NCBI GenBank assembly: GCA_016946835.1 | Contig: JACVTC010000094.1 | Span: 522,501-586,500, forward strand | Direction: 5' to 3' | From: Neocallimastix lanati (nom. inval.) | Taxonomy: Eukaryota; Neocallimastigomycota; Neocallimastigomycetes; Neocallimastigales; Neocallimastigaceae | Length of the DNA stretch: 64,000 nt | Translations under genes and position numbers: made by a program | Shown here: one piece after another, positions 1 to 64,000 of the stretch | Numbering within the stretch: the first letter of the stretch is position 1 | Layout of the letters: each line of letters starts with the position of its first letter | The notes under the pieces: model-generated | Told to the model about the DNA's origin: nothing | The model's input: the letters and a program-made list of their open reading frames with translations, nothing else | Databases searched by the model: none

Positions 1-739
1 TTATAAGAGAGAAAAAAAATATATATATTTATATATAATAATATATAGTTTTATTATATTGTAAATAATAATAATTATTAGTAAAACTAACTATAATAAT
101 AAAAAAAAAAAAAAAAAAAAAAATTAAAATTAAAATAGAATATATATATATATATATATGAATTTATTATTAATTTTTTTTTTTTTTTTACTAATTTACT
201 TTAATAATTAAAGAAAAGAAAGAAAAAAAAAAAAAAAAAAAAAAAAAAGTAGAGATAAATTATGTATATACTTTATGAATAGATATATATATATTATTAT
301 TATTATTATTATTATAAAAACTATTTCTATTCCTATTATAATAATAAATATTATTAATACTATTATTGAATCATTATTAAAATATATATATATATATATA
401 TTATTTTTATTTATTTATTTTTTATTTTTTTATTTTTTATTTTTTTTTTGTTTTTAAATTTTTTATTTTTGTCTTTTATTTTTAGGTTAATATTATAATT
501 TTTTTTTTTAATTATTATTTTATCTTTAATTTTACTTTGCCTTTTGATTTGTTTGATTATTATTATTATGATTATAATTATTATTTTATTATTAATTTTT
601 CCTATATTATTTTTATATTTATACAATTTAGGATAAAATAATATTACTGTTATTATTGTATCATAATTTTTCAAATTTATATTTATATTTATAACTAATA
701 TGTTTTTTTTTTTTTTTTTTTTTCTATTGTTATTTATTT
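1..739. other. AT-rich non-coding flank
   Basis: This stretch consists of A/T homopolymers, TA and ATT microsatellites and no convincing reading frame. The short open frames here translate to Ile/Phe/Tyr/Lys low-complexity peptides. It is the 3' flank of the large minus-strand gene that ends at 740. I see no RNA gene. Confidence 0.7.
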
Positions 740-2575
740 TTATAATTGATTTACAATGGGATGCATTTCAAGTTTAGTACTAGAAAGTACATTAATATTA
801 TTTGAAGTACCATTACTATCATGAGATAAAGAAGAATTATTACGTTTATGACTTAAGAATGGTATACGACTATTTTTTGGTTTTAACATTTTAGCATTAG
901 CTATTGTTTCCTCTGTACCATTAATAATATTAGCATTTCTTATTTGATTTCTAGCGGCTTCTTCCGTTATAAAACCTTCATCGCCCTTAATACCATGATG
1001 AGTTAATGGATGATACGTACTTACAGGTAAATTACTAATAGAATTCTTTTTAAAATGACCAAATCTTTTATGAGATTTTTGAGGTTTAACGATGGTAGAA
1101 TTTTGATTTTGATTTTGATTTTGATTCATTAGGTTACCATTACCATTACCATTACCTCCATTATTTGAATTTATTGGCATATTCAATGTCATTGTATTTA
1201 TATTTGTTGGAGATAAATAATTTAATTCAGGTCCTCGACTATCCATGGATGAATTTAAAAATATATTATTACGATTTAAGGATGATAAATAATTTGGATT
1301 AGGACTAGAAGTAAGACTTTGATTTTGATTAGGATTTTGATGGAGAGGATATTTCATATAATTATTATTATTATTATTATTATTAGTAAGGTTTCTCTGC
1401 TTCATCATTGGAATTGAAGAAGAATTATAGTATAAATTTGCCATTTCATCACTAGGATAAGGAACTCTTTCACCAAAACGATTTCTAAATTCCATATTTT
1501 CTATGGTGCCATTGTTGGCATTGGAATTAGAATGGATCATTGGACGTACAGGTGGAATTCTTTGAGAAATATAAGAACTACCAACGACAGGTGAATATCT
1601 CTGACCACCTACAGGTGGAAGTCGATGAACCTGACTATATATTTCATTATCTTTAGAAATTAAATTGAAGGTATAGGAAGAAGCAGTAGAAATAGATGAA
1701 AGAGAATTACTTCTCTTTAATTTTGGGAAAAGTTGTTCTGAAGTATCTAATCCAAAGGTTAAACGACGAGTATCTACGATAACGTCAGAACCTTTACTAT
1801 CCAAAGTAGAAACAAGGGATTTACGATCTTCTTCATCCCAATTACTATGATGTCCATTATTCTTAATACTACGAATACTACGAATGCTACGAGAGGAAGA
1901 TTCAATAGAAGATAAACTATTACTTCTTATACGTGTATGAAGTCCAATGCCATTGCTATTACCATTACCATAGGCACGATGACGACCTCTACCTTGATCA
2001 GGATTAGAACCAGAACCATGTAAATGTTTTTGATTATAACGAAGAGATAGCGTACGTGGTGGTTGACGATGATCTTCTTCATCCGATTCATCATTTTCTT
2101 CTTCTCCTTCTTTTTCTTCTTCATCATCATCATCAAATGAAATATTAAAAATTTCATTTTGAATAGTCTTAGTATTTGGAATTTGAAGGGTAGATTCGTT
2201 TAATGGATTTGATTGATAATTTGCTTGATGAAGGGTTGGTGTCACCATATTCTCATCCTCTATTTCCTTTTTGGATTTTGGAGTACGAGTAATCGTATCT
2301 TGATGAATTTCCTCTTCATCTAAAGAATTTGTTGGATAGTCAGATATATCAGTTCCTTCAAAAGAAGTAGAATAATTACTAGTAATACTGAGAGCATCAA
2401 TTTCCTTTGGTGTTAATGCAATACCAGACTCTTGTGTCAAATAATCATTTAGATGGTATACATGCTTATCATTACCATTATCACTATCATTACCTTTGTC
2501 ATTTTCATTTCCATTGTTATATCTTAATATTGGAGTAGAGGAAGTGATATCAATTCTTGGTGTGGTGACGGGAGA

Positions 2576-2645
<70 letters not shown>

Positions 2646-2650
2646 GTATT

Positions 2651-2715
<65 letters not shown>

Positions 2716-5330
2716 GATTAGTATTAATATTATTATTATGATTAATATTATTATTATTATTATTATTATTGGATATATTTTTATTCAAAGCTGATACTAC
2801 AGAGGTAGGTTTAACCACAACAATATTTCTACCATTCATCATATTAATACGATCACCTAAACTATCATTTCTTTTACGAGAAGAAATTCTTGCCCCAGAA
2901 AATGTATTGTCTTTTACATTGAATTTATCAGAATTATTAGTGGATTCTTGACGACGGAATAAATGAGAATTGGCAGCGGATGTAGTATTTACCTTTTGAC
3001 TCATGCTTTCAATGGTTTTATCCATATCCACTTTAGAATCAAATCTTGGTGGATCAATTAATTCATTTTCATCTACATTCTCATCTTCATCTTCATCTTC
3101 CTCTTGTTTTTGTTGATTTTGTTTTGATACTGATACTGATGCTGATGTTGATGTTAATGTTGATTTTTGTTCTTTAGTATGAGGCGTCATTTCTTCTGAA
3201 TCATGTTCATAAGAACTAGACTCGTCCATAGAAACTTCATCTCTTATTTTTTGAATCTGTTGAGAAAGAATATTGAAATTATTATCAATAATTTTCTTTC
3301 TCTCTACACTACTCTTATTTTTAAGATGATGACTACCACCATCAAGATTTGGACTTAATAAGTTATCCGTACTTGTATTAATCGATATACTTGAAAGATT
3401 ACTTTTTGATAGAATATCTTGATTGGTCATATTCATAATAGCATAGGAGGAGTTCGGAAGAATTCTTGGTACATTGAGCGTATCATCGTCAACTTGTTGA
3501 ATAGTTGAAAGTGAAATATTCAAGCTCTCCTCACCATAATAACTACAATTAGCAAAGGGTGGTATATTAGCACTAGATTCTTCCTCCTCCTCTTCTTCTT
3601 CTTCTTCTTCTTTCTCTTCTTCCTTTTCTTCCTTGCCATCATTAATTTTTTCAGTAAGGATATTTGGAGTATGAGCAAGAATTGTAGTATCAAGTTCAAG
3701 ATTACTACTACTACTTCTACTTCTACTATTTTCTTCTTCAATATTTTCTATTCCTTTCATTGAAATCGATTCAGAAAGAGAAGCGGAGGCATTCATGATT
3801 TCAGAATTACTATTATCCTTCTTATCATTCCTTGAATTTGATTTTGTGGTATTGGTTTCATTATTAGCTTCTTCCTTTAATCCAGTGGTACCTTCTGTGA
3901 TAGAATCATTATTTGGTTCAGAAATACATTGATCTAATTTGGATTTTCCTTTACCTTGAATCGAATTCTTCTTAATATATCTTAAATATTTTTCCTTCCA
4001 TAACTTTTTATCCTTTTTGTCAGAATGACCAAAGGAGGAAGATTCATCCGAAAAGTAATTATCAGTAGATTCTTCCATGATACTTGAATTAATTATATTA
4101 TCCATTTCAGATTCATCATGACTTATCATGAATTTATCTTGACTCATCTTATCATTTGCTCTTGGACTCAACGATGATGATGCTAACGTTGGAGTTACTA
4201 AGGACATGGAAAGGTAAGCAGGAGGAGATTCGATATTAACATTAGGACTATCACTATTACTATTAAAGTTACTTTTTGGACTTAAATGAGTATCTCTTAA
4301 TGGCGATTTTAAATTTATTGGTAATTTTGGACTGGATTGTATACTACCTGTAACCTCCCTTAAAAATGATCTTGGACTGGAGTTTGCACTACCAGGAACA
4401 TCTCTTAAAGGTGTTCTTGGACTGGAGTGGGCACTACCAGGAGCATCTCTTAAAGGTGTTCTTGGACTGGAGTGGGCACTACCAGGAGCATCTCTTAAAG
4501 GTGTTCTTGGACTGGAGTTTGCACTACTAGGAACATCTCTTAAAGGTGTTCTTGGACTGGAGTGGGCACTACCAGGAGCATCTCTTAAAGGTGTTCTTGG
4601 ACTGGAGTGGGCACTACCAGGAGCATCTCTTAAAGGTGTTCTTGGACTGGAGTGGGCACTACCAGGAGTATCTCTTAAAGGTGATTTTGGATTTATTATT
4701 GGTAATCTTGGACTGGTGTAGGCACTACCTGGAGTATCCTTTGGAGGTGGTGGACTTACTATAGGACTTACCATGGAAGAAACATCACTGACAATAGTAG
4801 TAGTAGTCGTACCATCTAAAGTATCTGTAGATTGTTCAGATTTCATACTGCTATTACTTTCATTTCTAGCTCTCTTCTTATTCTTCAAAGAAAGAGAAAT
4901 TTTATTTAACTCCTTTTGAATTAAATCGATCTCTCTTGGACTATCGATTTGACCAGAGCTGGAATAAGGTGAACCCATGGTGTGTGAAAAGTCATTCTCT
5001 ATCTCATTAACTTTAAAAAGTCTAGCGCTCAAGGGAACAGGCGTAGAAGTGGGAGAAATAACCTTAACAGGTTTCATTTCCTTAGTATGAAGAAATTGTT
5101 GATGAGTTTTCAAGGAAAGAGAGGTTCTTCTCGGTGCATATTTCATCGTTGGAGTATTTTCCTCATGAATGACATTGGAACCACTTTGATTTTTATTCAT
5201 TCTAAGATAATCCTCTGGGATACCTTCATGATTAGAAACTACTTTTTGAATATTATTATTTAATTTAGTTAATTCTATATTACCATTAGATTTAGCATCC
5301 GTATTACCATTAATATTATCATTATTATTA

Positions 5331-5389
<59 letters not shown>

Positions 5390-8056
5390 ATCAATATTGG
5401 TATTATCATTAGCTTTTGCGTTAGTATTAGCATTAGTATTCACAATTATAGTAGCAGTAGTATCAGTATTAATATTAGTATTAGTAATTGTATTTATATT
5501 AACATTAGAATTAGATTTTGGGTTATTTATTCGGCCATAAGCATAACCATTAATAAGCTTTGGTTTTGAGGTGGGTTGAGAGGTACTACGAATATGTTTA
5601 CCCTTTAAGCTTACATTTCGACTGAGAGAAAGCTTTCTATAGAAAGATTTTGTGACAGCTTCATCATTATCTTTTTCATCTAAATCTTCCTTAAAATGAC
5701 CATTCTTTTTTGAATCATAAACCGATTTGTAACGAGAATGATTTTCGACAATTTCAGCATCTCTTAAACGAGCTTTAGCTTTTGCTGGTCGACGGAAAAC
5801 ATCTTCTTCTTTTTCTTTTTCTTCTTTTCCTTCCACTTCTCCTTCTCTTCTTTCTTCTTCTTGACGTCGATGAATTGAACGACCTCTTGAATTATTCGAG
5901 AAAGGAGATTGAGGATCTTGTCGACGACTAAGTTGTCTACCGCGTTCTTCTTCTTCTTCTTCTTCTTTACCTTCTTTACCTTCTTCACCTTCTTCACCTT
6001 CTTCACCTTTTCCTTTTACACCTTTTAGTACTTCGGGAGCATTGGCATTTCCTTCCCATTCTCCATTCTCTGGACCTTTATCTGTAATGTAAGAATCAAC
6101 ACTAGTAGAGCGCCCTATGAAAGAGGATCGACTACGAAGATTTGGAGTTAATATTTTATCTACGACAAAGGAACCATTGGCACCACGAGAACTACGAATA
6201 TCCGAGATATCATTACTGGAATCAATTATTAAAATTTCGGTAGAACCGGAGTAACTGCTATTCATAAGGGCACTATTGACACGATTTGATTCAACACTTT
6301 CCGTCTTGAATGGTTCTTCAAAACCATCTTCTAAACTTGTTATGGAATTGCTATTGTTATGACCTTTATAGAAACGAGAATCATCATTAGAAATACTTCT
6401 GTTCTTACGTGGAAGTTCATTTCTTCCGTTAGCCTCATTTTCCACGGCTTCCTTCTCTTCTTTTTTTCCCATTGAAGAATAATTAGCCATAGTAGCCCTG
6501 GAAGCACTTACACTTCTTGATCCATATAAAAAGGGAGAAGAAGATTTATTCTTGGAATATTCCGAGGTAGGTTTTCCTTTCTTTAATAAAGAAATACGTT
6601 TAACTCTAATAACACGACCACTTCCATTTCTTTTTATGACTTCCTCTGTTTGTGATTCGCTTACAGCAGAATTAGTAATATATTCTAAGGAAGGTGAAGT
6701 TTCCTTCATTCTTGAACCTTCTTCCGTTAGAGATTTACTTCTTTTATGATTAATATTATAAAAGATGTTCTTTTCATTAGTATTGCAATTGTTATTTCCT
6801 TCATTACTAGCACTACCACCATTACGATCCAATGATGTATAGGACTTCAAAAAGCTTGGACGACGACCATTTTGAACTGGTTTTGGTATATAAGATGTTC
6901 TACGACCAGGAGAATTGCTGATTTTTGAAGGGGAAGCGAAGGGTGAACTGGCACTAGCACTAGCGCTAGTACTAGTACTAGATCCTGGTGTTCTAGATAA
7001 TGAAGAATATGAACGTGAAATAGCAGAAGAGGAAGAAGGAGAATTAACATTAATATTTTTAGTAGAGGAAGAACTGAAGGTTGGAGTTTTCATTACAGGG
7101 GAAGGTGTTTTTGAACGACTGGGACTACCTGTATTACTATAAATAGAGGAGGAGATACCCTCTGACCTAACTGGATATTGCGAAGAATTAAGATTAGTAT
7201 TTGGAGAATTAGGACTTGGCGAATTTTTACCATATTTTGATACTATAGTAGGGGATCTAATAGAATTGTTTATGGAGTAAGGAATTTTACTGTTATAAAA
7301 AAAGTTATTATTTAATTTACCAGGGGATGAGGAAATATAATTATTAGGCGTGGGGAGGGATGAGGAATAAATGTCCAAGTCATCGAGATCTGATTGAGAA
7401 TTATTATTAAGGTAACCATTAAATACTGGTTGACTTGATGATGCTAAATTGACAAATTCCTGGAGAGGACTTTGCTTCGTCGTATTATTACCACTACTAC
7501 TACGTTTAAAAGCAGTACTATTTTTTGGTTTTGAACTTATGCTTTCAGAGGATTTAAAATGATAAAGATGTTTTTTTGTTGAAGGGACTCTATGTTCAAG
7601 TGTTTTTGAAGATGAGGTACGATAAAATTCGCCATTCGTATTATATGTCATAGGCGAAAGACTTCTAGAACGACGATTAGGATTTTGAGATGCCTTTATA
7701 ACAGGACGACCACCACTATAAACCTTTAATTTGGTCATATTTTTCTTGTGAATAGGTAAAACACTTTGTTTTAAATTATTACTTTCAGAAATAATATTAT
7801 ATACTTGATTTTGATCCATTACAGCGATTTCACTTTGTCCAGCAAAGCCATCATTTATATAAGGATAACTACTATTACTATTCATAGCACTATCCATACG
7901 AGGTAGCATATCTTCTTCCTCATCCTCCACCATCATATAATCAGTTCTTTTTGGGGAACCAGGATAATAACTATTATTGGGAACATTATTTTTATTGACA
8001 TTGAATATTAAATGTAATTCACCTTTTTCTTGTTTCTTATCATTATATATTTTCAT
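740..8056 (-). CDS. Large low-complexity Ser/Asn/Pro-rich protein, function unknown
   Basis: A single uninterrupted frame encodes 2438 residues, starting MKIYNDKKQ at 8056 and ending at TAA 740-742. I recognise no globular enzymatic domain. The protein looks disordered: Ser/Pro-rich segments throughout, acidic patches (EEEDM near residue 48, long Glu runs near 700 and 1470), poly-Asn near residues 890-912 and 1762-1827, and about eight tandem copies of a 15-residue TPLRDAPGSAHSSPR-type unit (roughly residues 1105-1250, 45-bp DNA period at 4370-4740). Several [S/T]-x-I-P tetrapeptides occur in basic, Ser-rich contexts (SKIP near 259, SYIP near 389, SSIP near 2217, SRIP near 2399), which resemble EB1-binding SxIP motifs; that link is inference. 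No intron, signal peptide or membrane segment is visible. The non-repeat composition, much richer in G and C than its flanks, supports real coding. Function is unknown. Confidence 0.85.
2575..2770 (-). repeat. (ATT)n / poly-Asn coding microsatellite
   Basis: About 65 nearly uninterrupted ATT triplets on the plus strand read as AAT codons on the gene strand, giving a poly-Asn tract broken by a few Thr, His and Ile residues. A second shorter tract lies at about 5320-5390. The antisense poly-Leu frame is an artefact of the repeat. Confidence 0.9.
4370..4740 (-). repeat. 45-bp coding minisatellite (15-residue repeat)
   Basis: About eight direct copies of a 45-bp unit lie inside the large gene. 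On the plus strand each copy carries a core like CTTGGACTGGAGTGGGCACT followed by ACCAGGAGCATCTCTTAAAG. Copies differ by few bases (GAGTGGGCACT versus GAGTTTGCACT, for example), and the period is a multiple of three, so the frame is kept. It encodes an SPRTPLRDAPGSAHS-like unit with possible SP and TP phosphorylation sites. Confidence 0.9.
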
Positions 8057-8399
8057 CTTTAAGCTTCTTTGTTCTAAATTAATTTATTATCATTTAATAA
8101 AGCATAAGAACAAAAAAATAAATATAAAAAAAAAAATTTTTTATTAATAAAATAATTTATATTAATTTCAATATTTAATATTTATATGATAATTATTATA
8201 TCATTAATATGAATTAGAATTATTATTTTATAATTATTATTCTATTTTCTTTTTTTTTGCTATAATAATTACTGTTTTTTTTTTTTTTTTTTTTTTTTTT
8301 CGGTTACAATATTTTATTAATTATTATTATTATTATTATTTTATTTTATCATCATTTTTAATTATTATTATTATTATTACTATTTTATTATTATTATTA

Positions 8400-8935
8400 T
8401 TATAACTATTGTATTTTATTATTATTATTATAACTATTGCATTTTATTATTACTACTATTGTATTTTATTATTATTATTATAACTTTTGTATTTTATTAT
8501 TACCACTATTGTATTTTATTATTATTATAACTTTTGTATTTTATTATTACCACTATTGTATTTTATTATTATTATTATAACTATTGCATTTTATTATTAC
8601 TACTATTGTATTTTATTATTATTATTATAACTTTTGTATTTTATTATTACTACTATTGTATTTTATTATTATTATAACTTTTGTATTTTATTATTACCAC
8701 TATTGTATTTTATTATTATTATTATAACTTTTGATTTTATTATTACCACTATTGTATTTTATTATTATTATTATTATTATAACTTTTGTATTTTATTATT
8801 ACCACTATTGTATTTTATTATTATTATAACTTTTGTATTTTATTATTACCACACTATTGTATTTTATTATTATTATTATTATAACTATTGTATTTTATTA
8901 TTATTTTTGAAATTATTCCATTTATTGGTCCTATT
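8400..8935. repeat. AT-rich minisatellite between two minus-strand genes
   Basis: Tandem repeats of a roughly 50-55-bp unit made of two similar halves: TATTGTATTTTATTATTATT, then ATAACTTTTGTATTTTATTA, then TTACCAC. About ten half-unit pairs vary in the number of ATT triplets. It fills most of the 940-bp gap between the C2-domain gene and the large gene. The weak open frames inside it are repeat artefacts. Confidence 0.8.
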
Positions 8936-8953
8936 CTATATAAAATAAAAAAG

Positions 8954-8985
<32 letters not shown>

Positions 8986-8995
8986 ATAATAAAAA

Positions 8996-9517
8996 TTAGA
9001 AATAGTTACCTAAATATACAATTTCGTTTAAAAGTAATTCAAATCCCCCAATAAATTCATTATTTTTCCCATTATAAACATTAGCCCTTAAGACACTATT
9101 TTCTGACACCTCAAATTGAAAAACTTCGTTCCATTTTGGATTTTTACTGTACTTTTCTGAAGTTTTTAATTTTTTATTACCAATTTCAAAAACTGCATAT
9201 ACACTTGGTTTAGAAACAATAGATTTAATTTTTATATCATTTCCAGCAACAGCTTTAAATTTTGAATAAAAAATAAATAATTAGATATATAATTAATAAA
9301 AATTTATAAAACAAATTTTAAATAGGTTTTAATTTTTCAATTCAATTATTAATAAAAATAAAATAAAAAATATATATTTATATTATATATATTTATGTTT
9401 TTTATTTCAACGCTACTGATAAAAAACAAATTTATATATTATTCATTATTATCGTTATTCTTATTTACCTGTAATATCTATTGTCCCTATTGTTTCTCCC
9501 ATAGGTTCTATTGACAT
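8996..9517 (-). CDS. Small C2-domain protein (two exons)
   Basis: Exon 1 is 9517-9469, starting ATG in context AAAATGTCAATAG. The intron is 9468-9253 (216 nt, GTAAAT...TTTAAAG). Exon 2 is 9252-8996, ending TAA. Splicing gives a 101-residue protein, MSIEPMGETIGTIDITAVAG onward. It has C2-domain hallmarks: an N-terminal IGTIDITAVAG strand, PSVYAVFEIGNKKLKT, and NPKWNEVFQFEVSENSVL followed by LRANVYN and IGGFELLL. C2 domains usually bind membranes or proteins. The loop-1 position that is normally SDPY is KPSVY, so Ca2+-binding Asp residues appear to be missing and a Ca2+-independent type is likely. The last C2 strand is absent; a further intron starting at GTAACT just before the stop is possible, so the C-terminus is less certain than the rest. 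Confidence 0.75.
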
Positions 9518-12499
9518 TTTATTGATAGTATGATATTATTTATTTACTTTTTTTATTAGTTTTAAATATATAGATTGAAAAAAAAAAAAATTTTTTTTTG
9601 ATAGGTTTTTAGGGTTTTTTTTTATAGTTATTAAATGTTTGTTTTACTTTTAATATATTGTGGTATTAATTAAAACTTATTTTTTATATATATATATAGC
9701 AAAACTTGAATTTGGTATATTTTTTTTTTTATCTTTAAAGGTAATTATTTAATAAATTATTTGATCTTGTATTTAAATTTACTTATTATTGAATACTTAT
9801 ATTTATAGTTTATTTAAATTTATAAAACAAAAATAAAAAAAAAGTATGATACTCTATATTCTAATATTAAATAAAAAAAAAAAAAAAAAAAAAAGAATAC
9901 TTTTTTTTTTTTAAACTATATAATTTTTATAATGATACTTTATATTACTTATTATCTAGTAATACTACTTTTATTTTATAACAATATTTATAACGAAAGG
10001 CAAAATAAAAAAAAAAAAAGTTTATAAAATAAAAAAAAATTAATAAACTCTTTTTTAATTTTTATTTTAATAGTAGAGATTAATATAAAAAAAGAAACCT
10101 CTATATAGGAATTCTAATATTTTGATAATTTTATTTATTTTTTGAAATATAAAGTTTTTTTTTTTTTTTATGAAATAATATTTTTTTTAATTAATTGTCA
10201 ATTTTTTTTTAAAAAATAAATATAAATATATATATATTTTTAAATATCTTCATTTTTTCTAAAAAAAAAAAAAGAAAAAAATAAATATAAACACTTTATT
10301 TTATATATAATTATTAACTCTTCTTACTAATAACAATTAATATTTCAAATTTAAAATATAAAAAAAAATGAATAAAAAGTATAAATATAAGATGAGAAGA
10401 AGAAGAGTTAAATTATTTATTTACTTTTATTTGAATAATTTTATAAAACAATATACTTTTTATATAAAAATAATGTCTATTTTTTACTTTAAACAAAAAA
10501 ATAATATAGTTGTTTTTAATAAAATATATATATTATTACTTTCTTTTTATTTTGTTTTTAATAAAATTATTTGGTTTAGTATTAAAAGTATGATTTATTT
10601 TTGTATATTTTGTTACTATTTTTTTTTTATTTTATTTTATTCTGTTTGTAATTTGTATTATTAATACATTTTGTATAATTATACTATATTGTTTTTTTTT
10701 TAATACTATCTTGATAAATTATGATTTATAATAATAAATTTTTACTTTTTTTTTTTTTTTTTTTTATTAAGTTTGTATTTATAAAAAAAAAAAAAAAAAA
10801 AAAAAAATAGATTATTTGTTTTCTATTTTCTATTTGATGGTATTGAATAATTATTGATTACGTGATTAGGTGAAATTTATATATTTATTTTTTTTTATTA
10901 GTTTTCCCTATTATGTTATATTTTATTACTATTATTATTATTATTATTTAAATTTTTAAATTTTATTTTTTATTTTTTTTTTATCCTTTTTTTTTTTTTT
11001 ACTTATTTTACTTCTTCCAAATAATTTTCATTTTGATTTGTAATTAAGATTTAAAAAAATAAAAAAACAAAAAATAAAAAATAAAAAACAAAATTTTTTT
11101 TTTGGAATAAAAATAAAAAGTCAAATAAATAAAGAAAAGGTTGAAATCAATCAATCCATAAATAAATAAATATATAAATAAATAATAAATAAATAAATAA
11201 ATAAATAAATGATGAATCATATAATAATAGAGTAAAATAATAAAAAAATATATATAAATATATATATATATATATATGATAGAGGATAGAATAGAAAAAT
11301 AATAAATATATTAATAAATCAAATCAATTCAACTAAGAAAATGGAAAATTCAAAGAAATATACTATACAATATATGATATCATATAGTATAATATAATAT
11401 AATATATAATTAATTTAAAAAAAATAGCTAAGGATTATTTTTTTATAAATGAAATTACATTTTTATTATAAATAAAGTTTATTATTTGTAATTATCAAAT
11501 AAGAAATATTCAATATTAAATATTATTATTATTTATTTATTTATTATTTATTATTTATTAATAAATACTCTTTTTATTATTTATTATTTATTATTACTGT
11601 TCATTATTATTTATAATGATTATTATAATTATTACTATTACTATTTATTATTTATTCTATTATTCCATTATTCAATTATTTATTTATTTATTATTCCAAT
11701 TTTTTTTTTTTGGAATTTTAGTAGTATAAATTAAAAAAAAAAAAAAAAAAAAGAACAAATCATTCCAATTAAATGTTTATTAATTAAGTTTTATTATCAA
11801 ATAAAGTTTTTAAACTTTAAATAGATTAAAAATACTTTTTAATTCTATTATGTATATTAATAGTGTAAATGAATAAATAATCTAAACATGTATCAATATA
11901 ATAGAATATATAGCAATATATTGAATAATTTTTTAATTAATTATTTTTAATTTTTTTTTTTTTTGATTTTTTTGACTTTTTGATGGTTGTTACTAACAAT
12001 AATAATAATAAATAATAATAATTAATAATAATAATAATAATTAATAATAAATAATAATAATAATAATAAATAATAAATAATAATAATAAATAATAATGAG
12101 TGACAACAACAAGAATAGGAGTAGAATTCTTTACATCTATCAATCTTATGATATATAACTATTATAACTAACTAACTCTTATATCTTTCTAATAGTTTAT
12201 GCTATAACTTTTAAAATGAACTTTTTTTATTATATATCTATCTTATAAATATATTATAATTATTACAATTAATAGTTAACACATATAAGGTTTCCTGATT
12301 ATTCCTTCACTATCAAATAAAAAATACATCTATGCTTATTCATTTTTAATTCTTTTTTTTTTTTTTTTTTTTATTCTTGACATATAAAACTTTAAAAAGG
12401 AATAGTAATAAATAATTGAATAATAAATAATAGATAATGGAATTATAAATAATGGAATTATAAATAATGGAATAATGGAAATTCTAACATAAGAGAAGA

Positions 12500-12621
12500 C
12501 AGTAATAATAATAATAATAATAATATAGATAATAATAATAATAATAATAATAATAATATAGATAATAATAATAATAATAATAATAATATAGATAATAATA
12601 ATAATAATAATAATAATATAG

Positions 12622-12681
<60 letters not shown>

Positions 12682-12690
12682 TAGATAATA
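12500..12690. repeat. (ATA)n microsatellite with 30-bp higher-order period
   Basis: AAT triplets are interrupted at regular 30-bp intervals by TATAGATA, giving four to five higher-order units before a pure ATA run. Confidence 0.85.
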
Positions 12691-12839
12691 AAATTGATGA
12701 TTATAATTTAATTATTCAAAATTTTATAATCATTAAACTTTTTATTCAAATGATTTATAGGCAATGTTTATAGAGTTAAAATAAGGATAAAATAAAATAA
12801 AATAAATATTAAAGTAATATAAAAGAGTAAAGTATTAAT

Positions 12840-13165
12840 AAAAATAAAATAAAATAAAAAGTAGAATATTAAATAAGAAAGTACAGATTTAATAAAATAA
12901 AATAAAATAAAATAAATATATATAAATATTTTTTAGGTAGATGATTTTTCTTTTTTTTTTAACCATTAACAACTTTTAAATAAAAAATTGGTTGATATAG
13001 AAGAAAAAAAAAGTTAATAATAATAATAATAAGTAATAAATTTATAGATAAAAAAAAATTATAATATTAAAGTGATAATACTATATAATTATTGCAACGG
13101 AGTTAATAATTTGGATTTTATGGTATTTTATAATTAGGTAGGTTAACTTTATTACTGTTAAAAAA
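12840..13165. repeat. Dispersed non-coding module, copy 1
   Basis: The order is: a GTAGAATATTAAATAAG block, AAGTACAGATT, an AAAAT run, then TTGGATTTTAT and TAGGTTAACTTTATTA blocks. Closely similar blocks recur at 19110-19520 and 20680-20880. The similarity in the less simple parts (AATAATTTGGATTTTAT and GTAGGTTAACTTTATTA) is too specific for composition alone. No coding capacity is visible. Confidence 0.55.
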
Positions 13166-13539
13166 GTGCTTAAAAATTATGTTTATTATATTTATTTAAT
13201 ACATGGCTGCATTATATATAATTTTATTATTCTTATCAAACCTTTTTCTTTCTTTCTTTCTTTCCTTTTTTTTTTTTTTTTTTTTTTTTATATATTAATT
13301 ATTTTTCATATTTCTTTTTTTGTTATTTTTTAATATTTCCATTTATGAAATATTAAAATAACTTTTTTAAACTTTAAATATTATAAAATATGTCAAAGTA
13401 TTTTTTGTGAAACTTTTAATATAAAATTATAATTGATAGAGTTTGAAAATTACATTTTATATAAACTAATTATAATATATAAACAATACACTCTTATTAT
13501 AAAGAAGGAACTTTAAAAAATAGAAAAAATATATATTAT

Positions 13540-13850
13540 ATTATATATTTATTATATTATATATATTATATATCTATTATATTATATATCTATTATATAT
13601 TTATAATATATTTATTATATTTCTACATGTATTAATTATTTATTAATTATTTACTTAATATTTTATTATTTTATATTTCTATACTTTCTATATTTCTACA
13701 TTTTTTATTTTATATTTCAATATTTTATATTTTATATTTTATATTTTATTATTTTATATTTTATATTTTATTATTTTATATTTTATATTTTATTATTTTA
13801 TAGTATATATTTTATTATTTTATAGTATATATTTCTACATTTCTATATTC
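13540..13850. repeat. Diffuse TATATT/ATTTTATATT tandem repeats
   Basis: Short-period repeats of ATTATATATATC-like and TTTTATATTTTATTA-like units. No coding potential. Confidence 0.6.
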
Positions 13851-16112
13851 TTATCACATAAAATTTTATTTTTTTTTTCAATATTTTTACCTTTAATTCA
13901 TTTCCATTCTAAAACTCTCTTTAATATATGAATAATATATAGTTAATAGATCAACAGTTTTATTCATTATTTATTATTATATTCCTTTTTTTTTGATTAG
14001 AATTAAAAAATACAAAAAAAATATTATATATTATATACAAAAAAATATTATATATTATATAATATAATAATATATTACATTATATATAATATAATCATAT
14101 AATAATATAATAACATATTATAATATAATTCAATATATAATACTATGTATAATATATAATATATATTGTAGTATATAATTTAATTTATTATTGAAACTAT
14201 TCATTCATTATATTACATTATTTATTGTAATGTAATACTACATTATGAGAATTTTTAGTTAAAATTTGTGACATCCATCAACCATTCTGACCTTTCATCA
14301 TAATATTAAAAGAATAATAATAATAAAGAATAAAGAATAATAATAACAAAGTTGAGAAATTAAAAATTAGAAAAATAATAAAAAATTAAAACAATTTATT
14401 TGTATCTACAGAATTTAATTTAAATTTTAAATTAAATATAAATCTTATTAAATATAAAAAGTTGAAAGAATCATGATTGACCTAATGTAATTGATATAAA
14501 ATGAAATATTCAAACCTTAATTAATATAAAATTAGTTTTATTATTCAAACATAAATTAATGTCATAAATCAAATTTAAATCTAATGATTTTACAACAATT
14601 TCAATATGTGGCTTGATTTCTATATATTAATTATATATTTAATTAATAATAAATTTTATAGCACAAATCAATGTTTTAATTATATTCTTATTATTTTATA
14701 TTTATATTTATATAGTTATTAAATATTTCCTTAAATAATAATTATTAATAGTTTATTCTAATCACAGGAACAATTAATTAAATAGTTAATTATAACTAAA
14801 TAATATAAAAATAAAGCATTTCTCTGAATTAAGAGAAGGACTGTAGTCGTCGTTGTTAAGTAAAAGTTAAGATTAAAAGTTATATTATGTTAAGTTAGTT
14901 TGTAATTAAAAGAATAAGAAAGTTGTTAAATAGTCTTTTTAAATATATGTAGTTTCTATATAAATTTAAATAAATAAATAAATAATAAATTAATAAATTT
15001 AATAAATAAATCCCAACAAAAGTACATCGAACTTTTGAGTTGTATATCATAATCCTTCGAAAAATATAAATTAAAATTTCTTGTTATAGAATCTTTTAAT
15101 TTAATTATTTCATTTATTTATTTATTTATTTTGGCTATTTTTATTTAATAATTTATTTATTTTTCAATCATTTATTTATTTATAAATATTAATTTATTAT
15201 TATTACTATTATTTATTTATTTACTTTTGTATATCTTTTTTTAATTTAGATTATTTTGTCAAAAAATATTACTATTATATGAATATATGAATAATATATG
15301 AATAGTAAGAGTAATATTCAAATACTAAATAATAATGGAATAATAAATAATAAATAATAATAAATAATAATTAACTAAATAAATAAATAATAAATAATAA
15401 TTGAATAATAAATAATAAATAATAAATAATAAATAATAAATAATTAAATAATTGAATAATAAATAATAAATAATAAATAATTGAATAATAAAATAATAAA
15501 ATAATTAAATAATAAAATAATAAAATAATAAAATAATAAATAATTATATAATTGATAATAATATGATAAAGTACGAAGTTCAGGTTCGGTTCTTTTAAGG
15601 TTTATTCTTTATTTGGGGGATATAATTTATATGTTTTATAAAAATAATTTTATTTAAATTTTATTTATTTAGAAGAATGGCATTTACATATCATTATTTA
15701 AAATGTAAAACTAACATTTATTCCTAAAATTAATATTTATTTTTATATTCTGATCTCAAGAATTACACTAATCTACTATTTCTTATTCTTGGACAAAGAA
15801 CTAAAACTATTTCGAAGTATTTTTTCTCTTTTATAATTATTTACTTATAATAAAGTTTTCCAATATTAAAGTAATAAATATTAAATTTACTTTCATTAAT
15901 GTTTAAATTAAATAATAAAAAATAATAATAAATTAATTTCTAATAAGAAACATAAATTTATGCCTTTACACCATTTATTAATTAACATAAATTTATTATT
16001 AATTAGAGTTTTTATTTCTATTTCATATCATTATTTCATTATTATAAATAACAATTTGTTTTGATTTTTAATTTAAATCTTTTTTTTTTTTTTTATGAGA
16101 TACTTTTAATTT

Positions 16113-16250
16113 GTCAGAGTGCCACTGTTGAACACTCAGTAAGGCCGTCCAGCTGGGACAATATCAGCCAATGCGAAATCATTAGGAAGTGTTGTGACTA
16201 CCTTAATATTCTCATGCCTTGAGGAGGACAAAACAGCGGTACACAACTAA
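16113..16250. ncRNA. Candidate structured RNA (GC-richer island), strand unknown
   Basis: A roughly 140-nt island of ordinary composition stands alone in AT-rich DNA. Read on the plus strand it has four exact stems: GAGTG 16117-16121 with CACTC 16133-16137; GTCC 16147-16150 with GGAC 16156-16159; GTTGTG plus TACC (16191-16202, two unpaired bases) with GGTACACAAC 16238-16247; and, nested inside that, TTCTCA 16209-16214 with TGAGGA 16220-16225 (one G-U). It does not match tRNA, 5S, U1, U2, U4, U5, U6 or SRP RNA as I know them. A minus-strand frame of about 36 codons is also open (contains LPNDFALADIVPAGRPY), so a protein remnant is an alternative. Confidence 0.35.
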
Positions 16251-16477
16251 AGTTAAAAAAAAAAAAAAAAGTGTTTATCTCACATAGATAATTATAATTA
16301 TATAAAAAAAATAAGAATAAAAGATAAAATTTCATCTATCAAATATCCTATAATTATCATATTATTATACAAATTATAATTCTTTGTTAAGGTGTTAATA
16401 GTTTTAATAATAGTGACGTGACTATAAATAATTTGGAATATTTATTATAGTTTTATATTTCTTTTTCTTTTTTTTTT

Positions 16478-16568
<91 letters not shown>

Positions 16569-16569
16569 T
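16478..16569. repeat. (TTTA)n microsatellite
   Basis: About 22 uninterrupted TTTA units. Confidence 0.95.
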
Positions 16570-16984
16570 AAAATTTATTTATTATGAAATGAAAAAAGTT
16601 TAATTTTAAATAGTAAAATATAAATGTTAATTCAGCCAATGATAAGACAGAAACAATAAAACAGAATTTATTTCTATCCATGAGAGTCTATTCATAATAT
16701 GTATTTATATATTAAATAAGCTTTATAATTAAATGAGATGTCATAAGTCAATAGATTTATTTTTTATTCTATTATACTGATGTTTACATTATAAATATAT
16801 AATTAATATATGTTTTAAATATATTAAACCTGAAATAGTTTAAATGATGAATTAAACCAACGATTAAAATATGAAAAAAAAAATTTTTTTTTTAATTTTA
16901 GCCTTGTAGTAAATAAATAATCAATAATAAATTAAAAGCTTAATAAATATAAAAAATTATTTATGAATCAATATACAGTGATTT

Positions 16985-16999
16985 AAATAAATAAATATG

Positions 17000-17074
<75 letters not shown>
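16985..17074. repeat. (AAAT)n microsatellite
   Basis: About 22 AAAT units with one early interruption. It is the complement of the TTTA tract 430 bp upstream, so the two could pair as an imperfect inverted repeat. Confidence 0.95.
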
Positions 17075-17599
17075 AAATATAATGTTTGATATTTAAAAAA
17101 AAAAATTTGAATAAATCTCCCAAGGGTTAATATTTATTATCTAAAACGGTCATTTTAACCTTTTTATCACACCTGTAAAAAGTCTACCATATTTAATAAA
17201 AAAAAAAATAAAATAAAATATGAAAAGGGATGTTTTATCTTCAGAATAGCCATATTTATATTTATTTATTCATTGCCATTCTAATGGTGATTCAATAATG
17301 AATAGTTGCATAAAGAAATAATAATGGAATAACAAAGAATGGAATAATGGAATAATAATAAATAATTAAATAATTAAATAATAAATAAATAATAAATAAT
17401 TAAATAATTAAATAATAATAAATAATAAACAATCAATAATCAATAATAATAGACATAAAACATTTAAATCATAAATATTATAATATAAATAATAATATAT
17501 AACTAATAAAAATTGTTATTATTAATAAATAAATAAATAAATAACATAGTAAATAATAAATGACAAGTAACTTAGAAAGGATATATTGGAAAGGTCAAA

Positions 17600-17850
17600 A
17601 ATTATTTATTCAATTATTTATTATATATTAATAAATACTCTTTTTATTATTTATTTATTATTTATTAATAAATACTCTTGTTATTATTTATTATTTATTA
17701 ATAAATACTCTTTTTATTATTTATTATTTATTATATATTAATAAACACTCTTGTTATTATTTATTATTTATTATTTATTAATAAATACTCTTTTTATTAT
17801 TTATTATTTATTATTTATTAATAAATACTCTTTTTTATTATATATTATTT
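17600..17850. repeat. Minisatellite with AATAAATACTC core
   Basis: About six direct copies, roughly 40-bp period, of a TTATTTATTAATAAATACTC core followed by TTTTTATTATTTATT or TTGTTATTATTTATT. A single similar unit occurs near 11545-11600. Confidence 0.8.
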
Positions 17851-18189
17851 ATTATTTATTATTTATTATTCAATTCTTCATTCATTTATTAATTTACCCC
17901 AATTAATTTTTAGTTCATTCCAAAGATACTTTACATTATAATTTAGAGTACTTCTTATTTTTATTTTTATTATTATTACTAATAAAAAAACACCAAAGAG
18001 GAAATTTAAATAATAAATAATTAATAAATAATAAATAAAAATAAATAATAAAAAGTTTTATTTAACTTAACTTTTCGTTAAATATATTGAATATAATGTA
18101 CATATTATATATATTGCATACATTATATTTTATCATTAATATCATTAATATTATTATTTATTTATTCATTATTATTATTTATTTATTTT

Positions 18190-18310
18190 TTCATTATTAC
18201 TATTTATTTATTCATTATTATTAATTATTTATTCATTATTATTAATTATTTATTCATTATTATTAATTATTTATTCATTATTATTAATTATTTATTCATT
18301 ATTATTATTT
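18190..18310. repeat. 21-bp tandem repeat
   Basis: Five or six copies of ATTATTATTAATTATTTATT followed by C. Confidence 0.8.
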
Positions 18311-19109
18311 ATTTATTCATTATTCAATTATTTATATTATTTATTATTTATTATTTATTATTTATTATTATTATATATTTATTCATGGTTACTATTTATC
18401 GTTTAATATTTATGATTAGAAAAAAAATATTTTATTTTATTTTATTTAATGTTTTTTTTGTTTTGTTTTTGTTTTGTTTTGTTTCTTTTTTTTTTATCCC
18501 ATTTAAATATAAATTAAAGTTTTCATTTAAAAAATTTTAAAATTTTTTTTAAATTAAATCTCATTTAAAGTTTATTTTTCTTAAAAAGGAAATGAATCTT
18601 TTGTGCTAAGTTACTATAAAAGGTTAAAATACATTTCATTTTTCTTTTTTTTGATCTTCTAAATAATAAAAAAAAAATTTTTATAAAACAAAAATATTAA
18701 TATTTTTATGATCTTTTAATTTATTAAAATTGATTTTAATTTATTATTCATTTATTCATTTATTATAAATATATTTATTATTCAATGAATTATTATAAAT
18801 ATTTATTTATTTAAATATTATAAATATTTATTTATTTATTATAAAAAATTATTTATTTATTTATTATAAATATTTATTTATTTATTTATTTATTTTAAAT
18901 ATTGATTTACCATAAGAAATATCATATATTACAATGGACTGTTTATTAAATGGTTTCTATTTATTTTTTAATTTATCCACAATTTAATGATATGTAAATA
19001 AAACACATAATAAATAATTATAATTTAAAAAAAAAGAATAAAAAATTTTTTTTTTATTTTTTAGTTTTTATTCTTCATTTTTATATTATTCAATAAAATA
19101 AAATAAATA

Positions 19110-19520
19110 GTAGAATATTAAATAAAAAGTACAGATTGAATAAAATAAAATAAAATAAAAAGTTGAAATATAAATATAAAGTACAGATTGAATAAAATAA
19201 AATAAAATAAAATAAAATAAAATAAAATAAAATAAAATAAAATAAAATAAAATAAAATAAAATAAAATAAAATAAAATAAAATAAAATAAAATAAAATAA
19301 AATAAAATAAAATAAAATAAAATAAAATAAAATAAAATAAAATAAAATAAAATAAAATAAAATAAAATAAAATAAAATAAAATAAAATAAAATAAAATAA
19401 AATAAAATAAAATAAAATAAAATAAAATAAAAAGTTGAAATATAAATATAAAGTACAGATTGAATAAAATAAAATAAATATTGAATGTAATAATATAAAA
19501 GTACAAGTATATAAAATAAA
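19110..19520. repeat. Dispersed module copy 2, with (AAAAT)n core
   Basis: A pure AAAAT run of about 48 units (19192-19433) is flanked on both sides by near-identical 35-40-bp direct repeats containing AAATATAAATATAAAGTACA and then GATTGAATAAAATA (around 19158 and 19435). The GTAGAATATTAAATAAAAAG block at the left matches 12860. Overlapping Phe/Tyr/Ile/Leu frames on the minus strand are microsatellite artefacts. Confidence 0.8.
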
Positions 19521-19932
19521 ATAAAATAAAATAAAAATTGGTAATAATTATATTTATTAAACAATGAAATAATTAAAGATGTCAATAAGAATTAAATATA
19601 TGAATAAAAGATAGAAATATAAAAATATTTAAATATAATAAATATAATTATTAATAATTAAATATAAAAAATTAAAAGATTTTTATTTTATGAATGATGA
19701 TGATAATATAAAAAAATTAAAAGATTTTTATTTTATGATAATTTCTATGAATATTTAATTTAAAAAAAAATAAAAAAAATAAAAATTAAAATTGGTAAAA
19801 AAAAAAAAAAATTGATTTCCATATAAAAATAATATATTAATAATATATTGTTAAATTGAAAGAATGGAAAATAAAAAAAAAATATAAATTTATTTTTAAT
19901 CAATAAAAAAATGAAAAATTTTAAGAAAATTC

Positions 19933-19971
<39 letters not shown>

Positions 19972-19977
19972 ATTTAA

Positions 19978-20060
19978 TATAAAAATAAAAATATGATAAA
20001 ATAAAAATATGATAAAATAAAAATATGATAAAATAAAAATATGATAAAATAAATATAAAT
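19978..20060. repeat. 16-bp tandem repeat
   Basis: About five copies of AAAATAAAAATATGAT. Confidence 0.85.
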
Positions 20061-20308
20061 ATAAAAATAAAAATTAAAATAAAAATAAAAAGAGATTATC
20101 ATCAAAAATGAAAAGTAAAATAAAAAATGCAATAAAAAATAAAATAAAAGAATTAAAATATATTCAAACATGAAAAAACAAACAAACAAACAAACAAATA
20201 ATATTCATTTATGATAGAATTTATATTATATCATTCATTCATTTATTTTATTTTTTTTTTTTTTATATTTTTAACTATTAAACCTTTTCTTTCTTTCTTT
20301 TTTTCTTT

Positions 20309-20341
<33 letters not shown>

Positions 20342-20679
20342 ATGAAAGTTTTCAAAAAGTTTTTTTTTTTTTGGATATATGATTTTTAATCCATAACAAT
20401 TTTTAAATATAAAAAAAAAAAATTGATAATAACAAAAATTATATAGATTATATTAGATTATATTATTATATTACTAATATAAATTTAAAATTTAATCCAA
20501 TGTAAGAAAATTAAAAAAATTAAATAAATATTAATTAATAATAGTCTGATCTATATGTAAAAAAAGAAAAAAAAATTATAATTAATTTGATAAACTTTTA
20601 AAAATTTTATATTCAAAATAAGTTATAAAATATATATTAAAAAATAAAAAAAAATTAAAAAAAAAAAAAAAAAAAAAGT

Positions 20680-20880
20680 TAATAATAATAATAATAATAA
20701 ATAAAATTTGTATTTAATAATAAATTAATAATAATAGATTATTGACAAAAAAAAATTATGATATATAATAAGAGATTATAGATAAAAAAAAAATTATAAT
20801 GTTAAAAGTGATAATAATATAATTATTGTTACAGAATTAATAATTTGGATTTTATAGTTATGTAGGTTAACTTTATTAAT
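20680..20880. repeat. Dispersed non-coding module, second block of copy 2
   Basis: Contains GATAAAAAAAAATTATAATG, GTGATAATA, AATAATTTGGATTTTATAG and TAGGTTAACTTTATTA in the same order as 13030-13155. It is probably a diverged copy of the same non-coding repeat. Confidence 0.5.
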
Positions 20881-20899
20881 GTATTTTATGATAAAAAGT

Positions 20900-21690
20900 T
20901 AACAAGTATTTCAATTATTCTAGATTACATGAGTTTATACCATTATATTGTGACATATAAATATAAGGTATAATGCATCTCATTTTTTTTTTTTTTTTAT
21001 TTTTATTAAATTTATATTCACCTATTTTAACATTTTCCCAAACCTAATTATTTTGGAATAATGATTTGATTTAGTTCTGACTATCTTTTAATGTGTGTAA
21101 AATATTATTATTATAATTTTTTTTTTCTAAATTTATTAATAATTTAAAAATATTACGGAATTTTATTATCAATTTGAAGAAAAAAAATAATTTTTCTTTT
21201 TTTACTTTTTTTTTTTTTATACCTTTTTTTTATTACTTTTTATTATTATTACCTTTTATTATTATCTTTTTTTTTTTTTTTTTTTTTTATTTTTTTTTAA
21301 TGATAAAAACAATTTTCATCATCCTTTTTCATAGTACTAGTAGAATAAAAAAAAAATATATATATATATATATATAAATATTCTCCTACCTTATCACCTT
21401 AATCTTCAATAATAATTGAATTGATTATTCATATTTTATATTTATTCCTAAATTTTTTTTTTTATGCACAAACTCTAGTCCATTCCAATTCCTATCCTCC
21501 TACCCTTATCTTTTATACTCTACCTTTTCTTCTTCTTCTTCTTCTTCTTCTTCTTCTTCTTCTAAATCCTAGTCCTGTTTTTACCATGAGATGGACGAAC
21601 TCTTCTACTGCCTTTTTTTTTTTTTTTTTTTTTACTCCCCTCTCTCCAATTTTTTTTTATATATATTTATGGCTACCTTTTTTCCTTCTG

Positions 21691-21732
<42 letters not shown>

Positions 21733-22012
21733 TTTTTTTTTTTACCATTTCTATTTTCATTTCTATTTTCATTTCTATTTTCATTTCTATTTTCAATTAA
21801 TTATTTTTTTTTTTTTATTTTTGGAGTTTACTTTTTTTTTTTTTTTTTACTACTACCCTCCCTTTGTTTATTATTATAATTATTATATCATTTATTAATT
21901 ATAAATAACTTTTTTTTTTTTTTTGACTATTATATCATTCAAATTCAAATTCGTTTTTTAATATATAAATGTATATAAAAAAAAAGAAGGAAAAAGCTCA
22001 AATTTGAAATCT
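20900..22012. other. T-rich non-coding region
   Basis: Dominated by long T runs, TTC and ATT microsatellites and a (TTTCTATTTTCA)-like repeat at 21750-21797. Open frames at 21421-21800 are poly-Phe/poly-Leu artefacts. No RNA gene seen. Confidence 0.6.
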
Positions 22013-22263
22013 TCAAGGTTCTATCTTGACGAATTGTAGTTTAAAAAAAGTGTTTTCTGTTAGAGGAAGAGCGAAAGTTCCTTGGAATGGGACATCATAA
22101 GAGGGTGAGACTCCTGTATTTGGTTTATTTTTTCTAGTTTTGTGATACACTTTCAAAGCGTCGGATTGTTTGGGAATGCAGTCCAAAAATGGGTGATAAA
22201 TTTCATCTAATACAGAATTAATTCTCATGATTTTAGTATAACTTTCTCGAAAGGGAAAATCAA
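22013..22263 (-). CDS. Candidate 3' exon of an unknown gene
   Basis: The minus strand has a frame with ordinary codon use that ends at 22013 and reads VDFPFRESYTKIMRINSV onward, then DEIYHPFLDCIPKQSD and GTFALPLTENTFFKLQF. Immediately upstream is a good 3' splice signal (TTTTTTTTTAG at 22264-22274). An internal ATG (KIMRINSV) could also start a shorter product. Its composition stands out from the surrounding A/T filler, which is the main support. I recognise no domain and could not locate an upstream exon, so it may be a remnant. Confidence 0.4.
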
Positions 22264-22282
22264 CTAAAAAAAAACAGAACAT

Positions 22283-22321
22283 TTTTGAAAAATATTCCCG
22301 TTCGGGAAGATATTATAAAAT

Positions 22322-22352
<31 letters not shown>

Positions 22353-22792
22353 AGATTTTTGATAAACTTTAACAATATTCATATATATATTTTATTGATT
22401 ATCAATTAAAATATATTTTATTTTTTATTTTCATGCACGATTTTTCTATCATTTAGAGCTCAGCATCTTGAAAGAGATAAAGGAAACAAATTCTTTAATT
22501 AATTATAATAGAGATTTAAATAGGTTTTTTTTTTTTTTTTTTTTTATATACTTGAGATAATTTTTTTTTTTTCAAAAGGAATAAATATATGACTATTACT
22601 ATATATATATTTTTTTAAAGTTTTTATTAATATTATTATTGGTATTAATATTGATATTATTTTTTTTTTAAAATAAAATAAAATAAAATAAAATAAAAAA
22701 AAAAAAAAAATTTGGAATATAAGGGTCCCAGAGCCTTTCATTACCTGTTTCCTATAACGTTTTAGCGACAAGGGCGTTAAGTGAGGGTGTGA
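22283..22792. other. AT-rich non-coding stretch
   Basis: Poly(A), poly(T) and AAAAT runs. A less biased segment starts at about 22720 (GGGTCCCAGAGCC) and leads into the GAAT microsatellite. No gene is supported. Confidence 0.5.
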
Positions 22793-22839
22793 GTGAATGA
22801 ATGAATGAATGAATGAATGAATGAATGAATGAATGAATG
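22793..22839. repeat. (TGAA)n microsatellite
   Basis: About 11-12 TGAA units. The antisense FIHSFIHS frame is a repeat artefact. Confidence 0.95.
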
Positions 22840-22912
22840 GAGTGTAGGTCATGCTTCCCACCACCCATAACACACCAATTTCGCTAATTCCCTTTTTTCT
22901 TCTAACCCAATC

Positions 22913-23020
22913 ATGACCTACCCTTCACATACTTCGGCTTCGAAAGTGAACCAGACCCCCCTCCCCACTCCCCCTCCAACCAAGTCAAAAACTCGGCTTG
23001 GATCGATCAAGCTGAACTTG
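22913..23020 (+). CDS. Candidate first exon, 36 codons, unknown gene
   Basis: ATG at 22913 opens a C-rich frame (MTYPSHTSASKVNQTPLPTP, then PPTKSKTRLGSIKLNL) whose composition contrasts sharply with its surroundings. After exactly 36 codons a GTAATT donor follows at 23021, and the frame then enters an 11-bp tandem repeat. The peptide is Pro/Ser/Thr/Lys-rich and unrecognised. No acceptor exon was identified with confidence; 23160-23215 is a less AT-rich stretch that could hold one. Confidence 0.35.
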
Positions 23021-23033
23021 GTAATTAAAATTA

Positions 23034-23116
23034 GCCAATGGAAATGGAAATCAAATGGAAATCAAATGGAAATCAAATGGAAATCAAATGGAAATCAAAT
23101 GGAAATCAAATGGAAA
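23034..23116. repeat. 11-bp tandem repeat ATCAAATGGAA
   Basis: About seven direct copies of an 11-bp unit just after the candidate donor site. Confidence 0.9.
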
Positions 23117-23340
23117 TAAAATAAAATTAAAAATAAGAAGACAAGAAAACATGAAAATAAAAGATTGGGCCTTACCCGAATCCGGTCTATTGTTATGGAT
23201 GATGGCTTAGAAATTATTTATTATACATCATTCTATCACTTCAAACTTCACTAAGAAGAAAAGAGGATACTTTATTGTCGATATCTATTGAAATAATAGA
23301 ATTATAGAATTGAACAAATTTAATAATAATAAAATAAAAA

Positions 23341-23381
<41 letters not shown>

Positions 23382-23400
23382 CTCTCAAGTAGTTTAGACC

Positions 23401-23431
<31 letters not shown>

Positions 23432-23504
23432 ATAGATGAGAAATCAAAATGTTCCGGTTTAAAATATAATATTTTTTTTTTATTTTGGAAAATTGAAGAA
23501 AATA

Positions 23505-23605
23505 GTAATCATAAAAACTAGTAATTATAAAAACTAGTAATCATAAAAACTAGTAATTATAAAAACTAGTAATCATAAAAAATAGTAATCATAATAATAG
23601 ACCAT
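23505..23605. repeat. 18-bp tandem repeat
   Basis: About six copies of AGTAATCATAAAAACT or AGTAATTATAAAAACT units that alternate C/T. Confidence 0.8.
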
Positions 23606-24156
23606 CAATGTATGCATGTGTACAAGGACACCAATGAAATTAATTTTTTTTTTTATTTGACCTCTATGATAAGATCATTTATTCTATATGAAAAATAAAA
23701 TAAAATAAAATGATGAAACCAAAAAAAAAAAAAAAAAAAAAAAAAAAATGAATTTTTTTTTTTATGTAATGAAAAAGTAATCGAAACACTAAAACTTATC
23801 AAGTTAATAATCTTCTTGTGTCCTTGTGTCTGTCAGAGAGAGGAGTTGGGGTAACAATATTAAAATTTTCCCCTTTTATATGGCAGATACATCCTTCCCC
23901 GTTTCTTTGTTTGAAATATCCAAAATTACTTATGTGGCGATTTGTAATGAAAAATAAAATTAAAACGAATGGCTATCTATTAAAAAAAAATACACAAAAT
24001 CAATATTTAACATTTTTTAATTGTTCCATCAATCTCTAAAAAATAATAATAAATTAATTAAGCCCTTCTGCGATCAGAAAGTTTACTACTCACCATACCA
24101 AAGATAAATGTTTCTTTATAATATTTCCAAAGTTGTTTTATACATTTTCAAAAAAA

Positions 24157-24196
<40 letters not shown>

Positions 24197-25214
24197 TATA
24201 GGAAAACGAAAAAGAGAGAGTAAGAGACAGATAAAAATAAAAAAAACAACTCTTTCAAAAAAAAATTACGCCATGGAGGGATCAATGTCCTATTTAGGGT
24301 ATGAAATCCAGATTAAGACCATGGATAAATTTACAAAAAAAAATAAAAATAAAATAAAAATAAAATAAAACTGGATACACTTTCAATGAATGAACTTTTA
24401 CAACTCCTCAAAAAAAAATAGAACATAAAATAAAAAATAATTAGAATCTTTATATTATTAACGAAAAAAAAAAATATGGACTCAAAAAAAAAAAAAAAAA
24501 AAAAATAGTCAACTCCTCGCTATTTATAAAAACGGACAAATAATTTCTGAAAGTCACATATTTAAAAGGTGTCGTTGTGTTGATACTTTTTACTTCCACA
24601 CAGTGAAAAGAACTTAAAAATACATATAATAATTCAAAAAAAAAATAATGGTGATGGAAGCATGAGGCTCTCTCTATCCACTATTAAATATGTCCATATC
24701 TACAGCTTTTTTTAAAGAAAAATGTTATTTTTTTTTTTTTTTTTTTTTTTTTCTATTTTAAATAAATAAAAAAAAAAAAGAAAAGAAAAGAAAAGTGATA
24801 TAAATTCACAGGATGGATGGAAGTTTAAAGTGTAAATTATGGTTCAAAATATTCTTATTCTTATTCTTATTCTTATTATTATTCTTATTCTTATTCTTAT
24901 TATTATTATTATTATTATTACAATGGCGGAAAAATGGTATATATAATGATAAAGAGGCTAAAAAAAAAAAAAAGGTGCGAAAGTCAAAATTATTGGTGAC
25001 CCAACAGAATCAAAGTTAGAATCAAAATTAGAACCAGAATCAGAATTAGGATTAGAATTAGGATTAGAATCAAAATTAGGAATAGAAATAGGAATTGGTA
25101 TTAGAAGTTAACTTAGATACAGAAATCCTAAATTAAAACAAAAATTAGAATTAAGGGAATAGAATAAGGAAAAGGGTATGGAAATAAATGATTAATATAA
25201 AAGAGGTACTAATA

Positions 25215-25254
<40 letters not shown>

Positions 25255-25387
25255 CAAGTTTTATTCATGAAGTAAAAAAAATAAGAAGTAAGAAAAAGTT
25301 AAAAGAAGAATTTTTATTCTTTCCTTTTTTTTTTTTTCCTTTTTTTTTTTTTTTTTAATATTTATTTTAAGTATTTTTCTATTTTAG
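23606..25387. other. Mostly non-coding, scattered less-biased islands
   Basis: Short islands of mixed composition (about 23810-23960, 24060-24110, 24270-24330, 24520-24700, 24950-25180) alternate with A/T runs and a TA microsatellite. A 68-codon frame at 24813-25019 is mostly Phe/Leu from a TTC/TTA repeat and is not accepted. Degenerate AATTAGAATCA-like repeats lie at 25015-25100. These islands may be exon or gene remnants, but none has enough support to call. Confidence 0.45.
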
Positions 25388-25468
25388 AAAAGAATAAGGA
25401 AGAAGAAGAAGGAAGAAGAAGAAGAAGAGGACAAAGTGAAGGAATATGGCGTTGTTGATTTTTCTTAA
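25388..25468 (+). CDS. Candidate terminal exon
   Basis: A pyrimidine-rich tract ending TTTTTCTATTTTAG (AG at 25386-25387) is followed by an in-frame segment of Lys then Glu codons ending EEDKVKEYGVVDFS and a TAA stop at 25466-25468. The less biased tail (KVKEYGVVDFS) is the main hint of coding. No upstream exon was identified and no family is recognised. Confidence 0.25.
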   Translation, partial: KRIRKKKKEEEEEEDKVKEYGVVDFS

Positions 25469-25599
25469 TAAATGTTAAAAAAAAAAAAAAAAATTTCATC
25501 CTCATTTTTAATCTTATTGAAAGAAATGTGGATAGTGAAGATGATGATTAGAATGAACTACGTTTAGAATATCAATAAATTTTCATGATTATTATTATT

Positions 25600-25743
25600 T
25601 CAATATAAATTAGTTAAGAACGATTGAGATAGTATGGATGGTAATTGAGATTGAGGTTGGAGTGGAAGTTGATGTTCTTGGAATAATAATAAAGTAGTTT
25701 CTTTAACAACTATGATAGAAGATGAAGAAGAAGATTTTTCCAT
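25600..25743 (-). CDS. Candidate small protein, 47 residues
   Basis: ATG 25741-25743 to TGA 25600-25602 reads MEKSSSSSSIIVVKETTLLL, then FQEHQLPLQPQSQLPS, then ILSQSFLTNLY. The start lies within an inverted repeat whose other arm carries the same ATGGAAAAATCTTCT start on the plus strand (26260). It is short and of unknown function. It could be a first exon, a remnant or chance. Confidence 0.3.
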   Translation of the reverse strand: MEKSSSSSSIIVVKETTLLLFQEHQLPLQPQSQLPSILSQSFLTNLY

Positions 25744-25787
25744 AAAATTTTCATCTTTTTTTTTTTTTTTTTATTTTATTAATACTT

Positions 25788-25855
<68 letters not shown>

Positions 25856-26209
25856 CATTAATTCATTGTTTTTCAATTAAATTAAATTATTTAAGGATAT
25901 GAAATAATATTAGTGGTAATTCAAAGAAGGAATCTTAATTCATATTATCTTCATTTATATTTTTCTCATTTATTTTATCTTTATTTATGTTATTCTCATT
26001 TATTTTATCTTCATTTATATTATCCTCAATCATATTACCCTCATTATTTTTAATTAAACCATTATTATTATTATCCAAATATAAGGAATTGAAGAATTTT
26101 CTACTTCAATATTAACTATCAAAAGTTCTTCGCAAATTTAATTTTAACATAATTAAATATAAAGACCATCTAAAAAAATAATTCCAATAACAAAATATTT
26201 TAATTTCTA

Positions 26210-26249
<40 letters not shown>

Positions 26250-26289
26250 TGTAAATTTTATGGAAAAATCTTCTTCTTCTTCTTCTATC
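25714..26289. repeat. Inverted repeat (about 60-bp arms, 440-bp centre)
   Basis: The left arm, about 25714-25772 (GATAGAAGATGAAGAAGAAG, then ATTTTTCCATAAAATTTTCA, then TC and a T run), matches the reverse complement of the right arm, about 26230-26289 (A run, GATGTAAATTTTATGGAAAA, then ATCTTCTTC and CTATC), at all but about two positions outside the homopolymers. Long T (25790-25852) and A (26213-26247) runs lie inside. The layout suggests a foldback element or an inverted duplication of a gene start. Confidence 0.75.
25935..26100 (-). CDS. Candidate terminal exon, Asn/Asp/Glu repeat
   Basis: After an AG at 26101-26102 the minus strand reads KFFNSLYLDNNNNGLIKNNE and continues with a degenerate nine-residue repeat of the INEDKINEN type, ending DNMN and TAA at 25935-25937. 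The DNA carries a matching 27-bp tandem repeat (about 25950-26035). It lies inside the inverted repeat. Low-complexity coding and non-coding origins cannot be told apart by eye. Confidence 0.25.
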
Positions 26290-26587
26290 AGTATTAAAAA
26301 AAAAAAAATAATGATAATAATAATTAAAAAAAGAAAAACATAATAATTAAAAAAAAAGAAAAAAAAATTAATAATAATTAAAATAAAAATATTAATGATA
26401 ATAGTTAATGATAATAATTAAAATATATATATATATATATATATTTTAATGATTATATTAATTAAAAAAATGAAAAACATAATAAAAAATTAAAAAAAAA
26501 AAAAGAAAAAAAAAAAAAAGATAATAATAAAATAAAATAATAAAAATAAAATAAATAAAAAAACATTTATAAAGAAAAAAGGATAAT

Positions 26588-26735
26588 AATTAAAATAAAA
26601 AATAAAAAATAAAAAATAAAAAATAAAAAATAAAAAATAAAAAATAAAAAATAAAAAATAAAAAATAAAAAATAAAAAATAAAAAATAAAAAATAAAAAA
26701 TAAAAAATAAAAAATAAAAAATAAAAAAAAAAATA
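26588..26735. repeat. (AAAAAAT)n microsatellite, 7-bp unit
   Basis: About 21 units of AAAAAAT. The minus-strand Phe/Leu/Tyr frame across it is an artefact. Confidence 0.9.
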
Positions 26736-26839
26736 AAAAATAAAAAAAAAAAACATTAAAAAATAATCATATATGATAATAAAAGTTGTATTAATAATTT
26801 AAAAAAGCAATAATGGATCAAAAATTATATAATGAGCAT

Positions 26840-26846
26840 AAAAAAA
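26840..26846 (-). terminator. RNA polymerase III terminator of the tRNA gene
   Basis: Seven consecutive T on the minus strand, 15 nt past the tRNA 3' end. Confidence 0.75.
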
Positions 26847-26861
26847 TTCTTCTTCCTTTAA

Positions 26862-26954
26862 TGCTCCTGGCGGGGATCGAACCCGCGATCTTCGCGTGGC
26901 ATAAGAGGTACACCCTTATAAGCACGACGCCTTAAACCACTAGGCTACAGGAGC
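26862..26954 (-). tRNA. tRNA-Ile(UAU) with 19-nt intron
   Basis: On the minus strand the acceptor GCTCCTG (26954-26948) pairs with CAGGAGC (26869-26863), with discriminator A at 26862. The D-arm is GCCT/AGGC, the anticodon stem TCGTG/CGCGA (one G-U), and the T-arm GCGGG-TTCGATC-CCCGC. The anticodon region reads CTTATA, then a 19-nt intron at the standard position one base after the anticodon (26898-26916), then A. Removing it gives a 7-nt loop with anticodon TAT, hence isoleucine (AUA codons, which are frequent in this AT-rich genome). The intron contains CTTAT, which can pair with the anticodon region as is typical of eukaryotic pre-tRNA. A run of seven T (minus strand, 26846-26840) is the likely Pol III terminator. 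LTR element A begins 13 bp upstream of the mature 5' end. Confidence 0.95.
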
Positions 26955-26967
26955 TGTCTTGATCAAT

Positions 26968-28011
26968 TGATAAATAACAAAATTATTAAATTAAAATAAA
27001 TAATAAAAAAACAAATTCTTGATAAAGTTTTCTAGCTTAACCCAAAAATTAATCCATTCTAAAAAAAAAATTAAATCCATATTTAAGAAAAATTAATTAA
27101 ATAAAGATAATTAAAATAAAATAATAATAAATTAATTAATCATTAATAATTTTAATTAAAAACTAAAATAAATTAATAAATAATATTTTTCTAAAACAAC
27201 AAATAAACAAAATAATAAACATATTTAATAAATTATAAACAACAAATAAACAAACTTATAAACAACGCAAAATTAAAATTAAATAGTTAAATAATTTTTA
27301 AGTTACTTTTATTTAAAATAATGATTATTTTATTTATTTTATAACTCAACTTTTATAAACAAATTGTAATTAAAATAACATTTTAAAATTCATCTTTATA
27401 AACATTTTAATTGTAAATATTGTTTAATTTAATAATAAATTATTCTTTATTTCTCTTTTATTAATTTTATTATTTTTAATGTAAATAGTTTAAAATCAAA
27501 GAAAAATATAAAAACATGTAAATATTTCTTATAAATTATTCTTTATTATTAATTAGTTAATAAATTATTATAAATATTTTATTAGTTTTAATAATCAAAA
27601 AGTATGATTATTAATTATTTAATAAATTATTATAGATATTTTATTAGTTTTTAATAATCAATTTTTATGATTATTAATTATTTGATAAATTATTATATAT
27701 TTTATCAGTTATTAATAATCAATTTTATTATTAAAATTTAAAATAAATTAGTATAAATAATAAATATTTCATTTTATTATTTTATTAGTTTTAACAATTA
27801 TTTTATTAATTTAAACAAAATTAATTATTAAATAAATAAAGATTAATATTAAAATAAAAATAAATTTTTTTAATAAAACATTTTTGTGTTTAATAATAAA
27901 ACATATTTATTTTTTTTAAATTCCTTAAATCAATTTTTATTCAGTATTTATCCTTTTATTCACTTCTGCAAAATTTAATTTTTGTAGATTAAGAATATTA
28001 GGTATAAATCA
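26968..28011 (+). repeat. 5' LTR of element A
   Basis: Starts TGATAAATAACAAAATT and ends AATATTAGGTATAAATCA. Same length as the 3' copy with no difference seen by eye. Confidence 0.95.
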
Positions 28012-28012
28012 A

Positions 28013-28030
28013 TGGTGGAGAATCCTCTTG
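28013..28030 (+). promoter_or_regulatory. Primer-binding site of element A
   Basis: One base after the LTR, TGGTGGAGAATCCTCTTG matches the form expected for pairing with a tRNA 3' end (...CCA). The first nine bases TGGTGGAGA are shared with elements B, C and B2, so the primer tRNA acceptor should start GGAGA. The tRNA itself is not in the window. Confidence 0.6.
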
Positions 28031-28312
28031 TTGCCCCGGTGGTAAGTAAATTTTTTTTTAGTTTAATATTAGAATAAGCCTAGTTATTCAATAGTAATAT
28101 TAAACAATAATTAATACAATAAATTAGTCTAGTTTTAGAATAACTCTAAATTATTCATAGTAATAGACTCAAATAAATTTATCTTAATAATATGCAAATA
28201 AAATATTATAGCAATAAATTATTATAAATTAAAGTTATTAATATAAATTAATCAACAAATAATATACGTTAAATAAACTGCAAATTAAATTAAATTTATC
28301 TTTAATAATTAA

Positions 28313-28369
<57 letters not shown>

Positions 28370-28478
28370 TTTTAAAGATAATTAAATAGTATTCATATTA
28401 TTCAATTTAATTAAATAATAAAGTATATATTATAAGTAATAAATAATAATAATAATAAAATTTATTAGTAAAATTTTA

Positions 28479-28520
<42 letters not shown>

Positions 28521-28550
28521 ATTAGAAAAATTTTAATATAAAAAAATTTT

Positions 28551-28581
<31 letters not shown>

Positions 28582-28730
28582 TAAAAATAAAAATAAAAAA
28601 TAAAATATAACGGAAGAACTTTAAGAAGTTCTATTATAAAATTATTATTTATTTTTCAAAAAAGAATATTGTTGCTTTAGAAGCAATAATATAAGTAAAA
28701 TAATAAGTGGTTTCCGTGATTAGTTTATTC

Positions 28731-28860
28731 TTTCACAGTCGGCGCGCTGGGAAGCTCTGAACTATTCTACAAACGTATAAACGTGTAGGAGAATCACTGG
28801 TACGAGTAGTACATGACGCCTGAGCAAGTGGGCAAGCTGGCTACGAGTATACTACCTACT
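28731..28860 (+). ncRNA. Conserved leader RNA domain, element A
   Basis: Contains GCTCTGAACT, a hairpin (ATTCT...AGAAT), ACATGACGCC, a GCC/GGC mini-hairpin (28818-28820 with 28831-28833) and GGCAAGCTGG. The same order of motifs occurs in B (34561-34715), C (42670-42832) and B2 (56106-56262). It is untranslated and lies in the middle of the leader. Packaging, dimerisation and translation control are all possible. Confidence 0.6.
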
Positions 28861-29041
28861 TATTACTTATATTATTGGAAAATCGTAATTAATATTCTTT
28901 TGAGAATTATTAATAATAAATATTTATAATTTAACTTTTTATTCTTCTTTAAAAATTCAAATAATAAAAATTTATAAATACCATTATACTACTTAACCTT
29001 TTATTTTTTTAATATTTTCTAGGATATTATTGTATAAAATA

Positions 29042-29105
<64 letters not shown>

Positions 29106-29250
29106 ATAAATAAATATATAATAAAAAAAAAAATAAAATTAGAAAACAATAAAATTTAAATTAAGGAAAACAAATAAAGAAAAGAAGTATTTTTTTTAGT
29201 TGGAGGAACTGCTTCTGTTCTCTTGACTGATTGATACTTATAGTAGGAAT

Positions 29251-29416
29251 CTCTTACCCTTAATACTAGTGTATTATTGCAGTAAGAGCTAACGGACTGT
29301 AGAATAAGAATCAATACGGGGGAGTAGGCGCTGATTATAAGTAGAGATCTACGTTAGGTGTAGACGTAGTGTAAAACTCCTATAATCAGTGGGACCAAAC
29401 GTCGTATTATTCTACA
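29251..29416 (+). ncRNA. Nested stem structure ahead of element A gag
   Basis: Perfect stems: CTCTTAC 29251-29257 with GTAAGAG 29282-29288; TGTAGAATAA 29298-29307 with TTATTCTACA 29407-29416; inside it CTGATTATA 29331-29339 with TATAATCAG 29381-29389; inside that CTACG 29349-29353 with CGTAG 29365-29369. It ends 122 nt before the gag ATG, and an A-rich tract directly precedes that ATG. The arrangement suggests an internal ribosome entry or packaging element; that role is inference. Confidence 0.6.
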
Positions 29417-29538
29417 ACCGTACTATAAGGACGGGAAATCATTCAAGATAAACTAAAGATAATAAGAATTAATAATTTTAGAAATATTACTACTACTACT
29501 AATAATAATAATTAACAAAAAAAAAAAAAAAAAAAAAA

Positions 29539-30471
29539 ATGGAAACAACTACCAAAGCTATTACTTTTAGTAGATTACCAATATTAGGTGAAGAAAAAGT
29601 CCAATATGAAGAATGGAAATTCGCTTTTGAAAATTGGTGTCGAAAATATAAAATTGAAAACGAAGAAAAGAATGAATATTTAATTGCTGTAACTACAGAT
29701 AAAGCAAGAACTATTGTTATAAATTCTTTAAATAAAACACAAGCTGACTCTTATGAAATAATTTTAGAAAACTTAAAGAAAAGATTTAAACCTTGTACAC
29801 CAAAGAATGTAAAATTTTTGGAAATATCAACATTAACCATTAAGAAAGGTGAAAAAGTTTCAGACTTCGATACAAAATTCTTACAACTCTTAAATCAATT
29901 ACAATTAGATGGAAAGGATTATATTAGTACTCCATACTACATAAATGCATTTAGAAACTGGTCTAAAATGTATGAGTATTTGTTAGAATCAGAACCTAAT
30001 AAATTAAGTGATGCAATGGAAATAACTTCAAAAAAGGAAAAAATGCTTAAACTTCTTGAAGATAATAAACCAAAATCTAAAACTCAATTCTCAAATGTAA
30101 AGAAGAATCTAAATAACACTAATAATAACAATAATAAAAATACTAATTTTAGATCTTTTAATACTAATTATTACAATAAAATTCCTTTTATCTCTAATAC
30201 TAGGACTAATGAAAATTCCAGTTATAATAATAAATTTAGAAATAATAACTATAACAACAATTTTACTACAAATAGAAATTTTTACAACCCTGTAGAATTC
30301 AATAAGGGAGTCGAACAGAGAAGAGCAACTTTAAAAGGTTCTCAATTCACTGATAAAGAACTAGATGATATAACAAAAAAATTATCCGATTTAAAAATCA
30401 ACCTATGCATAAATTGTCAGCGTATTGGTCACATTGTTGAAGAATGTCCAGAATTAAACCATTTAAATTAG
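29539..30471 (+). CDS. gag: Gag of element A
   Basis: 310 residues from ATG 29539 (after a poly(A) tract) to TAG 30469-30471. It forms the capsid and binds RNA. The N-terminal part (YEEWKFAFENWCRKYKIENE; then FLEISTLTIKKGEKVSDFDT and KFLQLLNQL) resembles the capsid region of Ty3/gypsy Gag, in which a KKGEKVSDF-like segment is usual. An Asn-rich basic linker (about residues 195-255) leads to one zinc knuckle, CINCQRIGHIVEEC (C-x2-C-x4-H-x4-C, about residues 290-303). The last codons contain the slippery UUUAAAU that gives access to pol in the -1 frame. The frame is undamaged, consistent with recent activity. It is only distantly similar to the B and C Gag. Confidence 0.9.
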   Translation: METTTKAITFSRLPILGEEKVQYEEWKFAFENWCRKYKIENEEKNEYLIAVTTDKARTIVINSLNKTQADSYEIILENLKKRFKPCTPKNVKFLEISTLTIKKGEKVSDFDTKFLQLLNQLQLDGKDYISTPYYINAFRNWSKMYEYLLESEPNKLSDAMEITSKKEKMLKLLEDNKPKSKTQFSNVKKNLNNTNNNNNKNTNFRSFNTNYYNKIPFISNTRTNENSSYNNKFRNNNYNNNFTTNRNFYNPVEFNKGVEQRRATLKGSQFTDKELDDITKKLSDLKINLCINCQRIGHIVEECPELNHLN

Positions 30472-30496
30472 TTATCGGGAGTACGCAATCTCCCGA
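30462..30496 (+). promoter_or_regulatory. -1 ribosomal frameshift signal, element A
   Basis: The slippery heptamer TTTAAAT (30462-30468) is in correct phase (T TTA AAT). The gag stop TAG follows directly, then, after a 6-nt spacer, a perfect 7-bp hairpin: TCGGGAG 30475-30481 with CTCCCGA 30490-30496 and an 8-nt loop. A -1 slip enters the pol frame without a stop. Confidence 0.85.
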
Positions 30497-31838
30497 GATA
30501 AATAAAATTGCAACAAACAACTATGATCAAGAATATACTATAGAATATGAAGGAAACAATAATTATATGATTAATGCAGCCCAAAAGAGAAAATCGCTAA
30601 GTAGGAATGCATTGGATAAAAATAAAATATCACCAAGTAATAAATCTATAGTAAAACCTTCCATTCTAAATCAACCAAATATAAAAGCTGTTAAACAACA
30701 GAAGAAAGCCATTAGAGATAAAAGAAGAAGAGAAATTACAAATGATATAGAAGACATGAATTTATCTAATAATAATATTACGCATGAAGAATCTAATAAT
30801 AATAGTGAAAGTGTTCGTGCAACCAATTTTGACAAACCCCAACCCAATACTCCTAATGAAAATAATTATCAAGATAATAATTCAAATACTATACCAGAAA
30901 AAGTTAAAACAAAAGGTAAGCGAAACATGACCGAAATACAAATGTTAAAACCTGAAGATAAATTCAATATTCTAGAAGAAGCCAATAATTTATATCCTAA
31001 AATAAGCCTAACACAATTATTATCAGCATGTCCATCTATAAGAAAAGATCTAGAGCAAGGTTGTAAACCACGAGTTGAGAAAATACTTTATACTATTCAA
31101 AATTTAAATATTCCTATATTATGTGGAAAAATAGGAAACAAATCAGTCAAAATACTTTTCGACACAGGTGCAAATGTTAACATCATAACTAAAAATTCAC
31201 TTGAAGAACTAGAAAATGTAATCATTAATAATTGTGACCTTTCTGAAACTATTACAATTGCCGATGGTACAATACTCCATACTAATTCTTATATAAATTT
31301 AAAATTAATTATAAATAATAACTTAACTGTGAATGAAAAATTTTATATAATAGATTATACAAATCCATTCTTTAATATTATATTAGGAAGAGGTATACAA
31401 AAGAAGTACAGACTCTACATTGATCCAGATGATGATTGCTTATATCAAAAAACAAAAAAAGGAATTAAAAGAATAACTGAAATATATAATAACCATACTT
31501 CTTTAAAGACGCCTATGTGTAATGCAATAATAATAGAAAAGAATAAAGGTATCGGAAGTACTCTTTTGCAAAAGGAGGAAGACAAATTAGAACACCCAAC
31601 TTGTTGTTTAAGTAGGACATTGTCAATCAATTATAACAAACCAATAAAATCTATAACTGATTATAAGCCACTTTTAGGTTTGCTCAAGAAAAATATTCCT
31701 AACAACAATAGACATGCTCGTTGGATAGAAGAATTCAATAAATACAAAACCAACCTAGTTTATCAAAAAAGAAAAAGAAATCTTTTTGATGATGCACTTT
31801 CAAGACTATTATCAAAAGACTCTGAAACAACACTTTAG
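30468..31838 (+). CDS. pol: Truncated Pol of element A (protease plus RNase H scraps)
   Basis: Read by -1 frameshift from gag (LVIGSTQSPEINKI at the start); the ATG at 30444 in this frame lies inside gag and is probably not used. After a charged linker comes an aspartic protease with canonical ILFDTGANVNIITKNS (catalytic Asp codon at 31161) and the closing FFNIILGRG motif. Right after it the frame jumps to pieces of RNase H (GIGSTLLQKEEDKLEHPTC; DYKPLLGLLKKN; then LFDDALSRLL) and stops at 31836-31838. The whole reverse transcriptase, the RNase H active-site strands and the integrase zinc and catalytic domains are missing compared with elements B and C. The protease may still process Gag. A naturally reduced element, not a random wreck, is likely because gag and protease are open. 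Confidence 0.85.
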   Translation, partial: LVIGSTQSPEINKIATNNYDQEYTIEYEGNNNYMINAAQKRKSLSRNALDKNKISPSNKSIVKPSILNQPNIKAVKQQKKAIRDKRRREITNDIEDMNLSNNNITHEESNNNSESVRATNFDKPQPNTPNENNYQDNNSNTIPEKVKTKGKRNMTEIQMLKPEDKFNILEEANNLYPKISLTQLLSACPSIRKDLEQGCKPRVEKILYTIQNLNIPILCGKIGNKSVKILFDTGANVNIITKNSLEELENVIINNCDLSETITIADGTILHTNSYINLKLIINNNLTVNEKFYIIDYTNPFFNIILGRGIQKKYRLYIDPDDDCLYQKTKKGIKRITEIYNNHTSLKTPMCNAIIIEKNKGIGSTLLQKEEDKLEHPTCCLSRTLSINYNKPIKSITDYKPLLGLLKKNIPNNNRHARWIEEFNKYKTNLVYQKRKRNLFDDALSRLLSKDSETTL

Positions 31839-31954
31839 TTCTTGAAGATCCACAAACAGGAAAACTCCTTGAAAGAAATGTTCATATAAAAAATGTTTTC
31901 CCTTATGTACTACAAGAAAATGATACAACTTCAAGGGACGAAGTTGACTCTTAA
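31832..31954 (+). pseudogene. Integrase C-terminal remnant, element A
   Basis: In the frame one base off the pol stop, the sequence reads TLVLEDPQTGKLLERNVHIK then NVFPYVLQENDT and ends TAA 31952-31954. It aligns with the integrase tail of element B (TLIDQKTGKQLDRNVHFKN). It marks the right edge of the deletion that removed integrase. Confidence 0.8.
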
Positions 31955-31966
31955 GGGCCGAGAAAT

Positions 31967-33010
31967 TGATAAATAACAAAATTATTAAATTAAAATAAAT
32001 AATAAAAAAACAAATTCTTGATAAAGTTTTCTAGCTTAACCCAAAAATTAATCCATTCTAAAAAAAAAATTAAATCCATATTTAAGAAAAATTAATTAAA
32101 TAAAGATAATTAAAATAAAATAATAATAAATTAATTAATCATTAATAATTTTAATTAAAAACTAAAATAAATTAATAAATAATATTTTTCTAAAACAACA
32201 AATAAACAAAATAATAAACATATTTAATAAATTATAAACAACAAATAAACAAACTTATAAACAACGCAAAATTAAAATTAAATAGTTAAATAATTTTTAA
32301 GTTACTTTTATTTAAAATAATGATTATTTTATTTATTTTATAACTCAACTTTTATAAACAAATTGTAATTAAAATAACATTTTAAAATTCATCTTTATAA
32401 ACATTTTAATTGTAAATATTGTTTAATTTAATAATAAATTATTCTTTATTTCTCTTTTATTAATTTTATTATTTTTAATGTAAATAGTTTAAAATCAAAG
32501 AAAAATATAAAAACATGTAAATATTTCTTATAAATTATTCTTTATTATTAATTAGTTAATAAATTATTATAAATATTTTATTAGTTTTAATAATCAAAAA
32601 GTATGATTATTAATTATTTAATAAATTATTATAGATATTTTATTAGTTTTTAATAATCAATTTTTATGATTATTAATTATTTGATAAATTATTATATATT
32701 TTATCAGTTATTAATAATCAATTTTATTATTAAAATTTAAAATAAATTAGTATAAATAATAAATATTTCATTTTATTATTTTATTAGTTTTAACAATTAT
32801 TTTATTAATTTAAACAAAATTAATTATTAAATAAATAAAGATTAATATTAAAATAAAAATAAATTTTTTTAATAAAACATTTTTGTGTTTAATAATAAAA
32901 CATATTTATTTTTTTTAAATTCCTTAAATCAATTTTTATTCAGTATTTATCCTTTTATTCACTTCTGCAAAATTTAATTTTTGTAGATTAAGAATATTAG
33001 GTATAAATCA
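31967..33010 (+). repeat. 3' LTR of element A
   Basis: 1044 bp, same length and apparent sequence as the 5' LTR. It is followed by CAATT and then element B. Confidence 0.95.
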
Positions 33011-33015
33011 CAATT

Positions 33016-33516
33016 TGATAAGAATGTACTAAATAATGCATTCTTAATTAAATCTACGATTTATTTCTAATACATTATGTGTACATTATTATTTTTGTAC
33101 TTTAATAAATTTTTAAATCCAAAGATCAAAAATTAAATCAAAAATTATATTAAACTTTATATTTTTATATTAAATCTTATATTAATAGTAATATTTTTAT
33201 ATATTTAAAACTTATATTAGCAATATTAATAATAAATCTTATTTTTTTTTATATTAATAATGAAAATTTATATTAATAATATTTTTATATATTGATAATT
33301 AAAAATTTATATATTATATTTTAACTTTTTATTATAAAATTTTATATCGAAATGTTTTATTTTATATTGAAAAATATTTTATTTTATTAAAAACCTTTAT
33401 ATTAGAATAGTATTTTTATTTTTATTTGAATATTTTAACAGATTGTAATAAAAATTATAGCCAATTAAATAAATACTTATTAGTAATATTTTAGATATTT
33501 TTAAATAAATAAATAA

Positions 33517-33555
<39 letters not shown>

Positions 33556-33861
33556 TTTTATTAATATTATAAATGTATTTTATTTATATTGTTATAATTA
33601 AATTTTATATAATTAATTATAAAACTCAATTTAAATTTAATAGTTTTTATAAAAAAAAAAAAAAATAAATAAAATGTAATTTAGTGGCAAGAACAACTTT
33701 TATGCCTTGAAAAAAGTATAAATAGTTGTAAATTTTGCTACTAATTTTTAAATATCATCGAATAAAATCAAATAAATTTATAAATAAAAATAATAAATAA
33801 AAAAAAAATAAAATTTGTGTTTCTTTACTTTATTTTTATTTAATTCTCTAAAACCTTAACA
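33016..33861 (+). repeat. 5' LTR of element B
   Basis: Starts TGATAAGAATGTACTAAATA and ends CTCTAAAACCTTAACA. Contains a poly(A) tract whose length differs between copies and a TATA box near its 3' third. Confidence 0.95.
33717..33725 (+). promoter_or_regulatory. TATA box in element B LTR
   Basis: TATAAATAG follows TTTTATGCCTTGAAAAAAG, a segment conserved in all four B-family LTRs of the window (one has ATATAAATAG). It would start transcription about 100 bp before the LTR end. Confidence 0.6.
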
Positions 33862-33867
33862 TTTATA

Positions 33868-33884
33868 TGGTGGAGATATCGGGG
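33868..33884 (+). promoter_or_regulatory. Primer-binding site of element B
   Basis: TGGTGGAGATATCGGGG lies six bases after the LTR end. The identical 17-mer occurs in C (42599) and B2 (55412). Confidence 0.65.
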
Positions 33885-33949
33885 AATTAAATAGAAATAA
33901 TAGTAAATAACATAGATTTTTTTTAATTTTTTTTTTATTTTATATTGAT

Positions 33950-33995
33950 AAACAAGTAAGTCGTTAATCCTTTGATTAACCTATGGCGCTTGTTT
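33950..33995 (+). ncRNA. Leader stem-loop, element B
   Basis: AAACAAG 33950-33956 pairs with CTTGTTT 33989-33995, enclosing TTAATC 33964-33969 with GATTAA 33974-33979. Conserved in B2 (about 55505-55550). Confidence 0.6.
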
Positions 33996-34080
33996 GATAT
34001 ATATATAAAAAAAAAAAAAATTTTTTTTAAATAAGTAAAATTAAGATTCTAAAAAAAAAACCAAATCTTGTAAAATTATA

Positions 34081-34313
34081 ACAAGGAGCGGATAGAGCTC
34101 ATACACAGTGTATTTCCAGAAAACAACAAAATATCTATTATTCATAGTAGGTTATTGGATAATAGTTATTTTGGGAATTAATTGGAAAGTAGACGAAGGT
34201 ATTTGGTTACCGACCCGGTAATAATAGTTCAGCCTTCAACGTTTCAACACACGAAGGTGCGGGTACTTTCCAAGCACTGGCGAATAAGGAGCTTACGTCA
34301 CCGAAGGCGTAAG
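34081..34313 (+). ncRNA. Structured leader domain of element B
   Basis: A GC-richer block. GGAAAGTA 34184-34191 pairs with TACTTTCC 34264-34271 and encloses CGAAGG/CCTTC and the hairpin TTACC-gaccc-GGTAA (34207-34221). A second hairpin CTTACG 34292-34297 with CGTAAG 34308-34313 follows. The block is nearly identical in B2 (55625-55857) while the flanking A/T tracts vary, so it is probably under constraint. No long frame crosses it in both copies; a 75-codon frame here is probably incidental. Confidence 0.6.
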
Positions 34314-34560
34314 ATTGTTTTTTTTTATATTTTTTTTATTTTTCTTTGTGCTAGTTATAAGGTACTTTATTATATAAAGTATCAGACTTTGGCTAATTTC
34401 GCCATTTAAATTTTTTTTTATTTTTTTTTATTATTGGTACTTTATTTGTTATATAATTCCTGTAATAGAATCTTAATTTACTTTGAAAATATTGTGTTTT
34501 TAGTTAATTTTTATTAGTTAATAAAAATATTATTGAATACTTTTAAAATTTTTTTTATTC

Positions 34561-34715
34561 CGTACATAGATTATCGGATTAAGTTTATCCTACATAGTAA
34601 TTGGGATAGTGGGCTCTGAACTGCTATATTTTATATTGAATATAGTAATCGTGGCACACGCGTGGCATGACACCATTAGGTAAGCTGCACGTCAGACAGT
34701 GTGTACTATCAGATT
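34561..34715 (+). ncRNA. Conserved leader RNA domain, element B
   Basis: GGGCTCTGAACTG is followed by the hairpin CTATATT 34624-34630 with AATATAG 34639-34645, GCATGAC, the mini-hairpin ACC 34672-34674 with GGT 34679-34681, and AAGCTGCACGTCAGACAG. It matches C and A with compensatory base changes in both hairpins. Confidence 0.7.
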
Positions 34716-34889
34716 GTACGACAATAAAGATTATTTTTTTGTATTTAATAATTATAATTAATTAATAATTTTATTAACTATAACAATACAATATTTATCG
34801 TTTAAAAAGAAAAATTTTTGAAAGGTGAAAATAATAAATAAAACTTTGCTTCTAAATTTATTACTACAAATATACTAAATTACAAAATT

Positions 34890-35085
34890 CAAGTGGTCGA
34901 TAAAGATTTCGAGCTTGAAAAATATTCTATTAAGTTGTCGATAAAGATTTCGAACTTAAAATTATTCTATTAAGTTGTCGATAAAGATTTCGAACTTAAA
35001 AATTATTCTTAATAAAGTAGTCGAAAAGAACCTCGTGCTTTATAATTTCTACTAAGTTGTCGATAAGGATTTCGAGCTTATATCT
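34890..35085 (+). repeat. Tandem hairpin repeats before gag, element B (5 units)
   Basis: A unit of about 40 bp, TTAAGTTGTCGATAAAGATT then TCGAACTTAAAATTATTCTA, can fold as TAAGTT...AACTTA with TCGA...TCGA inside. There are three good units, one diverged unit (GTCGAAAAGAACCTCGTGC) and a last one before the gag ATG. Confidence 0.85.
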
Positions 35086-35254
35086 ACTAAAGAAAGCAAA
35101 TAAAATTATTATTTTCAAAAGTTACTAAAATATATTGTTTTAAAAATTGATTCGATATTAAATTACCTATTAAATTATATTTTTAAAGTTGTATTTCCAA
35201 ATTTATTCTTATTTAATCACCTCATTAATATACAACAAGAAATATTTAAACAAA

Positions 35255-36166
35255 ATGTCCAAGGAAACAACTTTGAGCTTTAAAGAATTGAAAAAAGAAT
35301 TAAGAGATATTGTGAAACTTAGCAAGGACAATTTAGATATTAAGTCCTGGGCTACTGAATTAAAACTTTGGATCAAGATACAAGGTATTACAGATCCAGA
35401 AACAATATTTAATGCTTGTTTACTTACCAGCTCTGGTGAAGTACAACGCGTCATTGAAGATTTGGGAGAAGATAGTGATGATGAAAGTGATGATTCATCA
35501 GATGAAGAAGAAGAAGATGATGAAGAAGAAAATGTTGATGATGATATTAAATTTCCTTCTCTTGGAAAAATTATTTCAAGTCTTGAAAATTTTTACGGTA
35601 TTAAAGAAGACCAAAATTTACTTCTTAAAGAACTTCGTGCAATGCGAATTAAAAGAAACGAAAAGATTAAAGACTTTAATGTAAGATATAGAACTTTGTA
35701 CACTAAACTTGATAAAAAGAGAAGAAAGCGCATTGGTGTACTAGATTATATTGATTCTATTCAAAATAATTATGAAGCCTGGAAGAAATTATCCCTTAAA
35801 GATGATATAAGTATGGAGAAAGCTTTCAAAATTGCCGAGAAAGTAGATAGACTTTCTGTAAGGAACAATAATATTAATACCTATAATGTTAATAATTCCC
35901 AACATAATCAAAATAATCAAAACAGTACTACTTCAAGACTTTATCCTAAAAGAAGAAACGAAACTTTCCAAACAAGTCAAACAAATAATAAACTGAAACC
36001 TCAAGATATTATAGAAGAATCAACCCAGAAAATGAGAAATTTATCTGTTAAAACTTGCTTCTTCTGTAAGGAAGAAGGTCATTACTCATACTATTGCCCT
36101 CAATTAAATAAGATTATGGAAAAAAATAAAAAAGAAATATATTCCAAAAAGTCTTTAAACTTCTAA
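35255..36166 (+). CDS. gag: Gag of element B
   Basis: 303 residues, from ATG 35255 (context AACAAAATGTCC) to TAA 36164-36166. The start was chosen because element C Gag aligns from the same point (MSKETTLSFKELKKELRDI versus MAENKINFKELKKELKDI). It contains a capsid-like region (LDIKSWATELKLWIKIQGIT; later LRAMRIKRNEKIKDFNVRYR), a strongly acidic insert of Asp/Glu/Ser (about residues 75-100), an Asn/Gln-rich linker and one zinc knuckle CFFCKEEGHYSYYC near the C-terminus. Its last codons form the slippery site. The reading frame is open. Confidence 0.92.
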   Translation: MSKETTLSFKELKKELRDIVKLSKDNLDIKSWATELKLWIKIQGITDPETIFNACLLTSSGEVQRVIEDLGEDSDDESDDSSDEEEEDDEEENVDDDIKFPSLGKIISSLENFYGIKEDQNLLLKELRAMRIKRNEKIKDFNVRYRTLYTKLDKKRRKRIGVLDYIDSIQNNYEAWKKLSLKDDISMEKAFKIAEKVDRLSVRNNNINTYNVNNSQHNQNNQNSTTSRLYPKRRNETFQTSQTNNKLKPQDIIEESTQKMRNLSVKTCFFCKEEGHYSYYCPQLNKIMEKNKKEIYSKKSLNF

Positions 36167-36186
36167 ATGGGAGCAGAAGCACTCCC
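36154..36186 (+). promoter_or_regulatory. -1 ribosomal frameshift signal, element B
   Basis: TTTAAAC 36154-36160 is in phase T TTA AAC. The gag stop TAA lies in the 8-nt spacer, followed by hairpin GGGAG 36169-36173 with CTCCC 36182-36186 and an 8-nt loop. Both pol and the homologous region of C are open in the -1 frame from exactly this point. Confidence 0.88.
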
Positions 36187-39100
36187 AATGACAAAACAAT
36201 AGCTTCATTAAATAATTTACAAAATAATACTTTTACTAAGAATACCCCAATTGATAATAATTCCTTTAATGAAGAATCTGAAGAATCTGATTTTAGTGAC
36301 ACAACTGAAAGTGAGGATGATATCATTATTAATGCTATGAAAAGAAAAATGAATGATAATAACAGCGAAAAAGAAGAAAATAATTCCAAGAAAGTACATA
36401 AAAGTTTAAAAGATAATCCACGTCCTTTCGCAACTCCTGCTTTAAGAAAGAAGAAAGAAAATGAGCTACATAATAAAGTTTATAAAAATCAAATACTTCC
36501 TTCAATTTTAACTCAACCAAATATTAACAAAGAAAAACAAAAAGAAAAGGAATTAAGAAATATAACAAGAGTAAGAGAAAGTAAAGAAGAAAACAACAAT
36601 TATTCATCAAAAGGAAAGGAAAAAGTTGAATCTGAAGATATACTTGTAATCGATAATGAAATAGAAGATCTAGAAATGAATAAAGATAATCAACAAAATA
36701 AAACTAATACTTTGGAAAAATTAATTTCAACAAAAACTAAAGAAACTAATAATGAAAATACTCAGTTAGTAAAAAGGAATATCAAAATGATGAATAATAA
36801 AGAACCTTACAATATTATGGATGATTTAAATAATCTTAAATCCAGTATTACGATAGGTCAACTCTTGAATGCATGTCCGAAAATTCGTTCACAATTAACT
36901 CAAGGTTTAAAATTAGAAAAATCTAAAATAATTGGAACTGTAGACAATGTAAAAGCACGAACTTTATTAGTAAATAACTATGATCATAGCTATATAAGTA
37001 AAAGTAATGAAGTAGCCGAAGAAGACTTAGCAATGGTTGATGCAAGTGTTGACGGAGTACTAGGAAAACTTTTAATTGATTCTTGTAGTAACCTAAGCAT
37101 CGTTACTAAGCAGTATTTTGATAAATTACCTGGTGAATATGAAACAATTGGAAAAAGTCGTGGAAGAATCCAACTAGCAACACAAGATGAAGAATACTCG
37201 GAAGGAATTATTGTTCGATTACCAGTAAAAATTAATAATTATGAATTTAATGCGGACTTTAGAATTATTGAGAAAGAAGACTCATTTTATGATATGTTAA
37301 TAAACTTTAAAACTCAAATCGATCATTGTTTATTTATTCATCCAACCTTAAACAGTCTATGTAAACTTTTGTCAGAAAGTGAATACGAAGAAATAGCTAA
37401 AATAAATAATCAATATTATGATGAAGAAAGTATAATCTGCACTATTAGAAAAGTTGAAGAAACGAATAATGAAAAGGAAATTATAAAGGAATTAACTCCA
37501 ATGGAATTTATTGAGAGTGATGAATTTTTAAGTACCTTAAATAAAGATTATAAAGAACAAATTATTAAAATTCTCAAAGAAATGATTGACATAGTTGCCA
37601 CTTCAACAGAAGAACTAACTCCTTCTAAACTTTCACCACATAAGATCCGTTTAAAAGCAAATGCAAAGCCAGTAAAATTAAGAAGTTATAGGTTAACTAA
37701 ATTAAAATCAGATATCTTAAAAGAAGAACTTACAAAGCTTATTAAGAAAGGATTGATAGAACCATCCTGTTCAGAATGGTCATCTCCAGTAGTACTCATT
37801 CTAAAACACAATGGAAAGTGGCGCTTGTGCATTGACTACCGAAAAGTCAATGATATGACAGAAAAAGATTCTTATTCAGTTCCATATATAGATGAAATTT
37901 TTGATAGTCTCGGAGGAGCTAAAATATTTACAACTCTTGATTTATTTTCTGGTTTTCACCAAATCTTAATGGATGAAGAAAGCGTTGAAGTAACCACTTT
38001 CACTACTAAGTTTGGAAATTATCAATTTAAGGTTATGCCTTTTGGACTTACTGGAGCTCCCTCAACCTTCCAAAGAGAAATGAATAAAATTTTATTCCCT
38101 TTTATTGGTGAATTTGTTTACGTATTTATTGATGATGTTTTAATATATTCCAAAAGTATTGAAGAACATTTAGTCCATATTAAACAAGTCTTAGAAGTAT
38201 TTAAAGAAAACAAGTTAAAAATTAATATTGAAAAGTGCCATTTTCTTCAAACTGAAGTTGATGTATTAGGCCACAAACTTACTACTAAAGGATTAAGCCC
38301 CATGGAAAGCAAAATAACAGCTATTAAGAAGTGGGAAGCCCCTTCATCACTTCATGAATTAAGATCATTTCTAGGAGCAGTAGGATATTATCGTGACTTT
38401 ATTCCTAAATATGCTCAAATTACTTCACCTTTATGTAAATTATTGAAAAAGAATACTAAATATGAATGGAATAAAGAACAACAAGAAAGCTTTGAACTCC
38501 TAAAAGAAAAATTAATCAATGCACCTATTCTAAAATTTCCGTTATTTAATAAACCTTTTATAATTAGAACTGATGCTTCGTATAATGGAATTGGTGGAGT
38601 TCTTTTACAAAAAGAAGAAGAAACCGGTAAGGAGCACCCAATACACTTTATAAGTAGAAGTTTGAAGAAAGCTGAAAAGAATTATGGTATTACCGATTTG
38701 GAAGGAACCGCTTTGTTTTACTGTATGACTAAATTTAAATCTTATATTGAAGGAAATCCATTACCTACAACTATTTACACAGATCATAAACCATTAGTTG
38801 GTTTATTTAAGAATAAAGAACCTTTGAATGCAAGGCAAACAAGATGGTGTCTAACCGCTAGTATGCTTGGAATTAATATAAAATATGAATCAGGCAAAAA
38901 GAATGTGTTAGCTGATGCTCTTTCAAGAATGAAAAGTAAGGAAGAGAGAAAGATATTATTAACAAAAATTACTAATGGAAATAATGAAGAATTATTATCT
39001 AAAGTTATAAAGGAATTTATCAATGAAAAGTTTACTGTTATTGATGGTGAAGATTACTTTATTGACAATGGAAATTATAGAAAATTAATAACGGATGAAA

Positions 39101-40155
39101 ATGAAAAATTTAAATTAATTTTAGAAGCTCATAATATTGGCCACGAAGGATATTACAAAACATATCAAAGACTTAAGAAAAACTTTTATTGGAATCATAT
39201 GATTAAAGATATCAAAAGAATTGTTAGTAATTGTGAAAAATGCCAGTTAAATCGTCCTCAACCATATCCAGAACCAACCGAAAACCATCCAACTAAAGTA
39301 GAGGGTCCCTTTGTGCATTTAGGATTAGATATTATAGGACCGTTACCAAAAACAAGAAATAATAATCAATATATTATAGTAACTGTTGATTACTTTACCA
39401 AATGGGTTGAAGCCGAACCCACTGAAAACATAACTTCCTCTGATATAATTAAATTTTTAATAAACGTTTTTGCAAGACATGGTGTGCCTCAAGTTATTAC
39501 TACTGATAATGGAGTCCAATTCACTTCTGACATGACTAAAATCTTTCTTGATCTTTATGATGTATATGTTAAATTTGTAGCTACTTACCACCCTGAATCA
39601 AATGGCCTTACTGAAAATCGAAATAAAGAAATTGGAAAATTACTCCGTTTATTAGGAAGGAAAAATCAAGATTGGGATGAAGTTTTACCTTCTGCTTCAT
39701 GGGCACTTCGAACTACCAAAAATACAGCTACTGGACATTCTAGTTTTGAATTAGTATATGGAAGAGAAGACCAACAGCCTTATGATATAGCCATAAGAAC
39801 AATTGAAAATGCAGGTAAATCATATGATGAAATTTTAATGGAAAAATTTGTTCGTCATTATCAATGGACTAGAGAAGCATGCGAAAATGTGAAGAATGCT
39901 AACAAGTATTGGGCAACAAGACGAGAAGAACAAATAAGTATGAAAAAAGGAAAAGAATTAAAGGCTGGTGATCTTGTTCTTGTTAGAAACTTTAGCCGCA
40001 CTAAGCTAGAACCATATTACAATGGACCATTTAAAATTTTAAAAATTCAATTCAACACGGCAACCCTAATCGATCAGAAGACTGGAAAGCAACTCGATAG
40101 GAATGTTCACTTTAAAAATTTAGTAAAGTTTAACTCCGCTTACAGAGAAGCTTGA
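36160..40155 (+). CDS. pol: Pol of element B (protease, RT, RNase H, integrase)
   Basis: Translated as Gag-Pol by -1 frameshift (LLNGSRSTPNDKTIASLNNL onward). An ATG at 36337 gives 1272 residues but is likely internal. In order: a Lys/Asn/Glu-rich linker; a retropepsin-like domain with LIDSCSNLSIVT (Asp codon 37078), where the usual D-[ST]-G is DSC; reverse transcriptase with GKWRLCIDYRKVND, FKVMPFGLTGAPSTFQ and the FIDD active site (38125-38136); RNase H with IIRTDASYNGIGGVLL (Asp 38572), TDHKPL and ADALSRM; integrase with H-x3-H...C-x2-C (GHEGYYKTYQRL...CEKCQ) and the D,D-35-E triad (Asp 39328, Asp 39505, Glu 39613); and a C-terminal GPF-type motif (LEPYYNGPFKI). No chromodomain is seen. 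Domain order defines Ty3/gypsy. Confidence 0.95.
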   Translation, partial: LLNGSRSTPNDKTIASLNNLQNNTFTKNTPIDNNSFNEESEESDFSDTTESEDDIIINAMKRKMNDNNSEKEENNSKKVHKSLKDNPRPFATPALRKKKENELHNKVYKNQILPSILTQPNINKEKQKEKELRNITRVRESKEENNNYSSKGKEKVESEDILVIDNEIEDLEMNKDNQQNKTNTLEKLISTKTKETNNENTQLVKRNIKMMNNKEPYNIMDDLNNLKSSITIGQLLNACPKIRSQLTQGLKLEKSKIIGTVDNVKARTLLVNNYDHSYISKSNEVAEEDLAMVDASVDGVLGKLLIDSCSNLSIVTKQYFDKLPGEYETIGKSRGRIQLATQDEEYSEGIIVRLPVKINNYEFNADFRIIEKEDSFYDMLINFKTQIDHCLFIHPTLNSLCKLLSESEYEEIAKINNQYYDEESIICTIRKVEETNNEKEIIKELTPMEFIESDEFLSTLNKDYKEQIIKILKEMIDIVATSTEELTPSKLSPHKIRLKANAKPVKLRSYRLTKLKSDILKEELTKLIKKGLIEPSCSEWSSPVVLILKHNGKWRLCIDYRKVNDMTEKDSYSVPYIDEIFDSLGGAKIFTTLDLFSGFHQILMDEESVEVTTFTTKFGNYQFKVMPFGLTGAPSTFQREMNKILFPFIGEFVYVFIDDVLIYSKSIEEHLVHIKQVLEVFKENKLKINIEKCHFLQTEVDVLGHKLTTKGLSPMESKITAIKKWEAPSSLHELRSFLGAVGYYRDFIPKYAQITSPLCKLLKKNTKYEWNKEQQESFELLKEKLINAPILKFPLFNKPFIIRTDASYNGIGGVLLQKEEETGKEHPIHFISRSLKKAEKNYGITDLEGTALFYCMTKFKSYIEGNPLPTTIYTDHKPLVGLFKNKEPLNARQTRWCLTASMLGINIKYESGKKNVLADALSRMKSKEERKILLTKITNGNNEELLSKVIKEFINEKFTVIDGEDYFIDNGNYRKLITDENEKFKLILEAHNIGHEGYYKTYQRLKKNFYWNHMIKDIKRIVSNCEKCQLNRPQPYPEPTENHPTKVEGPFVHLGLDIIGPLPKTRNNNQYIIVTVDYFTKWVEAEPTENITSSDIIKFLINVFARHGVPQVITTDNGVQFTSDMTKIFLDLYDVYVKFVATYHPESNGLTENRNKEIGKLLRLLGRKNQDWDEVLPSASWALRTTKNTATGHSSFELVYGREDQQPYDIAIRTIENAGKSYDEILMEKFVRHYQWTREACENVKNANKYWATRREEQISMKKGKELKAGDLVLVRNFSRTKLEPYYNGPFKILKIQFNTATLIDQKTGKQLDRNVHFKNLVKFNSAYREA

Positions 40156-40173
40156 GTCTTCGTCGGGGCATCT

Positions 40174-40658
40174 TGATAAGAATGTACTAAATAATGCATT
40201 CTTAATTAAATCTACGATTTATTTCTAATACATTATGTGTACATTATTATTTTTGTACTTTAATAAATTTTTAAATCCAAAGATCAAAAATTAAATCAAA
40301 AATTATATTAAACTTTATATTTTTATATTAAATCTTATATTAATAGTAATATTTTTATATATTTAAAACTTATATTAGCAATATTAATAATAAATCTTAT
40401 TTTTTTATTTTTATATTAATAATGAAAATTTGTATTAATAATATTTTTATATATTGATGATTAAAAATTTATATATTATATTTTAACTTTTATTATAAAA
40501 TTTTATATCGAAATGTTTTATTTTATATTGAAAAATATTTTATTTTATTAAAAACCTTTATATTAGAATAGTATTTTTATTTTTATTTGAATATTTTAAC
40601 AGATTGTAATAAAAATTATAGCCAATTAAATAAATTCTTATTAGTAATATTTTAGATA

Positions 40659-40706
<48 letters not shown>

Positions 40707-41006
40707 TTTTATTAATATTATAAATGTATTTTATTTATATTGTTATAATTAAATTTTATATAATTGATTATAAAATTCAATTTAAATTTAATAGTTTTTA
40801 TAAAAAAAAAAATAAATAAAATGTAATTTAGTGGCAAGAACAACTTTTATGCCTTGAAAAAAAGTATAAATAGTTGTAAATTTTGCTACCAATTTTTAAA
40901 AAATCATCAAATAAAATCAAATAAATCTATAAATAAAAATAATAAATAAATAAATAAAATTTATGTTTCTTACTTTATTTTTATTTAATTCTCTAAAACC
41001 TTAACA
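40174..41006 (+). repeat. 3' LTR of element B
   Basis: 833 bp, preceded by TCGTCGGGGCATCT, which marks the polypurine-tract region. Followed by GATT and then element C. Confidence 0.95.
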
Positions 41007-41062
41007 GATTCGGTAAAGAACGAACATATAATGGATTATTAATTAGAATTTCAACTTACTTT

Positions 41063-41798
41063 GTTGAAATTACAACTGAATTAAATTTCAATTTCAATTA
41101 ATTTCAATTAAAATTATTAAAAACAAAATAATTAATAAAAATTTATAATTCATTAATTATTCTTTAAATTTTATTTATTTTATAATATTATAAGTTATTT
41201 GATCATCTTAGGACCAGCTTAGGCCTACTGATTCTAATGATATCATGTTAAACTTAAATATTATTAATAAATAAAATATTTATTCAACATGAATCATTTG
41301 GTCATGTCATCCTTGATTCATAAATTAATGTTAATGTATTAATTTATGTTATATTGATTTAATTAATTATTAATTATTAATTACTATATTAAATATTTAA
41401 ATTTAATATTATATTAAATATATTAGCTAATATATTAGATTAAAAAATATAATTTATTTATATTAAACATATTCTTATACTAAATATTATTATTATCAAC
41501 TTTATATTATTATTATCAATATTCTCAAACCTACAAAGTATAAAAAGAAAATTCAAATTTATCTTTTTGTTCTTTGTAAGGTTATAGTTAACCTATTATA
41601 ATATAACTATATATTTTTATTAATAAATAAAATTTTTTATCATATCAAACCAATTAGTAGTTTTAATTAAGTGTTAAATTAACAAATTTATCTTTATAAC
41701 TCTTTTATTTTAGTAATTTACTTATATCTATATAATTATATTATATAGATATATCAACCTGATTCCTCGTTAAATCTGTCTACTTTGTAACATACTTT
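41063..41798 (+). other. 736-bp block present only in the 5' LTR of C
   Basis: Bounded by TACTTT at both edges (41057-41062 and 41793-41798). The 3' LTR has a single TACTTT at this point. Either the 3' copy lost it by recombination between short direct repeats, or the 5' copy gained an insertion with a 6-bp duplication. AT-rich, with no coding frame. Confidence 0.8.
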
Positions 41799-42489
41799 AT
41801 AATCCATTATATTATTCTTTACTTAATATTACTTTACTATATTTTCTATACTAAAATATTTTCTAAATATATATATTTTTTTTTTATATTTTTATTAAAA
41901 GTTTCTAAAATATTATCAATAATTCTATATTTTTATTATTAATATCAATATCTATAATTTAACCTTAAATTTTATTATTTTATTAAAGTGTTTATTATCA
42001 ATATTAATATTTTATTTTTATTTTCAAATATATTATTATATTATTATTATATTATATCAATATTAAAATTGTATTCTTTTTAGTATTTTATTTTATTTTT
42101 AAATTGATTATTTAATATTTTTATTCCCCACAAATAAAATCAAATCTTAATTGATTAATAATAAATATTAAATATATTATAGTTTTTAAATTTATTTTAT
42201 ATAAAATATAAGAATATTATATTAATAGTCTTGATTAAAATAACTTTATTTTTCTGTAAAATCTTTTTAAATTTTGTTTGTTACTTTTCGTATATATTAA
42301 ATAATTTAGTTTTAGTATATGAAAAATAATATAAAATTATATAAACAAAATTTATTAAAATAAAAATATTTATGAATTAATTAATTTAAATTAATATAAA
42401 ATTGAAGTAATTAGTAATAGTAGATTATTTTTTTTAAATATGATAACAAAATGTAGAAAGGCTTTACATATTTATTTTTTTTTAAAAAG

Positions 42490-42499
42490 TATAAATAAG
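42490..42499 (+). promoter_or_regulatory. TATA box in element C LTR
   Basis: TATAAATAAG after a T/A tract, about 95 bp before the LTR end. Repeated at 50666-50675 in the 3' LTR. Its position parallels the TATAAATAG of element B. Confidence 0.55.
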
Positions 42500-42598
42500 T
42501 GAAGTTTTTCAAGAATTAAAATGTAGACAGAAAAATATCAAAAATAAATAATTAATTAAATAAAAATTCTAATAAAACCCGAACCATAACATAATTTA

Positions 42599-42615
42599 TG
42601 GTGGAGATATCGGGG
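42599..42615 (+). promoter_or_regulatory. Primer-binding site of element C
   Basis: TGGTGGAGATATCGGGG, identical to element B although the LTRs differ, seven bases after the LTR. Confidence 0.65.
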
Positions 42616-42669
42616 AATATTAGAAAAATAAAATTTAATATTATTTATTAATTAAATTATTTAACAAAG

Positions 42670-42832
42670 CCTTGGATATAGATTTCCGGGCTAAGTTTAA
42701 CCTACATAGTAATTGGGCTAGTAGGCTCTGGACTGCTGTGTTTTATATTGAATACAGTAGCCGTGGTACCCGCGTGGCATGACGCCGTGAAGAGGCAAGC
42801 TGCACGTCAGACAGGGTATACTATCAGATTAT
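42670..42832 (+). ncRNA. Conserved leader RNA domain, element C
   Basis: Same motif order as in B. The hairpin CTGTGTT 42736-42742 with AATACAG 42751-42757 shows a compensatory A-U to G-C change relative to B. The mini-hairpin GCC 42784-42786 with GGC 42794-42796 replaces ACC/GGT of B. AAGCTGCACGTCAGACAG follows unchanged. Confidence 0.7.
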
Positions 42833-42899
42833 CCATAAGTTTTGTTAAATAATAATAATTAATAATTTAATATTAATATTAATAATAATAAAAGTTATA

Positions 42900-42937
<38 letters not shown>

Positions 42938-43079
42938 GGGAAAACTATAGTTTTTGTAGTAACTTTATTTAATTATAGATTATAGATAAAAAAAAATAAT
43001 AAAAAGTTAACAAATTTACGAAGTTAATATTCGAGTAAGACAGTGTTAGCTTGCAGGATATTAATTTCATAAACTCTTA

Positions 43080-43275
43080 TTTACAATTTTGCAAGGTTTT
43101 GTAGATTGTAAACGCGAGTATCTCAAGGAACAAATCCTTGACAATTAGGCAAATACGCCCTAGAACTATAAAACCTTCACGCTGAAGGCAACCACACACT
43201 TCAACAGGTGATAGTTTGTTCACTCGCGCAGAAAATAAGAGGTGGGTCAGGTTCGATCCCTGATAAAACCCTGGT
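43080..43275 (+). ncRNA. Multi-helix leader structure with tRNA T-arm-like hairpin, element C
   Basis: CGCGAGT 43113-43119 pairs with ACTCGCG 43222-43228 and encloses the hairpins CAAGGA/TCCTTG (43124-43140) and CCTTC/GAAGG (43174-43188). Just 5' is TTTACAAT/ATTGTAAA (43080-43112). Just 3' is a 5-bp stem with 7-nt loop, TCAGG-TTCGATC-CCTGA (43247-43263), which is a perfect T-arm look-alike and contains a B-box-like GGTTCGATCC. No complete tRNA surrounds it. Confidence 0.55.
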
Positions 43276-43503
43276 CATTCTTGCGAAGTGACATTAAAAT
43301 ATATAGTTTTTTTTTTATTTTTATTTTAGGCTTTTATAAATTTGTTCGCCTATTATTATTATTATTATTATTTTTTTTTTTTTTTTTTGCAATACAATAA
43401 AAAAATATATATATATTTTTCCTTTTATTAAAATAATAAATATTTCATTAATAATTTTTTTTTAATAAATAATAAATTAAATTTTTCTTTAGTGTAGAAC
43501 AAA

Positions 43504-43550
<47 letters not shown>

Positions 43551-44608
43551 TTTTAACCAATAATATTATCATAGATTTAGATTTATATATGTAAAAAAAA
43601 AAAAAATAAAAAAATTTTTTTTAGTTAATGATAAAATAATAAGCAAAATTTTTTTTTGTAGTACAAATTTTTTAATTTTTTTTTATTAAAATAGGAAAAA
43701 AAAAAAAAAAAAAATTTTATAAATAAAAAAACTTTTTTTTTTATAGTAATAATTCTAAATAATAAATTGTAATTTTTTTTATGTTTATCAGTTTATTTTA
43801 TTTTTTTTAATATATACATGTACAATATATATATATAGAATATAAAAAATTAGATTATTATTATTATTTTTCAAATAAGTGTATTATTTTTATGATTTTA
43901 TATAATTAAATTTTTTTTATTGAAATTTTTATAATTGAAATTTTTTTTTGTGTGTGTTAAATTTTCTATTATTCGTTATATAATTAATTAAATTTTAATT
44001 AAAAAGAAAAATATAAATAAGCTGTCTTACAACTCTCTACGCGGGATAGTTGAACACCCACACATAATACTTTATTGTTTTGATCTTGTTGATACTGGGA
44101 AGGATACGTTATTATTTTCTTTATTACTAACAATAAGTTAGCCAAATTAAAAAGAATTTAATATTGCTACCTTCTTTTTATTAAGTTTCTTAATAATTAA
44201 CAATCGACATTATCAACTTATCAATAAAGAGCTAAGGGGACTTATTGTAAGAAGGGTTAACAAGCTATATATTTGATGGTTCAACACTATATAGTTTGGC
44301 TTGTATTTTAACTTTTTATTTAATATTTCATTAAATATTATAACAAAGAATTAATAGAATAATAAATATATACAAAAAAAAAAAAATAAAAATATAAAAA
44401 TATATATTATTATTATTATTTAAGTATTTATACAATTTGTTTAATGTTATATTAATTATTTTAATAAAGGAAATAAGTATATTAAATAAAATTAAATAAA
44501 GAAACTATTACTACAAATAAATTAAAAAAAAAAAAAATTAAGATATACATATTCTGTGTATTAATGCTTAAGAGAATATAATAAATATTAAAATTCATAA
44601 TAAAAAGC

Positions 44609-44785
44609 TTCAGATTTTCAAATTGCGTTTTTGAGTCTGAATTTTAATTTATTTTTTTTGTTTCAGATTTTCGAAGGGTGTTTTCGAGTCTGAATTAATT
44701 CATTAGATTTTCAGAGAGAGATTCTGAGTCTGAATTATTATTGGAATAAAGAATGGATTGTCAGAGGGTTTTTTCTGAGTCTATA
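44609..44785 (+). repeat. Tandem hairpin repeats before gag, element C (4 units)
   Basis: Four units share TCAGATTTTC...GAGTCTGAA. The outer stem (TTCAGA/TCTGAA) is constant in the first two and similar in the others, while the inner stem changes in a paired way: TCAAA/TTTGA, TTCGA/TCGAG, TCAGA/TCTGA, TCAGA/TCTGA. Equivalent in position to the unrelated 40-bp units of B. Confidence 0.75.
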
Positions 44786-44899
44786 ATTATATTATAAAAG
44801 AAAGATAAATTTATTTTTAATAATTATTAAATATATTTTTAAAGTAAACATATTTTTAAATTGGATATCATAGCATTAATACCATTTTTAAATTTTCAA

Positions 44900-45793
44900 A
44901 TGGCTGAAAATAAAATCAATTTTAAAGAATTAAAAAAAGAATTAAAAGATATCGAAAAAATTTCAAAGGAAAATCTCGATATCAAATCTTGGGAATCAGA
45001 AATCCGATTATGGATAAAACTTGAGGAAGTTACTGATCCCAAAAAGATTTTTACCGCCTGCTTACTCACGTCTACTGGAGAGCCTCGCGAAGTTATCCAG
45101 GATTTAATTGAAAGTTACAGTACCGATTCTGAATCAGAAAGTGAGGACGAAGAAGAAGAAGAATCTGATTCAGAAGAAAAGAAAAAAGATGAATATCCTT
45201 CCTTAAAGGAAATTGTAGAAACAATAGAAACTTTTTATGGTCTTAAAGAAGACCAGAATATGTTACTTCGTGAGCTCCGTGCCTTAAGAATTAAAAGAAA
45301 TGAGCGAGTAAAAGACTTTAATACTCGTTTCCGATCCATATATTTGAAATTAGATAAGAAAAGAAGGAAGTGAGTCAGTGTTCTTGATTATATTGATGCT
45401 CTTAGGAACAATGAAGAAGCTTGGAAAAGGGTCTCCCTTAAGGATGACATTTCTTTAAATCGGGCGTTTGACATTGCCGAAAAGGTTGATAGAGTAATGA
45501 ATTTGAGACCCTCAAAAGAGTACTCAACTGAAATTGTCAACCCAAGAATAAATATCAAGAATAATTATCAAAACAACAGAAAGGTAGTAAGGGAGAATTA
45601 TGAAGTTAGAAGCCCAAAAAGAAATAAAGATTACGAATTGGAGGACTTAACAAAAAAAATGAAAAATCTTACCATTAAAGCCTGTTTTTATTGTAGCGAT
45701 CCAGGACATTTGCAGTATAATTGTCCTAAGTTAAATGCAATTATTCAAGAAAATAAGAAACGGTTATATAGTGGAAAATCTTTAAACCACTAA
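44900..45793 (+). pseudogene. gag: Gag of element C, interrupted by one TGA
   Basis: ATG 44900 (CAAATGGCTG) to TAA 45791-45793. It aligns with B Gag: FKELKKELKDI, LDIKSWESEIRLWIKL, an acidic Ser/Glu/Asp insert, LRALRIKRNERVKDFNTRF, and the zinc knuckle CFYCSDPGHLQYNC. A TGA at 45371-45373 replaces the Arg codon (CGC in B) after LDKKRRK, probably by C to T change, and would truncate Gag before the zinc knuckle and before the frameshift site. The rest of the frame is open, so it is a single lesion; programmed read-through cannot be excluded. Confidence 0.88.
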
Positions 45794-45813
45794 AAGGGAG
45801 AGGAAGCACTCCC
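45781..45813 (+). promoter_or_regulatory. -1 ribosomal frameshift signal, element C
   Basis: TTTAAAC 45781-45787, gag stop TAA in the 8-nt spacer, hairpin GGGAG 45796-45800 with CTCCC 45809-45813, 8-nt loop. Layout is identical to B despite substitutions in spacer and loop. Confidence 0.88.
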
Positions 45814-48800
45814 TATAAAAATAAAATAGCTTCATTACAATACAAATCTATTCCTAGTAGTACACAAGATTATAATAAGGAAGAAAAAGAAGATGCTTCC
45901 TATACTATTGAAACTCACAAAGAATCCGATAATGAGAATGAGGTAGAATTTATAGTTAGTGCGACAAAAAGGAAGTTGACGACTAACGATGAAACTAGTG
46001 AAAATAATGAAAAGAGACAACGTAAAAATCTCAAAGATAATCCTACCCCTATAACAACTCCTGCAATAAGAAAGATAAAAGAGAAGGAAATAGAAAATAG
46101 AATAATTGTTAAAAATAAAAATCAACTACATCCTTCGATAATGGCGCAGCCTAATATAAATATTGAGAAAGCCAAAGAAAAACAAATTCGGAATAAAGAA
46201 AGAGCTAACTTTGGAAATAACAAGGGAAAAAGGAAGGAAAGGGAGGATAATATTACTATAAGAGAAAAGCAAAGTCTGGATTCTTCAAAACAAAAAAATA
46301 GCATCAGTACTACTAGTGATAAAGTGCATCAACGATTAAATAAATTAATCGATAATGAAAACGATAAAATTATTAAAACAAAACAAATCAATGAAATGGA
46401 AGTTATTGAAGTTCCTGAAAAGCTTAATGACGCAGGTCATGAGAATAGTACATTACAGAAACTCATAGATTTTCCAGAGCCTAAAGAAAAAGCAGCAATT
46501 AGTAGAACGCTTAGGAACATCAAGATGTGTAAGGATCAGGAAGAATATGATGTTATACAAGATTTGAATGAAACCAAGTGTAATATTAGTTTCGGTCAGC
46601 TCCTCAATGTTTCTCCAAAAGTCAGAAGTCAAGTAAGTCAAGGATTAAAATTAGAAAAACCTGAAAAGAAAATAATAGGTGCATTAAACAATACTATTGC
46701 TGCTGCTACTTTGGTAAATAATATTGATCACTCTTATATTAGCAAAAGTAAGGAAACCTCAGAAGAAGATATTGCCATGGTTGATGTAACAGTAGATGAA
46801 ATTCCTGGTAAAGCACTAATTGATTCTTGTAGCAATCTCAATGTTATCATAAAAAAATTTTATGAGAAATTACCTGGAAATTATGAAGAAGTAGGTATTA
46901 GTCGTGGAAGGATACGTTTAGCGACTAAGAATGATGAGTATTCGGAAGGAATCATTGTACGAATACCTGTTAAGATTAATTATTATAAAATGATAGTAGA
47001 TTTTCGTATAATTGATGATGATGACCCATTTTATGATTTGTTGATTAATTTTCAAACTCAAGTAGAACACAATCTTTTTATCCATCCTATAAGATATAGT
47101 TTATGTCAATTTAATTCTCAAGGACTAATCGACGTTATAGCTCCTATTAATAATAATTTCCAAGAAGAAGAAAAATTAGTATGTATAGTAAGGAAAATAC
47201 TTGAAGATGAAGACACAACTAATGAATTAAAGAAACTTGAAGGTCTATCTCCGCAAGAGTATATCCATGATGAAAAATTTTTAGCAAGTCTTTGTAAAGA
47301 TTATAAAGATGTAATAGTAAAATTACTTGAAGAAAACTTGGACATTATAGCGACATCTTCTGAAGAATTAACACCGTCAGACTTGGCCCCTCATAAAATT
47401 AACTTGAAAGCGAACGCAAAACCTGTTAAACAAAGATGTTACAGAGTAACCAAATTTAAATCTGATATTATTAAAGAAGAACTAATTATACTTATTAAGA
47501 AAAAGCTAGTTGTACCATCTTATTCAGAATGGTCTTCACTTGTTGTTGTGGTCCCAAAGGCTAATGGAAAATGGAGATTATGTGTGGACTACCGCAAGGT
47601 GAATGATCTAACCGAAAAAGACTCTTATGCCCTTCCATATATTGACGAGATATTTGACAGTCTAGATGGTGCCAAAATCTTTACTACTATGGATCTATAC
47701 TCAGGTTACCATCAAATCCTAATGGACGAAGAAAGTGTTGAAATAACCAGTTTTACAACCAAATTTGGCAACTATCAATTCAAAGTTATGCCTTTTGGAT
47801 TAACTGGAGCTCCGGCTACCTTCCAACGGGAAATGAATAGAATTTTGTTTCCTTTAATTGGAAAATGTGTTTTCAACTTTATTGATGATATACTTATATA
47901 TTCAAAAACTGTCGAAGAACATATCCAACACATAAAACAGGTATTAGCAATCTTCAAGGAACATAAATTAAAAATTAATATTGAAAAATGTCACTTTATG
48001 CAAACGGAAGTTGAAGTTCTTGGTCACAAGATTTCTACTAAGGGTCTTAGTCCTCAAAATAGTAAAATCGAAGCAATTAAAGCCTGGAAAGAACCCACGA
48101 ATATACATGAGTTAAGATCATTCTTAGGTGCTGTAGGATATTATAGGAACTTTATAAATGAATATGCTCAAACCTCAGCTCCTCTTTGTAAGCTATTAAG
48201 AAAAGGCGTAAAATATAAATGGAATAATGAACAAAAACAAAGTTTTACCAAATTAAAAGAAAAATTAATTAATGCTCCTATTTTAAAATATCCTGATTTC
48301 TCCAAAGAATTCATTATTCGAACAGATGCATCATATGAAGGTATTGGAGGAGTTTTATTGCAGAAAGACGAATCGAAAATAGAACACCCGATTCATTTCA
48401 TTAGCCGTAGTTTAACCAAAGCAGAAAAGAATTATGGAATAACCGATTTGGAAGGAACGGCTTTATATTATTGTATTACTAAATTAAAACCTTATATTAT
48501 GGGAAGCCCCTTTAGAACCATAGTCTTTACAGATCATAAACCTCTACTGGGTTTATTTAATAATAAGGAACCGAATAATGCACGACAAACAAGATGGTGT
48601 TTGACTGCAAGTATGCTAAAAGTGGATATTCGCTATGAGCAAGGTAAAATGAATGTAGTAGCCGACGCTTTATCTAGAATGAAGAACGATAAAGAACAAA
48701 AGGTATTAGCTATAAAAACGATTAAAGATGATGAAAATGATTCACTTTCTAAAGTAACTAAAGAATTTATTGAAGAAAAATTTACAAAGATTGATGGTAT

Positions 48801-49899
48801 AGATTATTTTATAGATGGAAATAATTATAGAAAACTTGTTACCGAAACAAATGAAAAATTAAAATTAATTCTAGAAGCACATCATGTTGGCCATGAAGGT
48901 TATTATAAAACATATCAAAGACTTAGAAAAAGTTACTACTGGAATGATATGGTCAACGATATAAAACGTATAATTTCAAAATGCGAAAAATGTCAGTTAA
49001 ATCGCCCTCAGCCATATCCAGAACCAACCGAAAGCATTCCAACAGAAGTTGAAGGTCCTTTTACTCATCTTGGACTTGATATTATTGGTCCCTTAATAAA
49101 GACTGGTAATAAAAACCAATATATCATTGTTGCGGTAGATTATTTCACAAAGTGGGTGGAGGCTGAACCTACTGAAAATATTACATATAAGGACATCATT
49201 AAGTTTTTAATAAATGTTTTCGCTAGACATGGAGTTCCTCAAGTCATTACAACGGATAATGGCGTTCAATTCACATTGGATATGACTAAAATATTCCTGG
49301 ACTTATATGATGTTTACGTAAAATTTACTACTACCTATCACCCAGAAAGTAAAGGATTGGTTGAAAATAGGAATAAAGAAATTGGTAAATTATTGAGATT
49401 ACTTGGTGAAGAAAATAAAGACTGGGATGAGGTATTACCTTCAGCCTTGTGGGCCCTTAGAACTACAAAGAATTCTGTAACCAAACATTCTAGCTTCGAA
49501 TTAGTTTATGGTCGTGAGGATCAACAGCCTTTCGACATTGCAGCGAGACCTACAAAAGGAGTGAATAAATCCTCGGATGAAATTCTTTTAGAAAAATTTA
49601 TATCACATTATAGGTGGACCATGGAAGCAGCTGAAAATGTAAAGAACGCAAGTAAATATTGGGCCAACCGAAGGGAAGAAAAAAATAGCATGAAAAATTC
49701 CAAAAACATAAGAATCGGTGATTTAGTTCTTGTTCGAAATTTTAGCCGTTCTAAATTAGAACCTTATTTTGTCGGTCCTTTAAAAGTAATAAAAAAACAA
49801 TTTAATACTGTAACACTTGCGGACCCAAATACTATGATTCAAATGAATCGTAATGTTCATTTGAAAAATATAGTAAAGTATAACTCAGCAATAGATTAG
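45787..49899 (+). CDS. pol: Pol of element C (protease, RT, RNase H, integrase)
   Basis: Open from the frameshift site (the region right after it, GSTPYKNKIASL, matches B). Protease-like LIDSCSNLNVI (Asp 46822) again has DSC in place of D-[ST]-G. RT: GKWRLCVDYRKVNDLTEKDS, FKVMPFGLTGAPATFQ, FIDD at 47878-47889. RNase H: IIRTDASYEGIGGVLL (Asp 48325), TDHKPLLGL, ADALSRM. Integrase: H-x3-H/C-x2-C zinc domain, LDIIGPL, TTDNGVQF (Asp 49255), SKGLVENRNKE (Glu 49363, D-35-E), and the GPL-type C-terminal motif. Intact, but output of Gag-Pol depends on passing the gag nonsense codon. Confidence 0.93.
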   Translation, partial: PLKGRGSTPYKNKIASLQYKSIPSSTQDYNKEEKEDASYTIETHKESDNENEVEFIVSATKRKLTTNDETSENNEKRQRKNLKDNPTPITTPAIRKIKEKEIENRIIVKNKNQLHPSIMAQPNINIEKAKEKQIRNKERANFGNNKGKRKEREDNITIREKQSLDSSKQKNSISTTSDKVHQRLNKLIDNENDKIIKTKQINEMEVIEVPEKLNDAGHENSTLQKLIDFPEPKEKAAISRTLRNIKMCKDQEEYDVIQDLNETKCNISFGQLLNVSPKVRSQVSQGLKLEKPEKKIIGALNNTIAAATLVNNIDHSYISKSKETSEEDIAMVDVTVDEIPGKALIDSCSNLNVIIKKFYEKLPGNYEEVGISRGRIRLATKNDEYSEGIIVRIPVKINYYKMIVDFRIIDDDDPFYDLLINFQTQVEHNLFIHPIRYSLCQFNSQGLIDVIAPINNNFQEEEKLVCIVRKILEDEDTTNELKKLEGLSPQEYIHDEKFLASLCKDYKDVIVKLLEENLDIIATSSEELTPSDLAPHKINLKANAKPVKQRCYRVTKFKSDIIKEELIILIKKKLVVPSYSEWSSLVVVVPKANGKWRLCVDYRKVNDLTEKDSYALPYIDEIFDSLDGAKIFTTMDLYSGYHQILMDEESVEITSFTTKFGNYQFKVMPFGLTGAPATFQREMNRILFPLIGKCVFNFIDDILIYSKTVEEHIQHIKQVLAIFKEHKLKINIEKCHFMQTEVEVLGHKISTKGLSPQNSKIEAIKAWKEPTNIHELRSFLGAVGYYRNFINEYAQTSAPLCKLLRKGVKYKWNNEQKQSFTKLKEKLINAPILKYPDFSKEFIIRTDASYEGIGGVLLQKDESKIEHPIHFISRSLTKAEKNYGITDLEGTALYYCITKLKPYIMGSPFRTIVFTDHKPLLGLFNNKEPNNARQTRWCLTASMLKVDIRYEQGKMNVVADALSRMKNDKEQKVLAIKTIKDDENDSLSKVTKEFIEEKFTKIDGIDYFIDGNNYRKLVTETNEKLKLILEAHHVGHEGYYKTYQRLRKSYYWNDMVNDIKRIISKCEKCQLNRPQPYPEPTESIPTEVEGPFTHLGLDIIGPLIKTGNKNQYIIVAVDYFTKWVEAEPTENITYKDIIKFLINVFARHGVPQVITTDNGVQFTLDMTKIFLDLYDVYVKFTTTYHPESKGLVENRNKEIGKLLRLLGEENKDWDEVLPSALWALRTTKNSVTKHSSFELVYGREDQQPFDIAARPTKGVNKSSDEILLEKFISHYRWTMEAAENVKNASKYWANRREEKNSMKNSKNIRIGDLVLVRNFSRSKLEPYFVGPLKVIKKQFNTVTLADPNTMIQMNRNVHLKNIVKYNSAID

Positions 49900-49922
49900 C
49901 TTGAGTCTTAGTGGGGGCATCT

Positions 49923-50763
49923 TGGTAAAGAACGAACATATAATGGATTATTAATTAGAATTTCAACTTACTTTAGAATCCATTATATTATTCTTTACTT
50001 AATATTACTTTACTATATTTTCTATACTAAAATATTTTCTAAATATATATATTTTTTTTTTATATTTTTATTAAAAGTTTCTAAAATATTATCAATAATT
50101 CTATATTTTTATTATTAATATCAATATCTATAATTTAACCTTAAATTTTATTATTTTATTAAAGTGTTTATTATCAATATTAATATTTTATTTTTATTTT
50201 CAAATATATTATTATATTATTATTATATTATATCAATATTAAAATTGTATTCTTTTTAGTATTTTATTTTATTTTTAAATTGATTATTTAATATTTTTAT
50301 TCCCCACAAATAAAATCAAATCTTAATTGATTAATAATAAATATTAAATATATTATAGTTTTTAAATTTATTTTATATAAAATATAAGAATATTATATTA
50401 ATAGTCTTGATTAAAATAACTTTATTTTTCTGTAAAATCTTTTTAAATTTTGTTTGTTTCTTTTCGTATATATTAAATAATTTAGTTTTAGTATATGAAA
50501 AATAATATAAAATTATATAAACAAAATTTATTAAAATAAAAATATTTATGAATTAATTAATTTAAATTAATATAAAATTGAAGTAATTAGTAATAGTAGA
50601 TTATTTTTTTTAAATATGATAACAAAATGTAGAAAGGCTTTACATATTTATTTTTTTTCAAAAAGTATAAATAAGTGAAGTTTTTCAAGAATTAAAATGT
50701 AGACAGAAAAATATCAAAAATAAATAATTAAATAAAAATTCTAATAAAACCCGAACCATAACA
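49923..50763 (+). repeat. 3' LTR of element C (short form)
   Basis: 841 bp, starting TGGTAAAGAACG after AGTGGGGGCATCT (polypurine region). Lacks the 736-bp block. Confidence 0.92.
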
Positions 50764-50767
50764 GATT

Positions 50768-51947
50768 TGATACGGGGTGTCACTAAATACCTTGTATTTC
50801 CTATTAAATACTCTTAATAATAATAAAATAAAATTATTATTAAATATTCTTATTAAAATCTTTTATTAATATCAAATATAATAAAAATTATTATTAAATA
50901 TTCTTATAAATTTCTTTTATTAATATTAAATATAATAAAAATTATTATTAAATATTCTTATAAATTTCCTTTATTAATATTAAATATAATAAAAATTATT
51001 ATTAAATATTCTTATAAAATTCTTTTATTAATATTAAATATAATAAAAATTATTATTAAATATTCTTATTAAAATCTTTTATTAATATCAAATATAATAA
51101 AAATTATTATTAAATATTCTTATTAAAATCTTTTATTAATATTAAATATAATAAAAATTATTAAATATTCTTATTAAAATCTTTTATAATAAAAATTATT
51201 ATTAAATATTCTTATAAAATTCTTTTATTAATATTAAATATAATAAAAATTATTATTAAATATTCTTATTAAAAATTATATAATATTTAAATCATTATTA
51301 ATTCTTATTTTTATATTAAGAATAATAAAAACCTATTTCAATAAATATTTGATATAAAATACAGAATTATAAGTTTCTGTATAATATTTTCTAAACCTTT
51401 GAAATAAACTAAAAATAAATCAAAAATCAAAAATAAATTAAATCTTTATTAAAATTAAAAATGAACTAAAACACAGAATTTCAATAATAAAAAAATGATC
51501 TAAAATACAGAAAATATCAATTCTGTATAATTCTCTCTCTGAATAACAATATCAAGAAGAAGCTACCGCCCGGAATGCCCTTCGTGATACAAGCTCCAAA
51601 TTAATTTTTTTATATTTTAATTTAATAAATGTTATTTTTTTTTTTTTTTAAAAAAAATAATTTAAAATAATAGTTAAAAATTAAAATAAAATAGTTATAA
51701 TAGTTTTTTTTATAAAGAATATATTAATAATAAATAAAATGTATTAAAATAAAAGTATAAAAAGAAGAATAGATTTCTTTCTTTTTAATACTGGGAACAA
51801 ATAATTTTAATTTTAAATTTAAATAAAGAATATTTTAAAATTTAATTTTTTTTCTTGTTTCCAAATTTATTTTTATAGTTATGTGTTAATATTTATTTTT
51901 TTTTTTTTGTTTTGAATATCTTAGTGTTTCAACCCCAGCCCGTATCA
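50768..51947 (+). mobile_element. Solo LTR D
   Basis: TGATACGGG at the start and CCCGTATCA at the end form a perfect 9-bp inverted repeat, as LTR ends do. There is no internal coding region. Left spacer is GATT, right spacer ATTG (51948-51951). Its left side holds a 50-60-bp tandem repeat, and a less biased segment (GCTACCGCCCGGAATGCCC) lies at about 51560. Probably the product of LTR-LTR recombination. Confidence 0.65.
50815..51280. repeat. Minisatellite inside solo LTR D
   Basis: About eight copies of a 50-58-bp unit containing ATTATTATTAAATATTCTTA, then TAAAATCTTTTATTAATATC or ATAAATTTCTTTTATTAATA, then AATATAATAAAA. Confidence 0.85.
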
Positions 51948-51951
51948 ATTG

Positions 51952-52483
51952 TGCTATAGTATTTAAATAAAAATGAAAATTGTCAATAAAATTGTAATAA
52001 AATATAATAAATAATTAATTATATCACAATAATAAATAATAATATAAAATTATTCAAATTTATTTAATTAATTAACAGCCAATAGGATTTAAATTATAGT
52101 AAATTAAAAGTATAAAAAGAAAAATTATTATAAATTTTTTAAAGGGTGGTTTTTTTTGGAGAAAATAGATATACATTAGTTAAGATAAATATATTCGGGG
52201 AATATATTTATTTATAAAATATAATATAGTAATAAGTTAGAAATAAATAGTTAATAAGATTTTTTATAATACTTTATTATAAAATTGTATCACGACATAA
52301 TAAATTAAATAAAATAAAATAAAACGATAAAAATAATTCTTAAAATTCTGTTTTAAAATAAAGTGTGTAGTAATTATATATTTCTATATTAGAATATACT
52401 ATTTTATTTTATACTATCTTGCAAACTCACAAAAATATTGATACTAAAATATTAATAATAAAGATTAATAAAATAACGTATCA
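51952..52483 (+). mobile_element. Probable solo LTR G
   Basis: Starts TGCTATAG after the 4-bp spacer ATTG and ends ACGTATCA, followed by GAT(T). The 3' end matches the TATCA ends of D, E and F. No coding. The 5' boundary rests on the spacer rule and is tentative. Confidence 0.4.
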
Positions 52484-52486
52484 GAT

Positions 52487-53243
52487 TGACAAACGATTCT
52501 ATTATCTTAATTTGAAGTTATTACTTCAAAAGTGATAATAGATGTATCAAGTTTGAATTAATATAAAATTTAATATAAATGAATTTATGTTTATTATTAT
52601 TAATAATTAAGTTATTATTATTCTAGCTTAACACTGAATTGTTATTAATTTTTCAAAATTATACATTTCTTTTGTGTTTAGAATTAATTTTTATTATTAT
52701 ATTTATTAATTTTTATTATTATTTATTAATTTTTTTATTATTATTTATTAATTTTTATTATTATTTATTATTATAATATTTGGTTATTATTTTTTTATTA
52801 CATTTCTAATAACAACGAGAAATTAATTTTATAAAATATTTACAAGTATTTATATTTTTACAATAATTTAAAGTATTTACAATTTTTAATAATAAAATAA
52901 TTAAGAATAATTATATTTATAAAAATAAACAATAAAATAAACAAATAAACAATTAATACAAGAATTATTATAAACAAAGAATTCAAAATAATAAAAAAAG
53001 AGAAAATTGTTTACAAACTATTTACTTTTAATTAAAATGAGAAATTAATTAACATTAATATTTCATTATTTTAAAAATTAAAATAGAATTAAAGTATAAT
53101 TTCGAGTTTTAGAATTTGATTAAAATAAATTTTTTTATTATGATTTTAATTTCAAATTTTAATTTATTAATTTGTTGTTGAATAGGTTAGATATTATTCA
53201 AGCTTTCTAATAATTTTATGCTTAAGAATTCCAATCTGTATCA
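52487..53243 (+). mobile_element. Probable solo LTR H
   Basis: Starts TGACAAACG after GAT and ends AATCTGTATCA, followed by CGAT. AT-rich, non-coding, with ATT repeats near 52680-52790. Boundaries are inferred from TG...CA ends and the short spacers. Confidence 0.4.
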
Positions 53244-53248
53244 CGATT

Positions 53249-54552
53249 TGTGTAATAATTCTATTAAGAACTAACTCAAAATAGAATTATTAACTACAAC
53301 TTAACGACTAATTCATTAAGTTGAGAAAATAAAATAAAATAAATTTTTTTACCTTTAATGTAGAGTTTATTATAAAATTAATTATAATAATAACACAAAA
53401 TGTAAGAGAAGAATTGTTTGTATAAATTGATCTTAAAAATATGTTTTTGAATAAAATATTTTTATTAATTTATTAAAGTTAAAAATATAAAAATGTTACT
53501 ATTATAACTATGTTTTTTTATAATAATAACTCTTGATTTCTCAAAGAGAACTCAAGAGCCTTATTTATATTTTTTTATGAAAATAAGGTTAAATAAGAAA
53601 GGGTTTTCTAATCTTAACAAATCTCTTATCTAGGAAAAGATTAGATAGAAAAACCTAGATAAGTTTTCGATCGATATTCTATCCATATCGATCATCGCAT
53701 TAATTAAGTAAAACCGATTACTTCTAAAAAGTAATTGGAAAAAATCTTAATTAACCGATTTTCTAATCTAATCTAATGATCGAAAATAAAAGAATAAAAT
53801 AATAAAAGATATTTCGATCATATAATTTATCCTTATATTAAAAATATAAAATTAAATAGTTAATAAAATACAGAATACATTATAAAATACAGAATAAAAT
53901 ACAATACAAAATACATTAGTTACAGTAGAGAATTTAACATATTGTAAATATATTATTTAAAATTAATTAAATAAATTTTGTTAAATTAATGAATATTTAA
54001 AATTAAATTAAATAAATTTAATAAATATTATATGTAATTAAATAAAGTTATAGTTATAATAACTTAACTAAGAAAATATAATTATTTGTTAGCAAATAAT
54101 TATAGATTCTTACAATTTGTTACGAAACAATACTATATATTAATAATTTTTAAAGTCAGAAAAATATTATCTCATATTTTATATTTTTATTATTAAATTT
54201 ATTATTTTATATTTTATATTTTTATTATTAAATTTAATATATATTTATATATATAATTATGTTATATTAAGAATAATATTAAAAATGATTAATTAGAAAA
54301 ATATTTTTAACCAATTAAATTTATATATTGAACTATAAAAAGACAAATGTAAAAGAAATAATTTTAAAAACTCTCTCTTAAAAATTTTAGAAGAAATAAA
54401 ACAATAAAAATAACAGCAAGTTTTAAGAAGTGTTGGTTTTGATTATGTTTGTGTTATTTGTTGTTCTTGGTTTATTTTTAGGAGTTATAAATATTAATTG
54501 TTATGAATATACAGTTCAGAATTATTAAATAATATTTTAAAATCCTGTGCCA
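53249..54552 (+). mobile_element. Probable LTR or LTR fragment I, with hairpin chain
   Basis: Starts TGTGTAATAATTC after CGATT and ends CCTGTGCCA, followed by CGAT and element B2. At 1.3 kb it is longer than the other solo LTRs and may include leader sequence. It carries a chain of exact hairpins at 53530-53754. No coding frame. Confidence 0.38.
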
Positions 54553-54556
54553 CGAT

Positions 54557-55405
54557 TGATAAGAATGTACTAAATAATGCATTCTTAATTAAATCTACGA
54601 TTTATTTCTAATACATTATGTGTACATTGTTATTTTTGTACTTTAATAAATTTTTAAATCCAAAGATCAAAAATTAAATCAAAAATTATATTAAACTTTA
54701 TATTTTTATATTAAATCTTATATTAATAGTAATATTTTTATATATTTAAAACTTATATTAGCAATATTAATAATAAATCTTATTTTTTTTTTTATATTAA
54801 TAATGAAAATTTGTATTAATAATATTTTTATATACTGATAATTAAAAATTTATATATTATATTTTAACTTTTATTATAAAATTTTATATCGAAATGTTTT
54901 ATTTTATATTGAAAAATATTTTATTTTATTAAAAACCTTTATATTAGAATAGTATTTTTATTTTTATTTGAATATTTTAACAGATTGTAATAAAAATTAT
55001 AGCCAATTAAATAAATTCTTATTATTAATATTTTAGATATTTTAAAAAAAAAACAAAACAAAAAAAAAAAAAAAAAAAAAAAAATGTTTTATTAATATTA
55101 TAAATGTATTTTATTTATATTGTTATAATTAAATTTTATATAATTGATTATAAAATTCAATTTAAATTTAATAGTTTTTATAAAAAAAAAAAAAAAATAA
55201 ATAAAATGTAATTTAGTGGCAAGAACAACTTTTATGCCTTGAAAAAAGTATAAATAGTTGTAAATTTTGCTACCAATTTTTAAAAATCATCAAATAAAAT
55301 CATAAAATAAATTTAATAAAATAAATAAATAAAAAAAATAATAAACAAATAAATAAAATTTGTGTTTCTTACTTTATTTTTATTTAATTCTCTAAAACCT
55401 TAACA
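54557..55405 (+). repeat. 5' LTR of element B2
   Basis: Same ends as B (TGATAAG...CTTAACA). TATA box TATAAATAG at 55249-55257. PBS TGGTGGAGATATCGGGG follows at 55412. Confidence 0.93.
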
Positions 55406-55504
55406 TTTATATGGTGGAGATATCGGGGAATTAAATAGAAATAATAGTAAATAACATAGATTTTTTTTTTAATTTTTTTTTTTTTTTTTTATTTTATATT
55501 GATA

Positions 55505-55857
55505 AACAAGTAAGTCGTTAATCCTTTGATTAACCTATGGCGCTTGTTTGATATATATAAAAAAAAAATTTTTTAAATAAGTAAAATTAAGATTATAAAA
55601 AAACAAATTTTGTAAAATTATAACAAGGAGCGGATAGAGCTCATGCACAGTGTATTCTCAGATAGCAACAAATTAACTCTATTCATAGTAGGTTATTGAA
55701 TAGTAGTTAATTTGGAGATTAATTGGAAAGTAGACGAAGGTATTTGGTTACCGACCCGGTAATAATAGTTCAGCCTTCAACGTTTCAACACACGAAGGTG
55801 CGGGTACTTTCCAAGCACTGGCGAATAAGGAGCTTACGTCACCGAAGGCGTAAGATT
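55505..55857 (+). ncRNA. Structured leader domains of element B2
   Basis: Copy of the B leader stem-loop and GC-richer domain, including GGAAAGTA/TACTTTCC and CTTACG/CGTAAG. Stems are unchanged while the adjacent A/T tracts differ in length from B. Confidence 0.55.
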
Positions 55858-56105
55858 GTTTTTTTATATATATATTTTTTTTACTTTTCTTTGTGCTAGT
55901 TATAAGGCACTATATTATATAAAGTATCAGATTTTGGCTAACTTTGCCATTTAATTTTTTTTTTATTTTTCTTATTGCTGGTACTTTATTTGTTATATAA
56001 TTCCTGTAATAGAATCTTAATTTACTTTGAAAATATTGTGTTTTTAGTTAATTTTTATTAGTTAATAAAAATATTATTGAATACTTTTAAAATTTATTTT
56101 TATTC

Positions 56106-56262
56106 CGTACATAGATTATCGGATTAAGTTTATCCTACATAGTAATTGGGCTAGTGGGCTCTGAACTGCTATATTTTATATTGAATATAGTAATCGTGGC
56201 ATATGCGTAGCATGACACCATTAGGTAAGCTGCACGTCAGACAGTGTGTACTATCAGATTGT
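56106..56262 (+). ncRNA. Conserved leader RNA domain, element B2
   Basis: Nearly identical to B 34561-34715. The differences (CACACGCGTGG in B, CATATGCGTAG here) fall outside the two conserved hairpins. Confidence 0.65.
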
Positions 56263-56434
56263 ACGACAATAAAGATTATTTTTTTTGTATTTAATAATTA
56301 TAATTAATTAATAATTTTATTAGCTATAACAATACAATATTTATCGTTTAAAAAGAAAAATTTTTGAAAGGTGAAAATAATAAATAAAACTTTGCTTCTA
56401 AATTTATTACTACAAATATACTAAATTACAAAAT

Positions 56435-56834
56435 TCAAGTGGTCGATAAAGATTTCGAGCTTGAAAAATATTCTATCAAGTGGTCGATAAAGATTTCGAG
56501 CTTGAAAAATATTCTATCAAGTGGTCGATAAAGATTTCGAGCTTGAAAAATATTCTATTAAGTTGTCGATAAAGATTTCGAACTTAAAATTATTCTATTA
56601 AGTTGTCGATAAAGATTTCGAACTTAAAATTATTCTATTAAGTTGTCGATAAAGATTTCGAACTTAAAATTATTCTATTGAGTTGTCGATAAAGATTTCG
56701 AACTTAAAATTATTCTATTGAGTTGTCGATAAAGATTTCGAACTTAAAAATTATTCTTAATAAAGTGGTCGAAAAGAACCTCGTGCTTTATAATTTCTAC
56801 TAAGTTGTCGATAAGGATTTCGAGCTTATATCTA
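56435..56834 (+). repeat. Tandem hairpin repeats before gag, element B2 (10 units)
   Basis: Eight good 40-bp units (three with GGTCGATAAAGATTTCGAGC, five with GTTGTCGATAAAGATTTCGA), one diverged and one final unit. It is doubled relative to B, and the expansion keeps the self-complementary core of each unit. Confidence 0.88.
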
Positions 56835-57002
56835 CTAAAGAAAGGAAATAAAATTATTATTTTCAAAAGTTACTAAAATATATTGTTTTAAAAATTGATT
56901 CGATATTAAATTACCTATTAAATTATATTTTTAAAGTTGTATTTCCAAATTTATTCTTATTTAATCACCTCATTAATATACAACAAGAAATATTTAAACA
57001 AA

Positions 57003-57914
57003 ATGTCCAAGGAAACAACTTTGAGCTTTAAAGAATTGAAAAAAGAATTAAGAGATATTGTGAAACTTAGCAAGGACAATTTAGATATTAAGTCCTGGGC
57101 TACTGAATTAAAACTTTGGATCAAGATACAAGGTATTACAGATCCAGAAACAATATTTAATGCTTGTTTACTTACCAGCTCTGGTGAAGTACAACGCGTC
57201 ATTGAAGATTTGGGAGAAGATAGTGATGATGAAAGTGATGATTCATCAGATGAAGAAGAAGAAGATGATGAAGAAGAAAATGTTGATGATGATATTAAAT
57301 TTCCTTCTCTTGGAAAAATTATTTCAAGTCTTGAAAATTTTTACGGTATTAAAGAAGACCAAAATTTACTTCTTAAAGAACTTCGTGCAATGCGAATTAA
57401 AAGAAACGAAAAGATTAAAGACTTTAATGTAAGATATAGAACTTTGTACACTAAACTTGATAAAAAGAGAAGAAAGCGCATTGGTGTACTAGATTATATT
57501 GATTCTATTCAAAATAATTATGAAGCCTGGAAGAAATTATCCCTTAAAGATGATATAAGTATGGATAAAGCTTTCAAAATTGCCGAGAAAGTAGATAGAC
57601 TTTCTGTAAGGAACAATAATATTAATACCTATAATGTTAATAATTCCCAACATAATCAAAATAATCAAATCGGTAATACTTCAAGACTTTATCCTAAAAG
57701 AAGAAACGAAACTTTCCAAACAAGTCAAACAAATAATAAACCGAAACCTCAAGATATTATTGAAGAATCAACCCAGAAAATGAGAAATTTATCTGTTAAA
57801 ACTTGCTTCTTCTGTAAGGAAGAAGGTCATTACTCATACTATTGCCCTCAATTAAATAAGATTATGGAAAAAAATAAAAAAGAAATATATTCCAAAAAGT
57901 CTTTAAACTTCTAA
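57003..57914 (+). CDS. gag: Gag of element B2
   Basis: 303 residues from ATG 57003 to TAA 57912-57914. It differs from B Gag at only a few positions (SMDKAF for SMEKAF, NNQIGNTSRL for NNQNSTTSRL, NKPKPQ for NKLKPQ). Zinc knuckle CFFCKEEGHYSYYC is intact. Confidence 0.92.
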   Translation: MSKETTLSFKELKKELRDIVKLSKDNLDIKSWATELKLWIKIQGITDPETIFNACLLTSSGEVQRVIEDLGEDSDDESDDSSDEEEEDDEEENVDDDIKFPSLGKIISSLENFYGIKEDQNLLLKELRAMRIKRNEKIKDFNVRYRTLYTKLDKKRRKRIGVLDYIDSIQNNYEAWKKLSLKDDISMDKAFKIAEKVDRLSVRNNNINTYNVNNSQHNQNNQIGNTSRLYPKRRNETFQTSQTNNKPKPQDIIEESTQKMRNLSVKTCFFCKEEGHYSYYCPQLNKIMEKNKKEIYSKKSLNF

Positions 57915-57934
57915 ATGGGAGCAGAAGCACTCCC
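57902..57934 (+). promoter_or_regulatory. -1 ribosomal frameshift signal, element B2
   Basis: TTTAAAC 57902-57908 with gag stop in the spacer and hairpin GGGAG 57917-57921 with CTCCC 57930-57934. Identical to B. Confidence 0.88.
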
Positions 57935-60900
57935 AATGACAAAACAATAGCTTCATTAAATAATTTACAAAATAATACTTTTACTAAGAATACTCTAATT
58001 GATAATAATTCCTTTAATGAAGAATCTGAAGAATCTGATTTTAGTGACACAACTGAAAGTGAGGATGATATCATTATAAATGCTATAAAAAGAAAAATGA
58101 ATGATAATAACAACGAAAAAGAAGAAAATGATTCCAAGAAAGTACATAAAAGTTTAAAAGATAATCCACGTCCTTTCGCAACTCCTGCTTTAAGAAAGAA
58201 GAAAGAAAATGAGCTACATAATAAACCAAATAAAGTTTATAAAAATCAAATACTTCCTTCAATTTTAACTCAACCAAATATTAACAAAGAAAAACAAAAA
58301 GAAAAGGAATTAAGAAATATAACAAGAGTAAGAGAAAGTAAAGAAGAAAACAACAATTATTCATCAAATGGAAAGGAAAAAGTTGAATCTGAAGATATAC
58401 GTGTAATCGATAATGAAATAGAAGATCTAGAAATGAATAAAGATAATCAACAAAATAAAACTAATACTTTGGAAAAATTAATTTCAACAAAAACTAAAGA
58501 AATTAATAATGGAAATACTCAGTTAGTAAAAAGGAATATCAAAATGATGAATAATAAAGAACCTTACAATATTATGGATGATTTAAATAATCTTAAATCC
58601 AGTATTACGATAGGTCAACTCTTAAATGCATGTCCGAAAATTCGTTCACAATTAACTCAAGGTTTAAAGTTAGAAAAATCTAAAATAATTGGAACTGTAG
58701 ACAATGTAATAGCACGAACTTTATTAGTAAATAACTATGATCATAGCTACCTAAGTAAAAGTAATGAAGTAGCCGAAGAAGACTTAGCAATGGTTGATGC
58801 AAGTGTTGACGGAGTACTAGGAAAACTTTTAATTGATTCTTGTAGTAACCTAAGCATCGTTACTAAGCAGTATTTTGATAAATTACCTGGTGAATATGAA
58901 ACAGTTGGAAAAAGTCGTGGAAGAATCCAACTAGCAACACAAGATGAAGAATACTCGGAAGGAATTATTGTTCGATTACCAGTAAAAATTAATAATTATG
59001 AATTTAATGCGGACTTTAGAATTATTGAGAAAGAAGACTCTTTTTATGATATGTTAATAAACTTTAAAACTCAAATCGATCATTGTTTATTTATTCATCC
59101 GACCTTAAACAGTTTATGTAAACTTTTGTCAGAAAGTGAATACGAAGAAATAGCTAAAATAAATAATCAATATTATGATGAAGAAAGTATAATTTGCACT
59201 ATTAGAAAAGTTAAAGAAACGAATAATGAAAAGGAAATTATAAAGGAATTAACTCCAATGGAATTTATTGAGAGTGGTGAATTTTTAAGTACCTTAAATA
59301 AAGATTATAAAGAACAAATTATTAAAATTCTCAAAGAAATGATTGACATAGTTGCCACTTCAACAGAAGAACTAACTCCTTCTAAACTTTCACCACATAA
59401 GATCCGTTTAAAAGCTAATGCAAAGTCAGTAAAATTAAGAAGTTATAGGTTAATTAAATTAAAATCAGATATCTTAAAAGAAGAACTTACAAAGCTTATT
59501 AAGAAAGGATTGATAGAACCATCCTGTTCAGAATGGTCATCTCCAGTAGTACTTATTCTAAAACACAATGGAAAGTGGCGCTTGTGCATTGATTACCGAA
59601 AAGTCAATGATATGACAGAAAAAGATTTTTATTCAGTTCCATATATAGATGAAATTTTTGATAGTCTCGGAGGAGCTAAAATATTTACAACTCTTGATTT
59701 ATTTTCTGGTTTTCACCAAATCTTAATGGATGAAGAAAGCGTTGAAGTAACCACTTTCACTACTAAGTTTGGAAATTATCAATTTAAGGTTATGCCTTTT
59801 GGACTTACTGGAGCTCCCTCAACCTTCCAAAGAGAAATGAATAAAATTTTATTCCCTTTTATTGGTGAATTTGTTTACGTATTTATTGATGATGTTTTGA
59901 TCTATTCAAAAAGTATCGAAGAACATTTAATTCATATTAAACAAGTATTAGAAGTATTTAAAGAAAACAAGTTAAAAATTAATATTGAAAAGTGCCATTT
60001 TCTTCAAACTGAAGTTGATGTATTAGGTCACAAACTTACTACTAAAGGATTAAGCCCCATGGAAAGCAAAATAACAGCTATTAAGAAGTGGGAAGCCCCT
60101 TCATCACTTCATGAATTAAGATCATTTCTAGGAGCAGTAGGATATTATCGTGACTTTATTCCTAAATATGCTCAAATTACCTCACCTTTATGTAAATTAT
60201 TGAAAAAGAATACTAAATATGAATGGAATAAAGAACAACAAGAAAGCTTTGAACTCCTAAAAGAAAAATTAATCAATTCACCTATTCTAAAATTTCCGTT
60301 ATTTGACAAACCTTTTATCATTAGAACTAATGCTTCGTATAATGGAATTGGTGGAGTTCTTTTACAAAAAGAAGAAGAAACCGGTAAGGAGCATCCAATA
60401 CACTTTATAAGTAGAAGTTTGAAGAAAGCTGAAAAGAATTATGGTATCACAGATTTGGAAGGAACAGCTTTATTTTACTGTATGACTAAATTTAAATCTT
60501 ATATTGAAGGAAATCCATTACATACAACTATTTACACAGATCATAAACCATTAGTTGGTTTATTTAAGAATAAAGAACCTTTGAATGCAAGGCAAACAAG
60601 ATGGTGTCTAACCGCTAGTATGCTTGGAATTAATATAAAATATGAATCAGGCAAAAAGAATGTGTTAGCTGATGCTCTTTCAAGAATGAAAAGTAAGGAA
60701 GAGAGAAAGATATTATTAACAAAAATTACTAATGGAAATAATGAAGAATTATTATCTAAAGTTATAAAGGAATTTATTAATGAAAAGTTTACTGTTATTG
60801 ATGGTGAAGATTACTTTATCGACAATGGAAATTATAGAAAATTAATAACGGATGAAAATGAAAAATTTAAATTAATTTTAGAAGCTCATAATATTGGCCA

Positions 60901-61912
60901 CGAAGGATATTACAAAACATATCAAAGACTTAAGAAAAACTTTTATTGGAATCATATGATTAAAGATATCAAAAGAATTGTTAGTAATTGTGAAAAATGC
61001 CAGTTAAATCGTCCTCAACCATATCCAGAACCAACCGAAAACCATCCAACTAAAGTAGAGGGTCCCTTTGTGCATTTAGGATTAGATATTATAGGACCGT
61101 TACCAAAAACAAAAAATAATAATCAATATATTATAGTAACTGTTGATTACTTTACCAAATGGGTTGAAGCCGAACCCACTGAAAACATAACTTCCTCTGA
61201 TATAATTAAATTTTTAATAAACGTTTTTGCAAGACATGGTGTGCCTCAAATTATTACTACGGATAATGGAGTCCAATTCACTTCTGATATGACTAAAATC
61301 TTTCTTGATCTTTATGATGTATATGTTAAATTTGTAGCTACTTACCACCCTGAATCAAATGGCCTTACTGAAAATCGAAATAAAGAAATTGGAAAATTAC
61401 TCCGTTTATTAGGAAGGAAAAATCAAGATTGGGATGAAGTTTTACCTTCTGCTTTATGGGCACTTCGAACTACCAAAAATACAGCTACTGGACATTCTAG
61501 TTTTGAATTAGTATATGGAAGAGAAGACCAACAGCCTTATGATATAGCCATAAGAACAATTGAAAATGCAGGTAAATCATATGATGAAATTTTAATGGAA
61601 AAATTTGTTCGTCATTATCAATGGACTAGAGAAGCATGCGAAAATGTGAAGAATGCTAACAAGTATTGGGCAACAAGACGAGAAGAACAAATAAGTATGA
61701 AAAAAGGAAAAGAATTAAAGGCTGGTGATCTTGTTCTTGTTAGAAACTTTAGCCGCACTAAGCTAGAACCATATTACAATGGACCATTTAAAATTTTAAA
61801 AATTCAATTCAACACGGCAACCCTAATCGATCAGAAGACTGGAAAGCAACTCGATAGGAATGTTCACTTTAAAAATTTAGTAAAGTTTAACTCCGCTTAC
61901 AGAGAAGCTTGA
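57908..61912 (+). CDS. pol: Pol of element B2 (RNase H active-site mutant)
   Basis: Full-length open pol entered by -1 frameshift; the first downstream ATG is 58097. Domains as in B: DSC-type protease motif, RT with FIDD, RNase H, zinc-binding and D,D-35-E integrase, GPF-type tail. In RNase H the sequence is IIRTNASYNGIGG (codon 60329-60331 AAT) where B and C have IIRTDASY; loss of this Asp is expected to abolish RNase H activity. Other differences from B include KDFYSVP for KDSYSVP and KSVKLRSYRLIK for KPVKLRSYRLTK. At SALWALRT it agrees with C, so the SASWALRT of B is the variant. The copy is probably no longer autonomous. Confidence 0.93.
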   Translation, partial: LLNGSRSTPNDKTIASLNNLQNNTFTKNTLIDNNSFNEESEESDFSDTTESEDDIIINAIKRKMNDNNNEKEENDSKKVHKSLKDNPRPFATPALRKKKENELHNKPNKVYKNQILPSILTQPNINKEKQKEKELRNITRVRESKEENNNYSSNGKEKVESEDIRVIDNEIEDLEMNKDNQQNKTNTLEKLISTKTKEINNGNTQLVKRNIKMMNNKEPYNIMDDLNNLKSSITIGQLLNACPKIRSQLTQGLKLEKSKIIGTVDNVIARTLLVNNYDHSYLSKSNEVAEEDLAMVDASVDGVLGKLLIDSCSNLSIVTKQYFDKLPGEYETVGKSRGRIQLATQDEEYSEGIIVRLPVKINNYEFNADFRIIEKEDSFYDMLINFKTQIDHCLFIHPTLNSLCKLLSESEYEEIAKINNQYYDEESIICTIRKVKETNNEKEIIKELTPMEFIESGEFLSTLNKDYKEQIIKILKEMIDIVATSTEELTPSKLSPHKIRLKANAKSVKLRSYRLIKLKSDILKEELTKLIKKGLIEPSCSEWSSPVVLILKHNGKWRLCIDYRKVNDMTEKDFYSVPYIDEIFDSLGGAKIFTTLDLFSGFHQILMDEESVEVTTFTTKFGNYQFKVMPFGLTGAPSTFQREMNKILFPFIGEFVYVFIDDVLIYSKSIEEHLIHIKQVLEVFKENKLKINIEKCHFLQTEVDVLGHKLTTKGLSPMESKITAIKKWEAPSSLHELRSFLGAVGYYRDFIPKYAQITSPLCKLLKKNTKYEWNKEQQESFELLKEKLINSPILKFPLFDKPFIIRTNASYNGIGGVLLQKEEETGKEHPIHFISRSLKKAEKNYGITDLEGTALFYCMTKFKSYIEGNPLHTTIYTDHKPLVGLFKNKEPLNARQTRWCLTASMLGINIKYESGKKNVLADALSRMKSKEERKILLTKITNGNNEELLSKVIKEFINEKFTVIDGEDYFIDNGNYRKLITDENEKFKLILEAHNIGHEGYYKTYQRLKKNFYWNHMIKDIKRIVSNCEKCQLNRPQPYPEPTENHPTKVEGPFVHLGLDIIGPLPKTKNNNQYIIVTVDYFTKWVEAEPTENITSSDIIKFLINVFARHGVPQIITTDNGVQFTSDMTKIFLDLYDVYVKFVATYHPESNGLTENRNKEIGKLLRLLGRKNQDWDEVLPSALWALRTTKNTATGHSSFELVYGREDQQPYDIAIRTIENAGKSYDEILMEKFVRHYQWTREACENVKNANKYWATRREEQISMKKGKELKAGDLVLVRNFSRTKLEPYYNGPFKILKIQFNTATLIDQKTGKQLDRNVHFKNLVKFNSAYREA

Positions 61913-61930
61913 GTCTTCGTCGGGGCATCT

Positions 61931-62752
61931 TGATAAGAATGTACTAAATAATGCATTCTTAATTAAACCTACGATTTATTTCTAATACATTATGTGTACA
62001 TTATTATTTTTGTACTTTAATAAATTTTTAAATCCAAAGATCAAAAATTAAATCAAAAATTATATTAAACTTTATATTTTTATATTAAATCTTATATTAA
62101 TAGTAATATTTTTATATATTTAAAACTTATATTAGCAATATTAATAATAAATCTTATTTTTTTTATTTTTATATTAATAATGAAAATTTGTATTAATAAT
62201 ATTTTTATATATTGATAATTAAAAATTTATATATTATATTTTAACTTTTATTATAAAATTTTATATCAAAATGTTTTATTTTATATTGAAAAATATTTTA
62301 TTTTATTAAAAACCTTTATATTAGAATAGTATTTTTATTTTTATTTGAATATTTTAACAGATTGTAATAATAATTATAGCCAATTAAATAAATTCTTATT
62401 AGTAATATTTTAGATAGATTATTATAAAAAAAAAAAAAAAAAAAAAAAATGTTTTATTAATATTATAAATGTATTTTATTTATATTGTTATAATTAAATT
62501 TTATATAATTGATTATAAAATTCAATTTAAATTTAATAGTTTTTTTTAAAAAAAAAAAATAAATAAAATGTAATTTAGTGGCCAGAACAACTTTTATGCC
62601 TTGAAAAAAATATAAATAGTTGTAAATTTTGCTACCAATTTTTAAAAAATCATCAAAATAAATTTAATAAAATAAATAAATAAAATAATAAATAAATAAA
62701 TAAAATCTGTGTTTCTTACTTTATTTTTATTTAATTCTCTAAAACCTTAACA
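61931..62752 (+). repeat. 3' LTR of element B2
   Basis: 822 bp, preceded by TCGTCGGGGCATCT, ending CTTAACA, then GATT and solo LTR E. Confidence 0.93.
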
Positions 62753-62756
62753 GATT

Positions 62757-63227
62757 TGATACGTGACCACTATAAAAATGGTATTTAGGTAGATTCTTTA
62801 TGTTAAAGAAATACTTAAATATTATTGGTCAATAATAATTTTATAATAATATATATAATTTTAGAATAATAATTATTAAACGGGGAATTCTTTTATTTAT
62901 AAGTTTATACTAATGATGATAAATTAATTCATATAAATAGCTATTTTTATATTTTATTTTAGTATAGTTAAAAGAGATATTATATATATTTGAGATAATT
63001 AATTATAATATTTATATAAAAGAGTAATAATAATAATAATTGATGTAATAATTAATAATTAATAATAAATAAAGAGAACATTAAAAAGATATAATTATTA
63101 CTTTATTTTGTATTATTGTATGTGTTATTTCTAATTAATATTAGAATATATTATTTTGTCATAATTCCTTATTGTCATTGCCCATAAATAAATATTAATT
63201 TAGATACATAAATAAAATATCGTATCA
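62757..63227 (+). mobile_element. Solo LTR E
   Basis: 471 bp with perfect terminal TGATACG/CGTATCA. Flanked by GATT on both sides (62753-62756; 63228-63231). Shares CCACTATAAAAAT near its start and ATTAGAATATATTAT and GTCATAATTCCTTA near its end with F. Confidence 0.7.
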
Positions 63228-63231
63228 GATT

Positions 63232-63881
63232 TGATACGGTACCACTATAAAAATAAGATTTAGGTAGGAAATTTAGGTTAGAAATATTGTATAAATATTA
63301 TTGGTTATAATAATTAAAATAATTTATATATAGTTAATTCAAATAATTATTTTTAAAAGCATGGTTAATTCTTTTGTCATAATTAAAATAGATAAATTAT
63401 ATTATTAATGATTCTATTATTATGATAATAAATTAATTCATCATTATTATTAATAAGTTTTATTTTATATTTTAAATATTATTTTGAGAATTATATAATT
63501 TTAGGAGTTATATTATAAATACTGATGATTATATTTTATTTAGGAAATATATTTTTAAATATTGATAGTTATGTATTATTTAATTATGAAAATGTATTAT
63601 TAAATAAACTTATTAGGAAATTAATAGTTTAAGAGATATGTTTAATAACATATAATATTAAATAATTATTTTAACAATTATATAAAATTAAGAGAATGTA
63701 ATAATAAATATTTATGTATGTAAATATTTATTAAATAAAGAATAAAATATTATTATAAAGCATTATTATTATAAATTATTTTCTTATATTTATTAGAATA
63801 TATTATCGTGTCATAATTCCTTAGAGAAACGACCAACTAAATTAATAACTCGATATGGAATATTTTAAATGTTCTGTATCA
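63232..63881 (+). mobile_element. Solo LTR F
   Basis: 650 bp, TGATACGG...CTGTATCA, with GATT on both sides (63228-63231; 63882-63885). Same family as E but diverged in the middle, so E and F are separate old insertions. Confidence 0.7.
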
Positions 63882-63885
63882 GATT

Positions 63886-64000
63886 TGATAAATAACAAAA
63901 TTATTAAATTAAAATAAATAATAAAAAACAAATTCTGTCTAACTTAACCCAAAAATTAATCCATTCTAAAAAAAAAATTAAATCCATATTTAAGAAAAAT
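63886..64000 (+). mobile_element. Start of another A-family LTR (cut by window end)
   Basis: TGATAAATAACAAAATTATT onward matches the element A LTR, with a short internal deletion around 63930 (A has ATTCTTGATAAAGTTTTC, here ATTCTGTC). It lies at the far end of the stack from the recent copy A. Confidence 0.85.

Follow-up and report, generated by a model that had tools for sequence, protein, structure and literature searches.

A stack of LTR retroelements upstream of a tRNA-Ile gene in Neocallimastix lanati, probably built by repeated tRNA-guided integration

At least 12 LTR-retroelement copies are stacked end to end upstream of a single tRNA gene in the 64,000-nt stretch of Neocallimastix lanati DNA analysed here (the window). 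Counted outward from position 26968, the units lie head to tail in the order A, B, C, D, G, H, I, I2, B2, E, F and A3, and the gaps between them are 3–5 nt throughout the stack. The features are as follows.

26862..26954, minus strand: tRNA-Ile(UAU) gene with a 19-nt intron (ARAGORN; Rfam RF00005, 60.2 bits), the anchor of the stack
26955..26967: 13-nt spacer TGTCTTGATCAAT from the tRNA 5' end to the first LTR; its final 4 nt (CAAT) are the target duplication of element A
26968..33010, plus strand: element A, LTRs 26968-28011 and 31967-33010
33011..33015: gap CAATT between A and B, the A duplication CAAT plus T
33016..41006, plus strand: element B, LTRs 33016-33861 and 40174-41006
41007..41010: gap GATT between B and C
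41011..50763, plus strand: element C, LTRs 41011-42591 (including nested N) and 49923-50763
41062..41792: nested LTR N, about 731 bp, in the 5' LTR of C, with TACTT (5-bp duplication) at each side
50764..50767: gap GATT between C and D
50768..51947: solo LTR D; a relative at locus L027 spans D positions 31-1180
51952..52483: probable solo LTR G, preceded by ATTG; left boundary uncertain by 2 nt
52487..53243: solo LTR H, preceded by gap GAT
53249..54114: solo LTR I, preceded by gap CGATT; left boundary uncertain by 2 nt
54118..54552: solo LTR I2, preceded by gap ATT
54557..62752, plus strand: element B2, LTRs 54557-55405 and 61931-62752, preceded by gap CGAT
62757..63227: solo LTR E, preceded by gap GATT
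63232..63881: solo LTR F, preceded by gap GATT
63886..64000, plus strand: element A3, preceded by gap GATT; LTR, PBS and gag run past the window end

This layout agrees with the initial annotation in the tRNA-Ile(UAU) gene with its first LTR 13 nt upstream of the mature 5' end, in the order of the units and in the short gaps with no further DNA between them, although what had been listed as unit I is two LTRs split by ATT (I and I2), and the 5' LTR of C contains the nested LTR N. The units had also been placed on one side of the tRNA only, and positions 1-26861 of the window indeed contain no match to any LTR unit or to the internal parts of A, B or C (E 1e-10, 75% identity; LTR-unit BLAST on AT-rich loci was too noisy without an identity filter). 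A single orientation holds for the coding units A, B, C, B2 and A3, but a solo LTR by itself shows no direction, and H runs opposite to all four other tRNA-adjacent H copies, as well as to a copy beside a B element (L209). The distal units are mostly solo LTRs, as described (D, G probably, H, I, I2, E and F), with the exception of A3, which extends past the window end into a PBS and gag. The stretch searched for the 3' LTR of A3 holds a D-like LTR. No copy of G was found among the comparison loci sampled from the same genome. Starts related to I2 were also seen, by reading of alignments, beyond two B copies (C479 and C379).

Element A has a gag gene (29539-30471) and a protease with an RNase H remnant (30444-31838), and because no RT or integrase match was found in its coding sequence it is probably non-autonomous; it may be mobilised by other elements. 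Three other A pairs, compared in their LTRs alone, have the same LTR spacing of about 5.0 kb and identical LTRs. Element B encodes gag (35255-36166) and an open pol frame (36337-40155) with RT, RNase H and integrase. Element C has an open pol (45976-49899) and the nonsense codon reported earlier, which lies in gag, and B2 has gag at 57003-57914 and an open pol at 58097-61912. The RNase H mutation ascribed to B2 is there, in that D746N falls within the RNase H match, but it is just one of 29 listed differences between B and B2. The LTRs, gag and pol order (RT, RNase H, integrase) of B, C and B2 are those of Ty3/gypsy elements (Metaviridae), a class assignment that applies to the units with coding sequence and leaves the solo LTRs aside. 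The LTR ends are TG...CA, except that the 5' LTR of C begins CG (one change). The best PDB sequence matches of B pol are Ty3 Gag-Pol (7q5b, E 4e-107) and chain 4ol8 (RT/RNase H), presumably also a Ty3 structure, and by these matches the RT of B, the only one so judged, appears closest to Ty3-type elements. No Pfam chromodomain was found in the pol of B, C or B2 at E 0.001, a threshold that a diverged domain could escape, and these elements are therefore not classed as chromoviruses.

The spacing seen in the window recurs elsewhere in the genome. Among 71 solitary tRNAs whose loci were found by means other than an LTR, TGRTA starts 11-18 nt upstream in 35, as against 0-4 in fifteen other 8-nt windows, and downstream of tRNAs it was found in none of 46. 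Likewise, homology between the upstream regions of different isotypes begins at position 12-18 in 31 of 68 (downstream, 1 of 31), and tRNAs of seven isotypes have LTR starts at 11-18 nt with no other LTR intervening. The B-box word GGTTCGANTCC (855 matches, 23 in the backward control) was set aside as a marker of tRNA genes, because about 29 of the first 40 loci examined belong, by reading, to a tRNA-derived SINE. Retained instead were the 26 GGTTCGATTCC matches among 100 listed and the first 40 of 175 GGTTCGATCCC matches, many of the latter 40 lying within C-type elements. A tRNA-Thr in C-type elements was rejected as a false ARAGORN call under the long-intron setting, after which intron length was limited to 60, and a looser LTR-start motif (66/71) was withdrawn as evidence because other windows also give 24-48 of 71. 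The LTR enrichment upstream of tRNA genes that the initial annotation anticipated is thus present in these samples, at the fixed short distance that marks tRNA-targeting integration of the Ty3/DGLT-A type.

Genome-wide, an A start lies 50-80 nt ahead of the B-box word GGTTCGA 30 times and a B start does so 137 times, and the spacers are 13-17 nt in 28 of 100 listed B matches, namely those with a recognisable tRNA or SINE start. A distance control at 81-111 nt was not empty: it gave three matches, one of which is the present locus, while the other two resemble, by reading, intron-bearing tRNA-Ile genes with an LTR about 14 nt away. Reversed starts are far fewer, the ratios being 30:2 for A and 137:13 for B, and the exact 5' and 3' termini of B are equally findable (737 and 720), a calibration that covers B and not A. 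Both orientations therefore occur, but at about 10:1 or more one way, which falls short of insertion in either orientation alike; orientation is a strong bias and no absolute rule.

Family N keeps a different distance, its relatives lying 66-67 nt upstream of tRNA genes (six loci, a single window). In the present stack it lies 51 nt inside C, and would be 64 nt from the tRNA were C proximal, a placement as if C had once been the unit next to the tRNA.

The gaps are target duplications of 4 bp, and most can be read as registers of CGATT: GAT occurs within 8 of the 11, five being exactly GATT, although ATTG (D/G) and ATT (I/I2) fit imperfectly and the two tetramers of B in the window (left AATT, right GATT) differ by one base. 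Exact 4-bp duplications flank 16 of 21 A copies, where shuffled pairing gives a mean of 1.1 and a maximum of 5, and 15 of 17 B copies, although five of these 15, being TTTT amid T-rich flanks, are hardly informative.

Recombination is possible in LTR arrays, and the bodies of B and B2 are 98% alike, so we considered tandem duplication or unequal LTR recombination, instead of repeated integration, as the origin of the array. This seems very improbable, since most neighbouring units belong to different families, the A and B copies elsewhere are flanked by 4-bp duplications whose tetramers vary by locus, and the LTRs of B and B2 differ at 13-19 sites outside the gap-flanking stretches. We give equally little credence to the proposal that earlier LTR ends, or a GATT-like sequence, are the target and that the tRNA is merely where the first element landed. 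GAT(T) does precede most units of this stack, and 15 of 25 A copies adjoin an LTR-like end (by reading), but the tetramers at other loci are unrelated, and among 38 compared copies (21 of A, including that of the window, and 17 of B) not one has GATT as its 5' tetramer. Moreover, the LTR starts at tRNAs of the seven isotypes have no LTR between, the B-box word is faced directly by the 30 A and 137 B starts, and at locus L003 the end of a younger B meets A a few nucleotides inside A, as expected if distance is set from the tRNA. Position alone does not separate targeting from survival, and insertion could thus be near-random, with selection sparing just the copies upstream of tRNA genes; this too we regard as highly unlikely, because the spacing is far narrower than any plausible safe zone, the LTRs of tRNA-adjacent full-length elements are near-identical and N holds its own fixed distance.

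The LTR pairs bear on relative age. Those of A are identical (0 substitutions in 1044 nt), in keeping with the like LTRs reported for this proximal copy, and B, C and B2 have 13/827, about 5/850 and 22/819. C thus looks younger than B, although not significantly (7/699 against 5/850, Fisher p 0.39), and inside the window age does not increase consistently with rank. Among full-length B elements sampled in the genome, five distinct copies adjacent to tRNA or tRNA-like genes have 0-1 raw LTR substitutions and five buried copies have 1-22 (permutation 1/252); just ten such pairs were sampled, two being near-duplicates (C248 was dropped as a near-duplicate of C189), and two of the five adjacent elements (C761 and C752) face tRNA-like genes without an ARAGORN call. 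Copy C479 (24/812 substitutions, discordant flanks, a neighbour of unclear type) was kept out of this test; counted as buried, it gives 1/462. The earlier proposal that position records age, with divergence rising away from the tRNA, is therefore borne out for buried and adjacent B copies across the sampled loci but does not hold strictly inside this stack.

Taken together, the observed position and spacing of the units, their target duplications and biased orientation, their recurrence beside tRNA and tRNA-like genes and the younger LTR pairs there are best explained by repeated, strongly orientation-biased, Ty3-like integration guided by Pol III (probability about 0.92), and spacing, duplications and genome-wide recurrence support the earlier view of the locus as an insertion hot spot reused at nearly the same base pair. 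Each unit would be a separate LTR retrotransposon insertion, of Ty3/gypsy type where coding sequence remains, and the RNA polymerase III machinery at the tRNA gene would direct it to a site a few base pairs wide, roughly 13-17 nt upstream of the mature tRNA; by analogy with yeast Ty3 the steering factor may be TFIIIB/TFIIIC. Each insertion would duplicate 4 bp and shift all earlier ones outward without displacing the tRNA gene or its spacer, so that position would record insertion order, and LTR–LTR recombination would later have turned many old copies into solo LTRs. A and B would integrate mostly with the 5' LTR facing the tRNA and transcription pointing away from it. We lean slightly towards a broader proposal, in which the Pol III complex is an oriented docking site whose few-bp window is shared by many families, A and B present their 5' LTR to the tRNA in at least about nine of ten cases, datable columns stand at many tRNA genes, and N represents a second class at 66-67 nt that leaves marker layers in older elements.

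The same elements pile up at many other tRNA genes, and the order of insertion can thus be read from the piles; such columns would date retroelement families relative to one another without a molecular clock, with LTR divergence as a check. Since the two LTR ends are equivalent for an integrase, the orientation bias comes as a surprise, and it opens the geometry of Pol III-guided integration to testing. Among the titles and abstract openings listed by searches of an open-licence library for gut fungi with retrotransposons, transposable elements or repeat content, none mentions tRNA-targeting LTR elements in this phylum.

The closest known system is Ty3 of Saccharomyces cerevisiae, the best PDB sequence match of B pol, whose target duplication is 5 bp and not the 4 bp found here. 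Ty3 is described as able to insert in both orientations (PMC5911963), whereas the present elements favour one by about 10 to 1 or more. Also unlike Ty3, many families are piled on one tRNA gene in the present fungus. Ty1 and other elements insert further upstream of Pol III genes, and N recalls such a second, more distant window, although it occupies one window and is known from its LTR alone. Dictyostelium DGLT-A is likewise a Ty3/gypsy element found a short distance upstream of tRNA genes, given as 13-33 bp and on average about 15 bp (PMC5006619); a passage in PMC5911963 describes it as inserting in either orientation and as having no full-length copies in D. discoideum, and its host group differs from that of the present anaerobic gut fungus.

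LTR units run without interruption from position 26968, 13 nt upstream of the mature 5′ end of a tRNA-Ile(UAU) gene, to the end of the window, in DNA of 19–22 % G+C.

G000:C757:522501-586500: the window, on contig C757 of a genome (G000) of 199 Mb in 762 contigs
26862-26954, minus strand: tRNA-Ile(UAU) gene with a 19-nt intron
26968 to window end: LTR units A, B, C, D, G, H, I, I2, B2, E, F and A3, in that order

The gaps between units are, in order, CAATT, GATT, GATT, ATTG, GAT, CGATT, ATT, CGAT, GATT, GATT and GATT. The initial annotation had described such a series of units with tiny gaps, absent from the other side of the tRNA gene; unit order and gap sequences bear out the former, and the 26.9 kb beyond the gene contain no match to any stack unit (E 1e-10, 75 % identity). 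The stack thus stands once several corrections to individual units are applied, and we give its interpretation as repeated Pol III-guided insertion just upstream of tRNA genes a probability of about 0.92.

LTR sequence is indeed present at what had been taken for a single unit I, but this comprises two LTRs, I and I2, since relatives of I elsewhere end at about its position 866 and I2 opens with a terminus resembling those beside other B copies. The 5′ LTR of C encloses a further LTR of ~731 bp (N), flanked on both sides by TACTT, full-length relatives of which are present in eight of the examined loci. A uniform orientation does not hold for H, which is opposite to the four other tRNA-adjacent H copies encountered. 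Among the distal units, described as mostly solo LTRs, A3 is not one, its LTR, PBS and gag reaching past the window end. In that region (loci L217, G000:C757:586501-588500, and L218, 589850-591350) about 1.1 kb of the leader known from A is missing from A3, and a D-like LTR lies farther out, so that LTR sequence continues past the window. Unit A contains gag, protease and an RNase H remnant, with no match to RT or integrase; the ~5.0 kb spacing of its LTRs recurs in three other A LTR pairs, and this common spacing may point to a non-autonomous family that spreads.

The nearest relative of the B pol among the best 120 of 1377 is 99 % identical, and seven of these 120 bear a source name, six being from Orpsp1_1 (50–73 % identity) and one a pseudoscorpion protein (34 % identity). 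Orpsp1_1 is presumably Orpinomyces (Pecoramyces), an anaerobic gut fungus. Extreme AT richness and a genome of nearly 200 Mb suit the phylum of these fungi, and the host is inferred to belong to Neocallimastigomycota. No chromodomain was matched in Pfam. Elsewhere in the window, minus strand 740-8056 holds an open frame of 2438 aa that includes long runs of Asn and has no Pfam match at E 0.001.

The predicted enrichment of LTRs upstream of tRNA genes was found in the same genome. Loci L031-L160, which were located by means other than an LTR, yielded 88 distinct tRNAs, of which 17 with another tRNA close upstream were set aside; the sample is non-random, all 30 Rfam loci being tRNA-Arg(UCU) hits and several loci clustered. 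The strict LTR-start motif TGRTA begins 11–18 nt upstream of 35 of the remaining 71, across seven isotypes, versus 0–4 of 71 in each of fifteen other 8-nt windows 24–143 nt upstream, and 0 of 46 downstream. A looser motif (66/71) shows little, because the other windows also give 24–48 of 71. In a larger set of 97 tRNAs, nine of them from LTR-derived loci, TGRTA starts at 11–17 nt in 41 (1.5 expected) and downstream in 0 of 55 (1.3 expected), and a motif-free comparison of different isotypes, LTR-derived tRNAs included, places the start of homology at position 12–18 upstream in 31/68 and finds one downstream in 1/31. Scored at at least 22 of 30 terminal nt, the window families recur beside other tRNAs as follows: A 7 (4 at only 23–24), B 7, I 4, H 4, E 2, F 2, C 1 and G 1, F and G being weak. 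Pairs of tRNA-Gly/Cys genes and tRNA-Arg(UCU) genes are clustered at G000:C24 (L104-L110) and G000:C555, and the genes of the pairs examined there are too close to admit an intervening LTR.

Genome-wide, the start of A lies 50–80 nt ahead of the B-box word GGTTCGA 30 times and 81–111 nt ahead three times, namely at this locus and at two resembling intron-bearing tRNA-Ile genes. The B start lies at 50–80 nt 137 times; exact matches to its 16-nt 5′ terminus number 737, with 3′ LTR copies within elements counted, and its 3′ terminus is present 720 times. Reversed copies at 50–80 nt number 2 for A and 13 for B (one unlike a tRNA), giving orientation ratios of 30:2 and 137:13, with near-duplicate contigs included in all counts; backward-pattern controls gave no matches. 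The matched strings listed (A 30/30, B 100/137) include tRNAs, a tRNA-derived SINE and several tRNA-like families, and on our reading of them an A/B-box Pol III promoter therefore seems to be the common denominator of the insertion sites.

Among the first 40 GGTTCGANTCC matches fetched, about 29 belong to this SINE, which some A and B insertions face (G000:C554:2300684, C754:675467 and others). Several tRNA-like families with A-/B-box-like words anchor insertions as true tRNAs do (L010, L021, C761, C752 and many B-match places), and were not called by ARAGORN where tested. The C-type leader carries a B-box-like GGTTCGATCCC word (window 43200-43290; L123, L127, L134 and others), for which a tRNA-Thr reading was rejected, ARAGORN giving it only with a long intron allowed. 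Locus L124 holds a sequence resembling the primer-binding site of B and C; it runs on into a tRNA-like T arm and may name the primer tRNA.

On our reading of the non-internal 5′ side of 25 A copies (5 of 30 fetched were internal), six adjoin a tRNA, three adjoin a SINE or tRNA-like gene, 15 adjoin an LTR-like end and one is unassigned; six of the 15 ends can be identified as B, C or D, the remainder being assigned solely from a CA terminus within a few nt. The 24 B copies scored in the same way (window B and B2 included, six internal ones excluded) adjoin five tRNAs, three of these probably duplicates, four tRNA-like genes and 13 LTR-like ends, with two unassigned. The 3′ flanks of the 28 fetched B copies, covered over 130–200 nt, yielded no tRNA call. 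Exact 4-bp duplications flank 16 of 21 A copies (excluding four loci with a missing terminus and five internal 3′ LTRs), the others comprising one match with a one-nt shift, three matches at 3 of 4 and one non-match, and 15 of 17 B copies (excluding nine with an internal side and two with a missing terminus), five of the 15 being TTTT and C189 and C248 being near-duplicates. Most gaps in the window are registers of CGATT, and the spacer beside the tRNA gene now ends CAAT. A single G-to-A change converts CGATT to CAATT; in the target it would postdate B and predate A.

Position was compared with age through raw LTR substitutions in the full-length B elements among the 40 best-scoring LTR matches.

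Substitutions between the two LTRs of each full-length B element, by neighbour
Beside a tRNA or tRNA-like gene: C357 1/837, C761 0/845, C189 0/846, C256 0/846, C752 0/819; C248 (near-duplicate of C189) 0/843
Behind an LTR-like end: C124 3/827, C741 2/830, C45 1/815, window B 13/827, window B2 22/819
Neighbour unclear: C479 24/812

By permutation, the split between adjacent and buried elements has a probability of 1/252 (1/462 counting C479 as buried), which becomes 1/3003 once C and three tRNA-adjacent A elements, all of the latter without substitutions, are added; the A element at C739 (0/1040), which has a tRNA-like gene as its neighbour, did not enter the calculation. The proposed rise of divergence with rank thus holds in that buried B elements are more diverged, but not for the window's own order, which is A, C, B, B2 by divergence versus A, B, C, B2 by position; B and C are indistinguishable (p 0.39). 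Relatives of N occupy nine distinct loci, and in six of these (L043, L044 and L052 among the six may be duplicates) they stand, in either orientation, 66–67 nt upstream of a tRNA call, distances being reduced by one nt because the query lacked the first base of the LTR; in the other three, two of which are cut by the locus end, no tRNA lies within 400 bp. N (41062-41792) starts 51 nt inside C, and with C proximal and the present 13-nt spacer it would lie 64 nt from the tRNA, leaving a difference of 2–3 nt; this fits C having been innermost before B and A came.

According to PMC5006619, PMC7175516 and PMC5911963, Ty3 and DGLT-A likewise integrate close to the Pol III start site, upstream of tRNA genes; DGLT-A does so in either orientation, and Tfc1 lets Ty3 insert in both (PMC5911963). 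The strong one-way bias in this genome is, as far as those accounts go, the main difference, and the height of the stack a further one. The phenomenon is thus a variant of known tRNA-targeted LTR insertion, set apart by its orientation bias and stack height.
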